Shown here: one piece after another, positions 1 to 57,576 of the stretch
Position numbering within the stretch: the first letter of the stretch is position 1
Layout of the letters: every line of letters starts with the position of its first letter
NCBI GenBank assembly: GCA_028288505.1
Contig: JAQBNN010000020.1
Coordinates: 1 to 57,576, forward strand
Direction: 5' to 3'
DNA: 57,576 nucleotides
Source of the DNA: Segetibacter sp.
GTDB taxonomy: Bacteria > Bacteroidota > Bacteroidia > Chitinophagales > Chitinophagaceae
The notes under the pieces: generated by a model
Seen by the model: only the letters and a program-made list of their open reading frames with translations
Database searches by the model: none
What the model was told of the DNA's origin: nothing
Translations under genes and position numbers: made by a program

Positions 1-2033
1 GCTTCACCGGTTAATTCGCTTTTAAACAAACCATTTTTTCTCTGGGGGTAGTTGGTATAGACTTCTCTACCGGTTAGGGCTTCGGTGCTTGACGCTTTAT
101 CGAGCATCGCCCGTAAAGCAGTATCTAGTTGAGGCTTAACCGAAGTAGACACTTGTAATCCTAAGATTGAATCAACATACGTTTCTGGTGCCTTATATTT
201 AAACCCTGTAATATTGAAAGAGTTGAAGAAGTCAGGGAACTTTTCACTCTTATCCTTACTTCTCCCAGCGAGTAAATAGTAGTGGGGACCTTTAATAAAA
301 GAACGGGTGACAATATAACCACCATCTTTTAAAGCATACTTTGCCTCCCTGTATGGTTGCTTATTTTGAAAACCTACAGTACTTACGAGTTGCTTTTGCA
401 CAATGTCACTTCCAAGAAAACTTTCCTGGATGAGGTTAAGATCAAACGTATCTTCTTCAATAAAGCTGAAGTTGTTTACCGTTTTTTTCCAAACCATATA
501 AGCATTACCAGTCTTCTCGTCTACTGCTTCGTACTCCCAGCGATCTAGTTTATCGGCTGTCTTTTTGTTTATAGCCGTGTTTGGTTCGTGTGGCAGGTTT
601 ACTTTAAATCCACCGTAAAATGGTTCGTAACTCCTCCAGGTACCTGCATAATTATTCTTTAAACTTATAGAGTTGAAGAAAGTTTCAGCCTCTTTACCTT
701 TTACATATTCGTCGATACCGCTCATTTTAAAAACCAGCACTTCGAAAGGAGTAACAATGATATTATAGCGTTGAATATTTCCTAAACGTGTGCGGTTGGT
801 AATATCATAACCAGGAAAACCGTTTTTTGTTATAGTTATCTTGCTTATGATCTTACCCGGGATGTTTTCATACAACATGCTATCAACTTTCTTAAGAATA
901 GCATTTTCATTCTGTCCTAACATAGCAGCATGATTGCGAACCCGCGTAAGCATATAATAAGAGCCGTTGTCCATATCAGCGTACTGCCAGCTTTCATTAC
1001 TTCTTACTTCATCCCGCTTGTAGAATTTACCGGGCAGTTGTAGTTCTATACTTCCATCATCCGTTAGTACATTTCTAAATTGAACGGGTACTTTTAGTTT
1101 ATCGATCTGCTCCTTCTGTGCAGCATCACGGTCACTCATAAAAATAGGTCGCAGTTGGTAACCTTTCTTTTTTAGCAGATCAATAACACCTCTTTTCCCA
1201 GGAAGATGCGCTGCTCCAACTCCCACAAATAAGCTTCGCTTCTTTAAAATTGTATCAATTGAATTAGCCTGGATATCGTTTCGCAGGTATAAAAACTTTT
1301 CAGTAAAAGCAGGTGAAGTAATGGTAAGTGTTTCAAGAGAGTCCATCAGATCAAGGTCACCTTTTCTGTATGCCTCCTGCATCTTCTTTTCTATTTCATA
1401 CATCGACACGCCGTCCGTATTAATTTTCTTCTTGCTTTTTTCTTTCACCATGTCCTGGTAAGCTTCCCTCATCAGCCGTTCTGTTTCTACGTAATCTTCC
1501 ACACCTGCAGGCATCTTGCCTAACTTACGACCAGTCTGATAAATGTACAGGTCCAGGTAAGTATTCTCTTCAAAATCAGCTCGCGCTTGAAAAGATCGAT
1601 AAAGTAAACTGTTTACAATAGTTGGCTCTTCGCTCAAAGCCTTCTGAATGTCATCTTCATAATTCAAAAGCTGAAAAGACTTTTCATTTATATAATCGGC
1701 AACAGTAGGATTTGAAAAACGGGCGATATCCATTTGTGCTTTTTGCATCCTGAACATTTGATCCTGCCACACTTGTGGATTTAATTCAAGCGCAACAGCA
1801 TCAGTACTTCTTAATGCATGATAAAATGAATCGCTTAAGTGAAACACCATTTTACTGCTTACGTGCATAGTGCCAAACAGGTAGGATGGCTTTTTCAAAC
1901 CATTTCCTGTGATCTCCCAAAACAAACTCGGGTATTTCTTAGTGGTAACTTTCTTTTGAGCAAATGGCTGGAGCGATGCAGTTAAAAAGCAAACAATAAC
2001 AGCAAGAGATTTAAGTAAAGCTTTCATCCTCAT
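1..2033 (-). CDS. TraB/GumN family protein, 3' end cut by left window edge
   Basis: Own minus-strand translation, open to the edge: M(RM)KALLKSLAVIVCFLTASLQPFAQKK...YPSLFWEITGNGLKKPSYLFGTMHVSS...; GumN-like 'YLFGTMHV' plus later 'FVGVGAAHLPGKRGVIDLLKKKGY'. Alternative start at 2027. Confidence 0.85.
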   Translation of the reverse strand, partial: MRMKALLKSLAVIVCFLTASLQPFAQKKVTTKKYPSLFWEITGNGLKKPSYLFGTMHVSSKMVFHLSDSFYHALRSTDAVALELNPQVWQDQMFRMQKAQMDIARFSNPTVADYINEKSFQLLNYEDDIQKALSEEPTIVNSLLYRSFQARADFEENTYLDLYIYQTGRKLGKMPAGVEDYVETERLMREAYQDMVKEKSKKKINTDGVSMYEIEKKMQEAYRKGDLDLMDSLETLTITSPAFTEKFLYLRNDIQANSIDTILKKRSLFVGVGAAHLPGKRGVIDLLKKKGYQLRPIFMSDRDAAQKEQIDKLKVPVQFRNVLTDDGSIELQLPGKFYKRDEVRSNESWQYADMDNGSYYMLTRVRNHAAMLGQNENAILKKVDSMLYENIPGKIISKITITKNGFPGYDITNRTRLGNIQRYNIIVTPFEVLVFKMSGIDEYVKGKEAETFFNSISLKNNYAGTWRSYEPFYGGFKVNLPHEPNTAINKKTADKLDRWEYEAVDEKTGNAYMVWKKTVNNFSFIEEDTFDLNLIQESFLGSDIVQKQLVSTVGFQNKQPYREAKYALKDGGYIVTRSFIKGPHYYLLAGRSKDKSEKFPDFFNSFNITGFKYKAPETYVDSILGLQVSTSVKPQLDTALRAMLDKASSTEALTGREVYTNYPQRKNGLFKSELTGE

Positions 2034-2210
2034 ATTCCAATAATTAGGCGAACTGGTAAGTTGATTAAAAAAAAGCAGGTAAAAAATTATTTCCGGTTAA
2101 ATGGGTGCTTTTACAGTCGTAGCTTTAATAATGCGATAAATCCCATGCCTAAAGAAGTACATATCACAGTTCTTTAAGTTTTCTCCTGATTTTCTTTAGT
2201 AAGTTTCTCC

Positions 2211-2218
2211 TACCTTTG
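2211..2218 (+). promoter_or_regulatory. possible Bacteroidota -7 element (TACCTTTG) upstream of queA
   Basis: Matches TAnnTTTG with a T-rich TTTCTTT about 20 bp upstream. Confidence 0.35.
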
Positions 2219-2311
2219 CCGACTTTCAAATCATGCCGTAACATGACACTAGTTCCAGTGAAAAGGAGCGACCTGCCTGTGCGCCATTGAAAAAAATACT
2301 ATCAATAGCAC

Positions 2312-3361
2312 ATGAAATTATCACAGTTTAAGTTTGATCTTCCGCTAAACCTGATCGCACAAAATCCCACAAAGAAAAGAGAGGACAGCCGCATGATGGT
2401 TGTTCACCGTAAAACAGGGCAAATTGAAAACAAGCACTTCCGCGACATTATGGAGTACTTTGACGATAAGGATGTTTTCGTAGTAAATAACACCAAAGTT
2501 TTTCCCGCAAGAATGTATGGACGCAAGGAAAAAACAGGTGCTAAAATTGAAGTTTTCTTACTTCGCGAATTAAACAAGACCAACCGCCTTTGGGATGTAA
2601 TTGTTGATCCCGCAAGAAAGATTCGTGTAGGTAACAAATTATATTTTGGAGATGCTGACGAGCTTGTTGCAGAAGTAATTGACAATACAACCAGTCGTGG
2701 ACGTACCATCCGCTTTTTATGGGAAGGAAGTGAAGAAGAGTTCAAAGCGCAATTAGAAGCGCTTGGTGAAACACCGCTTCCTAAATACATTAAGCGTAAG
2801 CCTGATGAAGAGGATCGCGAAAGATACCAGACAGTTTATGCAAAGCATGAAGGTGCTGTTGCAGCTCCAACTGCTGGCTTGCACTTTAGTAAAGAGTTAA
2901 TCAAGCGTTGCGAGATCAAAGGAATTCGCTTTGCTGAAGTTACTTTACATACAGGCCTTGGTACCTTCCGCCCCATTGAAGTTGAACATTTAAGCAAACA
3001 TAAAATGGATGCTGAGTATTACAACATCGACGACTTTTCTTGTAAAATTGTAAACAAGGCGAAAGAAAACGGCAACCGTATTTGCTCCATCGGTACCACT
3101 ACAATGCGTGCTTTGGAAAGCAGCTTCACAGCGCAAAAAATGTTGAAGCCAAGTGAAGGCTGGACAAATACTTTCATCCACCCTCCTTACGATTTCAATA
3201 TTGCTGACAGCCTTGTTACAAACTTCCATCTTCCTAAAACAAGTTTGTTGATTATGACTTGCGCTTTCGCTGGTTACGATCTTGCCATGGAAGCTTACAA
3301 AAAAGCTATCAAAGACAAGTACCGTTTCTTCAGCTATGGAGATGCGTTGTTGGTTTTATAA
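2312..3361 (+). CDS. queA: S-adenosylmethionine:tRNA ribosyltransferase-isomerase
   Basis: 349 aa; [33 protein letters not shown]..., '[11 protein letters not shown]', '[12 protein letters not shown]'. Confidence 0.95.
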
Positions 3362-3389
3362 ATTTTTAGTTATACAACTACAGATATTA

Positions 3390-3420
3390 AAAGCAGTTAC
3401 ATTTTGTAGCTGCTTTTTTG
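3390..3420 (+). terminator. rho-independent terminator after queA
   Basis: AAAAGCAGTTAC-atttt-GTAGCTGCTTTTTTG stem plus T-run. Confidence 0.7.
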
Positions 3421-3447
3421 TTTACAGGCATTTGTTTTTCAATTAAA

Positions 3448-3472
3448 CATCGTTGTGTCACTCACTTGTACT
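3448..3472 (+). repeat. B-type arm downstream of queA
   Basis: CATCGTTGTGTCACTCACTTGTACT. Confidence 0.93.
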
Positions 3473-3494
3473 ATAAGTTCCTGTAGCAGCTTTA

Positions 3495-3566
3495 GCCGCA
3501 AAGACACTAAGACACGAAGTAACACAAAGACCTTAGCGAGTCTTTGTGCCTTTGTGTCTTAGTGGC
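3495..3566. repeat. GCCGCAAAGACACTAAG inverted hairpin repeat nested between B and A arms
   Basis: GCCGCAAAGACACTAAG ... CTTTGTGTCTTAGTGGC. Confidence 0.85.
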
Positions 3567-3591
3567 ATAAAAAGAAGAATAAAGAGATACA

Positions 3592-3616
3592 AGTACAAGA
3601 GTGCGACGCAACGATG
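3592..3616 (-). repeat. A-type arm downstream of folE
   Basis: AGTACAAGAGTGCGACGCAACGATG. Confidence 0.93.
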
Positions 3617-3644
3617 ATGAAAAGAATTACAACAGTTGGGACCA

Positions 3645-3677
3645 TAAAAAAAGCCCTGCAAATTGCAAGGCCTTTAG
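3645..3677 (-). terminator. rho-independent terminator after folE
   Basis: Minus strand: AAAGGCCTTGC-aattt-GCAGGGCTTTTTTT. Confidence 0.7.
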
Positions 3678-3694
3678 AGAATATGGTTTTATGA

Positions 3695-4291
3695 TTAATG
3701 CAGTTTTGCGGATACCAACTTAAGAAACTCACTACGCGTTGGTATTTTTTCGAATTCACCTGAAAATGCCGATGTAGTAGTAGAAGAGTTTTGCTTTTGC
3801 ACACCACGCATCATCATACATAAATGTGAAGCTTCAATAATTACTGCAACGCCGAGTGGATTTAACGCTTCTTTTATAGCGTCTAAGATTTGCGTGGTAA
3901 GCCTTTCCTGCACCTGCAAGCGCTTTGAAAAAACGTCAACAACACGGGCAATTTTACTGAGGCCCGTTATGTAACCATTGGGTATGTAAGCAACGTGCGC
4001 CTTACCATAAAAAGGCAGCATGTGGTGTTCACACATGCTGTACAACTCAATGTCTTTTACAATAATCATCTCACTCACATCTTCGTGAAACTTTGCGGAG
4101 TTTAAAATTTCAACTGCGTTTTGTTGGTAGCCTTGTGTAGCAAACTGCATCGCCTTTGCTATGCGTTCAGGTGTTTTCAACAAGCCTTCGCGTTGCGGAT
4201 CTTCGCCTAACAACGTTATCATTTCACGGTAATTAACTGCAAGCCCTTCTGTTATATTTTCGTCGAACGTTTCTTTTTTATGATATGCCAT
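3695..4291 (-). CDS. folE: GTP cyclohydrolase I
   Basis: 198 aa; '[53 protein letters not shown]' and '[24 protein letters not shown]'. Confidence 0.95.
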
Positions 4292-4305
4292 GCTTTCAAA
4301 TTTAT

Positions 4306-4719
4306 TTATACCGGGTACTCAACAAAGTTTCTTGGAGTTTCATATAACCTTATTTGAAGCTCAAACTTTGGATTTATTAGTTCCCTGAGAATATTATAGA
4401 TAACGATAACAATGTTTTCGGCTGTTGGGTTAAGTTGGGCAAACTCTTTTGTATCGAGGTTTAAATTCTTGTGATCGAACTTTGCCAGCACGTGTTGCTG
4501 AATCAAATCGCTTAAAATTTTAAGATCGATAACATAACCGGTAGCAGGATCTGGTTCGCCAACAACCTTTACAATCAAGTCGTAGTTGTGGCCATGGTAA
4601 TTTGGATTGTTGCATTTACCAAAGACAGCATCGTTCTGCTGATCGTCCCACGATTTATTATACAACCTGTGTGCTGCATTAAAATGCTCCTTTCGAAAAA
4701 CGGCTACTTTGCTCATCAC
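4306..4719 (-). CDS. 6-pyruvoyl tetrahydropterin synthase / QueD family protein
   Basis: 137 aa; '[10 protein letters not shown]', '[11 protein letters not shown]', 'DHKNLN', '[12 protein letters not shown]', '[11 protein letters not shown]'. Confidence 0.9.
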
Positions 4720-4767
4720 GCGTAATTTAAGAACAGGTTATAAAAAATAAAGCCAAAAAATAATCAG

Positions 4768-5181
4768 CTAGTTCTCTCCGAAATATTCAACAAAAATTCG
4801 CGGAGTTTCATATAGTTTAATACAATGCAACTTAACCTCGGCAGGTAAATGAGGATTTAGTTGCTCCCAAATGCATTGCGCCAAAACTTCTGTGCTACAC
4901 ATTTTTCCTGCTAAGAAATCAACATCAAGATTTAAATTCTTATGATCTATTTTTTTAGTTACATGCTCCTGCACCAGTAAGCTCAACTTTTTTGCATCGA
5001 ATAAAAAACCCGTCTCAGGATCTACCTTTCCCTTTATCGTCACATATAAGTCGTAGTTGTGCCCATGCCAGTTCTCGTTGGCGCAAACACCAAAAACTTC
5101 CTCGTTCTTTTCCTTGCTCCAGGCAGGATTAAAAAGTTTGTGAGCGGCGTTAAAATGTTCTATCCTCGTCAGGTATACCAT
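4768..5181 (-). CDS. 6-pyruvoyl tetrahydropterin synthase / QueD family protein (second tandem paralog)
   Basis: 137 aa; 'IEHFNAAHKL', 'CANENWHGHNY', 'DHKNLN', 'KLYETPRIFVEYF'. Confidence 0.9.
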   Translation of the reverse strand: MVYLTRIEHFNAAHKLFNPAWSKEKNEEVFGVCANENWHGHNYDLYVTIKGKVDPETGFLFDAKKLSLLVQEHVTKKIDHKNLNLDVDFLAGKMCSTEVLAQCIWEQLNPHLPAEVKLHCIKLYETPRIFVEYFGEN

Positions 5182-5262
5182 TCTTCTCTTAAAATTTTCT
5201 CAAAGGTAACATTTGAAAACAAAATGCATTGACAGATGCACATCTCTTACGACCTTTAACAT

Positions 5263-5931
5263 ATGAGAGTTGTAATAAGTTCGGCTACAGCTAACGAATG
5301 GGTGAAAATAAATGAAGTTATTAATCCACTTTACACGGGAGAAAGTCAACGACTACAAGTGTCTTTTCATGTGAGTGGCGTTGGTATTCTTCCGTCTACA
5401 TTTTCGCTCAGCCAACTAATTATTCAACAGCAGCCAGACCTTGTTATCCAGGCTGGCATTGCGGGCACTTTCGATACCCGGATTCCTTTAGGTAAAGTAG
5501 TTGCCGTAAAAGATGAAGCATTAGCTGATACCGGCGTTGAAGAAAATGGCAAATGGAAAGATGTCTTCGATTTAAAATTGCAGGCACAGAACGAACCTCC
5601 ATTTGAAAAGAAAAAGCTTATCAATCCCTGGTTGGAAAAATACAATATTTTAAAGCTGCCGGAGGTAAGTGGCGTAACAATATCGCAAGTAACCACTAAA
5701 GCCGAACGTGCCAGGCAGATTGAAAAAAAATACAATCCTGTTGTTGAGAGCATGGAAGGTGCAGCCTTACATTATGTTTGTCTACAAACTGTAACGCCCT
5801 TCATACAAATAAGAGGAATCAGTAATTATATTGGCGAAAGAAATAAGGCAAACTGGAAAATAAAAGAAGCACTTGACAACGTTACAACTAACGTAACAAA
5901 GCTTTTAGACAGGCTTTATAAATTAAAGTAG
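5263..5931 (+). CDS. mqnB: futalosine hydrolase
   Basis: 222 aa nucleosidase-like: 'VSGVGILPSTFSLSQLI', 'PDLVIQAGIAGTFD', 'VVESMEGAALHYVC'; adjacent to mqnD. Confidence 0.88.
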   Translation: MRVVISSATANEWVKINEVINPLYTGESQRLQVSFHVSGVGILPSTFSLSQLIIQQQPDLVIQAGIAGTFDTRIPLGKVVAVKDEALADTGVEENGKWKDVFDLKLQAQNEPPFEKKKLINPWLEKYNILKLPEVSGVTISQVTTKAERARQIEKKYNPVVESMEGAALHYVCLQTVTPFIQIRGISNYIGERNKANWKIKEALDNVTTNVTKLLDRLYKLK

Positions 5932-5956
5932 ATTTTAAAAACATAAAGGATTAGCA

Positions 5957-6778
5957 TTGAAACTAACACTAGGATTTAGCCCGTGCCCCAATGATACTTT
6001 TATTTTTGATGCACTTGTAAATAAAAAAATTCATACAGGTGATTTTGAACTTGCCGTAATACTTGAAGACGTTCAAACGCTCAATAAATGGGCAAAGGAA
6101 AGCAGGCTCGACATAAGTAAAATAAGCTACGGTGTACTTCCATTATTGCTTAACGAATACATACTTCTAAACAGCGGTGGCGCCCTCGGTACTGGCGTTG
6201 GCCCCTTGCTTATTGCCACTTCCCCTATTGAAGATTTTGAAAATAATTTAGACAACCTTAAGGTGGTTATCCCGGGCGAAAATACAACGGCTCATATGTT
6301 GTTTACAATGGCGTTTCCTAATGTAACCAACAAACATTTTGTGGTATTTAACGAAGTGGAAGACCTCGTGCTTAAAGGTGAAGCGGATGCAGGAGTGATC
6401 ATTCATGAGAACCGGTTTACTTATGCAGAACGAGGATTAGTTAAGTGGCTTGACATGGGTGAGTTCTGGGAAAAGGAAACGGGTGTTCCAATTCCGTTAG
6501 GCGGCATTGTTGCAAAAAGATCGCTACCATTGGGGGTACTCGAAGAGGTAAACAGCCTTATTAAAAAAAGCATTGAATACGCTTTTGAACATTACCCTTT
6601 TGTTGCCGATTATGTGAAAGAACATTCGCAGGAAATGAGTGAAGACGTTATGCGTAAGCATATAGATTTGTACGTAAACAAATACTCCCTTGATTTAGGT
6701 GAGAATGGAAAGTCGGCGGTAAGAAAGTTGCTAAGTGTATATAAAGTGGAGGAAGACAAGTCTGTATTTTTGCATTAG
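5957..6778 (+). CDS. mqnD: 1,4-dihydroxy-6-naphthoate synthase
   Basis: 273 aa; 'LGFSPCPNDTFIFDALV', 'EDVQTLNKWA', 'GVIIHENRFTY'. Starts with TTG. Confidence 0.9.
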   Translation: MKLTLGFSPCPNDTFIFDALVNKKIHTGDFELAVILEDVQTLNKWAKESRLDISKISYGVLPLLLNEYILLNSGGALGTGVGPLLIATSPIEDFENNLDNLKVVIPGENTTAHMLFTMAFPNVTNKHFVVFNEVEDLVLKGEADAGVIIHENRFTYAERGLVKWLDMGEFWEKETGVPIPLGGIVAKRSLPLGVLEEVNSLIKKSIEYAFEHYPFVADYVKEHSQEMSEDVMRKHIDLYVNKYSLDLGENGKSAVRKLLSVYKVEEDKSVFLH

Positions 6779-6808
6779 TTAGTTACCGGCTTTTGTATTT
6801 CATAGCAT

Positions 6809-6833
6809 CATCGTTGTGTCACTCACTTGTACT
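6809..6833 (+). repeat. B-type arm downstream of mqnD
   Basis: CATCGTTGTGTCACTCACTTGTACT. Confidence 0.93.
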
Positions 6834-6854
6834 TTTTACTCTTAATGCAGCAAT

Positions 6855-6928
6855 GGCCGCAAAGACGCTAAGGACCAAAAAAACACAAAGACTTTAGCGA
6901 GCATGGAAACCTTCTTGCCTTTATGGCT
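6855..6928. repeat. GGCCGCAAAGACGCTAAGG hairpin repeat, degenerate right arm, nested between B and A arms
   Basis: GGCCGCAAAGACGCTAAGGACC ... CTTTAGCGAGCATGGAAACCTTCTTGCCTTTATGGC. Confidence 0.65.
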
Positions 6929-6956
6929 CTCAAAAAAAGATGAATAAAGATTTGCA

Positions 6957-6981
6957 AGTACAAGAGTGCGACGCAAGAATG
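6957..6981 (-). repeat. A-type arm downstream of the photolyase gene
   Basis: AGTACAAGAGTGCGACGCAAGAATG. Confidence 0.92.
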
Positions 6982-7017
6982 CTAAATAGAAATATTGAAG
7001 ACGGGTACAAAAGAATT

Positions 7018-8328
7018 CTATTTACGTAAAGCCTTTGCATAGGTTTCTAAAGCACGAGCTCGCGCTCTTGCATGGTCAACAATAGGTTTTGCATAACTAA
7101 ACTCCTGGAACTCGGGCACCCACTTTTTAATGTATTCAAAAGCTTTGTCAAACTTCTGCATTTGTAGTGTTGGATTAAAAATTCTAAAGTAAGGAGCAGC
7201 ATCAACACCACTACCAGCGGCCCATTGCCAACCTCCGTTATTGGAAGCCAACTCAAAGTCAAGCAGCTTTTGTGCGAAATACGCCTCGCCCCAGCGATAG
7301 TCTATTAATAAATGTTTGGTAAGAAAACTGGCGACTATCATTCGTACACGGTTATGCATAAAACCAGTTGCATTTAGTTCTCGCATGCCAGCATCAACAA
7401 TAGGATAGCCGGTGTTGCCTTCGCACCACTTCGCAAACTCTTCCTCGTTGTTTCGCCACTCAATATTTTCGTATTCAGGCTTAAAAGTTTTGCCATTGCC
7501 GACATGTGGAAAATGCCATAAAATCGTTTGGTAAAACTCACGCCAAATGATTTCGTTGAGGTATGTTTCATTTAATTCAAGAGCTGTTCTTGCCAACTCT
7601 CTTACACTTAAAGTTCCAAACCGCAAGTGAACACCTAATCTTGAAGTTCCTTTATCAAGCCTCGGAAAATCTCTTGTATCAGCATAAGTTTTAATCAGTT
7701 CGGCCTGTAACTCTTTAGAGGGAAATGGATGATTGATGTTTTGAAAACCCATGCTCTGCAATGAAGGTATTTCAAGGAGTTGTTGCTTATAAAAATTGTG
7801 AGCGTATTTAGAGGTAGGATAAGAAGACAAATAAAACTCGTTGAGTTTCGCTTTCCATTTTCTACTGTAAGGAGTAAAAACGGTGTAGGGCTCGCCGTTA
7901 TCTTTCAGCACTTCATTTTTTTCAAAAATTACCTGGTCTTTGAAAGTTGTAAAGGTAATATTGTGTGCAGATAACAGCGAAGCAATAGCTGCATCTCTTT
8001 CCTTTGCATAAGGCTCGTAATCGTGATTAGTCAACACGTTAACCATGTTGTACTTCGCAAGCAATTGCAGAAAGATATCTGCAGGATTTCCATAGAAAAC
8101 CTCCAGCGTAGAACCAAGTTTGGATAGGTGGGCCTGCATTTCCTGCAAGGCTGAATGTATAAATTCAACTCTCCTATTCGCTTTATCGTCAAGGTTGTCG
8201 AGTATGCCCTTGTCAAAAACGAAAATGGGAACAACGGGAAAAGTACTTTTGAGCGCATGGTAAAGAGCAGCGTTGTCATTTAAGCGCAAGTCTCTTCTAA
8301 ACCACATTATACTTACTTTTTCCTTCAT
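7018..8328 (-). CDS. deoxyribodipyrimidine photolyase / cryptochrome family
   Basis: 'MKEKVSIMWFRRDLRLNDNAALYHAL...', 'IIWREFYQTILWHFP', 'WCEGNTGYPIVDAGMRELNATGFMHNRVRMIVASFLTKHLLIDYRWGE'. Start moved to 8328 because the tracked ORF (to 8445) overlaps the next gene. Confidence 0.93.
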   Translation of the reverse strand: MKEKVSIMWFRRDLRLNDNAALYHALKSTFPVVPIFVFDKGILDNLDDKANRRVEFIHSALQEMQAHLSKLGSTLEVFYGNPADIFLQLLAKYNMVNVLTNHDYEPYAKERDAAIASLLSAHNITFTTFKDQVIFEKNEVLKDNGEPYTVFTPYSRKWKAKLNEFYLSSYPTSKYAHNFYKQQLLEIPSLQSMGFQNINHPFPSKELQAELIKTYADTRDFPRLDKGTSRLGVHLRFGTLSVRELARTALELNETYLNEIIWREFYQTILWHFPHVGNGKTFKPEYENIEWRNNEEEFAKWCEGNTGYPIVDAGMRELNATGFMHNRVRMIVASFLTKHLLIDYRWGEAYFAQKLLDFELASNNGGWQWAAGSGVDAAPYFRIFNPTLQMQKFDKAFEYIKKWVPEFQEFSYAKPIVDHARARARALETYAKALRK

Positions 8329-8371
8329 CCTTGTGTTTGCTTTAAAACAATTTAAGAGAAGAAAAGTTTGG

Positions 8372-9214
8372 CTATTGCCACAAAGGAGTAATGCACTCTT
8401 TATAAAGATGAGAGGAAAAATTGTTGAGGAAAGTATTAGCGCCAATCTTCTTCACCCATTTTAATCCTGTAACAGCGTTAGTAACAAACACTTCCCTTGC
8501 CTCGTGTAGTTCTTCAATTGTAATAGTTGCTTCGGTGCATTTGATATGATTGTTTCTGCACCAGCCCATAATATACTTTCTCATCACGCCGTCTACGCAT
8601 CCTTCCGTTATGCCCGGAGTAAACAACTGGTCATCCCGAAGCAAAAAAAGATTGGCTATTGAACATTCCACCACTTTATCAAAAGCATTTAATAAAATAC
8701 AATCGTCCAAAAACTTTCTGTTCGCCCACGCTGCACCCATTAAGTAAGGCAGGTAACTATTTGTTTTTAGGGCAGAGTATAAATCGTAATTTTTTCGCCC
8801 GTCTTTAAATACATCGAGCATAAGGCCCTGCTTGTTTAATTGATCAGCGGCAGGTTCTAAAGGAATCGATTCAATATAAATGTTTGGAGAATTATCAACA
8901 TCCTGAAATAAACCACCTTCGCCCCTGTATACCATTACACGAAGCCGGCAACTTTGCAGTTTATTGGCCTGTAAGAGTTCCTGTATATCATCGAAAAGTT
9001 TTTGAGGCGTTAATAGCGAAGGAATGGTAAACTGTAGTGTTTGTAGAGTATTAAATAGTCTTTGAAAGTGCAGTTCTACGAGGGGGATTCTTGTGTTTAC
9101 TACCCGCATCGTCTCAAAAAAACCATCACCATACCTGAAAGAACGATTACGGGGCGAGATACAAACAACTGATTCTTTTACAACCTTTCCATTAAGCGAA
9201 ATGTATGATGACAT
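8372..9214 (-). CDS. aminotransferase class IV (4-amino-4-deoxychorismate lyase or branched-chain aminotransferase-like)
   Basis: 280 aa; 'SFRYGDGFFETMRV', 'NSYLPYLMGAAWA', 'VECSIANLFLLRDDQLFTPGITEGCVDGVMR'. Confidence 0.85.
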   Translation of the reverse strand: MSSYISLNGKVVKESVVCISPRNRSFRYGDGFFETMRVVNTRIPLVELHFQRLFNTLQTLQFTIPSLLTPQKLFDDIQELLQANKLQSCRLRVMVYRGEGGLFQDVDNSPNIYIESIPLEPAADQLNKQGLMLDVFKDGRKNYDLYSALKTNSYLPYLMGAAWANRKFLDDCILLNAFDKVVECSIANLFLLRDDQLFTPGITEGCVDGVMRKYIMGWCRNNHIKCTEATITIEELHEAREVFVTNAVTGLKWVKKIGANTFLNNFSSHLYKECITPLWQ

Positions 9215-9220
9215 GGCAAA

Positions 9221-9256
9221 AAATAAAAGCCCGACAAGAATGGCGGGCAGAAAAAA
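9221..9256 (-). terminator. rho-independent terminator after the NarL-type regulator gene
   Basis: Minus strand: CTGCCCGCCATTCTTGTCGGGCTTTTATTTTTT. Confidence 0.65.
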
Positions 9257-9267
9257 TAAGTTTGTTA

Positions 9268-9936
9268 TCAGCCTTCTACTATACCATGCTTAACAGCATA
9301 TAAAATCAATCCTGCTGTACTCTTTGCACCGGTTTTGATTTTTAAGCGATCTCTTATTGCCTCGACCGTTCTTGGACTTATATCTACAATATCGGCAATT
9401 TCTTTTGTGCTTTTTTCATCGCACATGAGCCTAAGTACTTGTATCTCTTTCTCACTCAACTCGGCATCATCAGGTAACGAGGTCTCAATCATTCTTTTAC
9501 TTCTAAGGCCACTTAACATTGCCTTGTTAGTATACTCGTTAAAGAAAAACTCTTTGGTATGTACTGTCTTTATTGCCTCGTAAATCGTTTCGCTGTCGCT
9601 GTTTTTAGTAAGGTAACTGTTAGCCCCAATCTCCATAAGTTTACTAATCATGCTTACATCATCATTCATAGTCAGCATAATTATCCGTACGTCGGGAAGC
9701 ACCTTACGCACTTCCGGTAAAGTAGCAATGCCATCCATTATTGGCATTTGAATGTCCAACAAGATCACATCGGGGTGTAAAAATTTAACCAGGTTAAGCA
9801 ATTGCATGCCATTCTCTGCCTCACCCAAAAACTCAATGTCTGGGTAGTGAGATAACGATGCCTTCACACCGGTTCTAAACAAAGCATGGTCGTCGGTGAT
9901 TAAAACTTTTATTTTACCATTACTGTCTGTGCTCAT
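9268..9936 (-). CDS. NarL/FixJ-type response regulator (REC + LuxR HTH)
   Basis: 222 aa; 'VLITDDHALFRTGVKASL', 'DVILLDIQMPIMDGI', 'LSEKEIQVLRLMCDEKSTKEIADIVDISPRTVEAIRDRLKIKTG'. Confidence 0.95.
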   Translation of the reverse strand: MSTDSNGKIKVLITDDHALFRTGVKASLSHYPDIEFLGEAENGMQLLNLVKFLHPDVILLDIQMPIMDGIATLPEVRKVLPDVRIIMLTMNDDVSMISKLMEIGANSYLTKNSDSETIYEAIKTVHTKEFFFNEYTNKAMLSGLRSKRMIETSLPDDAELSEKEIQVLRLMCDEKSTKEIADIVDISPRTVEAIRDRLKIKTGAKSTAGLILYAVKHGIVEG

Positions 9937-10311
9937 GAAAAAATGTTTACCCTTCTGTTTGTGTAAGCCCCGAAAGGTATTAATAAAAACTAAAAATAAG
10001 TAAAGATATTTCAGTCAATGCAGGCAGTAGAACTCCGGTAAGTCGGCATGGTAATTCTACTAATCAAAATAGTATTCTCTGTACATGATTAATCAAGCAA
10101 AAGTGCTCGTGGATACAAATTAACTTTGTTGTACCAAAACTACCCGTTTTTAAATGCGTTTATTAAATTCGTATCCTTTTAATTCTGATCCAATCCTTTG
10201 AAAGACCAGGTGGAGTTCGAATACTTTCATTAGTATTCGGCTACTACCAAGTGCTTGTACTAAGGTATAAGAAACAATCAAAAATCCTGCTCCCCTAGTA
10301 ACAGGTAAAGG

Positions 10312-10334
10312 CCTGCAATTGCAGGTCTTTTTTT
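10312..10334 (+). terminator. terminator-like hairpin with no upstream plus-strand ORF
   Basis: CCTGCAATTGCAGG palindrome followed by TCTTTTTTT. Confidence 0.5.
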
Positions 10335-10376
10335 GTGCTGAAAATATTTGGGTAGCCGACCTCAAAGACGAAGCAT

Positions 10377-10400
10377 CATTCTTGCGTCGCACTATTGTAC
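10377..10400 (+). repeat. A-type arm (left)
   Basis: CATTCTTGCGTCGCACTATTGTAC; paired with the inverted A arm at 10524. Confidence 0.8.
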
Positions 10401-10523
10401 CTGTTCTCGTTACTGAGCTTTAGAAGAATTTAGCTATAACCAAAAGGGAGCGTAACACCTGGACTAGGTAAGATGATGTTTACCTAATTAAAAAGGTTAG
10501 CAATTGCTGCAAGTAGAACTTTT

Positions 10524-10548
10524 AGTACAAGAGTGCGACGCAACGGTT
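10524..10548 (-). repeat. A-type arm (right)
   Basis: AGTACAAGAGTGCGACGCAACGGTT. Confidence 0.85.
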
Positions 10549-10602
10549 GTAAAATAGTAGCAACACGGCCTGTAAAAAAAGTATTCTATCATATATTTAC
10601 TG

Positions 10603-11262
10603 TTACTCAAGCATTTTGTTACGCATAGCGTACATCACCAGCCCGGCAATGGTTTTGGCCCCAACTTTTGTTTTCATGTTTTGCCGTATTGTTTCAACGG
10701 TACGGGGGCTTAAAAACACGTCTTCTGAAATTTCTTCGGTGGTTTTATCTTCGCTTATGAGCTTAAGGATCTTCATTTCCTTTTCATTAAACTTAATAGC
10801 CTGTGGATAGAATTTCCTTACTGTTCTTTTTTGCTGAAGCTTTAGCAGAACTGCAGTATTTACAAGATCATTAAAGTAAAAATCTTCATTCATGCAGGTA
10901 ACAATAGCTTTATAAATCTCGTCGGCGTCAGTAGTTTTAGTGAGGAAAGCATTGGCTCCCAGTTCCATCATTTTAGTAATAACTTCCCTATCATCATACA
11001 TTGTAAGAATTATCACTTTAATGTCGTCATATTCCTTTCTTATGTTGGCAAGTGCATTTATGCCGTCGATGTGGGGCATACTAATGTCCATAAGTAAAAT
11101 GTCGGGTGTTTTGATACGGAGTTTATGCATCATATCCTTGCCGTCGTCGGCTTCCCATATAATTTTAATTATGTCTCTACCTTTTAGGGCCATACGAATC
11201 CCGTCCCTAAATATTTTATGGTCATCTGCTAATGCTAACCTAATAACCTTTTCATCAACCAT
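10603..11262 (-). CDS. NarL/FixJ-type response regulator
   Basis: 219 aa; 'LALADDHKIFRDGIRMAL', 'DILLMDISMPHIDGI', 'FNEKEMKILKLISEDKTTEEISEDVFLSPRTVETIRQNMK'. Confidence 0.95.
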   Translation of the reverse strand: MVDEKVIRLALADDHKIFRDGIRMALKGRDIIKIIWEADDGKDMMHKLRIKTPDILLMDISMPHIDGINALANIRKEYDDIKVIILTMYDDREVITKMMELGANAFLTKTTDADEIYKAIVTCMNEDFYFNDLVNTAVLLKLQQKRTVRKFYPQAIKFNEKEMKILKLISEDKTTEEISEDVFLSPRTVETIRQNMKTKVGAKTIAGLVMYAMRNKMLE

Positions 11263-11406
11263 ATGAGCTCTTCTTTGGAGGGTTTATTTGGTTTTGGCCG
11301 AACTGTTTGGGCTTAATATGTTATTAACATTCATCATAAAGTATGAATACTTAGTGTTTTTTCTACACATCAAGTTTACTTTAATGATATTTATACCATA
11401 TTACGT

Positions 11407-11422
11407 ACCGTATTTTTACGGT
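11407..11422. promoter_or_regulatory. inverted repeat ACCGTA-TTTT-TACGGT in a divergent intergenic region
   Basis: Perfect 6-bp arms with 4-bp spacer between the divergent regulator and small-protein genes. Confidence 0.4.
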
Positions 11423-11553
11423 TACATCCAAGTACTTTTACTATAATTTTTAATTAATTGTTTGACAATAAATAAAGTAAAACCCTTATGTAGCATGAAG
11501 TTGCTTGAAAATAGCGAAACAAACCGAAGTGTTAACCCTATTGTGGAAAAAAA

Positions 11554-12027
11554 ATGGAATCGGGACATTTAAAACATATTCCATTTATAACCCTAAAAAT
11601 GAAAACGATGACCAACACAGAACTTTATGTAGTCAAAGGAAAAGTTTACGAGCAAAAAAAAGGCTATTCTGCAGAAATTGGTGAAGACATCGGGTACGAA
11701 AAAGGTGCCAAGATGATTAAAGCCTACTATGATCAGAACCAGGATGATGTACTGGCTCACTTTATGGGAAGGAACATGATTGAGGCAATTTTAGCTCAAC
11801 CAGGTGTTATTGGCATTCGCAGCTTTTATGCCCTTAACGAACTTGGATTAAAACAATTGGTAATGGTAGGTGTAGATTCGAATGGTAACAATATACTTAG
11901 TTATACAACTGTTGGAGACAATGGTGAATTAATTAAGAAGAAAGGAATTGTAGCAGACAGGCATCGTACATGTCCTCCATATTGCGGTGATGGGGACACA
12001 AGCCAGGACCTTGGATGGTTCGATTAA
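11554..12027 (+). CDS. uncharacterised small protein with Cys-containing C-terminus (CPPYC)
   Basis: 157 aa; '...AQPGVIGIRSFYALNELGLKQLVMVGVDSNGN...RHRTCPPYCGDGDTSQDLGWFD'. Alternative downstream starts exist. Confidence 0.75.
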   Translation: MESGHLKHIPFITLKMKTMTNTELYVVKGKVYEQKKGYSAEIGEDIGYEKGAKMIKAYYDQNQDDVLAHFMGRNMIEAILAQPGVIGIRSFYALNELGLKQLVMVGVDSNGNNILSYTTVGDNGELIKKKGIVADRHRTCPPYCGDGDTSQDLGWFD

Positions 12028-12052
12028 CTTATAATATTCTTTGGTGCAATAA

Positions 12053-12748
12053 TATTTTTATATTTGGACCAAACTGTCACCCCAAATCGACCTAATAAAC
12101 TATATATCAAAGGCTTCTATTTATAGCCAGACCTTACCCGTAATCTTTTATCTACTGTATAAAAACAGGCTCAAGGATAAAAGTTTACGGGTTATTATTT
12201 GCCTCCTACTAATTGGAATTTTTTTCGAAGTATCTTACTTGTATAACAATAATGTTGGTCAGCAGAATTTTATATTATATAATTTATACACTGTAATAGA
12301 AACTAGTTTCTTATTATACTATTATTCAAAAATAATAGTAGACTCTCCCACTTTTAAAAAAGTAATTTTTGCTGCATTTGTCACATTCTTCTTAGTGTGG
12401 CTTTTATTGTTTATTAGAAGTGGGAATAGCCAATACCTCGATTCCTGTATCAATGTGGAAAACATTCTCATTATTGCCCTTTCGATCTACTTTTTTTACC
12501 GCGAAATGCGAGCTCCTGAAAGTATTTTCATTTACCATCAACCTAGGTTTTGGGTAGTTTCTGCATTTCTTATTTATTGTGCAGGCACGTTTTTCCTTTT
12601 TCTTTACATTTCTTTTCTTCCCCAGGAAGAACATCAAAAATTCCTGGTCGTTAACGACATTGTCTTGATTCTAAGAAGCACCCTTTTATCTGTAGCCATG
12701 TTACTGAAGCCGATTAACCAGGAAAGAAAGAAATTTACCTTAACCTAA
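12053..12748 (+). CDS. multi-pass membrane protein; frame is open upstream of the tracked TTG start (12239), true start uncertain
   Basis: Hydrophobic segments throughout; upstream in-frame reading YFYIWTKLSPQIDLINYISKASIYSQTLPVIFYLLYKNRLKDKSLRVIICLLLIGIFFEVSYLYNNN... back to the TAA at 12050-12052. Confidence 0.65.
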   Translation, partial: YFYIWTKLSPQIDLINYISKASIYSQTLPVIFYLLYKNRLKDKSLRVIICLLLIGIFFEVSYLYNNNVGQQNFILYNLYTVIETSFLLYYYSKIIVDSPTFKKVIFAAFVTFFLVWLLLFIRSGNSQYLDSCINVENILIIALSIYFFYREMRAPESIFIYHQPRFWVVSAFLIYCAGTFFLFLYISFLPQEEHQKFLVVNDIVLILRSTLLSVAMLLKPINQERKKFTLT

Positions 12749-12764
12749 TAAGTGAAACAGAAGT

Positions 12765-13580
12765 ATGGTCTTATTACAATCTGGAGTTTCCACAACGTTA
12801 TTGATAGGCACAATAGGCATGATGCTCCTGACAATCGCCTTGATTGTATTTATCATATTCCACCAGAGAAGGGTAATAAGATACCAGCTAAAGATGCAGG
12901 AAATGGAGGGTGAACAGCAAAAGTTATTGCTGAGAGCTTCTATAAAATCTCAGGAGGAAGAACGCCAACGGATTGCGGCGGATCTGCACGATGACGCCGG
13001 ACCATTACTTGCCACAGCAAGGCTTTACCTGAGTGAGAACTTGGTAAACCAGGATAAGGCGAGCCAACTGCAGTCTATATTTAGTGCGAAGCAAATTATT
13101 GATGAAACGATTCAATTAATCCGTAACATTTCCCATAGCCTGATGCCTCCTACGCTGAAAAATTTTGGGTTAGAGAGCTGTGTGAATGACTTTTTCCAAA
13201 AGATAAATGGATCAGGCTCTTTGAATGCAAACAGTAAGTTTCATGACTACAAGTTGAGATTAAGACCAGAGAAAGAACTTACCGTTTTTAGGGTTGTACA
13301 GGAGTTAATTAATAATATTCTGAAGCATAGCAATGCGAGCTTTATCCACCTCACACAGCATAATGGTGAAGAAAATATGCTTATCCGCATTCACCACGAC
13401 GGCAGGGGTTTAAACCACGAAGATTATATTAGGTTAGCTAAAAGCAATGTTGGATTAGGATTAAAAAATATTCAAAGTCGCCTGAAAGTTATTCACGCTG
13501 ACATATTATATGAGGAAGATACTTCTCAGTCATTTTTTAAAATCACCCTAGATATTCCTAAGGATATCGACGAAAAATAA
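12765..13580 (+). CDS. sensor histidine kinase (HisKA_3/NarX-like) with one N-terminal TM segment and no evident sensor domain
   Basis: 271 aa; 'SQEEERQRIAADLHDDAGPLLATARLYL', 'VVQELINNILKHSNASFIHL', 'SNVGLGLKNIQSRLKVI'. Confidence 0.93.
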   Translation: MVLLQSGVSTTLLIGTIGMMLLTIALIVFIIFHQRRVIRYQLKMQEMEGEQQKLLLRASIKSQEEERQRIAADLHDDAGPLLATARLYLSENLVNQDKASQLQSIFSAKQIIDETIQLIRNISHSLMPPTLKNFGLESCVNDFFQKINGSGSLNANSKFHDYKLRLRPEKELTVFRVVQELINNILKHSNASFIHLTQHNGEENMLIRIHHDGRGLNHEDYIRLAKSNVGLGLKNIQSRLKVIHADILYEEDTSQSFFKITLDIPKDIDEK

Positions 13581-13608
13581 AGCTTAACCTCAGCCTTTAA
13601 TTGTTTCT

Positions 13609-13616
13609 TACTTTTG
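13609..13616 (+). promoter_or_regulatory. possible -7 element (TACTTTTG) immediately upstream of the regulator
   Basis: TAnnTTTG match 8 bp before the ATG at 13624. Confidence 0.25.
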
Positions 13617-13623
13617 AAAATGT

Positions 13624-14277
13624 ATGGGAGAAATAAAAGTTGCTATTGCAGACGACCATAAAATTTTTCGAAAGGGAGTTATACTTTCTCTCCGACACTA
13701 CAATAATATCAAATTCGTTTTAGAAGCCGAAAACGGCCAGGAATTGTTAGAAAATATTGTACAGGCTGCTCCCGATGTTGTACTAATGGACCTTAGGATG
13801 CCTGTTAAAGACGGCATAGAGACAACAAAATATATAAGTAAACACTACCCGAACATTTCCGTAATAGTATTAACCATGCACGAGGATGAACGCTTTGTAA
13901 TTCACCTTATGGAAAATGGAGCAAATGGTTACTTACTAAAAAGCACTGACCCGATTGAAATTAAAAAAGCAATAACTGATGTGGTTTCGAAGGGCTATTA
14001 CCTCAATAACTTCGTAAACAAAATTTTGCTTAAACGAGCACATGCAAAAAACAAATCCATATCATCGCTCACCACTGAACTCCAAATAAGTGAAAAAGAA
14101 AAGCAGGTGCTTAGGTCTATTTGCTTAGAATATACCAGCCATGAAATTGGAGAAAAAATGAGCATAAGCCCGCGAACTGTGGAAAGTATAAAAGAAAGAT
14201 TAATGGAAAGATTTGGCGTGAAGAATACTGCCGGGCTTGTATTTTTTGCGGTTAAAAACAATCTAATCGATTACTAA
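13624..14277 (+). CDS. NarL/FixJ-type response regulator
   Basis: 217 aa; 'VAIADDHKIFRKGVILSL', 'DVVLMDLRMPVKDGIETT', 'ISEKEKQVLRSICLEYTSHEIGEKMSISPRTVESIKERLMERFG'. Confidence 0.95.
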   Translation: MGEIKVAIADDHKIFRKGVILSLRHYNNIKFVLEAENGQELLENIVQAAPDVVLMDLRMPVKDGIETTKYISKHYPNISVIVLTMHEDERFVIHLMENGANGYLLKSTDPIEIKKAITDVVSKGYYLNNFVNKILLKRAHAKNKSISSLTTELQISEKEKQVLRSICLEYTSHEIGEKMSISPRTVESIKERLMERFGVKNTAGLVFFAVKNNLIDY

Positions 14278-14295
14278 ATCCTTTATACCTATTTC

Positions 14296-15540
14296 TTGGA
14301 AGCTGTCATTTTTACATTTTACCTGCTGCTAATTTCCTACCTCCTACCTATAATTCCATTTGTAAAAGAATCGGGTTTAAAAAGATGGGAGATTCTTTCC
14401 CTATTTTTTATTAAGATTGCCGCAGGTCTGGCTTATGCTGCTTTTTACAAGCTTCCCCGCTATTATGAGGGATCAGACACCTGGCGTTTTTTCCGGTTGA
14501 GCATAAAAGAAAAAGAATGGCTATTAAGCGATCCGGTTTCCTTTGTAAAAGATGTGTTTGTTCATGGATATAGTGAAAGCGGAAATCTTTTTGCCGGTGA
14601 AAACAGTTATTGGAATGATCTGAAAAGTAACGTTCCTGTTAAGCTATTGGCACTTATGAATGTCGTTACTTTAGATAGTTACTATACAAACATTATCTTA
14701 TTCAACTTCTTCTTCTTCTTCGGACCTATAGCTATTTACCAATTATTAAAGCAGGAGCTGCACAATAACAAAAAACTTCTATTAATTACAGGAATTTTTC
14801 TTTTACCGTCAACCCTTTTCTGGTGTAGTGGAATACATAAAGACGGATTGATCTTATCTGCTACGGGTCTAATTATCTTCCTATTCAATAAAAATATAAA
14901 AGGAGGTTTCAGTATCAAAAACTGTATTGCTATAATTCTGTTACTCCTCATTGTCTTTTCTTTAAGAAACTATGTGGCTTTAGCACTTTTACCGGCGCTA
15001 TTCTGTTTTTGGTTAAGCACAAAATATCCTTCAATAACTATTGTAATTTTTAGTGGTATCTACCTTTTAGGCATAGTGCTCTTTTTTACCTTGCGTTACA
15101 TTACCCCTTCTCTGAATTTTCCCTCGTTTATTGTGAAAAAACAGCATGAATTTATTCAGCTCGACGGTGGTTCCGAAATCTTTGTCCAGGCTCTACAACC
15201 AACCTTCAGCAGTTTTCTAAAATACTTTCCTACTGCTTTGGACATGGCGTTATTACAGCCACATCCTCAATTAAGCAAAATTGCCTACCTCCCTGCAGGA
15301 ATTGAAGTGATCTTATTGGTAATTCTTTTTGCACTAGTCCTTGTTGTGCCCAGAAAAAACATAGGTAACTATCCTTTTATCAATTTCCTTCTTTTCTTCA
15401 GCATCTCTGTACTACTTATCTCTGGTTATACGATAACACTTAGTGGAGCAATAGTTCGGTACCGAAGTTTTATCCTTCCTTTTCTTATAAGTGCTATGCT
15501 TAGTTTTCTCAATTTCAAAAGAAAGAGGCTACTTGAATAG
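14296..15540 (+). CDS. polytopic membrane protein (possible glycosyltransferase- or polysaccharide-related), TTG start
   Basis: 414 aa, many hydrophobic helices; 'YEGSDTWRFFRLSIKEKEW', 'LLPSTLFWCSGIHKDGLILSATGLIIFL'. Confidence 0.7.
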   Translation: MEAVIFTFYLLLISYLLPIIPFVKESGLKRWEILSLFFIKIAAGLAYAAFYKLPRYYEGSDTWRFFRLSIKEKEWLLSDPVSFVKDVFVHGYSESGNLFAGENSYWNDLKSNVPVKLLALMNVVTLDSYYTNIILFNFFFFFGPIAIYQLLKQELHNNKKLLLITGIFLLPSTLFWCSGIHKDGLILSATGLIIFLFNKNIKGGFSIKNCIAIILLLLIVFSLRNYVALALLPALFCFWLSTKYPSITIVIFSGIYLLGIVLFFTLRYITPSLNFPSFIVKKQHEFIQLDGGSEIFVQALQPTFSSFLKYFPTALDMALLQPHPQLSKIAYLPAGIEVILLVILFALVLVVPRKNIGNYPFINFLLFFSISVLLISGYTITLSGAIVRYRSFILPFLISAMLSFLNFKRKRLLE

Positions 15541-15700
15541 TAAATATATATATATGAAGTTTAAATAGGTGTCCCTTTCTAATTTCTCCTTCTTCTGCAA
15601 AAATTAATCTCCCTTTTTAAAAAATATGGTTTAAAATTGCTGTAATTAATCCTCAGTTTTTAATTTTTATTCAAAACTTCCACCACATAAAACTCAAAGT

Positions 15701-17893
15701 ATGTCTCTAAGATTTGAAGCGCTTAAAAATTTAAACAGTAACGTTTTCAATAGTCCAGATCCTCGTGTAGCAAAAATCACGGCTATTTTTGGAGAGAATG
15801 TTTTCACTCTAAAAACGGCTCGTGAATTTTTAAGTGACGAAGCTTACAAAAGCCTTGGCTCTAGCATTAAGGGTGGGAAAAAAATTGATAGAACTGTTGC
15901 CAGCCAAATTGCAAACGGAATTAGGGCCTGGGCCGAAAGTAAAGGTGTTACCCACTTTACCCATTGGTTTCAACCATTGACAGGTACAACCGCTGAAAAG
16001 CATGACAGCTTTTTCACATTGAAAGGAGATGGCACTGCAATTGAGGAATTTGATGGAGCGGCACTCATACAACAAGAACCAGATGCATCATCCTTTCCTA
16101 GTGGTGGTTTGAGAGCAACTTTTGAAGCACGGGGCTATACAGCATGGGATCCTTCTTCTCCAGCTTTTATTATGGAAATTGGGAATGGAAAGACATTATG
16201 TATCCCTACCATTTTTGTTTCCTATACTGGTGAAAGCCTTGATTATAAAGCGCCCCTGCTCAAAGCTTTGGCTTCTTTAGATAAAGCCGCAGTAGAAGTA
16301 TGTAATTACTTCGATAAAAATGTACAAAAAGTTACTCCTACCCTGGGTTGGGAGCAGGAATATTTTGTAATAGATGAGGCCCTGGCAAATGCACGCCCTG
16401 ACATAGTCCTTTGCGATCGAACTGTATTTGGAGCCACTCCTGCCAAAGGCCAGCAACTAGAGGATCACTACTTTGGATCAATCCCTGAAAGAGTATATGC
16501 TTTCATGCGTGATTATGAAACCGAGAGTTATAAACTCGGCATTCCTTTACGCACACGACACAACGAGGTAGCACCTTCACAATTTGAGTGCGCACCTATA
16601 TACGAAGAAGTAAATATTGCAGTAGATCATAACACCCTTTTAATGGATGTGATGACACGTGTTGCAAAACGCCATAAGTTGCGTGTACTACTTCACGAGA
16701 AGCCATTTGCAGGAATCAATGGTAGTGGTAAACACAACAACTGGAGTCTTGCAACCGATACAGGCGTAAACTTGTTAGCTCCTGGTAAAACGCCGAAGAC
16801 TAATTTAATGTTCCTTACGTTTTTTGTAAATACCATTAAAGCAGTTTCTGATTATTCTGATATTTTAAGGGCTTCAATTGCTAGTGCGGCCAATGACTTC
16901 CGTCTAGGTGCTAACGAGGCGCCTCCAGCTATCATCTCAGTTTTTATTGGGCAATACCTTACCAAAGTACTAAACGAAGTAGAAGGACGTGTAGGCGAGA
17001 AATTTGACGAGCAAGACGAAGCAATCCTAAAACTTGATCTTCACAGGAGCATTCCGGAATTGTTACAGGACAATACTGATCGTAACCGTACTTCTCCTTT
17101 TGCCTTTACCGGAAACAAATTTGAGTTTCGTGCCGTTGGTTCATCTGCAAATTGCGCAAATGCAATGACTGCTCTTAACACCATCATGGCTGAGACTTTA
17201 AAGAACTTCAAAAAAGAAGTTGATGGCATGATTGAAAAAGGTGAGAAGAAGGAATTAGCTATCATGCATGTAATCCAAAAATCAATTGTAGAAAGCAAAA
17301 GCATTCTATTTGAAGGCGATGGCTATAGCGAAGACTGGGCTAATGAAGCGGAAAAACGCGGCTTGCCTAACGTAAAAACAACACCCCTAGCCCTTGATGC
17401 AATGGTGACTGATAAGGCTAAAAAACTATACAAAAACAATGGCGTTTACACTCACCTCGAGTTGGAAGCACGTCATGAAATTGAGCTTGAAAAGTACATT
17501 AAGAAAGTACAGATCGAAGCAAGGATGCTTGGTGAAATAACTACAAATTACATTTTGCCTTCTGCTGTTAAATACCAGAATACACTACTCACTAATATAA
17601 GAGGTTTAAAAGAACTAGGCTTAGACGAAGCAAGCTATAAGAACCAAAAAATAATTATAGAAAGACTCTCGTACCTGATTAATACCGTAAGCGAAGACGT
17701 AACTAACATGATTGAGGCAAGAAAAGTTTGTAACGGAATGACCGAAAGCCGTGAAAAGGCAATTGCTTATTGCGAAACAGTGAAAGAGAAATTCTTCGAC
17801 GCTATCAGGTACAATTTAGATAAGCTGGAGTTGCTTGTAGCAGACGACGAGTGGACGTTACCAAAATATCGTGAATTATTATTCTTAAGATAA
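15701..17893 (+). CDS. glnN: glutamine synthetase type III
   Basis: 730 aa; 'WFQPLTGTTAEKHDSF', 'GWEQEYFVID', 'HEKPFAGINGSGKHNNWSL', 'DRNRTSPFAFTGNKFEFRAVGSSANCANAMTALN'. Confidence 0.95.
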   Translation: MSLRFEALKNLNSNVFNSPDPRVAKITAIFGENVFTLKTAREFLSDEAYKSLGSSIKGGKKIDRTVASQIANGIRAWAESKGVTHFTHWFQPLTGTTAEKHDSFFTLKGDGTAIEEFDGAALIQQEPDASSFPSGGLRATFEARGYTAWDPSSPAFIMEIGNGKTLCIPTIFVSYTGESLDYKAPLLKALASLDKAAVEVCNYFDKNVQKVTPTLGWEQEYFVIDEALANARPDIVLCDRTVFGATPAKGQQLEDHYFGSIPERVYAFMRDYETESYKLGIPLRTRHNEVAPSQFECAPIYEEVNIAVDHNTLLMDVMTRVAKRHKLRVLLHEKPFAGINGSGKHNNWSLATDTGVNLLAPGKTPKTNLMFLTFFVNTIKAVSDYSDILRASIASAANDFRLGANEAPPAIISVFIGQYLTKVLNEVEGRVGEKFDEQDEAILKLDLHRSIPELLQDNTDRNRTSPFAFTGNKFEFRAVGSSANCANAMTALNTIMAETLKNFKKEVDGMIEKGEKKELAIMHVIQKSIVESKSILFEGDGYSEDWANEAEKRGLPNVKTTPLALDAMVTDKAKKLYKNNGVYTHLELEARHEIELEKYIKKVQIEARMLGEITTNYILPSAVKYQNTLLTNIRGLKELGLDEASYKNQKIIIERLSYLINTVSEDVTNMIEARKVCNGMTESREKAIAYCETVKEKFFDAIRYNLDKLELLVADDEWTLPKYRELLFLR

Positions 17894-17914
17894 ATAACCC
17901 AACAGTATTATTTA

Positions 17915-17942
17915 AACCCGGCCATAGTGCCGGGTTTTTTTG
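17915..17942 (+). terminator. rho-independent terminator after glnN
   Basis: AACCCGGC-catagt-GCCGGGTTTTTTT. Confidence 0.9.
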
Positions 17943-17967
17943 TCTTAGCAGTAGTACTTCTATTAAG

Positions 17968-17992
17968 CATCGTTGTGTCACTCACTTGTACT
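17968..17992 (+). repeat. B-type arm downstream of glnN
   Basis: CATCGTTGTGTCACTCACTTGTACT. Confidence 0.93.
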
Positions 17993-18244
17993 TTCGCTCT
18001 TATCTCACCATGGTAAGCTTCGTTATAGTACCCGGGTTTTCTGTTGATGGGTTATTTTTATTCCTGTTTACCGTTATAAATTTCGGTACATCTATTACAT
18101 GCCCAGTTTCACCGAAGAGTTACTTAGTAAAGATTTAAACTATAAGAGAATTGGTATTTTTATTATGCGTACAACAGCCAGCCTTTAAATCTGTCACACA
18201 TATAAAACGAGTTGAAAATTGACTAACAATCTTAAAACAGAAAA

Positions 18245-18676
18245 ATGAAAAAATTAATTCTTACAATTTGTGTAGCTCTTATTGGCTTTAGTGCAGCAAA
18301 CGCACAAGACGGCCAAGTACAAGGCCAACGCCAGGGTAATAGCCGCGGCAGTGAAATGCGTGAGCAAATGAAAAAAGCTTTTAAAGAAGAACTTAAGTTT
18401 ACAGATGTTCAGATAGACACTGTTTTATCAGTACAACAACAGTTTCAAATGAAGACGCGCCAGGTAAGAATGGATGCTAATTTAGGTGAAGACCAAAAAA
18501 CTGCACAGTTAAAAACTTTAGGTGACGAGAGAAAAGAAAAATTAAAAACCGTTTTAAACGATGAGCAAATAACTAAGCTTGACGCTTATTATGAAACCAT
18601 GAGAAAAAATCGTTCACAAGGTGGTAACAGGCAAAGCGGCGGAAACGGTAATGGTGGGACTACCCAGCAGAATTAA
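18245..18676 (+). CDS. small secreted Spy/CpxP-like protein
   Basis: Signal peptide MKKLILTICVALIGFSAANAQ, helical Q/K-rich body, Gly/Asn-rich tail. Confidence 0.7.
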   Translation: MKKLILTICVALIGFSAANAQDGQVQGQRQGNSRGSEMREQMKKAFKEELKFTDVQIDTVLSVQQQFQMKTRQVRMDANLGEDQKTAQLKTLGDERKEKLKTVLNDEQITKLDAYYETMRKNRSQGGNRQSGGNGNGGTTQQN

Positions 18677-18695
18677 TTTCAGCTTTTATAAAATA

Positions 18696-18727
18696 AAAAA
18701 AGAGGCCCACAAGTCTCTTTTTTTTGT
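18696..18727 (+). terminator. terminator-like hairpin after the Spy-like gene
   Basis: AAAAAGAGGCCCACAAGTCTCTTTTTTTT. Confidence 0.55.
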
Positions 18728-18817
18728 ACTTATAATACTTGCAAAAAAAATCATTTTATGCCCAAAAGGAAAAGGAAGCTCATCGGCCTCCTTTTGTATG
18801 TTGAGTATTGGATAAAA

Positions 18818-18842
18818 AGTACAAGAGTGCGACGCAAGGGCT
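18818..18842 (-). repeat. A-type arm downstream of accC
   Basis: AGTACAAGAGTGCGACGCAAGGGCT, followed by GCTTAATAG. Confidence 0.9.
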
Positions 18843-18881
18843 GCTTAATAGATATTCGTACGCCGGCGGCAAAAAAAAATC

Positions 18882-20219
18882 TTATTGCATCTTAAACCCT
18901 TCCAAAAACTTAGTAGTGAAGTTTCCACTACGAAAATCGGGGTGCTGCATTAGTTGCAAGTGGAAGGGAATAGTTGTTTTGATTCCTTCAATAATATACT
19001 CGCTAAGGGCGCGATACATTGTATTAATTGCCTCCTCACGGGTTTGTGCAGTGGTTATTAATTTGCCAATCATACTATCATAATACGGCGGGATAACATA
19101 GCCTGAATATACGTGACTGTCTATCCTAACGCCATGTCCGCCGGGTTGGTGCAGCGTGGTGATCTTTCCGGGACTAGGACGAAAATCGTTGTAAGGGTCT
19201 TCAGCATTAATTCGGCACTCAATTGCATGCATTTGTGGCTCGTAACTACGGCCACTTATGCGTTCGCCCATGGCTATTTTTATTTGCTCTTTTATCAGGT
19301 CAAAATTTATTACTTCTTCCGTTACACAATGTTCAACTTGTATACGGGTGTTCATTTCCATGAAGTAGAAGTTGCGGTGTTTATCCACCAGGAATTCGAT
19401 GGTTCCTACGCTTTCATAATTGATGGCAGATGCTGCTTTGATTGCTGCCTCACCCATTCTCTCACGAAGTTCGGGCGTCATAAAGGGTGAAGGACTTTCT
19501 TCCACCAACTTCTGGTGACGGCGTTGTATAGAGCAATCTCTTTCGCTAAGATGGCAAACATTGCCGTAACGATCACCAGCCACCTGAATCTCGATGTGGC
19601 GTGGCTCTTCAACAAACTTTTCCAGGTATACGCCGTCATTTTTAAACGATGCGCCGGCTTCGGTACGTGCAGTCGTATATGCTTTTTCTAATTCACTTTC
19701 TTCGTACACCACGCGCATACCTTTACCACCCCCGCCGGCAGTAGCTTTAAGAATTACAGGATAGCCTACTTCTTTCGCAACCTTTCTTGCTTGCTCAACG
19801 CTTTCCAATAAACCTTCGCCGCCCGGTACTACAGGAACACCTGCTTTAATCATGGTATCTTTTGCAGTTATCTTATCTCCCATCTTGTTAATCATGTCGG
19901 GAGTGGGTCCGATAAACTTGATGTTATGATCCTGGCAAATCTGAGAGAACTTAGCATTTTCTGCTAAAAATCCATAACCGGGATGTATAGCATCGGCATT
20001 GGTAATTTCGGCCGCTGCCATTATGTGAGGTATATTTAAATAAGAATCGGCGCTTGCCGGTTTACCTATGCAAACTGCCTCGTCAGCAAATTTTACATGT
20101 AGGCTATCTTTATCAGCCGTTGAATAAACAGCCACCGTTTTAATACCCATTTCCCGGCAGGTTCTTATAACACGAAGGGCGATCTCACCACGGTTAGCAA
20201 TCAATATCTTTTTAAACAT
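18882..20219 (-). CDS. accC: acetyl-CoA carboxylase biotin carboxylase subunit
   Basis: 445 aa; '[33 protein letters not shown]', '[13 protein letters not shown]', '[14 protein letters not shown]'. Confidence 0.95.
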
Positions 20220-20221
20220 AA

Positions 20222-20395
20222 TTTTAATTAGCTAATTAAGCCAATGTGCCGATGTGCTAATGCACACCGCGAAGGCTGATTATATAATATGAGCAATTAT
20301 CAGGAACAAGTAAAACTTTTGCTTTTAATGAGACAGCTAGTGACTTCTTACAATCATCACCATTAGCACATTAGCCCATTTTCAAATTACCACTT
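20222..20395. repeat. inverted-repeat pair of GTGCTAATG-type sequence between accC and accB
   Basis: AATGTGCCGATGTGCTAATG near 20240-20260 and CATTAGCACATTAGCCCATT near 20360-20382. Confidence 0.6.
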
Positions 20396-20397
20396 TA

Positions 20398-20886
20398 TCA
20401 TGGTTCTACTAAAAACAAAGGCTGGTCGTATTCCACGGGGCTTGCATCTTCAACCAACACTTTTACAATCGTTCCTTTTATTTCACTTTCAATTTCGTTA
20501 AAAAGCTTCATTGCTTCAATAATACAAACTGTTTTACCAACAGAAACTTCGTCACCAACACTAACGAAGGCAGGTTTATCTGGGCCAGAACTTCGGTAAA
20601 AAGTACCAATCATAGGGCTCTTAATTGTTATTAGATTGTCTGCTTCTTTAGTAGCAGCAGGTGGAGTTGAACTGGAGCCACCGGCGTTGGAAGCAGCAGG
20701 AAGTTGTTGATGTTGCGGAGACGGTAGGTACTGCGGGGCTGGTGAAGCAACTTGAGCAGCATAAACAGGAGGCGCATCTTCTTTCTGACGAATGGTAATT
20801 TTAAAATCTCCTTCCTCAATGCTTAGTTCGCCAATGTTGCTTCGGTTAACAATCTTAAGTAGTTCCTGTATTTGTTTAAAGTCCAT
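20398..20886 (-). CDS. accB: acetyl-CoA carboxylase biotin carboxyl carrier protein
   Basis: 162 aa; C-terminal 'VCIIEAMKLFNEIESEIKGTIVKVLVEDASPVEYDQPLFLVEP' (biotinyl EAMK). Confidence 0.93.
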   Translation of the reverse strand: MDFKQIQELLKIVNRSNIGELSIEEGDFKITIRQKEDAPPVYAAQVASPAPQYLPSPQHQQLPAASNAGGSSSTPPAATKEADNLITIKSPMIGTFYRSSGPDKPAFVSVGDEVSVGKTVCIIEAMKLFNEIESEIKGTIVKVLVEDASPVEYDQPLFLVEP

Positions 20887-21151
20887 AAAATCAGTTTATA
20901 GGTTTTTACGAAAAGGAGCAATTTTTATTAGAAATGCGGGGCAAAGTAGCCATTTTTAATAAGAAAAGGAGGGTTTTTGATGAAAATGTATCTGGTTCAA
21001 ATTTTCCCACATCACTATTTTTTTAAAAAAAAACAGTTCACCATCCTGTAATAGTGCTTCAATAACCATTCCTTTACGCCTATTAAAACGCTTCCCTTCT
21101 TAAAGGATTTAGGAAAAATTGGTAGCTCGCTTTTCCATGTCTACTCAGCCT

Positions 21152-21175
21152 CCGTTGCGTCGCACTCTTGTACCT
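21152..21175 (+). repeat. A-type arm, unpaired, between divergent accB and murF
   Basis: CCGTTGCGTCGCACTCTTGTACCT. Confidence 0.85.
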
Positions 21176-21235
21176 TCAGCTTAAGGGCAGCACCTCGTTT
21201 TAGGCCATCCTCCAAATTGTCTTACTATATACCCT

Positions 21236-21243
21236 TAATTTTG
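21236..21243 (+). promoter_or_regulatory. possible -7 element (TAATTTTG) upstream of murF
   Basis: TAnnTTTG match about 20 bp before the start codon. Confidence 0.35.
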
Positions 21244-21262
21244 GCAACTTAATTCATATACC

Positions 21263-22543
21263 TTGAGCACTCCACAACTGTACGAGATCTTTTTACAATA
21301 TCCTCACGTACAAACCGACACTCGTAAACTAAAACCTAACGACCTTTATTTCGCTTTACCTGGCCCTAACTTTAATGGTAATGAGTTCGCTTTAAAAGCA
21401 CTGGAAGCAGGTGCTTCATACGCTGTGGTAGATGAAGATGTTGAACCAGGAAACAAAAAAATTATACTTGTCGATGATGTGCTAACTACTTTGCAGCAAC
21501 TGGCAAAATACCATCGAGAGAAATTCAGTATACCTTTCATTGCCATTACGGGAAGCAATGGCAAAACAACAACTAAGGAATTAATAAGTGCAGTTCTCGC
21601 TACACAATTTAAAACCTACACAACCGAGGGCAATCTTAATAATCATATCGGCATCCCCATTACTATATTAAGGGTGCAAAAAGATGCAGAAATTGCGGTG
21701 ATAGAAATGGGTGCAAATCACCAGAAAGAAATTGAAAGCTATTGCACATACACAAAGCCAACACACGGCATAATTACAAACTGTGGTAAAGCTCACCTCG
21801 AAGGATTTGGTGGAATTGAAGGTGTAAGAAAAGGCAAGGGAGAATTGTTTGACTACCTGAAAGCGAATAACGGAAGCGCATTTATTTATAACGAGGCCAC
21901 GTACCTGAAGGAAATGAGTAAAGGCATCCCCAACATAATCACTTATGGAACAACCGAAGGCTTTGTTACAGGCAAAGCTTTAGCTACAGATACCTTCCTT
22001 CAAGTAGAATTATCAAATGCAGGTGAGTCAATAGTTATTGAAACTCAATTGGTAGGCGATTACAATCTCCCCAATGTTTTATGCGCCGCCGCGGTGGGTA
22101 AACACTTTTGTGTTCCTACAGAAAAAATCAAACAATCGCTTGAAGAGTACTCCCCAAGTAACAGTAGGAGTCAAATGGTAAAGAAGGGTTCTAATCATAT
22201 CATCCTCGATGCATACAACGCTAACCCATCAAGTATGAAAGTGGCTATTGAGAATATGGTTAAAATAGATGCAGGCAAAAAAGTACTTATGCTAGGCGCA
22301 ATGATGGAATTAGGCGAAGAAAGCCTGGAGGAGCACCAGCAAATTCTGGAATTAATAAAAACGCACGAGTGGCATAAAGTAACTTTGGTAGGCGGAGATT
22401 ACGGAAAACTGCAGCACAATTTCCTTTACTTTAATAGCTCAACAGAAGCAGGCAAATGGTTTAAAAACGAAGCATTTGAAGATGCCTACATCTTAATTAA
22501 GGGTAGCCGAAGCATGCAAATGGAAAAGATTCTGGAAGCGTAA
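21263..22543 (+). CDS. murF: UDP-N-acetylmuramoyl-tripeptide--D-alanyl-D-alanine ligase
   Basis: 426 aa; 'DTRKLKPNDLYFALPGPNFNGNEFA', 'ITGSNGKTTTKELISAVL', 'EGNLNNHIGIPITIL', 'LDAYNANPSSM'. Confidence 0.93.
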   Translation: MSTPQLYEIFLQYPHVQTDTRKLKPNDLYFALPGPNFNGNEFALKALEAGASYAVVDEDVEPGNKKIILVDDVLTTLQQLAKYHREKFSIPFIAITGSNGKTTTKELISAVLATQFKTYTTEGNLNNHIGIPITILRVQKDAEIAVIEMGANHQKEIESYCTYTKPTHGIITNCGKAHLEGFGGIEGVRKGKGELFDYLKANNGSAFIYNEATYLKEMSKGIPNIITYGTTEGFVTGKALATDTFLQVELSNAGESIVIETQLVGDYNLPNVLCAAAVGKHFCVPTEKIKQSLEEYSPSNSRSQMVKKGSNHIILDAYNANPSSMKVAIENMVKIDAGKKVLMLGAMMELGEESLEEHQQILELIKTHEWHKVTLVGGDYGKLQHNFLYFNSSTEAGKWFKNEAFEDAYILIKGSRSMQMEKILEA

Positions 22544-22617
22544 GTCAAGTATCGTAAAAGTGTATACAGGTACAGGAATTGTAGGTATTGCTGTTGTGCA
22601 GTTTAAATTACAAAGCT

Positions 22618-22938
22618 ATGAACACGTCAGCAAAAGAAACTTTTGGCGATATTATAAAAGGTGACAAACCCGTATTAGTAGACTTTTTTGCAGAATGGTG
22701 CGGCCCTTGCAAAATGATGAAACCAATATTAGAAGAGTTGCGCAGCCTCATGGGCGATAAAGTAAGAATTTTAAAAATCGACATCGACAAGAACCCACAA
22801 GTAGCGAGCTCATTAAATATATCAGGCGTGCCCACATTAATGTTGTATAAAAAAGGAGAAGTGCTTTGGAGGCAATCAGGAGTTGTTCCTGCAAAACAGT
22901 TGCAATCAATAATAACGAGCAAGGCTATAAGTGCGTAG
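22618..22938 (+). CDS. trxA: thioredoxin
   Basis: '[23 protein letters not shown]' and '[14 protein letters not shown]'. Start at MNTSAKETF. Confidence 0.92.
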
Positions 22939-23025
22939 TTCTAAGTCTTTTACCAATACGCCACCTATAACTTACAACCTACCACTCCCTCATTAATAGT
23001 TACCTTCACCCCTCAATCTAATGAA

Positions 23026-23481
23026 ATGAGCAATAGCAGCAGAAACCCTATGTATTTATGGACCGTTTGTACCAATCGTTGTCCCCGCTGCCGTGAAGGA
23101 AAGATCTTTCAAACAGACAATGCGTACGATTTAAAGAACAATCTTAAGATGCATGAAAAATGCCCTGTTTGCGGCCAGCCAACAGAAATTGAGGTAGGTT
23201 TTTACTATGGAACCAGCTATGTTAGCTATGCACTTACCGTTGCTTACAGCGTCGCTACGTTCGTTGCCTGGTGGGTATTGTTAGGCTTTTCATTATACGA
23301 TAACAGTATCTTTTATTGGTTGGCTTTTAACGCCGTAACCTTAATACTATTACAACCCTATTTTATGCGCCTTTCACGAACGTTGTGGCTGAGTTGGTTC
23401 GTAAAATACGATCCAGATTGGAAAGAGCACGAAGCAGAAGAATATGAAAGAGTAGTGAAAGAGCAGATGAATAATTGGTAA
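23026..23481 (+). CDS. DUF983 family protein
   Basis: 151 aa; 'CTNRCPRCREGKIF', 'KCPVCGQPTEIEVGFYYGTSYVSYAL'. Confidence 0.85.
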   Translation: MSNSSRNPMYLWTVCTNRCPRCREGKIFQTDNAYDLKNNLKMHEKCPVCGQPTEIEVGFYYGTSYVSYALTVAYSVATFVAWWVLLGFSLYDNSIFYWLAFNAVTLILLQPYFMRLSRTLWLSWFVKYDPDWKEHEAEEYERVVKEQMNNW

Positions 23482-23484
23482 ATA

Positions 23485-23512
23485 AAGAGGGTTGTTATCG
23501 CAACCTCTTTTG
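23485..23512 (+). terminator. rho-independent terminator after the DUF983 gene
   Basis: AAGAGGGTTG-ttatcg-CAACCTCTTTTGTTTT. Confidence 0.75.
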
Positions 23513-23558
23513 TTTTAATGAAATAAAATTTGGTACCAGCTTTACCCCTCCGATTGTT

Positions 23559-23575
23559 CATCGTTGCGTCGCAAT
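23559..23575 (+). repeat. truncated A-type arm
   Basis: CATCGTTGCGTCGCAAT, then diverges. Confidence 0.6.
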
Positions 23576-23882
23576 CCGTTCATCGGCAGTGCAGAGATTG
23601 AACTAAGGGTTCTTGATGTCACATAGCACTCGAAAACGTATCGTATTTGATTTTACTGAAAACGTGATCTTTAAGATGAGAAACGTGACAACAAAATCTA
23701 TAGGCAAAATTGTATACTTACATTCAACTGTAGCCGAAAAAAAGCAATTTATACAATACTTTAAGTTACATCTGTTTTGACGTAATGGTACAAGTTACAT
23801 CAATGGCAAAGCACAGCAACTAGATCGACTTGTCAGCATATGCGGTGTTTAATCCATTTGAAAACCTGTTGCAGAACGACAA

Positions 23883-23900
23883 GTAAAACAATTGTTTTAC
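23883..23900. promoter_or_regulatory. perfect 18-bp palindrome GTAAAACAATTGTTTTAC
   Basis: Perfect self-complementarity, about 39 bp before the pseudogene start. Confidence 0.5.
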
Positions 23901-23938
23901 AATCGTAAGAAAACTCTATATATAGCAAAACATAATAT

Positions 23939-25311
23939 ATGAAGTTGACCCTTACCCGATTTTTCATCGTTTTCGCAATGATTTCCTTCGGTATTATTTC
24001 CTGCCATAAAGGTATCTAAACAAAGCCGGAAGAAAACCCTCTTTCTGTTATAGAAAACAATGAACGGAAAGCACTTATAGTTGAGGTGAAAGATCTTTTA
24101 AAAGAAACGTACAAAAATGCAAATGCACTTAAAGAAGTAAGTGCAGCAATACGTACAAAGTATTACTGGAACGACCAAGTGCTTTTAAGAGATTTAATGG
24201 CGCCGGATCAAAGTCCCTTATAAGCTACCAGGTATGACACGAATTATTAAGGGTTCGTTTAAAGCACTTTTTCTTCTCTTTTAAACAGTGAAAGATATCC
24301 TCAAGCTACAAAGTATGTAGCCTCTTTAAAATACGTTGCTAGTATTAGTTCACCAACTAATCATACTACTGCAAGCCACTCCACCTACGAAGGGGCGGAA
24401 GGTGAAGCTGATGATTTAGCTATTTATTTTCCGTATTCGGAAAATTTTATAGATGACCAAGAATCACCAACGCTTGTTGCGGCCACGATAGATGCCAATA
24501 GTGTACCAGGCGAAGAACCTTTTTCTTGTGCAACTGCTGGAACATGTTATACAGCTGTAGTTGTAGACGATGATTATGCGCAAATACAACCTGTACATAT
24601 TTTGCAACCTGTAGATGCAGAAGATTTAGGTATTTACACTCCGCCACCTCCTCCTCCACCACCTGTACCAACGGGAGCAGCAGTAGATACTATTGTTATA
24701 GTTGGAGCTGGTTTGCAAGATACAGTTAGGCAGGTTTATATTGGAAAAGCGATACTAAGAAAGAATTATGACGCACTAATTAGTTTTACTGGTAATGGCG
24801 GGGGATCTGAAATTGTTTTTTGCCGTGCTTCTGGTTACCTGCAAATGGATAGTGATGACCAGGTCAATCAAAATCAAAACTTTGATAGAGTAGCAGTTAA
24901 ATTTACACGTTTTGATGTTGATGGGGTTTTCACATTTTCTCCGTGGGGAATGGTTTTCAATAATCCATGGTGGAAAAAGGTTAATTCGGAGTGGGACAAC
25001 AATTGGAAGCCTCAGAACTATGAACAAGTTTTTGCTGTTTATGAAGAAGATAATCGCAGTGAAATAACTACAAGTGGCACAATTAGTACCACATTAGATA
25101 GCTTGGGCATATCTGTCAGCGGTACTTTAAACTGGACTTTAAAAGAAAATCACAGGATAACTGGCTAGTTCAAAGAAAATTATCTGATAGTGGGTATTTA
25201 GCGCACACGTTATCCCCGGCTATTTGTAAAACACAAGACGGCTATCCAGTCTGGGACTGCGGTGCCGATATTAGTTATACTATGCCTTTAAGAGTTACAA
25301 TCTTTCGCTAA
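23939..25311 (+). pseudogene. disrupted lipoprotein-like gene
   Basis: Lipobox start MKLTLTRFFIVFAMISFGIISCHKGI, stop at 24017-24019, reading resumes TKPEENPLSVIENNERKAL..., stop near 24221, then a frame-shifted continuation ...SERYPQATKYVASLKYVASISSP...TPPPPPPPPVPTGA...GTLNWTLKENHRITG*, and a further frame WLVQRKLSDSGYLAHTLSPAICKTQDGYPVWDCGADISYTMPLRVTIFR*. Confidence 0.8.
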
Positions 25312-26020
25312 TGAAACCTTATCTTTTCAAATTGAGTATGCTACTCTCTATTTTAATTTGTGTACATGAAACAAATGCACAAATCAGCAGCCGGATGCGG
25401 GATAAATTAGATAGCACCGGTGCATATCGGTGGAACACTCATTTTGCAAACCATAAGCGGAGGTTACAATTACGCCTTGCTTGACGGAAACGCTACAGGG
25501 AGGAGGCTGGAAATAGAATATTCGCAAAGCTGGCATAAGCATATTGGTGCTACTGTAAACTTTTGGTATGCAGAGGGCGTTGCAAAAGAGGTTTTGGTTT
25601 GGCATGACTATGGACAGCGCATCGTTAAAGATGGCAGGAACAGTGGCTTTGGTATCGATCCCTCCATAGATTTTAGCATGCTCAAATCGAGGCAACAGGA
25701 TCTTACCCTTCAGTTGGGCCTTACAATTGGCAAGGGCGGTAATGGAAGAATGGAGAGTACACTATGAGTATTACGCTCGTCCTATCAAACTATCTGCTTA
25801 CCGGGTTGACAGACCAAAATTACTTTTAGGGTTGCATACAAAGTTAGCTTACAACAGGCGCTTCGATCGTGTAGCTGTTGGGCTAAACCTGCTTAACCTA
25901 AACTTCAACACTTTGGGTGGCAATTACTATGGAGTAAGATTGGGATATGTATTAAATAAACCCTTCTTTAAAATAAAGGACTCATTTCTAACTAGTAAAA
26001 GCAAAAAGCTTGTTTCTTAA
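25311..26020 (+). pseudogene. frameshifted outer-membrane/secreted protein gene, start overlapping the stop of the preceding pseudogene
   Basis: MKPYLFKLSMLLSILICVHETNAQISSRMRDKLDSTGAYRWNT..., shift to HIGGTLILQTISGGYNYALLDGNATGRRLEIEYSQ...GNGRMESTL*, shift to YEYYARPIKLSAYRVDRPKLLLGLHTKLAYNRRFDRVAVGLNLLNLNFNTLGG... Confidence 0.8.
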
Positions 26021-26042
26021 TTGAAACAGGCTTTTCTTTTCA
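26000..26042 (+). terminator. terminator-like hairpin overlapping the end of the second pseudogene
   Basis: AAAAGCTTGTTTC-ttaatt-GAAACAGGCTTTTCTTTT. Confidence 0.7.
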
Positions 26043-26134
26043 ACCATCACCTTTAGTTCGGTGCTGTTGTTTATTATTTTCACTAGGTCACTTCAAGTAT
26101 TTCGACATTACTATTGCGAAAATAATCACGTCAA

Positions 26135-26488
26135 TTAACCAACCTCATTTTCACTTAAGTTATTCCACTTATCACCCAACCGTTCATAAAAAGTTGATGT
26201 GGGGGTTTTGTTTCCTTCTGCATCTACAAAGCTTTCTTCTAAATCGGAGAAGATGTCTACAATTCTATCAATGTCTTCTGCCGGCAAATCAATAACATAA
26301 TAATTTATTGAGCTGGTTGACGAGCCATCAACGGGGAGCAGCTTTTCAATTTTATTTTCATTCAATATTCTTTAAATCTCTGCTGCAAGTTCCAGCTCTC
26401 TTTTCGCAGTAAGTTCCTTTAAAGTAACGTTTAAGGTTGTGTGATCGAGAAGGTCGCTGCCTACTGGACTTTTGTAATCTTCGTTCAT
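26135..26488 (-). pseudogene. small ORF interrupted by an in-frame TAA (26372-26374)
   Basis: Same-frame reading MNEDYKSPVGSDLLDHTTLNVTLKELTAKRELELAAEI*RILNENKIEKLLPVDGSSTSSINYYVIDLPAEDIDRIVDIFSDLEESFVDAEGNKTPTSTFYERLGDKWNNLSENEVG*. Confidence 0.6.
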
Positions 26489-26528
26489 ACTATTATTTTT
26501 TGCCTGGCTTACTTACTTAAAAAACTTG

Positions 26529-26609
26529 GGCCGCAAAGGCACTAAGGCTCGAAGTAACGCTAAGGAAAGAATCTTTGTGACACTTTGCGCCTTAGTGTCT
26601 TTGCGGCCT
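26529..26609. repeat. GGCCGCAAAGGCACTAAGGC hairpin repeat
   Basis: GGCCGCAAAGGCACTAAGGC ... GCGCCTTAGTGTCTTTGCGGCC. Confidence 0.85.
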
Positions 26610-26631
26610 GTTGTTGAATAGAACTACTAAA

Positions 26632-26656
26632 AGTACAAGTGTGCGACGCAAGGATG
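26632..26656 (-). repeat. A-type arm downstream of metZ
   Basis: AGTACAAGTGTGCGACGCAAGGATG followed by TTTAATAG. Confidence 0.85.
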
Positions 26657-26692
26657 TTTAATAGTAATTCTAATGCTTAGTCCATAATAATC

Positions 26693-27865
26693 CTAACACT
26701 TTTCGAGTGCCTGTACAATATCATTTAGAATATCATCTTTATACTCGAGGCCTACAGAAATACGAATTAAACCGGGCGTAATACCAACCGTTAACCTTTC
26801 TACTTCGGTAAGCTTTGCATGGGTTGTACTTGCCGGGTGAGAGGCAATACTTCGGCTATCACCAAGGTTAGCAGTAAGGGTTAAAAGCTCGAGGGCATCT
26901 AAAAACTTTCGTCCACTTTCGAGGCCACCTTTCAACTCGAAACAAACAATGCCGCCACCCTGTAGCATTTGCTTTTTAGCAATCTCGTACTGCGGGTGGC
27001 TTGGCAGGGTTGGATATTTTAAAGACGTAATTGCAGGATGCCCTTCCAGCGATTCTGCAATATGTAAAGCATTACTTGAATGACGTTCCATGCGAACATC
27101 TAACGTTTCTAAGCTCTTGCTTAAAACCCATGCATTAAACGGCGACATAGAAGGGCCGGTGCTGCGGCAGAACAAATAAATCTCTTTAATTAGGTCCGGG
27201 CGACCAACCACTACACCACCTAAAGCCCTCCCCTGCCCATCAATCCACTTTGTAGCAGAGTGAACAACAAGGTCAGCACCAAACTCAATAGGGCGTTGGC
27301 CAATGGGTGTGGCAAAACAATTATCTACATTATAAATAAGGTTGTGCCTTTTCGCTACTTGGCCCACCATTTCCAGATCAATAATATCAAGGCCGGGGTT
27401 AGTGGGCGTTTCAATAAAGATCATTTTCGTGTTAGGCTTTACGGCTGCCTCCCACTCTTCTGCCGTAGCTTCAACGGGTACGTAAGTATATTCAATGCCG
27501 TACTTCGGAAGATACTTTGTAACAACGCCATGTGTACTTCCAAAAATCGCATTGCAACTAATCAAGTGGTCGCCTTGCTTCATTAAGGCCATAAAGGTGG
27601 CGAACACGGCGCTCATTCCACTTGCTGTTGCATAACCTGCCTCCGCTCCTTCCAATGCCACTACCTTGTTGGTAAACTCGCTTACATTAGGATTGCTGAA
27701 ACGACTGTAAATATTAAAATCATTTTCATCAGCAAAAGTTGCACGCATTTCTTCGGCGTCGTCGTAGCAGAAACTGCTGGTAAGAAACAACGGCGTCGAA
27801 TGTTCCATTTCGTTGGTTCTTTCTGTTTGTATGCGAACGGCCTGAGTTATTGGATGAAGCGCCAT
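26693..27865 (-). CDS. metZ: O-succinylhomoserine sulfhydrylase / Cys-Met metabolism PLP enzyme
   Basis: 390 aa; 'SRFSNPNVSEFTNKVVALEGAEAGYATASGMSAVF', 'SATKWIDGQGRALGGVVVG', 'LGDSRSIASHPASTTHAKL'. Confidence 0.88.
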   Translation of the reverse strand: MALHPITQAVRIQTERTNEMEHSTPLFLTSSFCYDDAEEMRATFADENDFNIYSRFSNPNVSEFTNKVVALEGAEAGYATASGMSAVFATFMALMKQGDHLISCNAIFGSTHGVVTKYLPKYGIEYTYVPVEATAEEWEAAVKPNTKMIFIETPTNPGLDIIDLEMVGQVAKRHNLIYNVDNCFATPIGQRPIEFGADLVVHSATKWIDGQGRALGGVVVGRPDLIKEIYLFCRSTGPSMSPFNAWVLSKSLETLDVRMERHSSNALHIAESLEGHPAITSLKYPTLPSHPQYEIAKKQMLQGGGIVCFELKGGLESGRKFLDALELLTLTANLGDSRSIASHPASTTHAKLTEVERLTVGITPGLIRISVGLEYKDDILNDIVQALEKC

Positions 27866-27962
27866 AATATTATTTAAAATGAGATTGAAAATTGTTGCCT
27901 GAAAATTATTTGCAAATGTAACCCTGCCATGGTTTTACTTTGCACCTGAATTAGATAGTGGA

Positions 27963-28982
27963 ATGAAATATTTTACCAGCAATGCGCCCTTTTGTCTCGA
28001 GAGTGGAGCAACGCTTCCTTCGGTCACCATTGCTTACCATACTTTTGGCACTTTAAACAAGGACAAAAGCAACGTTGTTTGGATTTGTCATGCACTTACT
28101 TCCAACTCAAATGTTATCGATTGGTGGCCGGGTATAGTTGGCAGTAATTGCCCTATCGATCCTGAAACCTATTTTATTGTTTGCGCCAACATTCTCGGTT
28201 CCTGCTACGGAAGCACGGGTGCGCTTACCATTAATCCTGCAACTAGCTCTACTTACTTCAGCAACTTTCCTATGGTTACCATACGAGATATGGTACAGGC
28301 TCATATTTTATTACGGCAGCATTTGCAAATACAAAATATCTTTTTGCTGGTAGGTGGAAGTATGGGAGGTTACCAGGCTTTGGAGTGGTCTGTTATGGAA
28401 AATAATTTCATTCAAAATCTTTTCCTGCTCTCTACTTCTGCTGCCGAGAGTGCCTGGGGCATTGCTATACATACGGCACAACGATTAGCGATTGAAGCCG
28501 ATGCGACATGGAAAGATGCTGATGAAAAAGCTGGCAGCAGAGGACTGAAAGCTGCACGAGCAATAGGGCTGCTTAGCTATCGTAACTACGAAATAATGAT
28601 TGAAAAGCAATCTGACACAGATGTAGAGAAGATAGATAACTTTAAAGCCTCCTCGTACATAAACTACCAGGGCGATAAGCTGGTGAGCCGCTTTCATGCA
28701 TATACTTATTGGCTGCTTACCAAGGCAATGGACTCACATCACCTTGCACGCGGCAGAAACAAAAGCTTAGAACTTGTTTTGCAGTCTATTTTCCAGAAAA
28801 CGCTTATAGTAGCCATCACTAGCGACCTTTTGTGCCCTCCTAATGAACAAATTTTTATAGCCGGCCACCTGCCCAATTCTACCCTTGTCGAAATACCTTC
28901 GTCCTACGGCCACGATGGATTTTTAATTGAGGCGGAAAAGATCTCTCATCATTTTAATCAATGGATGAGAGGAGAAATTTGA
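27963..28982 (+). CDS. metX: homoserine O-acetyltransferase (alpha/beta hydrolase)
   Basis: 339 aa; 'VWICHALTSNSNV', 'LVGGSMGGYQALEWS', 'ITSDLLCPPNEQ', 'GHDGFLIE'. Confidence 0.9.
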   Translation: MKYFTSNAPFCLESGATLPSVTIAYHTFGTLNKDKSNVVWICHALTSNSNVIDWWPGIVGSNCPIDPETYFIVCANILGSCYGSTGALTINPATSSTYFSNFPMVTIRDMVQAHILLRQHLQIQNIFLLVGGSMGGYQALEWSVMENNFIQNLFLLSTSAAESAWGIAIHTAQRLAIEADATWKDADEKAGSRGLKAARAIGLLSYRNYEIMIEKQSDTDVEKIDNFKASSYINYQGDKLVSRFHAYTYWLLTKAMDSHHLARGRNKSLELVLQSIFQKTLIVAITSDLLCPPNEQIFIAGHLPNSTLVEIPSSYGHDGFLIEAEKISHHFNQWMRGEI

Positions 28983-29017
28983 TTGTTTTTGTTACCGGCA
29001 TTTGTATTTCATGGCTT

Positions 29018-29041
29018 CATCGTTGTGTCACTCACTTGTAC
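29018..29041 (+). repeat. B-type arm between metX and the DUF2490 gene
   Basis: CATCGTTGTGTCACTCACTTGTAC; about 25 bp upstream also resembles 6782-6808 (GTTACCGGCxTTTGTATTTCAT). Confidence 0.9.
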
Positions 29042-29084
29042 AGCAATATTTTTAGCAGCACTTTGCAAAGTGTTGAAGAAGCCT

Positions 29085-29843
29085 TTACTCTGCTACTTTC
29101 TTCCTCCTTACATCCAGGTTTTGAAAGTAGGCTATTCTAATTACATCAGCATTTCTGTATCGATTACCTGCCGGCAACTGAATAAATTGATTTAAATAGC
29201 CGAACTGTAAATTATCGTGCGCATTGGTATTCACTTTTAAGCCTAAAAACAGGCGGTTTTGGTCGAAGTAGTTATTTACTACCTGCTTACCAAAGTTTAT
29301 AAGCAATTCATCATTAACAATAAAGGACCAACGCCCAGGGGTATTAGGGGCTTTATTAAAAGGAATTTCGTATAAAAAATTATACCGCAACCTCCAGTTA
29401 AAACTGTACCCTTCAGCTAATTTATCAGCGGTTTCGAACTTACGGCGGTAACGCTCTTCAAGCCTGATGTACTGCATTAAACGTGTCTTCGCATTCTTTG
29501 TATGCCACTGTATTTGCTGCCAGGGGCGATGCTCTGGTTGATTAACATTGGTACTTGCATCGGCCGGGTAATTGGTAATATAACCGTACCCTGCTGTAAG
29601 TTTGGTTACATCGTTAAGATAGTAAGTTAATCCAACTCTCGCTATTGTAGTAGACAGGTCTTCAACATAATAATCTTTAGTTCGAAATTGGAGATCCGTC
29701 CATAAACCAACCTTATCTGAAAAACGAGTTTGGTTGAAGTAGGCGCCCCAGATCTGGTTATAATGAGTGGTTGTTTTTGTTTGGGCCTTAACTGTTACAA
29801 CTGTTAGCACCATTGCCGCTAGAACTATAATCTTCTTATTCAT
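29085..29843 (-). CDS. DUF2490 family protein (secreted, beta-barrel-like)
   Basis: 252 aa; signal peptide, 'HYNQIWGAYFNQTRFSDKVGLWTDLQFRTKDYYVEDLSTTIARVGLTYYLND', 'YIRLEERYRRKF'. Confidence 0.82.
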   Translation of the reverse strand: MNKKIIVLAAMVLTVVTVKAQTKTTTHYNQIWGAYFNQTRFSDKVGLWTDLQFRTKDYYVEDLSTTIARVGLTYYLNDVTKLTAGYGYITNYPADASTNVNQPEHRPWQQIQWHTKNAKTRLMQYIRLEERYRRKFETADKLAEGYSFNWRLRYNFLYEIPFNKAPNTPGRWSFIVNDELLINFGKQVVNNYFDQNRLFLGLKVNTNAHDNLQFGYLNQFIQLPAGNRYRNADVIRIAYFQNLDVRRKKVAE

Positions 29844-29912
29844 CCGTTTATTGTATTCAGGTATTATTAATAGGTTTTTTACCGGTAATCGCTAAAGTGC
29901 ACAAAGATATAA

Positions 29913-29937
29913 AGTACAAGTGTGCGACGCAACGATG
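29913..29937 (-). repeat. A-type arm upstream of the DUF2490 gene
   Basis: AGTACAAGTGTGCGACGCAACGATG. Confidence 0.9.
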
Positions 29938-30232
29938 ATGACCAATGATTGAATGATGACTACCAAAAAAATTTGATTTGAGTTATAGACTTGCTTTAAG
30001 TGGTTTTGGGCTACTGATTTTAATATTTCGATTTAAGCGCTTGAGCAAATTTGAAATTGAGGAGTGATGTAAAAAACCTCTCCGCTTTGGATTGCTTGCT
30101 ATGTTTGAATTTACAGTAGGTTCGAAACCAAGGTGTATGTTTTTGTAAATCAGTGCTATCCTCTGGGTGGGTAACTATTAAAGTTGTAGATTTTAAGTGA
30201 TAGCGAGCTACGTACTACCTAGAACTTAATAG

Positions 30233-33199
30233 TTACAACTTGGCTAATAAATTATCGAAAGTGAATGCTATATAATATAAACCACCAATGGTTGGACCCC
30301 CTGCATATTGAATGTATCGGTTGTTGAAAATATTGGCTGCCCCTACTTTTACATTAGCTTTTGCTTTTGGAACTTTAAGGGAAACCTGGGCATCGAAGGT
30401 GCTGTATGCAGAAACAGCGCCTGTAACTAATGGGCTTTCCCATAGGAAAGCATCCTGCCATTTGTATGCAATGTTGAAACCAAGGTTTTTTACTACTTCA
30501 CGGTTGCCAAAAGATAAATTAGTTGACCACTCAGGAGTATTGAAACCGGTAACAAATATGTCGGTGGTTTTGTTAGCCTTCATCTTGTTGTAACTAACAT
30601 TACCTCTTAGGGTGTAACGTTTATAGAAATTGTATGTAAGGCCTAAAGATGAGCCATAATTGCGATAAGTGTTTTTTGCGTTGGTGTATACGCGGTAACG
30701 TTCTTGCCCTTTATTTGCTGCATTAGCAGCTGTTGGCGTTGTTGCATCACGGTTTCTATCAAGCATTGATAACACTGCTGCATCAGAGCCTACTGTTTCA
30801 GCCTTTGGAACAAATACCTGCACCTGTCCGAGGAATCCTTCATAAGTGTTGCTGTAAGCATCAATATCCACTACTACTTTGTTATTGAATAACACACTTT
30901 TGTAGCCTGCCTCTAAAGAGTTGATACGTTCAGGGCGAGCCTTGGAAAGGTTGGCTACTTCGAGCAGGCCTTTGTTGGCTAATGCCGCATCATCTGTATT
31001 GCCTTGTGCACTAACTGCAGCATTAAAATTAATAACTGAAGCCTGGGTATAACTGTTCTCTAAATATCCTAAGCCTTCATTTATGTAGGAGAGGCTACCT
31101 ACACGTTTTACACGTCCGTTGTTTACATAAGACAAAGCCTCAAACAAGGCCGGGAAACGATAACCTTGCTGGAACGTAAGACGGAAATTATGGACCTCTT
31201 TTACGGTATATACTGCTGCTAAACGTGGTGTAAGCTCCCCTTCAAACTCAGGGTTATAATCGTAGCGTAAAGAGCCAAACAGTTTTAATTTTTCTGTAAA
31301 TAGAGTCTTTGTTATTTGTGAGAAAGCCCCAACTTTTTTATAATAAATATTGTTGCCATAACCACCGTCGGCTAAAGGTTTATTACGATTTGCAATAGAA
31401 CGGGAGAAGTCAACAAAGTTGTTCCCATCGGGGATTACTTCGTACACACGTGCATCTCCTCCAACAAGCAGATTAAATATTCTTATGTGTTTAGATAAAT
31501 CCCATTGTGCTTCTGCATGGTACAAACGGCTCTTTTGCACAAGGGCAGCACCACCAGTTTCGGGTGCATCAGGTATAGCTATCGATTTTATGTCCCAGTT
31601 ATTTATTTTGATGATGGTGCTTCTTAAATTCTCGAATGCTGGTGTGCCTGGTTCAACACGGCCTGCATCGGCGGCTACTCTTGCTGCTTTAGTTGCGGTA
31701 GCTAAATCAGCACCAGCATTTAATTGATTTACTAAGGCACTTTTATATTTTGCAGCCCATACATTGTTACTACCACCGCTTGCTAAATCAAGGTTGTCAG
31801 CCAGAGGTTTTACGTTGTAAGAATCACCGGTATTTTCGATTGAAATATAACTTCGAACTACGTAGTTGCTTCCCTTCAATTCAAGGTTGTGATTTTGAAC
31901 CACCACATTATCCAATTGTATTTTATTACCACGTTGAAATACTCCATCTATTTTACCTACACGGTAAGAGTAAGATAATTCGGCTTTATCAATTAAGCGA
32001 TAATGCATGCTTGCATCGAGCTTTAAGTTATCTACCTTGGGTTTTACTAAATCTGTTTCCCAGTAACCGGTACGGGCAACACGCAACGTTTGGTTAGCGC
32101 TTCCATTGATGTTTAGGCCGCTTATTGAAATAACATTACTACCAGCGAGTGCATCATCACCGTATTTATTCCAGCCATCGAAGGCAACATTATTAGGGCC
32201 ATTTAATTGTTGAAAACCAGGGTTAGCACTTTTTAGGTTATTCGTGTTTTGGTTTAGGCGGCTGTTGGAGCGCCAATCTAGTCCTCTCATATAGCTTCCG
32301 TTAATCTTGAAGGCCCACCTGTTATTAAAAGCTTTCGCATAACGCAGTGCTGTTTCATTTAGGAAGGCAGGAGAGTGATCAATACCATCAACGTGGTTAA
32401 GACCTACTTTTTGATAGAAACTTAAACCTTGGTATAAGAAAGGGCTTTTAGTTAGCAGGTTAGCCATGCCATTAATTGCATTCATACCATATAAAGCTGA
32501 AGCCGCACCTGGTGTAATCTCTACACTTGCTATGTCTAATTCTGTTGGGCCAATGGCATTTCCTAAAGGCACCCCTAGCGTTGCGGCTTGCATATCTATC
32601 CCGTCAACCAGTTGCATAAAACGAAAATTGTTAGGAATGTTGAAGCCGCGGGTATTTGGCACTTTAAAGGTTAAGCTTGATGTTGTCATCTGTAAGCCTT
32701 TAACGCCTTCTAATGCATCGTAGAAACCTGGTGATGCTGATTCCCTAATTGCACGTATGTCAAGTTTTTCGATGGCGACAGGGGATTTTAAAATACTTTC
32801 TGCAACACGTGATGCAGTTACAACCACTTCTTTTCCTAATACAGTTTGGGTAACAAGAGCGATGTTTAGGTTAGACTCTATGCTCTTTACCTCGAACTCC
32901 TGCTGCTGAAAACCAATAGATGAAAATACAAGTGTAAGCGGAAATTTGTTTTTAGTACGAATGGAAAAAAGACCTTCATTACTTGTAATAGTTCCTGCTA
33001 TGGTTCCTTTAATTTGTACACTTACTGAAGGAATAGGTTGTTTAGTTTGTTCGTCAACCACCTTACCTGAAATTTCAATAAGGTTTGTTCCCTGGGCCTT
33101 TAAGGGTTGAAATGTTGGTAATGAAAGAAAGAATAAAAGTGCTGTTAGTAAAATTTGAGTGTGGGCAAAGTAATGCCTTGCTGGTAAATAATGTTTCAT
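30233..33199 (-). CDS. TonB-dependent receptor with N-terminal carboxypeptidase-regulatory-like domain
   Basis: 988 aa; 'ISGKVVDEQTKQPIPSVSVQIKGTIAGTITSNEG', plug region 'PNTRGFNIPNNFRFMQLVDGIDMQ', C-terminal 'AFTFDNLLAKL'. Confidence 0.92.
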   Translation of the reverse strand: MKHYLPARHYFAHTQILLTALLFFLSLPTFQPLKAQGTNLIEISGKVVDEQTKQPIPSVSVQIKGTIAGTITSNEGLFSIRTKNKFPLTLVFSSIGFQQQEFEVKSIESNLNIALVTQTVLGKEVVVTASRVAESILKSPVAIEKLDIRAIRESASPGFYDALEGVKGLQMTTSSLTFKVPNTRGFNIPNNFRFMQLVDGIDMQAATLGVPLGNAIGPTELDIASVEITPGAASALYGMNAINGMANLLTKSPFLYQGLSFYQKVGLNHVDGIDHSPAFLNETALRYAKAFNNRWAFKINGSYMRGLDWRSNSRLNQNTNNLKSANPGFQQLNGPNNVAFDGWNKYGDDALAGSNVISISGLNINGSANQTLRVARTGYWETDLVKPKVDNLKLDASMHYRLIDKAELSYSYRVGKIDGVFQRGNKIQLDNVVVQNHNLELKGSNYVVRSYISIENTGDSYNVKPLADNLDLASGGSNNVWAAKYKSALVNQLNAGADLATATKAARVAADAGRVEPGTPAFENLRSTIIKINNWDIKSIAIPDAPETGGAALVQKSRLYHAEAQWDLSKHIRIFNLLVGGDARVYEVIPDGNNFVDFSRSIANRNKPLADGGYGNNIYYKKVGAFSQITKTLFTEKLKLFGSLRYDYNPEFEGELTPRLAAVYTVKEVHNFRLTFQQGYRFPALFEALSYVNNGRVKRVGSLSYINEGLGYLENSYTQASVINFNAAVSAQGNTDDAALANKGLLEVANLSKARPERINSLEAGYKSVLFNNKVVVDIDAYSNTYEGFLGQVQVFVPKAETVGSDAAVLSMLDRNRDATTPTAANAANKGQERYRVYTNAKNTYRNYGSSLGLTYNFYKRYTLRGNVSYNKMKANKTTDIFVTGFNTPEWSTNLSFGNREVVKNLGFNIAYKWQDAFLWESPLVTGAVSAYSTFDAQVSLKVPKAKANVKVGAANIFNNRYIQYAGGPTIGGLYYIAFTFDNLLAKL

Positions 33200-33310
33200 T
33201 TTATCAGTTATTGAATAAGTGAAAATATAATTAGGATGAGATTACAGAGAGCGACAGCAGGTAGTTATTGATGCTGCAGCTGTAAGGAAGTTGTATAATA
33301 TTTTATCATA

Positions 33311-33329
33311 GTCTACTATTTTAGTAGAC
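33311..33329. promoter_or_regulatory. palindrome GTCTACTA-TTT-TAGTAGAC upstream of the TonB receptor
   Basis: Perfect 8-bp arms, 112 bp upstream of the start; CTACY-N5-RGTAG core also found upstream of cysH. Confidence 0.65.
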
Positions 33330-33579
33330 AAATTTATTAGTAGAATTTTAGCCTGCAAAGTATTTTTTAAAAATCTTTTTTATTATGCTACAACGTAAAG
33401 AGCAAACGCAGTAGGAGCAGGGGTTTTATCTCATTAAATATTTTAAATAGTCTAATACTTCTGCTATTTTATTGCAGGAAAACTATTAAGCGCATTTTAG
33501 AACTGGCGGTTGAAGCTGAAGCTTTTATTAGTAGTAGAGTTGCTATAAACTAAACTTCTGCTGCATAGCATTACTAAAA

Positions 33580-33600
33580 GATGAACGTAATGCGACGCAA
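33580..33600 (-). repeat. degenerate A-type arm
   Basis: GATGAACGTAATGCGACGCAA. Confidence 0.4.
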
Positions 33601-33645
33601 GAGAAGTATTATGAAAGAACAAATGCTGATTGCAAAATAAATTAT

Positions 33646-35163
33646 TTAAAACACCTTCACTAAAATCCTCATACTCCAAATAATAACAAGTATACCAAGG
33701 AGGATAAACGAGGCTTTACGAGGTAGCCTTCCGGCAAGACGAGCTGCTATAGGAGCCGCAAGGAGACCACCAATAATTAAAGCAACAATAACCTGCCAGT
33801 GGGTAACACCAAGCATAGTAAAAAAAGTAAAGGCGCTTGCAAGGGTAACAAAAAACTCAGTTAAGCTTACCGAACCAATAACATATTTAGGGCTACGACC
33901 TTTGGTGATGAGCGTTGTAGTAACTATTGGTCCCCAACCGCCACCGCCGAAAGAATCAAGGAAACCACCTATGCCTGCAAGCAGGCTAAAATTTTTAAAT
34001 TTCTTTGCAACTTTTGTAGTTCTAAAAGCATTTATAAGAATTCGCAAACCAAGAAATAAAGTATAAACAGCCATAACAGGCTTTAGGTATTGAGCATGTG
34101 TATCGCCATACTTACTCAACAATACGGCACCAAGTATGGCACCTAAAACACCTGGGATCACAAGTATTTTAAACAGTTTTTTATTTACGTTTCCAAACTT
34201 ATAATGGCTATAGCCAGAGGCGCCACTTGCAAACATTTCTGCTGTATGAATGCTGCCACTTATAGATGAAAGATTAACCCCGGCAGATAATAATATGGTA
34301 GCACTAGTAACACCATAGCCCATACCTAAAGCACCATCAACCAACTGGGCAAGAAAGCCCGCCAGGATCATCCAATGAAAATTAGCATCGAGGGTTTGGT
34401 AATAATCTATTGTGCTATTTGCTATGCCTCTTAATGGAACATAAGCAAAAATAAAATGACCAATAAGCATTACCGCAAAAACGCTTACAGAGTAAGTAGC
34501 AATCCGCTTCCATTGCACACTCTTTTCCTGCTTACCATCTTCCACTAATCCCCTGGTAAGATGGTTTAGTTTCTTCACCTTATCAGCAAAATTGCCATTC
34601 AGTTTATTCCTTATCTGGTGCAGGTTAGTAATTACGTCATCCAACTCTGGTGGCAGTGCATCAGCTAATACTTCTTTAATTCTTTTAGCTGCCGTTGGCG
34701 ATTTTCCGTTTGTAGATATGGCTATTTTAAGATTTCCTTTTTTTACCACAGAGCCTAAATAAAAATCACATAGCTCAGGCTTATCAGCTACATTAATCAA
34801 CTTGCCTTGCGCCCTTGCGGCTTCGGCAATTGCTGCACTTGCTACTACATCATCAATTGCAGAAATTACCACTTCAATGTCGTTTAAATCGCCTGCATCA
34901 AAAGGCTTTTCTAACAGATGTATGTTACTATTATATTTCGCAATTTCTCTAATCTCTTTGCTTATTGAAGTAGCAACCAACTTAATATTTGTTGCAGGCG
35001 AATTACTTAGAACAGCATTCAACTTCTCTAATCCTATATTTCCTCCACCTACAATTAATAGCCGTAGATGCTCTAGTTTTAAAAATACAGGAAAGAGGTT
35101 ATTCACCTCCTTAATAGAACTAGGCTCGTTAATAGTTTCGCTATTTAATTTTGTTTCCTGCAT
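33646..35163 (-). CDS. fusion: Met8/CysG-N-like precorrin-2 dehydrogenase (siroheme synthase N-domain) + TauE/SafE-type membrane transporter
   Basis: 505 aa; N-terminus 'LFPVFLKLEHLRLLIVGGGNIGLEKLNAVL...VADKPELCDFYLGSVVKKGNLKIAISTNGKSPTAAKRIKEVL'; C-terminus 'FLAQLVDGALGMGYGVTSATILLSAGV...GFLDSFGGGGWGPIVTTTLITKGRSPKYVIGSVSLTEFFVTLAS'. Confidence 0.9.
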   Translation of the reverse strand: MQETKLNSETINEPSSIKEVNNLFPVFLKLEHLRLLIVGGGNIGLEKLNAVLSNSPATNIKLVATSISKEIREIAKYNSNIHLLEKPFDAGDLNDIEVVISAIDDVVASAAIAEAARAQGKLINVADKPELCDFYLGSVVKKGNLKIAISTNGKSPTAAKRIKEVLADALPPELDDVITNLHQIRNKLNGNFADKVKKLNHLTRGLVEDGKQEKSVQWKRIATYSVSVFAVMLIGHFIFAYVPLRGIANSTIDYYQTLDANFHWMILAGFLAQLVDGALGMGYGVTSATILLSAGVNLSSISGSIHTAEMFASGASGYSHYKFGNVNKKLFKILVIPGVLGAILGAVLLSKYGDTHAQYLKPVMAVYTLFLGLRILINAFRTTKVAKKFKNFSLLAGIGGFLDSFGGGGWGPIVTTTLITKGRSPKYVIGSVSLTEFFVTLASAFTFFTMLGVTHWQVIVALIIGGLLAAPIAARLAGRLPRKASFILLGILVIIWSMRILVKVF

Positions 35164-35171
35164 TATATTAT

Positions 35172-35193
35172 GCCCCCGCCCTAAAGGGAGCTT
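35172..35193 (+). repeat. GCCCCCGCCCTAAAGGGAGCTT repeat arm
   Basis: 21-nt match to 57401-57421; diverged inverted partner at 35337-35360. Confidence 0.8.
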
Positions 35194-35273
35194 GTATACC
35201 TTTTACTGATTTTATAGCTTTACAAAAAGCAAGGTATTTTTTATGGGACTAAAACATTTTAATATAAATTAAA

Positions 35274-35298
35274 CATCGTTGTGTCACTCACTTGTACT
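35274..35298 (+). repeat. B-type arm between the fusion gene and cysI
   Basis: CATCGTTGTGTCACTCACTTGTACT. Confidence 0.92.
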
Positions 35299-35336
35299 GT
35301 CAGTTATCTATTCATCAGGCCGTGATCCTAATCTCT

Positions 35337-35360
35337 CTCCTCACTTTAGGGCCGGGGCAG
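35337..35360 (-). repeat. inverted partner of the CCCTAAAGGG repeat, overlapping the cysI 3' end
   Basis: CTCCTCACTTTAGGGCCGGGGCAG. Confidence 0.7.
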
Positions 35361-37067
35361 ATTCACATCACTTAAACTACTTGCACTCCTGGTTAATGGT
35401 ACGCTGTTCAACCATTTTTTATGCGAGAAATCACCAAAGGTTTCACCGTTCACTCTTTCATTTTTATAAGTAGCAAACAAGTTATCCAACTCATTTAAGA
35501 TCTCATCTTCATTCAGGCTTTCTTTATAGAGTTTATTTAAACGTTCGCCTAACCTATCCCCACCGATATGAAAGTTATACTTACCATAAGAAGTTCCAAC
35601 CAAACCAATCTCAGCAGCAAAAGGACGGGCACAACCATTAGGGCAACCAGTCATGCGAATGGTTATCTCCTCGTTTTGTAATCCGTACTTTTCAAGTATA
35701 GGTTCAATCTTAGTAATTAAATCGGGCATATAACGTTGTCCTTCTGCCAATGCAAGCGGACAAGTATTAAGTGCCACACAAGCCATTGCATTTTTGCGAA
35801 GAGCTGAGGCAGCATCGGTATGAGCTATTAATTGAAAGCGTTCTAATATTTCCGTGATTTGCGTTTTATCTTCTTCTTTAACGTCACCCAGAATCAAATT
35901 CTGGTTACAGGTAAAGATGAAGTTTGCTTTACCTGTTTTAGCTACTTCAAGTAGCCCTGATTTTAGCGCAAGTGTTTCATCATCTAAAACTCTTCCGTTC
36001 TCAATAAATAATGTATAATGCCATAACTCTTTATGGTCTTGTTGCCAACCGTAATAGTCTTTACGCTCATGGAAGGAGTATGGTCTTTCATCTTCTAGTC
36101 TAAAACCGCATCTTCTTTCCAATTCATCCTTCCACCAGTCAAGTCCTAACCTGTCTACCGTGTATTTAAGCCTGGCTAATTTTCTATCGCTGCGGTTACC
36201 ATAATCTCTTTGTATTGTCAAGATCTCGTAAACGGCCTTCAACACTTTTTCTTCTGTATCTGCAAAACCTACTATAGTTGCAAGGCGAGCATAGTTATCA
36301 GCATTCCCGTGAGTGGTTGACATACCACCACCAATAGCTATATTAAAACCTTTTAGTTTATCGTTCTCGATGATTGCAATTAATCCAATATCGTTGGTTA
36401 AAACATCCACATCGTTATTAGGTGGTATGGCTATAGCTATTTTGAATTTACGAGGCATGTACCTATCCTGGTACAAAGGGTCAACCTCAGATTCCTTGTC
36501 TACAATCTTTTCCTCGTCTAACCAGATCTCATAATATGCATGTGTCTTTGGCAAAAGCAATTGGTCAATTGCTTTTGCATACGCGAACACTTCTTCATGC
36601 ACCTTTGACTGCTTTGGATTTGAAGAACAAAGTACGTTACGATTAATATCGCCACATGTGGCTAAGGTTGTAAGGTGGGCTTCGTTAAATGCTTTTAGCG
36701 TAGGCTTCACATCGTACTTAAGTACACCATGTAACTGTATGGTTTGCCTGGTTGTTATTTTAATAACGCCTGTAGAGTTTTCACCAGCGATGTTATGCAA
36801 GTCAACCCATTGTTGCGGAGCAATTACACCACCGGGTAAACGCAATCTTATCATGAACGAATATAAGCGCTCAAGTTTCTTCTCTGCACGTTCCTCTCTC
36901 CTGTCACGGTCGTCCTGCACGTACATGCCATGGAAGCGAACAAGGGCAACGTCATCTTCATTAAGATTGCCTGTTATTTCCTTTTCAATACTTTCAACAA
37001 GTGTTCCTCTCAGGCTATCACTTGCCTGCTTTATTCTTTCGGTGCCTGATAAATTATTTTGCTGCAT
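35346..37067 (-). CDS. cysI: assimilatory sulfite reductase hemoprotein (nitrite/sulfite reductase family)
   Basis: 573 aa; 'RLRLPGGVIAPQQWVDLH', 'TTRQTIQLHGV', 'CPLALAEGQRYMPDL', 'IRMTGCPNGCARPFAAEIGLVG'. Confidence 0.93.
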   Translation of the reverse strand: MQQNNLSGTERIKQASDSLRGTLVESIEKEITGNLNEDDVALVRFHGMYVQDDRDRREERAEKKLERLYSFMIRLRLPGGVIAPQQWVDLHNIAGENSTGVIKITTRQTIQLHGVLKYDVKPTLKAFNEAHLTTLATCGDINRNVLCSSNPKQSKVHEEVFAYAKAIDQLLLPKTHAYYEIWLDEEKIVDKESEVDPLYQDRYMPRKFKIAIAIPPNNDVDVLTNDIGLIAIIENDKLKGFNIAIGGGMSTTHGNADNYARLATIVGFADTEEKVLKAVYEILTIQRDYGNRSDRKLARLKYTVDRLGLDWWKDELERRCGFRLEDERPYSFHERKDYYGWQQDHKELWHYTLFIENGRVLDDETLALKSGLLEVAKTGKANFIFTCNQNLILGDVKEEDKTQITEILERFQLIAHTDAASALRKNAMACVALNTCPLALAEGQRYMPDLITKIEPILEKYGLQNEEITIRMTGCPNGCARPFAAEIGLVGTSYGKYNFHIGGDRLGERLNKLYKESLNEDEILNELDNLFATYKNERVNGETFGDFSHKKWLNSVPLTRSASSLSDVNLPRP

Positions 37068-37072
37068 ATTTA

Positions 37073-37103
37073 ATGGAAAATGGAAAATGGAAAATGGAAA
37101 TAT
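37073..37103. repeat. heptamer tandem repeat (AATGGAA)x4 directly 5' of cysI
   Basis: AATGGAAAATGGAAAATGGAAAATGGAAAT. Confidence 0.8.
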
Positions 37104-37202
37104 AGGAGCAAGTCATAAGCTCTAAATTCATCTTCCCCCTTTTGCATTCTTAGTTTTTGTTATTTAAATAATAGCTTTTCGTTTTGTTGAATACTGATAA
37201 AA

Positions 37203-37227
37203 CGTACAAGAGTGCGACGCAAGTAAG
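37203..37227 (-). repeat. A-type arm between cysI and cysJ
   Basis: CGTACAAGAGTGCGACGCAAGTAAG, followed by GTTTAATAG. Confidence 0.85.
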
Positions 37228-37313
37228 GTTTAATAGTAGTAAATAAGATCGGCTCAAAGACTAATACAAGGCCTTTACTCTTTTTCATTTTGCATTTTTC
37301 TTTGAATTATGCA

Positions 37314-39026
37314 TTAATATACGTCTTTCAAATACCGGCCTTCATCTTTCAACTGCTCAACAAACTGTACTGCTTCTTCGATTGTTTTATTGCCAAACTT
37401 TTCTACCAGTTGCATCAATGTATCTTCTACATCAACACTCATTGGTTCTTTTGCGCCGCAAATATAAATAGATGCTCCGTTTAACATCCACTCGTATAAC
37501 TCCTGTCCGTTCTTTAGCATTTTGTGTTGCACATATTCTTTTTCCTTTTGGTCACGTGAAAAAGCCACATTGATTTTTGTGAGAACGCCGGTTTCCATCC
37601 AGTTCTGTAATTCGGTTTGGTAAAGGAAATCAGTTACGAAATGCTGGTCGCCAAAGAACAACCAGTTGCGACCTGTTGCACCAGTAGTATCTCTATGTGC
37701 AAGAAAAGAACGGAATGGGGCAATACCGGTGCCGGGGCCAATCATGATGATATCTTTATCGTCGGCAGGCAAACGGAACTGGCTGTTTTTATGTATATAA
37801 AACTCAACTTTACTTTCGTTAGGAAGTTGAGAAAGATAATCGGAACACAAGCCGCACTTCCACTCATCATTTACATGAAACTTATCTCTTGCAACAGTAA
37901 TGTGTACCTCGCCACTATGCGCTTCAGGCGACGATGAAATAGAATATAACCTTGGTGCAATTGGTTCAAGAATTTCAATTAACTGCTCAAACTGTGCCTT
38001 GTTTTGCAGAGGATAAATCTTCAATAAATCAAGCAAGCCAATTTTTGTAGAGGGAATGTCTTGTGCGACTAACGTTGCATATTTGCTTACAACTCTTTCA
38101 GGTAAGAAGAAGATGTTTAGCTTCTTCTTGAGTAGTTCAAATACGGTAACATCTTCATGCCTGAACGTGAAAGTTTTATTCTTATCAATACCTAATAAAT
38201 CAACGATGGGTTCAACTACGCGTAAGGGATTTTCGGGTATAACACCTAAAGCATCACCGGGTAAGTAGTCAATATCTTCTGCGGCAATTTCTATATGATG
38301 AGTTTCTTTTTTAGAACCTCTATCGTTAAGATTAATGTTGGTTAAGAGCGTACCATTGTAGATTTTTTTACCGGTAGATTTTTTTGCAACAACAGCAGGA
38401 GCAGCAACAGTTGCCGTACCATTAGTTGCAGATTTTGTAAGTTGATTTAACACCTGACTAAACCATCCTTCAGCTTCGTCCTCATAGTCTACATCGCATT
38501 TTATTAGCGGTACTAAACGTTCAGCACCCAGCCTGTTTAATTGCTGGTCAACTTCTTCACCGGCCTTGCAGAATAAGGGATAAGAAGTATCGCCTAAGGC
38601 TAATACACCGTACTTTAAATTATCGAGCTTGAAGCCATTGTTATGTATATGATCGAAAAATTTCTTTGCTCCTGCAGGAGGATCTCCTTCACCTTGTGTT
38701 GACACAATAGTTAACAGGTATTCTTCTTTAGGCAGGTCTGTTAACCTGTACTGTTCTAGGTTTACCACCTTGGCGTTAATGCCACTCTTCTTTGCTTTAA
38801 GCCCAAATTCGGTAGCTAGTTTTTTAGAGTTGCCTGTTTCTGTTCCGTAAGCAATAGTAATTTTATTTACTGCAGGCGCAGCCGAGGCTGTTACTTGTGC
38901 AGCTTGTTGTTGTACACCTTGCTTAGCCAACACGCCCGATAAGTACCCGTTCATCCAAATAAGTTCGTCATTGGTAGAAGTACTTAAAAGGTCTAAGAAA
39001 TTTTTTAATTTAAGCTCTGCTAGCAT
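37314..39026 (-). CDS. cysJ: assimilatory sulfite reductase flavoprotein subunit
   Basis: 570 aa; flavodoxin 'ITIAYGTETGNSKKLATEF', 'RLYSISSSPEAHSGEVHITV', 'MIGPGTGIAPFRSFLAHR', C-terminal 'EGRYLKDVY'. Confidence 0.95.
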   Translation of the reverse strand: MLAELKLKNFLDLLSTSTNDELIWMNGYLSGVLAKQGVQQQAAQVTASAAPAVNKITIAYGTETGNSKKLATEFGLKAKKSGINAKVVNLEQYRLTDLPKEEYLLTIVSTQGEGDPPAGAKKFFDHIHNNGFKLDNLKYGVLALGDTSYPLFCKAGEEVDQQLNRLGAERLVPLIKCDVDYEDEAEGWFSQVLNQLTKSATNGTATVAAPAVVAKKSTGKKIYNGTLLTNINLNDRGSKKETHHIEIAAEDIDYLPGDALGVIPENPLRVVEPIVDLLGIDKNKTFTFRHEDVTVFELLKKKLNIFFLPERVVSKYATLVAQDIPSTKIGLLDLLKIYPLQNKAQFEQLIEILEPIAPRLYSISSSPEAHSGEVHITVARDKFHVNDEWKCGLCSDYLSQLPNESKVEFYIHKNSQFRLPADDKDIIMIGPGTGIAPFRSFLAHRDTTGATGRNWLFFGDQHFVTDFLYQTELQNWMETGVLTKINVAFSRDQKEKEYVQHKMLKNGQELYEWMLNGASIYICGAKEPMSVDVEDTLMQLVEKFGNKTIEEAVQFVEQLKDEGRYLKDVY

Positions 39027-39864
39027 GTTGCTTTTCGTTTTCTATTCCAGTGAGTGAATTAATTATTTTGGATACAGGCTTGAAGTAATAGTCTTTGCTA
39101 TTACTGTTTTCAATCCAGCCATATTGCGCATGCAGGTTTACTACACGTCCAATAATTACCATCGAGGGCGATACAAAAGATCGCCCTTTCAATTTGTTTT
39201 CATATTCGTACAAGTTGCACACATGCACATGTTGCAGTGGTGTGGTAGCTTGTTCAACAACAGCAAGCAATTTATCTTTAGCAATGTTATAATGGGTAAG
39301 CTTTTCAACAACTCCATCCAAAGTTTCGGAGCTCATGTAAAACACAAGTGTATCTTCGGTTTGAGCAAGTTCCTTCCAGTATAGTTCCGTTACAATATCA
39401 CTTTTGTAAGAAGTAAGGAAACGAACTGCAGTAGAGTGTTGGCGGGCTGTAAGTGGGATACCTGCATAAGCAGCGGCACCAAGAGCAGCAGTTACACCAG
39501 GCACGATTTCGTAAGCAATATTGTTTGCAACAAGTGCCTCAAGCTCGTCTAATATGTTACTGAAAATTGAAACATCACCACCCTTTAATCGAACAACCCT
39601 TTTGCCTTCCAATGCAGATTCAACCATAATTTCGTTAATGGTTTTTTGCGACGTTGACATACCTCTTCTGCATTGCTTGCCTACATGTATTACTTCAGCG
39701 TTCGGGCTTACAAATTCTTTTAATATTTGTTCGCTTACCAAACGATCCGTTAATACAACTTCGGCTTGCTGCAAAGCTTTGATTGCTTTGTAAGTAATCA
39801 AGTCAGGATCGCCGGGCCCGGCGCCTGCTATAATTACTTTAGGTTGTTTTTTTAGTTCGTTCAT
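39010..39864 (-). CDS. cobA: uroporphyrinogen-III C-methyltransferase
   Basis: 'KVIIAGAGPGDPDLITYKAIKALQQAEVVLTDRLVSEQIL', 'VRLKGGDVSIFSNILDELEALV', 'EIVPGVTAALGAAAYAGIPLTAR'. Start set at MNELKK. Confidence 0.93.
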   Translation of the reverse strand: MNELKKQPKVIIAGAGPGDPDLITYKAIKALQQAEVVLTDRLVSEQILKEFVSPNAEVIHVGKQCRRGMSTSQKTINEIMVESALEGKRVVRLKGGDVSIFSNILDELEALVANNIAYEIVPGVTAALGAAAYAGIPLTARQHSTAVRFLTSYKSDIVTELYWKELAQTEDTLVFYMSSETLDGVVEKLTHYNIAKDKLLAVVEQATTPLQHVHVCNLYEYENKLKGRSFVSPSMVIIGRVVNLHAQYGWIENSNSKDYYFKPVSKIINSLTGIENEKQHASRA

Positions 39865-39883
39865 AAAGGAAATTCTAATGGAA

Positions 39884-39966
39884 TACGGATGACACGGATT
39901 AAAAAGATTCAAAGGGATTTTTAAATGTTGTCAGTGCAAATCCATTTAATCCGTGTCATCCGTGTG
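39884..39966. repeat. inverted repeat TACGGATGACACGGATTAAA / TTTAATCCGTGTCATCCGTGTG between cobA and cysN
   Basis: Near-perfect arms of about 19 bp. Confidence 0.85.
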
Positions 39967-39972
39967 CTTTAT

Positions 39973-41214
39973 CTATTGAATCATACAAGCACCCACAGTT
40001 ACAAGACTGGTTTCATCAATTAATATAGCACCCCCATTCTCACGAAGGTTACTGTATTTATCAAATACAATTGGTGAAGCTGTTTTAATTCTTGCCTTAA
40101 CTACGTCGTTTAAGTTTGCACTGCTGATACTATCATCTTTCTCAAGGCTGTTTACATCAAGCCTGTATTCAATTTCTTTAACTACGCTTTTTACAACACG
40201 GCTATTTATTTGTAAGAAATATTTGTTTCCTGCTTTTAAGGGCTTTGTTGCCATCCAGCATAACAGCACATCTATTTCGTTATCTACGTTAGGTTGATTA
40301 TCTGCAGGTACAATAGTATCGCCACGACTAACATCAACATCATCGGCTAAATGCAGTATTGCACTTTGTGGTGCAAAAGCTTCTTCAACTTCTTTACCTC
40401 CAACTTCAATTGCACTTATGGTGCTTTCAAAGCCTGATGGTTGTACAACTACCTTATCTCCTTTTTTATAAACACCGCTTACAATCTTACCGGCATAGCC
40501 ACGGTAATCATGCAAATCATCTGTTTGCGGACGGATAACATATTGCACAGGGAAACGTGCATCAATATGATTAATATCTTCTTCTACTTCTACTTGTTCT
40601 AAAAACGCAAGCAGTGGAGACCCATCGTACCAACTTAAATTTTCCCCCTTATCAACTATGTTGTCGCCGTTTAATGCAGAGATGGGTATATAGGTGACAT
40701 CCTTCAAACCCAGTTGCGACGCCACGTTAGAGTAATCAATAACAATGTTGTTATAAACATCTTGAGAAAAATCAACAAGGTCCATCTTATTAACTGCAAC
40801 AACAATGTGAGGGATTTTAAGTAACGATGCTATGATAGAGTGGCGGCGCGTTTGCTCAACAACACCTTGCCTTGCATCAATTAAAATAATGGCAAGATCG
40901 CTATTGCTTGCACCGGTAACCATGTTACGAGTGTACTGTATATGGCCAGGCGCATCAGCAATTATAAACTTACGTTTAGGCGTGCTGAAGTACTTATAAG
41001 CTACATCAATTGTAATGCCTTGTTCACGTTCTGCTCTCAGGCCATCGGTTAATAATGCAAGGTCAATCTCCCCATTTTCTTTGTTGCGGCTTTGCTTTTC
41101 AATAGCTTCCATCTGGTCGATGAGGATTGATTTACTATCGTACAGCAAGCGACCAATTAAGGTACTCTTACCATCATCAACACTACCCGCGGTTATAAAT
41201 TTCAATAAATCCAT
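39973..41214 (-). CDS. cysN: sulfate adenylyltransferase subunit 1 (GTPase)
   Basis: 413 aa; 'FITAGSVDDGKSTLIGRLLYDSK', 'DAPGHIQYTRNMVTGAS', 'VAVNKMDLV'. Confidence 0.95.
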   Translation of the reverse strand: MDLLKFITAGSVDDGKSTLIGRLLYDSKSILIDQMEAIEKQSRNKENGEIDLALLTDGLRAEREQGITIDVAYKYFSTPKRKFIIADAPGHIQYTRNMVTGASNSDLAIILIDARQGVVEQTRRHSIIASLLKIPHIVVAVNKMDLVDFSQDVYNNIVIDYSNVASQLGLKDVTYIPISALNGDNIVDKGENLSWYDGSPLLAFLEQVEVEEDINHIDARFPVQYVIRPQTDDLHDYRGYAGKIVSGVYKKGDKVVVQPSGFESTISAIEVGGKEVEEAFAPQSAILHLADDVDVSRGDTIVPADNQPNVDNEIDVLLCWMATKPLKAGNKYFLQINSRVVKSVVKEIEYRLDVNSLEKDDSISSANLNDVVKARIKTASPIVFDKYSNLRENGGAILIDETSLVTVGACMIQ

Positions 41215-41303
41215 TTCGAAAATTTCTAATTTTTTGAAGTCTGACTTCTTTAATCAAACTCTAATATTTTTTTTGAACCCAGCCCTTGTTCTCTGTTCGT
41301 CGG

Positions 41304-41325
41304 CCGTTGCGTCGCACTCTTGTAC
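41304..41325 (+). repeat. A-type arm between cysN and cysD
   Basis: CCGTTGCGTCGCACTCTTGTAC. Confidence 0.85.
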
Positions 41326-41473
41326 AGACTTTCTTTATTATGCTTTTTGTTTTGAACCACAGAATCACTTTTCGTAATAGAGTTTCACCGAGCGTTTTGT
41401 TCTTTTGAATCTATAAGACGCAAAGGACACAAAGCTTCACTAAGTTTTTTCTTTGTTTGTTCCTCCAGTTGGC

Positions 41474-41530
41474 TGTGTCACTCACTTGTACTTGCTGCTT
41501 AAAGCACTACAAGTACAAGTGAGTGACACA
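41474..41530. repeat. perfect 21-bp inverted repeat of B-type arms (hairpin, 15-nt loop)
   Basis: TGTGTCACTCACTTGTACTTG-ctgcttaaagcacta-CAAGTACAAGTGAGTGACACA. Confidence 0.95.
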
Positions 41531-41564
41531 ACGATGTTGAGTAAAGACTTTCTGTTCGATCCAA

Positions 41565-42473
41565 CTAAAAGTAACCGTTCTTCTTTCTGTCTTCCATTGC
41601 TGCCTCGCTTACCCTGTCGTCGATACGTGTTTCGCCACGTTCGCTGGTTTTTGTGGCAACAATTTCTTTAATAATATCATCAATTGTTGTCGCATCACTT
41701 TCAACAGCGGCAGTACAAGTCATGTCGCCAACGGTGCGATAACGAACACGCTTTGTAACTACGCTATCTCCCGGGTCTAACCTTATAAATTCGTTTATAG
41801 CAACCAATTGATTTTCGTATTCGAGTACTTCCCTATCGTGTGCATAGTAGATGGAAGGAAGGTCGATGTTCTCTCTTTTAATGTAGTTCCAAACATCAAG
41901 CTCCGTCCAGTTGCTTATAGGAAAAGCACGTACGTTTTCGCCCTTGTGAATCTTACCGTTGTAAGTATTCCAAAGCTCGGGACGTTGCAGCTTAGGATCC
42001 CACTGACCGAACTCATCACGTACTGAGAAAATTCTTTCTTTGGCCCTTGCTTTCTCTTCATCGCGACGTGCACCACCTATGCAAGCATCAAATTCAAACT
42101 CTTCAATTGTATCTAACAAAGTGTATGTCTGTAAGGCGTTTCGGCTCGCAAATTTTCCTTTTTGTTCAGTAAGGCCTTTCGCTTTGATAGTGTCTTCAAC
42201 TTTGCGAACGATTAGTTTTTCGCCAATCTCTTCTGCCAAAGCATCTCTGAAATCTAACGCTTCTGGAAAGTTGTGACCGGTATCGATATGCACCAGAGGA
42301 AAAGGAAACTTACCCGGACGAAATGCTTTTAATGCAAGATGAACAAGGGTTATAGAATCTTTTCCGCCTGAAAACAACAAGGCCGGTCGCTCGAACTGCC
42401 CGGCAACCTCGCGGAAAATATGTATTGCTTCAGACTCGAGGTGGTCTAAATAATCAAAGTTGTATTTGCTCAT
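41565..42473 (-). CDS. cysD: sulfate adenylyltransferase subunit 2
   Basis: 302 aa; 'LLFSGGKDSITLVHLALKAF', 'ARRDEEKARAKERIFSVRDEFGQWDPK', 'GDMTCTAAVESDATT'. Confidence 0.95.
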   Translation of the reverse strand: MSKYNFDYLDHLESEAIHIFREVAGQFERPALLFSGGKDSITLVHLALKAFRPGKFPFPLVHIDTGHNFPEALDFRDALAEEIGEKLIVRKVEDTIKAKGLTEQKGKFASRNALQTYTLLDTIEEFEFDACIGGARRDEEKARAKERIFSVRDEFGQWDPKLQRPELWNTYNGKIHKGENVRAFPISNWTELDVWNYIKRENIDLPSIYYAHDREVLEYENQLVAINEFIRLDPGDSVVTKRVRYRTVGDMTCTAAVESDATTIDDIIKEIVATKTSERGETRIDDRVSEAAMEDRKKNGYF

Positions 42474-43222
42474 TTTTCTGTTAACATTATTTCATCCTCA
42501 ACTACCGGAGCATGAAGGTGTAATCCACACTCTTTTTTACTGTTATCTTCCCACCACCAACGGCCGGCACGAAAGTCTTCACCTGGTTGTATTGCACGTG
42601 TGCATGGTGCACAGCCGATACTAATAAAACCGCGGTCGTGTAAAATATTATATGGGATGTTGTATTTGTTTATAAATTCTTTTGTTTCTTCTGTTGTCCA
42701 ACTGAATATGGGGTGATACTTGATCACATCATGAACTTGGTCGTACTCGATGGGCTGTAGATCCTGGCGTGCAGGAGATTGCTCGGCACGTAAGCCTGTG
42801 ATCCAAATCTTATTGCCTTTTAAGGCTCTTTTTAGTGGCTCAACTTTACGAATGCCGCAACACTCTTTTCGATTTTCGGGTGATTCGTAAAACAAGTTGG
42901 GGCCTTTTTCTTCGATCAAATTCTGTAAACTTTCTGCTTGGGGATAGTACGCTTTGATCTTTGTTTCGTAACGTTCGATTGTTCGGCTCCAAACTGAATA
43001 GGTTTCAGGGAAAAGCCGGCCGGTATCGAGTGTAAATATGGAAACGGGTAATTTGTGGGAAAGTATTTGCTGAGTTATAACCTGGTCTTCAAAGCCAAAA
43101 CTGGTAGAAAATGTAACCTGCCCAGGAAATAAACCGCATAACAACGCTATCATTTCCGGCTGGCTTTTTCCATCCAACTGTAGTAATAATTTGGGTACAA
43201 GTTTTTTAAGATCGGCACTCAT
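42470..43222 (-). CDS. cysH: phosphoadenylyl/adenylyl-sulfate reductase, [4Fe-4S] APS-reductase type
   Basis: 250 aa; 'KECCGIRKVEPLKRAL', 'ISIGCAPCTRAIQPGEDFRAGRWWWE', C-terminal 'KKECGLH'. Confidence 0.92.
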   Translation of the reverse strand: MSADLKKLVPKLLLQLDGKSQPEMIALLCGLFPGQVTFSTSFGFEDQVITQQILSHKLPVSIFTLDTGRLFPETYSVWSRTIERYETKIKAYYPQAESLQNLIEEKGPNLFYESPENRKECCGIRKVEPLKRALKGNKIWITGLRAEQSPARQDLQPIEYDQVHDVIKYHPIFSWTTEETKEFINKYNIPYNILHDRGFISIGCAPCTRAIQPGEDFRAGRWWWEDNSKKECGLHLHAPVVEDEIMLTEK

Positions 43223-43273
43223 TCTATAAGCTCCTTTTTATTTTGAGGGCCGAAATTACAACGGAAAGAGAAA

Positions 43274-43290
43274 CCTACCAAATCGGTAGG
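43274..43290. promoter_or_regulatory. palindrome CCTACC-AAATC-GGTAGG upstream of cysH
   Basis: Perfect 6-bp arms, 52-68 bp upstream of the cysH start. Confidence 0.7.
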
Positions 43291-43302
43291 GTTTAGAATA
43301 AC

Positions 43303-43343
43303 AAAAAATTATCCTGTACTGTCTGACGAGCGATACAGGATAA
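43303..43343 (-). terminator. rho-independent terminator of the small gene 43388-43663
   Basis: Minus strand: TTATCCTGTA-tcgctcgtcagacag-TACAGGATAATTTTTTG; 10-bp perfect stem plus T-run. Confidence 0.8.
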
Positions 43344-43387
43344 GCTTCTTAAAATATAATAATTGTTAATAGAAGAACTAGAATGGA

Positions 43388-43663
43388 CTAAGAGGCTACT
43401 AGTAATTGGGATACCGGCAGGTCGGTTTTTAAGATTTGTTTCCCGTTCTGATGCATATATATAACCTGAGCCATGTTATTACTAATAGCCTCAACAGTAA
43501 AAATACTTTGACGAAGATCTTTAGGATACATTTTGAAGTACTTTGGATTTAGTAAAACAGTCTCCCCTGCCTTAACCAACTTTTTCTTCCTGCCTTTTTT
43601 AAAGATTATAAGCCCCACTACCAGTACAACTAAAAGAATAATAGATAAACTTAACAGATTCAT
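43388..43663 (-). CDS. small single-TM protein of unknown function
   Basis: 91 aa; MNLLSLSIILLVVLVVGLIIFKKGRKKKLVKAGETVLLNPKYFKMYPKD...; followed by its own terminator. Confidence 0.7.
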   Translation of the reverse strand: MNLLSLSIILLVVLVVGLIIFKKGRKKKLVKAGETVLLNPKYFKMYPKDLRQSIFTVEAISNNMAQVIYMHQNGKQILKTDLPVSQLLVAS

Positions 43664-43848
43664 AGGTTATAGAAATTGATTGCAAAAACTGGAATAAGAA
43701 AGCAAAACTAATGCCAGCAGTTTCAAGACAATTTTTTGTATCTGTTGCAAAAATAGCTAATCAGCTCTTAAGTAAAATTCTAAAGGATATTCTTTTACTT
43801 AAATAAGACATATTATTTATTAAAGCAAACTTGTAAGTGACTGTTCTT

Positions 43849-46800
43849 CTATTTAAGCCGAGCCTCGCTTAAGCTAACACCACCGATTAACCCTGCGGGT
43901 AAAAGTGGTTTGCCTGCTAAGCGGAAAGGTGCTGAAGTTTGCGTGATCCTATTTTCTTCAGAAAGCCTGTGGTCTCCTATAAGCCTGTTTGCCCATGTGT
44001 TTGACACTTCGATCTCTAGTTTATTGCTGCCTATTTTTAGCGCATTAGTAATATTGACCCTGTAAGGAGGTGTCCACGCAACCCCACAGTTAATTCCATT
44101 AAGTCTTATTTCGGCCATATTTTCAACCTTTTCTAAATCTAAAAAGATCTGTTTAGAAGTAGAATTATTGTCACTCCAATTAAAAATCGTTTTATAAACC
44201 GCTGTTCCTGAATAATACTTAATAGAGGAGTCTGCTAGCGTAGTCCAGTCTCTCAGTTCGGGAAATAGCACAGGTGCTGCCGGGCCTCCATGAGATTTGT
44301 TAAATCGAACCTGCCAAGGGCCTGCGATTTTTTGAATAGTTTTCGTATCTGTCCAGTTTGTTCCTAAGTTCACTTTTTTAATGGAAGTAGCTTTACTAAG
44401 CACAATAAAAACAGAAGCATTTGCATCAAGCTTGACAGGTAAAATTGTTCTGAAGTTTTCGCTTCGCCATTTTTGCGCAATCTGCACTTGCCCTGTTACC
44501 GGATCCCATAATTCTGGAACTTTTTCCGGAATTCTTAAAGACACTTCAATAGTTTGAGGAGTGTTCGATTGATTTGAAACAAAGTAAATATCCGAACCAG
44601 GTAAAGTACGATGAGTCCAGGCTATGTTTTCGGCCCGCTGCCCCCTTTCTGCTATTGCAATAAAATCAGGGGTAATACCAAATGCTTCAAAAGAAGTTGC
44701 AGTGTATGGGCCGTTAATTATTCGACCACTACCTAAGTGTCCTACTACTATTGTATCCTTACCGTATTTTGCATACCCTTTTGCTTGTCCTCTCCACAAA
44801 GCATTAGTAATACTTTCCAAACTTTTATCTGCAGCAGTATTACCAAAGAGTGTTGTAGTTTTGGAAGGTTGACCGTTCAATATTAAAGTAGCTCCATCTT
44901 TTACCAGCATTAATAGTTTTTGGGCAACCTGACCAGACATTGAATTATTATCAGGAAACATTTGATGGGGCTGAGGCAAAACAAGGATTTTATAACTCGC
45001 TCCTCCCGGAAACTCTACCCTTCCATTGTTCACCTTCGCTGTAAGCAAAGCATCAGGATTAAAACTATCGTAAGCATAACCCCTTAATGGATCAATCCAA
45101 TCTTCGGGGTCGGCCATGTTAGCTGAGTGGCGTACTCCTGCAGGCATTTCTCTCAATGGTTCGCCTCTGTTGGCTAATCTTTCTGCTTCACGCGATACTA
45201 TTTCTTCACCAAATATGCCTGGTAACGTTGATACTAAACGGTCTGGTAATACAGAGCGTCTTGGCAATTCTTCACCGGTAAATACTGCAATATCTACGAC
45301 TGGCCGACCTACTTGTAAAAGGGACTGGCAACGCTGTGCATATTGCACCCATGCTCTACCTGCCTTCCACCAAGGCTGGTCTCTTTGAAAATATAAACCA
45401 ACACCATCTAATGTCATTCCGGGTTTTCTATCCATCCATGGGTTGTGCGTGAAGACATGGTAGACAAGTTTATTTATTCCTAATGCATAATTTCGGTCTT
45501 GAACTGTTTTCAGCATTCCGGGATGTTCGCTCCAATCCATACGAACGGTTGTAAAGGCTTCGGCTTGAATGATTGGCTTACCGTAAATATGTGCTCCTGA
45601 TATTGCATCCATCATATCATTAGGTTTATCATGTGTGGGGCTGTTTAACCAAAACTCGCCCATCGGAATATCAACAGTTTTGTAGTGCATTAGCCCGTCA
45701 CTTAACATTGTTGGTGCTACACTTTCTGCAGTAAATGTGCAGCCTTTAGCTTTTGCAAGCCTGGCCATTGTAACGTAAAATTTATCTACAACCAGCTCTG
45801 CTATTGTTTGCCTTACATCATGTAAAAACTTTTCCGAAACATCGGCACTTTCAACAGGAATACCAGCCATTACAGGCAGGTAAGTAAGTATGTCATAGCC
45901 TCTCCGCTTCCTAAATTCTTCTGCAAATACCGGTGACCAATTCTGGCTACCACACTCCCAGCTATCTATATGAAATATCTTTAAAACTTTCGCTGCCAAT
46001 TCTGGTCCTGCCTGCTTTACAGCCTCACCAAACCAACCATTAAATTGTTTGGTTATTGCCTGCTCACTAAACTTATCACACTCCAATCCTATACCTCCAC
46101 CTCCTGTTGCATTAGTATGACCAGTTGATGTATGGCCTATCCTAATAAGGGTCCATTTACCAGCAGGTGCGTTCCATTTTAAGCGACCATCAGCAGAAAG
46201 GTATTGAGTAATATTAATCACTTTGTTTAAAGGTGAACTTGCAGCAACAGGCACTTGCTCTTCTGTTGTACGTTTGCTAACCCGCCATATACTTCCGTTC
46301 TTTCCCTCGTATTGATTTATTCTTGCAGCCCCCGATAACTCTATTCCTCTAATCTTTAAAGCAGGTCTCCACTTAGCTGCATCCAAATCTTCGCTACCCG
46401 GTTCTGAACCGGCTTTGTTATAAATAAAACGAAAGTATTTAGCAGTAGTAGAAGCAATAGAATGTGTTACATCTTCATCAGTATCCTGCCAACCATGGCG
46501 TGGCGGTTGTAAACGACCAACAGAACGAAAGTCAACTCCATCCTCACTTACTTCAATCATTAACCGGTGCGCCTGGTAGTTGTTGCCATTGGTTTTGATA
46601 ACAATTGAACGGGCAGTAAAAGGTTGCTCAAATGCGTATTGTATCCAACAAGTATCGTCGCTGCTAAAATTTTGCTTGTTGCCTTCCATTACAAGAAATG
46701 ATGCCTCCGTTCCTTTGCTTGTTGTTACTTTAGGCACAACTGTCTGGGTTGATACATCTGCTCCTTCCAGCGTTGGAAATGCGTATACTGCTATGTCTTT

Positions 46801-47370
46801 ATAGTAGCCTTCGTTCTTTTCAGGTGGCGGTAATGTATCGTTAAACACTCGTCCGCCTTCAATAAATTTTTGCGACCATACTACTTTTTGCATGCTCAAT
46901 TCCGGTGTTATCCATGGTCCGCCTGCCAATGCAAATCCGTCGCTTACATGCATGGCTATCTTCAATCCCAACCTGTCTGCTTCTTTCATTGCAAACCGCA
47001 TCATGGCCCACCATGCCGGTGTTAATTGCCTTACTACCGGTTTAAATATTGGCGGCTTTGTTGTGTCTTTTATTGGCATTAAGTATGCGCCGCCGATGGC
47101 TGCCTGCTTCATTGATTCAAGGTCTGCTGTTATGCCTGCCTTTGATACTGCTGCGTTCATCCAATACCAAAATACCCATGGCTTTGCACTTTCAGGTGGA
47201 CGTTTAAATGCATTAACTAATTGTAAGTATGATAAGTTCTTGTATATAGTTGCAGGCTTTGCTTGCGCTGTTGTCTTGCTTGTTTTTTGTGCAAACATTG
47301 TAGCCCACATGAACATGATTGTAACGAACAATAAAAGATGTCTCAATAATTTATAAGGTGATTTATACAT
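43849..47370 (-). CDS. GH106-like alpha-L-rhamnosidase
   Basis: 1173 aa; 'FKRPPESAKPWVFWYWMNAAVSKAGITADLESMKQAAIGGAYLMPI', 'HIDSWECGSQNWSPVFAEEFRKRRGYDILTYLPVMAG'. Confidence 0.85.
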   Translation of the reverse strand: MYKSPYKLLRHLLLFVTIMFMWATMFAQKTSKTTAQAKPATIYKNLSYLQLVNAFKRPPESAKPWVFWYWMNAAVSKAGITADLESMKQAAIGGAYLMPIKDTTKPPIFKPVVRQLTPAWWAMMRFAMKEADRLGLKIAMHVSDGFALAGGPWITPELSMQKVVWSQKFIEGGRVFNDTLPPPEKNEGYYKDIAVYAFPTLEGADVSTQTVVPKVTTSKGTEASFLVMEGNKQNFSSDDTCWIQYAFEQPFTARSIVIKTNGNNYQAHRLMIEVSEDGVDFRSVGRLQPPRHGWQDTDEDVTHSIASTTAKYFRFIYNKAGSEPGSEDLDAAKWRPALKIRGIELSGAARINQYEGKNGSIWRVSKRTTEEQVPVAASSPLNKVINITQYLSADGRLKWNAPAGKWTLIRIGHTSTGHTNATGGGGIGLECDKFSEQAITKQFNGWFGEAVKQAGPELAAKVLKIFHIDSWECGSQNWSPVFAEEFRKRRGYDILTYLPVMAGIPVESADVSEKFLHDVRQTIAELVVDKFYVTMARLAKAKGCTFTAESVAPTMLSDGLMHYKTVDIPMGEFWLNSPTHDKPNDMMDAISGAHIYGKPIIQAEAFTTVRMDWSEHPGMLKTVQDRNYALGINKLVYHVFTHNPWMDRKPGMTLDGVGLYFQRDQPWWKAGRAWVQYAQRCQSLLQVGRPVVDIAVFTGEELPRRSVLPDRLVSTLPGIFGEEIVSREAERLANRGEPLREMPAGVRHSANMADPEDWIDPLRGYAYDSFNPDALLTAKVNNGRVEFPGGASYKILVLPQPHQMFPDNNSMSGQVAQKLLMLVKDGATLILNGQPSKTTTLFGNTAADKSLESITNALWRGQAKGYAKYGKDTIVVGHLGSGRIINGPYTATSFEAFGITPDFIAIAERGQRAENIAWTHRTLPGSDIYFVSNQSNTPQTIEVSLRIPEKVPELWDPVTGQVQIAQKWRSENFRTILPVKLDANASVFIVLSKATSIKKVNLGTNWTDTKTIQKIAGPWQVRFNKSHGGPAAPVLFPELRDWTTLADSSIKYYSGTAVYKTIFNWSDNNSTSKQIFLDLEKVENMAEIRLNGINCGVAWTPPYRVNITNALKIGSNKLEIEVSNTWANRLIGDHRLSEENRITQTSAPFRLAGKPLLPAGLIGGVSLSEARLK

Positions 47371-47444
47371 TAAGCAAACGTGTATGTTTTTGAGCTATTT
47401 ATTTATATTGTTGTCCATGCATCAATAATGCTATTAAACTTTTC

Positions 47445-47463
47445 TTGCGTCGCACTCTTGTAC
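47445..47463 (+). repeat. A-type arm between GH106 and isomerase genes
   Basis: TTGCGTCGCACTCTTGTAC, preceded by CTATTAAAC. Confidence 0.85.
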
Positions 47464-47479
47464 GTTCTATTCGCTACTC

Positions 47480-47570
47480 ATCATTGCGAGGAACGTAGCA
47501 ATGTGCCGAACTGACGTTAGACCTGTTTTAATTTGTTAAGGAGATTGCTTAGTCGTTCCTCGTAATGACG
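47480..47570. repeat. inverted pair of TCATTGCGAGGAACG...-type repeat, nested between A and B arms
   Basis: CATCATTGCGAGGAACGTAGCAATG and GATTGCTTAGTCGTTCCTCGTAATGACG. Confidence 0.8.
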
Positions 47571-47583
47571 ATGTAAGTGCAAC

Positions 47584-47608
47584 AGTACAAGTGAGTGACA
47601 CAACGATG
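47584..47608 (-). repeat. B-type arm downstream of the isomerase gene
   Basis: AGTACAAGTGAGTGACACAACGATG. Confidence 0.92.
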
Positions 47609-47703
47609 ATGAGTAAAGAACTAATGTTTGTAACATAAGATTCAACTCTAACAAATGAAATTCATTGAAGCCTCATCATTCATCATTCACAATTCATCAT
47701 TCC

Positions 47704-49182
47704 CTAACCCACCTTCACCACTTCCATATTTAACAAGGCACCCAATTTTTCTATCTTAGAACTTATGTGACCAACGCCAACTGCGCAGTGATGTGCAGGG
47801 CCGTGACTGTTCCAATTATTTACAAATTGACGGGCACCGATCTTGAACTTGTAACGACTGTTGGTATTACCAATTTGTAATATTGGGCCGGGAACAGACT
47901 CGGCTTCGGCAACGAGTAACATAAGCTTACCGTTTGCTTTTTCAACAACACTTAGCAGCGTAACTGGCCCATTCTTTACGCTCATTTCAACCGATACACC
48001 TTTACCAACTTTACCATGATAAACACCTAATGGACGCACTTTTGTTTTGCCTTCAGCAATGGCAATATGACCTGGCCCATCGTGGCCCATTAGCACAACA
48101 TCATCTTTAAAATCCATTGCATAATACTCGGTGAAAGAACCGCCAACACCAAATGTGTCCATGATTTTCATGGCTTGTGCATTCTTGATTTCATACTCGC
48201 CGGCAACAGGAATTCCATTGGCGGTGAGCAACGAATTGCCAAGAATGATACTGGCAATGGCCTCTTCGTTTTCGGCATTGCCTGTGCCTTTATAATAGTA
48301 CGCCATAGAGCCTAGCTTATGTATAGCAACGAGTTTATCTAAAGCAACAGAAGTAATGGCAGCCTTCTCCAACTCTTCAACAGGGCAGTCTTCCTGAACA
48401 TCAAAAGTTTCCTGAAACAAATGCAACCTGTCTGTTATTTCCTTATCAGTTACTTGTTTGCGAAGGCTTGCAAGCTCTTCCACTTCGAGCAACTCAATGT
48501 GGCCACCAAAGTGAGAATATTGTTGTGTGAGGTCTGTATAAATATCGAGCATGCCGCTATAATAATGACCCATGCAACCAAGACGATTATATAACATAGT
48601 GTTAGCAACCTTTGCTGCTTCCACCCATTCGGTTATTTCGTTCCAACATTCTTCATCGTTATTGAGTATGCCTGTTATCTGGTGAAACTTTATTCCAACT
48701 CGATTAAAGACATTGGCAATTTCAGGAACAGGACATGGGGAGCAATATGCTAACCATTCGCCTGTCATCTTAGTGCGGTCTGTCATTGCATTGAAAGAAG
48801 CATAATCAATACTTTCTTCAGGGGCAAGATTTAAAATGATGACAGGAACTTTTGCACGTTGTACAACCGGCAAAACTGTTGATGAGAGTGCATAGGTTGT
48901 AACGTATAAAAAAATAAGGTCAACATCTTGTTGCTTAAACATACGACCAGTATCAAAAGCCTTATCAGCATTATCAACCAAACCTGCATTGATAATGTTT
49001 GGATGAATTGCAGCAAGCTTATTTTCTACTTGTGATAGATATCCAGTTAACCTTTGTTCTAAACCTTCAAACTGTGTCCAATACGTGTCGAGGCCAATAC
49101 CAAACAAACCAATCTTTAAGTTTGAATTCGTTTGATTGGCTGTATTATCATTAGTTATAGCAAGCTTGTTTTGTATGTTCAT
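47704..49182 (-). CDS. L-fucose/L-arabinose isomerase-family protein
   Basis: 492 aa; 'LKIGLFGIGLDTYWTQFEGL', 'VTTYALSSTVLPVVQRAKVPVIILNLAP', 'LMGHDGPGHIAIAEGKTKVRPL', 'WNSHGPAHHCAVGVG'. Confidence 0.8.
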   Translation of the reverse strand: MNIQNKLAITNDNTANQTNSNLKIGLFGIGLDTYWTQFEGLEQRLTGYLSQVENKLAAIHPNIINAGLVDNADKAFDTGRMFKQQDVDLIFLYVTTYALSSTVLPVVQRAKVPVIILNLAPEESIDYASFNAMTDRTKMTGEWLAYCSPCPVPEIANVFNRVGIKFHQITGILNNDEECWNEITEWVEAAKVANTMLYNRLGCMGHYYSGMLDIYTDLTQQYSHFGGHIELLEVEELASLRKQVTDKEITDRLHLFQETFDVQEDCPVEELEKAAITSVALDKLVAIHKLGSMAYYYKGTGNAENEEAIASIILGNSLLTANGIPVAGEYEIKNAQAMKIMDTFGVGGSFTEYYAMDFKDDVVLMGHDGPGHIAIAEGKTKVRPLGVYHGKVGKGVSVEMSVKNGPVTLLSVVEKANGKLMLLVAEAESVPGPILQIGNTNSRYKFKIGARQFVNNWNSHGPAHHCAVGVGHISSKIEKLGALLNMEVVKVG

Positions 49183-49191
49183 TCTGAGATT

Positions 49192-51957
49192 TTAATTAAC
49201 GCTAAAGTTATAATCGCCTGAACCAACTTTTAAAACTGCCTTACCTTTTTCGAAACCTACTAATTTAATGTCTTTGTTGATTGCTGCATTGCCTTCGGTT
49301 ATCTTATTCTTGTTTGTAGCAGGCAGATAAACCGTTGCAGTTGTATTGGCTGGTATTTGAACATGAAGATTAAACTTGTCGCCATCCTTCTTCCATTTAC
49401 TTATAATTTTACCATGAACAGAGTGATAAGAACCATTAGCAGAAGTAACATCGCCAACAATTTCAGGCTTAATAACAATGTGTTTATAAGCAATAGAACT
49501 ATCAGCCTGGTTGATGCCAAGCAGCCCTGTATAGAACCACTCCATCAAGTGCCCGAGCATTAAGTGATTGTTTGAATTAGTTGAAAGTGCTGCCCAACTC
49601 TCCGTTAATGCTGTCGCGCCTTTTGCCAATTGGTACCCATAACCCGGCAGATCTGTTCTGCTGTTCATATCATAAATTACGTCAGACCGACCTTCTTCGT
49701 GCAATACACAAAGGAGGTAACGATAACCGATATCGCCGGCAGTAAGACCATTGTTACGATTACGAATATCTTTCACTATGTTTTCTACAACTGCATGTTT
49801 ATATTGAGGCTCTACCAATTTCATATAAACTGCCATTGCATTTGCCGCTTGGCTGCCTGTTGCATATTGCTTTGTTTCTTGGTTGAAGAACGTATCGTTG
49901 AATGCTTGCTTTACTTCAGAAGCCAACTTATTATAAGATTCCGCATCATTTTTCTTACCTAATAAAGTTGCAATCTTACTTGCAATGTTAAGGTCGTAAT
50001 AATAGGTAGCTGTGCCTGTTACACCCAATGGTGTTAGTTGTGACAAACCCGGCGCCTTTGGTCCAAGGTCGTACCAATCGCCAAGTCCCTGCTTAAGTAT
50101 ATGGCCGTTGCTTTTTGTTTTTAAGTAATTGAGGTACCGCTGCATCATCGGATAAGCTTTTACCAACAACTGCTTATCACCGTACCACTGGTATAAATAC
50201 CACGGCATAATAATGCTGGAGCTACCCCATTCAGGTGAGTCTCTAAACATATCTCCACCCCACTCAAACTTTACATATTCGGGAGAGATTTCAGGTATAA
50301 GCCCTTCGCTTGTTTGAGAGTATTCCATATCATCGACAGCTTTTCTGTACAACTGCGTTATATCGTAATTATATTGAAGAGAATTACCCATTAAGTGAAC
50401 CTGCTCCAACCAGCCTAATTTTTCGCGGTGAGGACAATCGGTTAAAACACTTACTAAATTACTTTTTACTGCCCAGTCAATTAAAGTATTGGTGCGATTA
50501 AAAAGGTTGTTAGAACTTGTAAATTGGCCTACCCGTGGTGCTGCATTACGAACATGTAATCCTTTTATTTCGGTTAAAACTGCTAAGTTTTGAGGGTTGC
50601 TTTCACCTTGAGGTACTGCACCAATTACTTGAAGGTAGCGATAGCCATAGTATGTAAAACGTGGTTGCCAACTCTCTACACCGTCGCCTTTTAAAACATA
50701 TTGCAAGTAATAAGAGCTACCGGTGGGTCCCTGGGCAACAGTTCCATCTGCTCTTAACAGCTCACCTGGGTATATTCTTACTGTATCTCCCTTTCTGCCT
50801 TGAACTTTTATTGCAGGAATACCTGAAGCATTTTGGCCAAGGTCTAAAATATATATGTTCGCCTTTGGCTGCGTTATCTTTTTTGGGGTAAAAGTTTCCA
50901 TCACTCTTAAAGGTTCAGCCATTTGAGCATTCAATATTGGCGGACCATCAACTAATATTACTGGCCGCCAATTCTCCTCATTAAAGTTTGGAGTATCCCA
51001 TCCCTTTTGCTCAAGGTTTGCATCATAATCTTCACCGCCATAAATGCTGGAGAAAGTGATAGGGCTGGCACTTGTCTTCCAGGAAGCATCAGTTACAAAA
51101 TCTTCTTTTGTTCCATCTGTATATTCTATTGCAAGACGGGCAATCATTTTAGGATGACCGAAAGCTGTTTTTGTTTTACGGTAACGGCTTTTAAGGGGAG
51201 GGATAAAATAGAAACCATTACCAAGCATTACTCCAATGGCATTGGCTCCTTGCTGCAGTTGATTAGTCAAATCAAATAGAACATACAGGGCTTGTTTATC
51301 ATACTTTGTCCAGCCTGCATCTAAGAAATGGTCTTCAACTTTCTTACCGTTCAAGCTCATTTCGAAATGGCCAAGGCCTGTCATAAACATCGTAGCATTC
51401 TTAACCGGCTTCTTAATAGTTACATTCTTACGTAGCAAAGGCAACGTGTTATTTTCAAAGTACCTATCCTTCTTACCGTCAACAGGAAGAATGGCAATAT
51501 TAGTATCAGCTATCTTATCGTACGCAATCCACTTCGCTCCTTTCCAATCAGCTTTTGTAAATAAACCCATTTGCCAACTTGCTCCTTTACTCCAAACCGA
51601 CACATTGTTCTTGTTATCCCAAACCATTACCTTCCAGTAATATTTCTTAGTAGGCTCTAACTTTTTACCTGCATAAAATACTTGTATAGATTGTCCTGAA
51701 CTTACTTTCTTCGAATCCCAAACATTACCAGTATTACTTTTAAGCCATGCAGGGTTATCAGCAACCAAAACACGATAAGCTGTTTGCATTATATTCCGCT
51801 GTTTCGAATTCAACTCCCAGCTTAATGCCGGTTTCGCCGCTTCAACACCTAAAGGGTTTATTTTGTACTCGCACTTAAGGTTTAACACTCCAATACTTTG
51901 AGAGAAAACTGAAAGCGTTATAAAAGCAAGAAAAGCAATGAAAAATATTCTAAGCAT
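49192..51957 (-). CDS. GH78 alpha-L-rhamnosidase
   Basis: 921 aa; 'YKINPLGVEAAKPALSWEL', 'LTDCPHREKLGWLEQVHLMGNSLQYNYD', 'GTATYYYDLNIASKIATLLGK', 'ALTESWAALSTNSNNHLMLGHLMEWFY'. Confidence 0.93.
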   Translation of the reverse strand: MLRIFFIAFLAFITLSVFSQSIGVLNLKCEYKINPLGVEAAKPALSWELNSKQRNIMQTAYRVLVADNPAWLKSNTGNVWDSKKVSSGQSIQVFYAGKKLEPTKKYYWKVMVWDNKNNVSVWSKGASWQMGLFTKADWKGAKWIAYDKIADTNIAILPVDGKKDRYFENNTLPLLRKNVTIKKPVKNATMFMTGLGHFEMSLNGKKVEDHFLDAGWTKYDKQALYVLFDLTNQLQQGANAIGVMLGNGFYFIPPLKSRYRKTKTAFGHPKMIARLAIEYTDGTKEDFVTDASWKTSASPITFSSIYGGEDYDANLEQKGWDTPNFNEENWRPVILVDGPPILNAQMAEPLRVMETFTPKKITQPKANIYILDLGQNASGIPAIKVQGRKGDTVRIYPGELLRADGTVAQGPTGSSYYLQYVLKGDGVESWQPRFTYYGYRYLQVIGAVPQGESNPQNLAVLTEIKGLHVRNAAPRVGQFTSSNNLFNRTNTLIDWAVKSNLVSVLTDCPHREKLGWLEQVHLMGNSLQYNYDITQLYRKAVDDMEYSQTSEGLIPEISPEYVKFEWGGDMFRDSPEWGSSSIIMPWYLYQWYGDKQLLVKAYPMMQRYLNYLKTKSNGHILKQGLGDWYDLGPKAPGLSQLTPLGVTGTATYYYDLNIASKIATLLGKKNDAESYNKLASEVKQAFNDTFFNQETKQYATGSQAANAMAVYMKLVEPQYKHAVVENIVKDIRNRNNGLTAGDIGYRYLLCVLHEEGRSDVIYDMNSRTDLPGYGYQLAKGATALTESWAALSTNSNNHLMLGHLMEWFYTGLLGINQADSSIAYKHIVIKPEIVGDVTSANGSYHSVHGKIISKWKKDGDKFNLHVQIPANTTATVYLPATNKNKITEGNAAINKDIKLVGFEKGKAVLKVGSGDYNFSVN

Positions 51958-52298
51958 AATGGCAAGATTATAGAGGAAAGGAAATAAAGTTAGTAGTTGA
52001 ATTAGGTTCGAACATAACTATATAAGAAAACTTTGTGCAAACGAAAAATGAAAGTTCATAAGGTAATGATTTTGTATTAGCAATTGTTATAATGCCAAAA
52101 GATTGGTTGAGTAATCATATTAAGGCTTACCTATTAACTGATGAAGGTAGAGTAGCAGACGGGTATAAGTAATGTCAACATTTACTAATCTGATGGAACA
52201 TTTTACTATTCACACTTTAGATTATACTTTTCTTTCTACATTCAAACAGTAAAAGTTCGACCCACTTTTAATCACAACTATTATTCTTTATTGCTGCC

Positions 52299-53726
52299 AT
52301 GAAATTATATTTAGCACTTCTATCTATCCTCGTTTTCCTGCTTATCCCGTTTATTCATTTTGCACAACCTAAACTACCCTCGCTGTTTACTGATAACATG
52401 GTATTGCAGCAGCAAACAGATGTAGCATTTTGGGGTTGGGCAAATGCAGGAAGCAAAATCAGAGTAACCACTTCATGGAATAAAAAAAGCTACACTGCGA
52501 CAACCAATGCTGAGGGTAAATGGAAATTAAAAGTACAAACCCCTCAATCAGGTGGCCCATACGAAGTAACCATAACTGATGGCAAGCCAATAACATTAGT
52601 TAATGTACTAATTGGCGAAGTCTGGTTGTTAGGCGGACAGTCAAACATGGAAATGCCAATGAAAGGTTTTAAAAATCAACCAATCCTTGGTTCTAATGAT
52701 GCTATCCTACATTCAAAAAATAAGAACATTCGCCTTTACACTGTTCCCCGTTCTTCGGTTATAGAAGTGCAGGAAAACAGCAAGCCATCTGAATGGAAGG
52801 AAGCTTCTCCTGAAGCCGTTAGCAACTTCAGCGCTACCGGTTATTACTTTGGAAAGCTATTGAATGAAATGCTTGACGTTCCGGTCGGCTTAATCAATTG
52901 CAGCTATAGTGGTTCGTATGCCGAAGCATGGATGACACCCGAATCACTGAAAGAGTTTGGTGTAAAAATTCCGGTTAAAGGAGATACGATAAAAGCTGTA
53001 AGCCGCACTCCTACAACATTGTATAATGGTATGTTGCATCCCATTATTGGTTATGGTATTAAAGGTGCTTTATGGTACCAGGGCGAATCGAACTATGATG
53101 ACCCCGACAAGTATGAAAAGCTTTTTCCAACAATGGTGAAGCAATGGCGCAATGAATGGGGCATAGGTGACTATCCTTTTTATTACGCCCAGATAGCTCC
53201 ATACAACTATGCACAATTGCCTCCTTATAACACTGGTGGAAAATATAACTCTGCATATTTAAGAGGCGCTCAAAGAAAATCAGAGAAGGTGATACCTAAT
53301 ACAGCAATGGCTGTGTTAATGGATATAGGTGAAGAAAAGATGATACATCCATCAAACAAAGAAGCTGGTGGAAAACGCCTTGCCCTACTTGCCCTTGCTA
53401 AAACTTATGGATTGAAAGGCTTTGGCTATGCAAGTCCTGCTTATGATTCGTTTACTGTTGCCGGAAGCATTGCTACGGTTCGATTTCAAAACACGCCTAA
53501 TGGTTTAACATCTTTTGGTAAAGAGCTATCGCAATTTGAAGTTGCCGGAGCAAATAAAGTTTTCTTTCCTGCAAAGGCTTGGATAAACGGAAGCAATGTA
53601 TCAGTTTCTGCACCAGAGGTGAAGGAACCAGTTGCGGTAAGATATGCTTTCAAAGATTTTGTGGTAGGGGAATTGTTTAGTACGGAAGGATTGCCTGTGT
53701 CGAGTTTTAGAACGGATAGTTGGTGA
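52299..53726 (+). CDS. sialate O-acetylesterase-family (SASA) carbohydrate esterase
   Basis: 475 aa; 'LPSLFTDNMVLQQQTDVAFWGWA', 'GEVWLLGGQSNMEMPMKG', 'ALWYQGESNYDDPDKYEKLFPTMVKQWRNEWG'. Confidence 0.92.
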   Translation: MKLYLALLSILVFLLIPFIHFAQPKLPSLFTDNMVLQQQTDVAFWGWANAGSKIRVTTSWNKKSYTATTNAEGKWKLKVQTPQSGGPYEVTITDGKPITLVNVLIGEVWLLGGQSNMEMPMKGFKNQPILGSNDAILHSKNKNIRLYTVPRSSVIEVQENSKPSEWKEASPEAVSNFSATGYYFGKLLNEMLDVPVGLINCSYSGSYAEAWMTPESLKEFGVKIPVKGDTIKAVSRTPTTLYNGMLHPIIGYGIKGALWYQGESNYDDPDKYEKLFPTMVKQWRNEWGIGDYPFYYAQIAPYNYAQLPPYNTGGKYNSAYLRGAQRKSEKVIPNTAMAVLMDIGEEKMIHPSNKEAGGKRLALLALAKTYGLKGFGYASPAYDSFTVAGSIATVRFQNTPNGLTSFGKELSQFEVAGANKVFFPAKAWINGSNVSVSAPEVKEPVAVRYAFKDFVVGELFSTEGLPVSSFRTDSW

Positions 53727-53818
53727 AGAGAGTTATGAGTTATTAATGATGAGTTATGAGTGAAGCAACTTTTTGATTTTTGACTTCTTTTTGTAGTCAT
53801 CATTCCTACTTTACTCAT

Positions 53819-53843
53819 CATCGTTGCGTCGCACTCTTGTACC
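53819..53843 (+). repeat. A-type arm downstream of the esterase gene
   Basis: CATCGTTGCGTCGCACTCTTGTACC. Confidence 0.92.
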
Positions 53844-53871
53844 GTTTGTTCTTTACTTAGCAATCATACTA

Positions 53872-53949
53872 TGTCATCCTGAGCTTGTCGAAGGATTGTT
53901 CAGCATGGATTCTAATGGTTAGCAGGGCTTCGACAAGCTCAGCCTGACA
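53872..53949. repeat. inverted pair TGTCATCCTGAGCTTGTCGAAGG / CTTCGACAAGCTCAGCCTGACA
   Basis: Direct reading; the motif resembles a repeat I recall as widespread in bacterial genomes. Confidence 0.85.
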
Positions 53950-53960
53950 ACAGAATAGCT

Positions 53961-54057
53961 CGTCATTGCGAGGAGGAACGACGAAGCAATCTGATGAATG
54001 AATAACAACAGGTTTATAATTAGGAGGGCAGATTGCTTCGTTCCTCGCAATGACGAG
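53961..54057. repeat. inverted pair CGTCATTGCGAGGAGGAACGACGAAGCAATCTG / CAGATTGCTTCGTTCCTCGCAATGACGAG
   Basis: Near-perfect arms; same family at 47480 and 56258. Confidence 0.9.
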
Positions 54058-54149
54058 TAGAAATAATACAGTTGAACGGAGCGTCGCAAGCAAAGTTCAA
54101 TTGAAATACAAATGATGGCTAACGAATAAATAATTACTTAAAGCTCTAT

Positions 54150-56237
54150 ATGAAAAAAATAATTCGATTGCTGTTAGTGAGCAGTGCATTTTATTCAAGC
54201 CAAAGCATTGCGCAGAGTAAGGGGTTGGTGAATACTTCGAATAGTTCGCATGCTAAATTAAGCAGCGTGAATATGACTGATGTGGAATGGACAAAGGGTT
54301 TTTGGGCCGAACGTTTTGCGGTGTGCAGGGATAGTATGGTTCCAAATATGTGGAACGTATATAATGATGCAAATCTCAGCCATGCGTTTAAGAATTTTGA
54401 GATTGCTGCAGGATTAGATACGGGTTCGCATAAAGGCCCATCGTTTCATGATGGTGACTTTTATAAGACGTTGGAAGCAGTTGCAAGCATGTATGCAACA
54501 ACAAAAGATAAGCGACTTGATGAACAAATGGATAAGGTAATTGCAGTGATTGCAAAGGCTCAAAGAGCCGATGGTTACATTTATACAAAGGCCGCAATAG
54601 ACCAGCAAAAGACAGGCGAGAAAAAACAGTTTGAAGACAGGTTAAGCTTTGAGGCATATAATATTGGTCACTTAATGACAGCTGCTTGTGTTCATTATAG
54701 AGCAACAGGAAAAACAACTTTGTTAGATGTTGCTAAGAAGGCTACCGATTACCTGTACAACTTTTATCAAAGAGCATCACCTGAGATAGCTCGTAATGCT
54801 ATTTGTCCTTCGCACTACATGGGTATCATTGAAATGTATCGTACAACAAAAGACCCTCGTTATGTCGAGCTTGCAAAGAAGTTGATTGACATAAGAGGTG
54901 TATCAACAGGTAGCGATGATAACTCTGACAGGTATAAGTTTAAGGATATGAAAGAGGTGCAAGGACATGCAGTGAGGGCAACTTACCTGTTTGCAGGCTC
55001 AGCAGATTTATATGCAGAAACAGGAGATAAAACTTTATTGAACACGTTGAATACAATGTGGGATGATGTTGTGAATCATAAGATGTATATAACAGGCGGT
55101 TGTGGTGCTTTGCATGATGGTGTATCAAATGATGGCACTTCATTCAACCCTAACGATGTTGAGAAATTACACCAGTCGTTTGGAAGGAAGTATCAACTTC
55201 CTAACCTAACTGCTCATAATGAAACGTGTGCTAACATTGGTAATGTTCTTTGGAATTGGCGAATGCTACAATTAACAGGAGATGCAAAGTATGCGGATGT
55301 GATGGAGCTTGCTTTATATAATAGTGTTTTAAGTGGTATTAGCCTAAGTGGTAAGAAGTTTTTTTATACAAACCCGTTGGCTTACTCGGAAGACTTGCCT
55401 TACAAGCAACGCTGGACAAAAGAATCGTATGCAAGTTTAGACAAACAGCAATGGCCGGATTATGGCGTGAAAATGGGATGGTCAAGAGACAGGCTTGACT
55501 ATATCGGATTATCTAATTGTTGCCCGCCAAATGCAGTACGTACCATTGCACAGGTGAGTAATTACGCTTATAGTGTTTCTGATAAAGGTTTGTGGTTTAA
55601 CCTGTATGGAGCTAACAATCTTTCCACTACGCTTAAAGATGGCTCTGCCATAAAGCTTACCCAGGAAACAAACTATCCGTGGGATGGAAACATTAAAATA
55701 AGGTTAGAGCAAGCAGCAAACGATGCATCTTTTTTTTTACGGGTTCCAGAATGGGCGGATGGAGCTACAATATTAGTGAACGGAAAGCCATATTCAACAA
55801 AGGCTGTTGCAGGAAGGTATGCTGAAGTAAAAAAGAAATGGGCTACAGGTGATGTGGTGGAATTAATACTTCCAATGGAAACGAAGCTGATGGAGGCTAA
55901 CCCATTAGTTGAAGAAACACGTAACCAGGTAGCAGTTAAGCGTGGACCTGTTGTTTATTGCTTAGAGTCTGTTGACATTCCTAAAGGTGAAAATGTGTTT
56001 GAAGTTGCTTTGCCTGCTAATGCAACTTTCGCTACTAAAATGCTTACAATTGATAATAGTAAAGTATTGATGCTGGAAGGAAAAGGTAATTTGATTGATG
56101 GTAATTGGAAGAATAAGCTATATAAAGAAGTATCAACTAATGTTGCTAAACCAGTTAATGTTCGTTTAGTTCCTTACTATGCCTGGGCTAACAGAGGGAA
56201 GACGGAGATGAGTGTTTGGTTGCCTTTGAGCAGATAG
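54150..56237 (+). CDS. GH127-like (DUF1680) beta-L-arabinofuranosidase
   Basis: 695 aa; 'DVEWTKGFWAERFAVCRDSMVPNMW', 'LPNLTAHNETCANIGNVLWNWRML', 'GLSNCCPPNAVRTIAQVSNYAYS'. Confidence 0.9.
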   Translation: MKKIIRLLLVSSAFYSSQSIAQSKGLVNTSNSSHAKLSSVNMTDVEWTKGFWAERFAVCRDSMVPNMWNVYNDANLSHAFKNFEIAAGLDTGSHKGPSFHDGDFYKTLEAVASMYATTKDKRLDEQMDKVIAVIAKAQRADGYIYTKAAIDQQKTGEKKQFEDRLSFEAYNIGHLMTAACVHYRATGKTTLLDVAKKATDYLYNFYQRASPEIARNAICPSHYMGIIEMYRTTKDPRYVELAKKLIDIRGVSTGSDDNSDRYKFKDMKEVQGHAVRATYLFAGSADLYAETGDKTLLNTLNTMWDDVVNHKMYITGGCGALHDGVSNDGTSFNPNDVEKLHQSFGRKYQLPNLTAHNETCANIGNVLWNWRMLQLTGDAKYADVMELALYNSVLSGISLSGKKFFYTNPLAYSEDLPYKQRWTKESYASLDKQQWPDYGVKMGWSRDRLDYIGLSNCCPPNAVRTIAQVSNYAYSVSDKGLWFNLYGANNLSTTLKDGSAIKLTQETNYPWDGNIKIRLEQAANDASFFLRVPEWADGATILVNGKPYSTKAVAGRYAEVKKKWATGDVVELILPMETKLMEANPLVEETRNQVAVKRGPVVYCLESVDIPKGENVFEVALPANATFATKMLTIDNSKVLMLEGKGNLIDGNWKNKLYKEVSTNVAKPVNVRLVPYYAWANRGKTEMSVWLPLSR

Positions 56238-56257
56238 TTCTTCTTATAAATAACAAA

Positions 56258-56351
56258 CGTCATTGAGAGGAGGAACGACGAAGCAATCTGCTTTACAAAT
56301 AGTAACAGCTTATTAATTCAAGAGCAGATTGCTTCGTTCCTCGCAATGACG
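56258..56351. repeat. inverted pair of TCATTGCGAGGAACGACGAAGCAATCTG-type repeat between convergent GH127 and GH2 genes
   Basis: CGTCATTGAGAGGAGGAACGACGAAGCAATCTGC and GCAGATTGCTTCGTTCCTCGCAATGACG. Confidence 0.9.
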
Positions 56352-56353
56352 GT

Positions 56354-57576
56354 TTAAAACTTTATCCTCCTAACTGTATTGCTAATTCCTTCCTTCGAGC
56401 CTTTATACGGCATTAAATAAAAACTATAAGAATAATTCTTAGCAGGAATTTGATATTTCTCTAAAGGAGCAGCAACATCGCTCCAACTATCATTTCCTCC
56501 TACACCCATTTGAATAAGGTCAATGTTCAAGGTTATATAACCAGCATCAACAAGTTTGTTAGTATGCTTTGCATTTTCAAGGTTTTCTTCTGTATAAGGC
56601 CATGTACTCATGCTTAACAAGCTATCTGCTACTACCAATAGACCTTCGTTGGCTTTGTTTGATAAATACATCCACCTTACATCTGTACGATTTCCGTTTT
56701 CCTGTGGCACCGCATACGGCTCCATGAAATCAAAAATGTTTTGAGAATAGATGCCAGCATCAAAACCGTAGTTGCGATCAATATAGTTTTCCAACAGTCC
56801 TTTTCCATACCAGCTTATGTTCTCGTATTCTCTTGCTATTCCTCCCTGCATGCCTACTTTAGGAATGTTGGGTAAACCAGGTTTGACATCTAAAGCATAA
56901 TCGACTTTAATTGTACCGTCTCCAGCTATAAAATAACTAACCTTTACTGACGCGCTATCATTGATCAAACTATAATAGCTTGATACAAAAAGTCCTGAAC
57001 CACTCCTACCATCATATTTACCAATTGAAGTATTTACAAACTTTAAATTCGGTTCGTACCATTGCCTTAGCTTACGGTGAGGCTTCCAACCACGTCGATC
57101 ATTATCGGTAAGAGGACGTTTAAAATGAGGAAGTAGAGGCGCAAAAATCTGTTCTTTGCCGTTCCATATATATGAGCTTAATGCTCCGTTTGATTTGCTA
57201 AAAGTTAGTTGGAAATTTTTCCCTGTAAATACATGGTCGCCGTCAACAAATTTCATTGAAACTGATGGAAAAGCTTTACGGAGAACCGATTTATCAGCCA
57301 GCCCTGTTAATACAAACTGATTTGATGCAACTTCAAATCCTTTCTCTGCCCACGCTTCGTTTTGGGCTAAACTAAAATGAATATCTGCTAAATACTCTGC
57401 CCCCCGCCCTAAAGGGAGCTTAGGGAGATAAGAAGCAATACTGATTATAGTATCTCTTCCTGCGGCAAGGCTTATTCGTGGTAATGTTTTGTTTGCAACC
57501 ACTTTCCCATCTTCTCTAACAATCAGGTTTACTGCATAATCTCCTAATGATTTAACTGCATGCCTGTTTGTTATTT
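56354..57576 (-). CDS. GH2 beta-galactosidase C-terminal region, 5' end cut by right window edge
   Basis: Frame open to the edge (ITNRHAVKSLGDYAVNLIVREDGKVVANKTL...); 'WAEKGFEVASNQFVL', 'RPLTDNDRRGWKPHRKLRQWYE', 'NDSWSDVAAPLEKYQIPAKNYSYSFYLMPY'. Confidence 0.9.
   Translation of the reverse strand, partial: ITNRHAVKSLGDYAVNLIVREDGKVVANKTLPRISLAAGRDTIISIASYLPKLPLGRGAEYLADIHFSLAQNEAWAEKGFEVASNQFVLTGLADKSVLRKAFPSVSMKFVDGDHVFTGKNFQLTFSKSNGALSSYIWNGKEQIFAPLLPHFKRPLTDNDRRGWKPHRKLRQWYEPNLKFVNTSIGKYDGRSGSGLFVSSYYSLINDSASVKVSYFIAGDGTIKVDYALDVKPGLPNIPKVGMQGGIAREYENISWYGKGLLENYIDRNYGFDAGIYSQNIFDFMEPYAVPQENGNRTDVRWMYLSNKANEGLLVVADSLLSMSTWPYTEENLENAKHTNKLVDAGYITLNIDLIQMGVGGNDSWSDVAAPLEKYQIPAKNYSYSFYLMPYKGSKEGISNTVRRIKF
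57401..57421 (-). repeat. CCCCCGCCCTAAAGGGAGCTT repeat inside the GH2 coding sequence
   Basis: 21-nt match to intergenic 35173-35193; translated in frame as KLPLGRG. Confidence 0.8.

What the first reader, a model, noticed from the sequence alone, without database searches (positions are those of the whole stretch)
3448..53843. Dispersed intergenic repeat family with two fixed arm types (A and B)
About 19 copies of a 25-bp core occur in 50 kb, all intergenic. Type A is CATCGTTGCGTCGCACTCTTGTACT and type B is CATCGTTGTGTCACTCACTTGTACT. They share the outer CATCGTTG and TTGTACT but differ consistently in the middle (CGTCGCACTC vs TGTCACTCAC). Several copies carry a further CTATTAAAC tail, and B copies at 6782 and 28990 share about 25 more bp (GTTACCGGCxTTTGTATTTCAT). 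Arms normally occur as inverted pairs with one A and one B (3448/3592, 6809/6957, 17968/18818, 29018/29913, 35274/37203, 47445/47584). The fixed A/B identity resembles a mobile or structured element with distinct left and right ends rather than a simple palindrome. I do not recognise it as a named family.
Basis: seen in the sequence. Interest (0 to 1): 0.85.

Follow-up and report, generated by a model that had tools for sequence, protein, structure and literature searches.

The report
One-way intergenic repeats in soil bacteria
A short piece of DNA that points one way sits between genes more than a thousand times in this soil bacterium, and also in many related genera and some of their phages, with a 19-letter centre that hardly varies and an unexplained rule that no second copy lies within about 1.2 kb on one side of it.

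Summary
The window holds 20 copies ("arms"); its genome, a Segetibacter-like Chitinophagaceae bacterium, holds over 1,000. The 19-bp core TTGYGTCRCWCWCTTGTAC has three alleles: A, B and a third, C. The full arm is a polar, roughly 75-bp unit that starts with a T-run. It occurs in 62 of 103 sampled genera of the family (0 to 1,864 copies per genome) and in genuine phage contigs.

Short convergent two-arm units (<250 bp) are real and dispersed as whole units. They are often A/B mixed, but not always. Most arms are single and at least as well conserved as paired ones. The "loaded" pairs bracket ordinary host genes and are chance neighbours.

The most unusual feature is polar exclusion: almost no other arm lies within about 1.2 kb on the T-run side, while the other side is free. 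Position and orientation persist between Segetibacter species, while the allele switches.

Tests for RAYT linkage, monomer hairpins, target duplications, type IV pili, Rfam families and gene cassettes were negative. Best reading: non-autonomous dispersed DNA recognised by an unidentified factor, REPIN-like in its pairs but not a member of that family. Mechanism unproven.

The parts
3453..3471 (+). arm B core, short pair with 3593
3593..3611 (-). arm A core, short pair with 3453
3415..3640 (.). complete two-arm unit; folds as a long imperfect hairpin (z -6.0); 74% identical over 212 bp to the unit at 6776-7005
6814..6832 (+). arm B core, short pair with 6958
6958..6976 (-). arm A core, short pair with 6814
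6776..7005 (.). complete two-arm unit, z -3.7
10382..10400 (+). arm A core (imperfect), short A/A pair with 10525
10525..10543 (-). arm A core, short A/A pair with 10382
17973..17991 (+). arm B core, 80 bp after the stop of type III glutamine synthetase
18819..18837 (-). arm A core, after the stop of biotin carboxylase; the same gene end carries an arm in many relatives
21155..21173 (+). arm A core, single
26633..26651 (-). arm C core, single
29023..29041 (+). arm B core, single (encloses a DUF2490 gene together with 29914)
29914..29932 (-). arm C core, single
35279..35297 (+). arm B core, single (encloses a sulfite reductase gene together with 37204)
37204..37222 (-). arm A core, single, in the gap between the CysJ-like and CysI-like genes
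41307..41325 (+). arm A core
41473..41491 (+). arm B core (1 mismatch), short B/B pair with 41513
41513..41531 (-). arm B core, short B/B pair with 41473
47445..47463 (+). arm A core, short pair with 47585
47585..47603 (-). arm B core, short pair with 47445
53824..53842 (+). arm A core, single, after the stop of the gene at 52299-53726

Best explanation
This is a family of non-coding, polar, roughly 75-bp intergenic repeat units that spread as non-autonomous DNA through Chitinophagaceae and their phages. SHOWN: the unit is T-run - GGTNACCRGC-like box - TACTATTAAGC-like box - invariant 19-bp core - TTTATTCAGC-like box; it has three block-inherited core alleles; it is gained in gaps of a conserved gene order; complete two-arm units with their interiors are copied to unrelated sites; single arms keep their core when the flanks diverge; other arms are almost absent within about 1.2 kb on the T-run side. 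INFERRED: an unidentified trans-acting protein or complex recognises the 19-bp core as double-stranded DNA (the monomer does not fold), and its action on or movement along the T-run side explains both core conservation and polar exclusion. INFERRED: copying uses that factor or a recombination route it triggers, not a RAYT. The two-arm unit works like a REPIN (an inverted doublet moving as one piece), but the single arm is also a working unit.
For: Counts: 0 to 1,864 copies per genome, 114 of 246 genomes, 62 of 103 genera, reversed-pattern control 0; within one genus, 1 copy in G007 and 1,093 in G000. Insertion into conserved synteny: the neighbouring genes keep their order with or without arms. 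Dispersed copies of whole two-arm units: 27 alignments between non-array units in G167 that span both cores and the interior; in the window, units 3415-3640 and 6776-7005. Arms in phage contigs that encode terminase, portal, major head, tail sheath and primase proteins. Core alleles move as blocks: CGAT 213, TATA 200, CGAA 101 at positions 4/8/10/12, with intermediates rare. No monomer structure, so recognition as DNA is likelier. Single arms are at least as well conserved as paired ones (258/382 against 123/216 perfect).
Against: No enzyme was found. No target-site duplication was detected for single arms (>=7 nt) or paired units (5-10 nt). Position and orientation are conserved within Segetibacter (8/31 against 1/95 gene ends) and single arms are well conserved, which is more than a purely selfish element needs and fits maintained function. 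Plain transposition does not explain polar exclusion. No closely related filled/empty pair of sites was available, so the exact insertion unit is inferred.
Confidence: 0.48

Rival explanations
1. Host-maintained polar boundary or roadblock sites: a DNA-binding protein bound at each arm acts on traffic (RNA polymerase, a helicase or a loop-extruding complex) arriving from the T-run side, so the genome is divided into stretches of 1.2-5 kb with T-run sides facing inwards and short convergent pairs as borders.
For: Polar exclusion in four genomes; intervals between '-' and '+' arms cluster at 1.2-5 kb; conserved position and orientation between species; single arms well conserved; 5'-side distance to a gene stop is short and constrained.
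Against: Patchy: about half of the sampled family genomes have none, and a same-genus species has one copy, so no essential architecture. Arms lie inside an operon (sulfite reductase). No protein known. The apparent 2.6-kb periodicity in G167 comes from a tandem gene array.
Confidence: 0.2
2. DNA-uptake or recombination signal (DUS/USS-like or Chi-like) spread by molecular drive: DNA on the T-run side of an arm is preferentially taken up or recombined over 1-2 kb, so a second arm there is redundant.
For: Copy numbers, alleles, close inverted pairs and over-regular spacing resemble what is described for DUS, where spacing matches conversion-fragment length and new DUS can enter by recombination (PMC2397512). 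Single site is the unit.
Against: The type IV pilus/type II secretion ATPase family PF00437 is present at full length in only 5 of 246 genomes and not in the arm-rich ones. Arms avoid coding sequence and are far longer than known uptake sequences. They are also in phages.
Confidence: 0.12
3. Classical REP/BIME/REPIN family mobilised by a RAYT (Y1 transposase).
For: Inverted doublets, intergenic, hundreds of copies; the genome has two Y1_Tnp remnants, one of them between two convergent arms.
Against: Arms beside the Y1_Tnp gene in only 2 of 29 gene-flank loci from relatives; G006 has 100 arms and no Y1_Tnp hit. The monomer does not fold. Singles are not decayed, the opposite of REPINs.
Confidence: 0.05
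4. Transcript 3'-end element: terminator, attenuator or mRNA-stability hairpin made by the arms.
For: About 57-62% of arms have a gene stop on the T-run side at a median of about 65-70 bp; two-arm units fold strongly.
Against: The monomer is unstructured and most arms are single. Hairpins before the T-run are no commoner than background except mildly in G084. At the biotin carboxylase end, real terminators lie separately, after or before the arm. No Rfam family matches the arms in the window or six viral loci.
Confidence: 0.07
5. Ends of gene cassettes or composite transposons: convergent arms carry the enclosed gene as cargo.
For: Many convergent neighbours at 0.25-2.4 kb enclose a gene; one phage pair (L277) carries a small gene that a related contig lacks.
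Against: Enclosed genes are ordinary host genes such as sulfite reductase, TsaE, Prs, AccD and QueG, none a transposase. Opposite-facing arms at 0.5-2.5 kb on the 3' side occur at background density, and their types are random.
Confidence: 0.03

Closest known systems
REPIN (REP doublets forming hairpins) and BIME
   Same: Two inverted copies of a short, highly conserved intergenic sequence with a variable interior are copied as a unit; a few fixed sequence groups; high copy number; patchy between related genomes.
   Different: Monomer not palindromic or structured; no linked RAYT; single copies at least as conserved as doublets; polar exclusion to about 1.2 kb, whereas REP next-neighbour distances above 200 bp are random (PMC3116915).
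CGTC-tagged REP families
   Same: Reported in Bacteroidetes; no dedicated transposase known (PMC3733652); alleles A and C contain CGTC.
   Different: Allele B has no CGTC; no stem-loop in the monomer; about 75-bp polar unit.
Neisserial DUS / Pasteurellaceae USS
   Same: Very high copy number of one exact core, alleles, close inverted pairs, non-random spacing.
   Different: Longer; almost only intergenic; present in phages; no type IV pilus ATPase in arm-rich genomes; uptake untested.
MITEs with terminal inverted repeats
   Same: Two-arm units of about 140-260 bp with long imperfect inverted arms and no coding sequence.
   Different: No target duplication found; no parent transposon; single arms are common and conserved.

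Membership tests
REP/BIME/REPIN | monomer is a palindrome that folds on its own | tested here: not met
   mean z about 0 on both strands for A and B
REP/BIME/REPIN | inverted doublets as the replicative unit | tested here: met
   108/118 neighbours under 250 bp convergent; whole units dispersed
REP/BIME/REPIN | singlets are decayed remnants | tested here: not met
   singles 258/382 perfect, paired 123/216
REP/BIME/REPIN | linked RAYT (Y1_Tnp) flanked by the repeat | tested here: not met
CGTC-tagged REP | CGTC tag next to a stem-loop in every member | tested here: not met
   allele B core TTGTGTCACTCACTTGTAC lacks CGTC; no stem-loop
MITE / DDE transposon | target-site duplication | tested here: not met
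   single arms >=7 nt; paired units 5-10 nt; shorter duplications not excluded
MITE / DDE transposon | autonomous relative with transposase between the same ends | tested here: inconclusive
   no transposase among about 33 enclosed genes checked; genomes only sampled
DNA uptake sequence | enhances uptake in a competent host | not testable with these tools
   needs an experiment
DNA uptake sequence | host has type IV pilus-type uptake machinery | tested here: not met
   full-length PF00437 in 5/246 genomes, not in arm-rich ones
Intrinsic terminator | GC-rich hairpin directly before the T-run | tested here: not met
   8-14% of stop-facing arms in three genomes, background 8-10%; 27% in G084
Known structured RNA | Rfam match at the arms | tested here: not met
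   window and six viral loci, only a tRNA elsewhere

The most novel reading that the evidence does not exclude
A new kind of polar genomic site: one 19-bp sequence, used more than a thousand times per genome and shared with phages, that loads or stops a DNA-travelling machine acting over 1-2 kb on one side only. It would divide the chromosome into short oriented stretches with convergent double sites as borders, a bacterial counterpart of orientation-dependent boundary elements or of a long Chi-like signal.
Probability: 0.2. Interest if true: 0.92.

Novelty: new variant of a known kind. Interest (0 to 1): 0.72.

Why it matters
It is a very dense non-coding repeat family (about one arm per 2.0-2.8 kb in three of four sampled genomes) that spans a whole bacterial family and its phages, and its core sequences occur in none of the open papers searched. 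It breaks the REPIN rules (no RAYT, no monomer hairpin, healthy singletons) and shows a polar spacing rule that none of the repeat models I considered explains. It makes a concrete question testable: which protein reads the 19-bp core, and what does it do over the next 1-2 kb on one side?

Tried and rejected
RAYT linkage. Single-arm RNA or ssDNA hairpin. Target-site duplications. T-run as a terminator remnant. An apparent 2.6-kb period in G167, traced to a tandem gene array at 249-295 kb. 'Domain = long gene' as the cause of exclusion: the T-run-side gene is only modestly longer (median 1.03-1.13 kb against 0.89-0.94 kb). Cassette brackets. Small ORF on the reverse strand: some arms are open, but the core shows no synonymous variation (read by eye). 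Type IV pilus correlation. Known phages and plasmids: no meaningful hit with one consensus query. Literature: the core sequences occur in no held paper. A G167/G084 comparison had too few orthologues to size the insertion.

Full report
WHAT IS THERE. The window contains 20 copies of a 19-bp core. Shuffled sequence gives none. The window is contig 73 of a 4.07-Mb assembly. Its genus includes a genome with a 245,701-bp contig, the same length as a Segetibacter koreensis scaffold, and the closest named relatives are Segetibacter, so it is a Segetibacter-like member of the Chitinophagaceae. The assembly holds 1,093 exact copies of TTGYGTCRCWCWCTTGTAC, with 0 for the reversed control. In 444 kb sampled there is one arm per 2.76 kb. 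None lies inside an ORF longer than 200 aa in this genome; 6 of 240 in G167 and 4 of 125 in G175 do.

ANATOMY. Aligned arms show a longer polar unit: a T-run about 38 nt before the core, a GGTNACCRGC-like box, a TACTATTAAGC-like box just before the core, the invariant core, then a TTTATTCAGC-like box. The flanks are loose and differ between genera; the core does not. At core positions 4, 8, 10 and 12 only three combinations are common (CGAT 213, TATA 200, CGAA 101), so alleles are copied as blocks. Positions 4 and 8 lie symmetrically in GYGTCRC and change together, which would suit a dimeric DNA-binding protein (inference). A single arm folds no better than shuffled sequence on either strand. 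Two-arm units fold strongly because the arms are complementary.

SPREAD. In 246 Chitinophagaceae genomes, 114 have exact copies, in 62 of 103 genera. Numbers run from 1 to 1,864 and vary sharply inside a genus. A complete 5.53-Mb genome, G167, holds 1,512. Arms also occur in 36 stretches of viral contigs. The ones checked encode terminase, portal, major head, tail sheath, tape measure and primase proteins, so at least these are genuine phages. Most phage arms keep the same longer layout; a few matches lack it.

MOVEMENT OR GAIN. Gene order around the arms is conserved with or without them. At the 3' end of biotin carboxylase, arms lie before the terminator in G000, G005, G008, G009 and G094, and after it in G084, G167, G175 and G096; several genomes have none. 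This implies repeated gain. In G167 outside a tandem gene array, 27 alignments between two-arm units span both cores and the interior, at unrelated places and in both orientations. So whole two-arm units are copied. No target duplication was detected.

PERSISTENCE. Within Segetibacter, gene ends that carry a T-run-facing arm in the window also carry one in another species in 8 of 31 comparisons, against 1 of 95 for other gene ends. Orientation is the same but the allele often differs: the QueA end is B in G000, A in G009 and G004, C in G005; the biotin carboxylase end is A in G000 and B in the others. The flanks have diverged while the cores remain perfect or one base off. Single arms are at least as intact as paired ones. 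Core conservation therefore needs either selection or homogenisation.

POLAR EXCLUSION. In four genomes, neighbouring arms under 250 bp are convergent in 108 of 118 cases. At 250-1,200 bp they are convergent in 44 of 52 cases (p = 3e-19 against one quarter; 6 divergent, 2 direct). The cross-correlation separates two effects. On the 3' side, opposite arms occur at background density beyond 500 bp, so gene-enclosing pairs are chance neighbours. On the 5' (T-run) side, arms of either orientation are nearly absent within about 1.2 kb, and numbers recover by about 2.2 kb. Gene length does not account for this. A 2.6-kb period that first appeared in G167 is an artefact of a tandem gene array.

WHAT IT IS NOT. 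Y1 transposase genes in relatives are not flanked by arms. Enclosed genes are housekeeping or metabolic genes, without transposases. Type IV pilus/type II ATPases are absent from arm-rich genomes. No Rfam family matches the loci scanned. The T-run is not usually preceded by a terminator hairpin.

COMPARISON. The nearest known class is the REPIN, an inverted doublet of REP sequences moved by a RAYT (PMC3116915). The two-arm units work like REPINs in being copied whole. Membership fails on the monomer palindrome, RAYT linkage, singlet decay and the absence of long-range spacing effects. The CGTC-tagged REPs (PMC3733652) fail because allele B has no CGTC and the monomer has no stem-loop. DNA uptake sequences share copy number, alleles, inverted pairs and non-random spacing (PMC2397512), but the expected machinery is missing and uptake is untested.

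JUDGEMENT. I favour non-autonomous dispersed DNA read by an unknown protein (0.48). The main rival is host-maintained polar sites (0.20). The step from 'invariant core plus polar exclusion' to 'a bound factor acting over 1-2 kb on one side' is inference, and the copying enzyme is unknown.

Noticed in passing
window 3490-3529, 6851-6890, 26525-26607: A second dispersed repeat (GCCGCAAAGACACTAAGACACGAAG...) forms the interior of two paired units and an inverted pair near a third arm; it looks like an independent family nested at the same kind of site.
   Followed up: no
window 47523-47576, 53961-54108, 56258-56357: CGTCATTGCGAGGAGGAACGACGAAGCAATCT-type inverted repeats, beginning with CGTC as in CGTC-tagged REPs; one lies inside the A/B pair at 47445/47585.
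   Followed up: no
window 33646-35163: Fused gene: a siroheme-synthase-like N-terminal part joined to a TauE/SafE sulfite exporter, beside sulfite reductase genes.
   Followed up: no
window 29085-29843: The DUF2490 gene belongs to the sulfite-operon neighbourhood in many relatives but changes its place within it.
   Followed up: partly
L151 3829-4143 and L152 2775-3176: Two Y1_Tnp remnants in the genome; the first carries three stop codons, the second lies between two convergent arms.
   Followed up: yes
L211-L213 (G167, 249-295 kb): Tandem array of gene-plus-spacer repeats of about 2.6 kb, with a two-arm unit of constant 24- or 31-bp interior in most spacers.
   Followed up: partly
L277 1173-2146 against L296 2022-2191: Two related phage contigs: homology ends at the arm core, and one has an extra small gene (DUF7448) between convergent arms, so arms may be mosaic joints in phages.
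   Followed up: partly
L273 4137-4155: In a phage, a decayed arm reads in frame as the C-terminal tail of a protein, and the next gene, a Mom-like DNA modification protein, starts directly after it.
   Followed up: no
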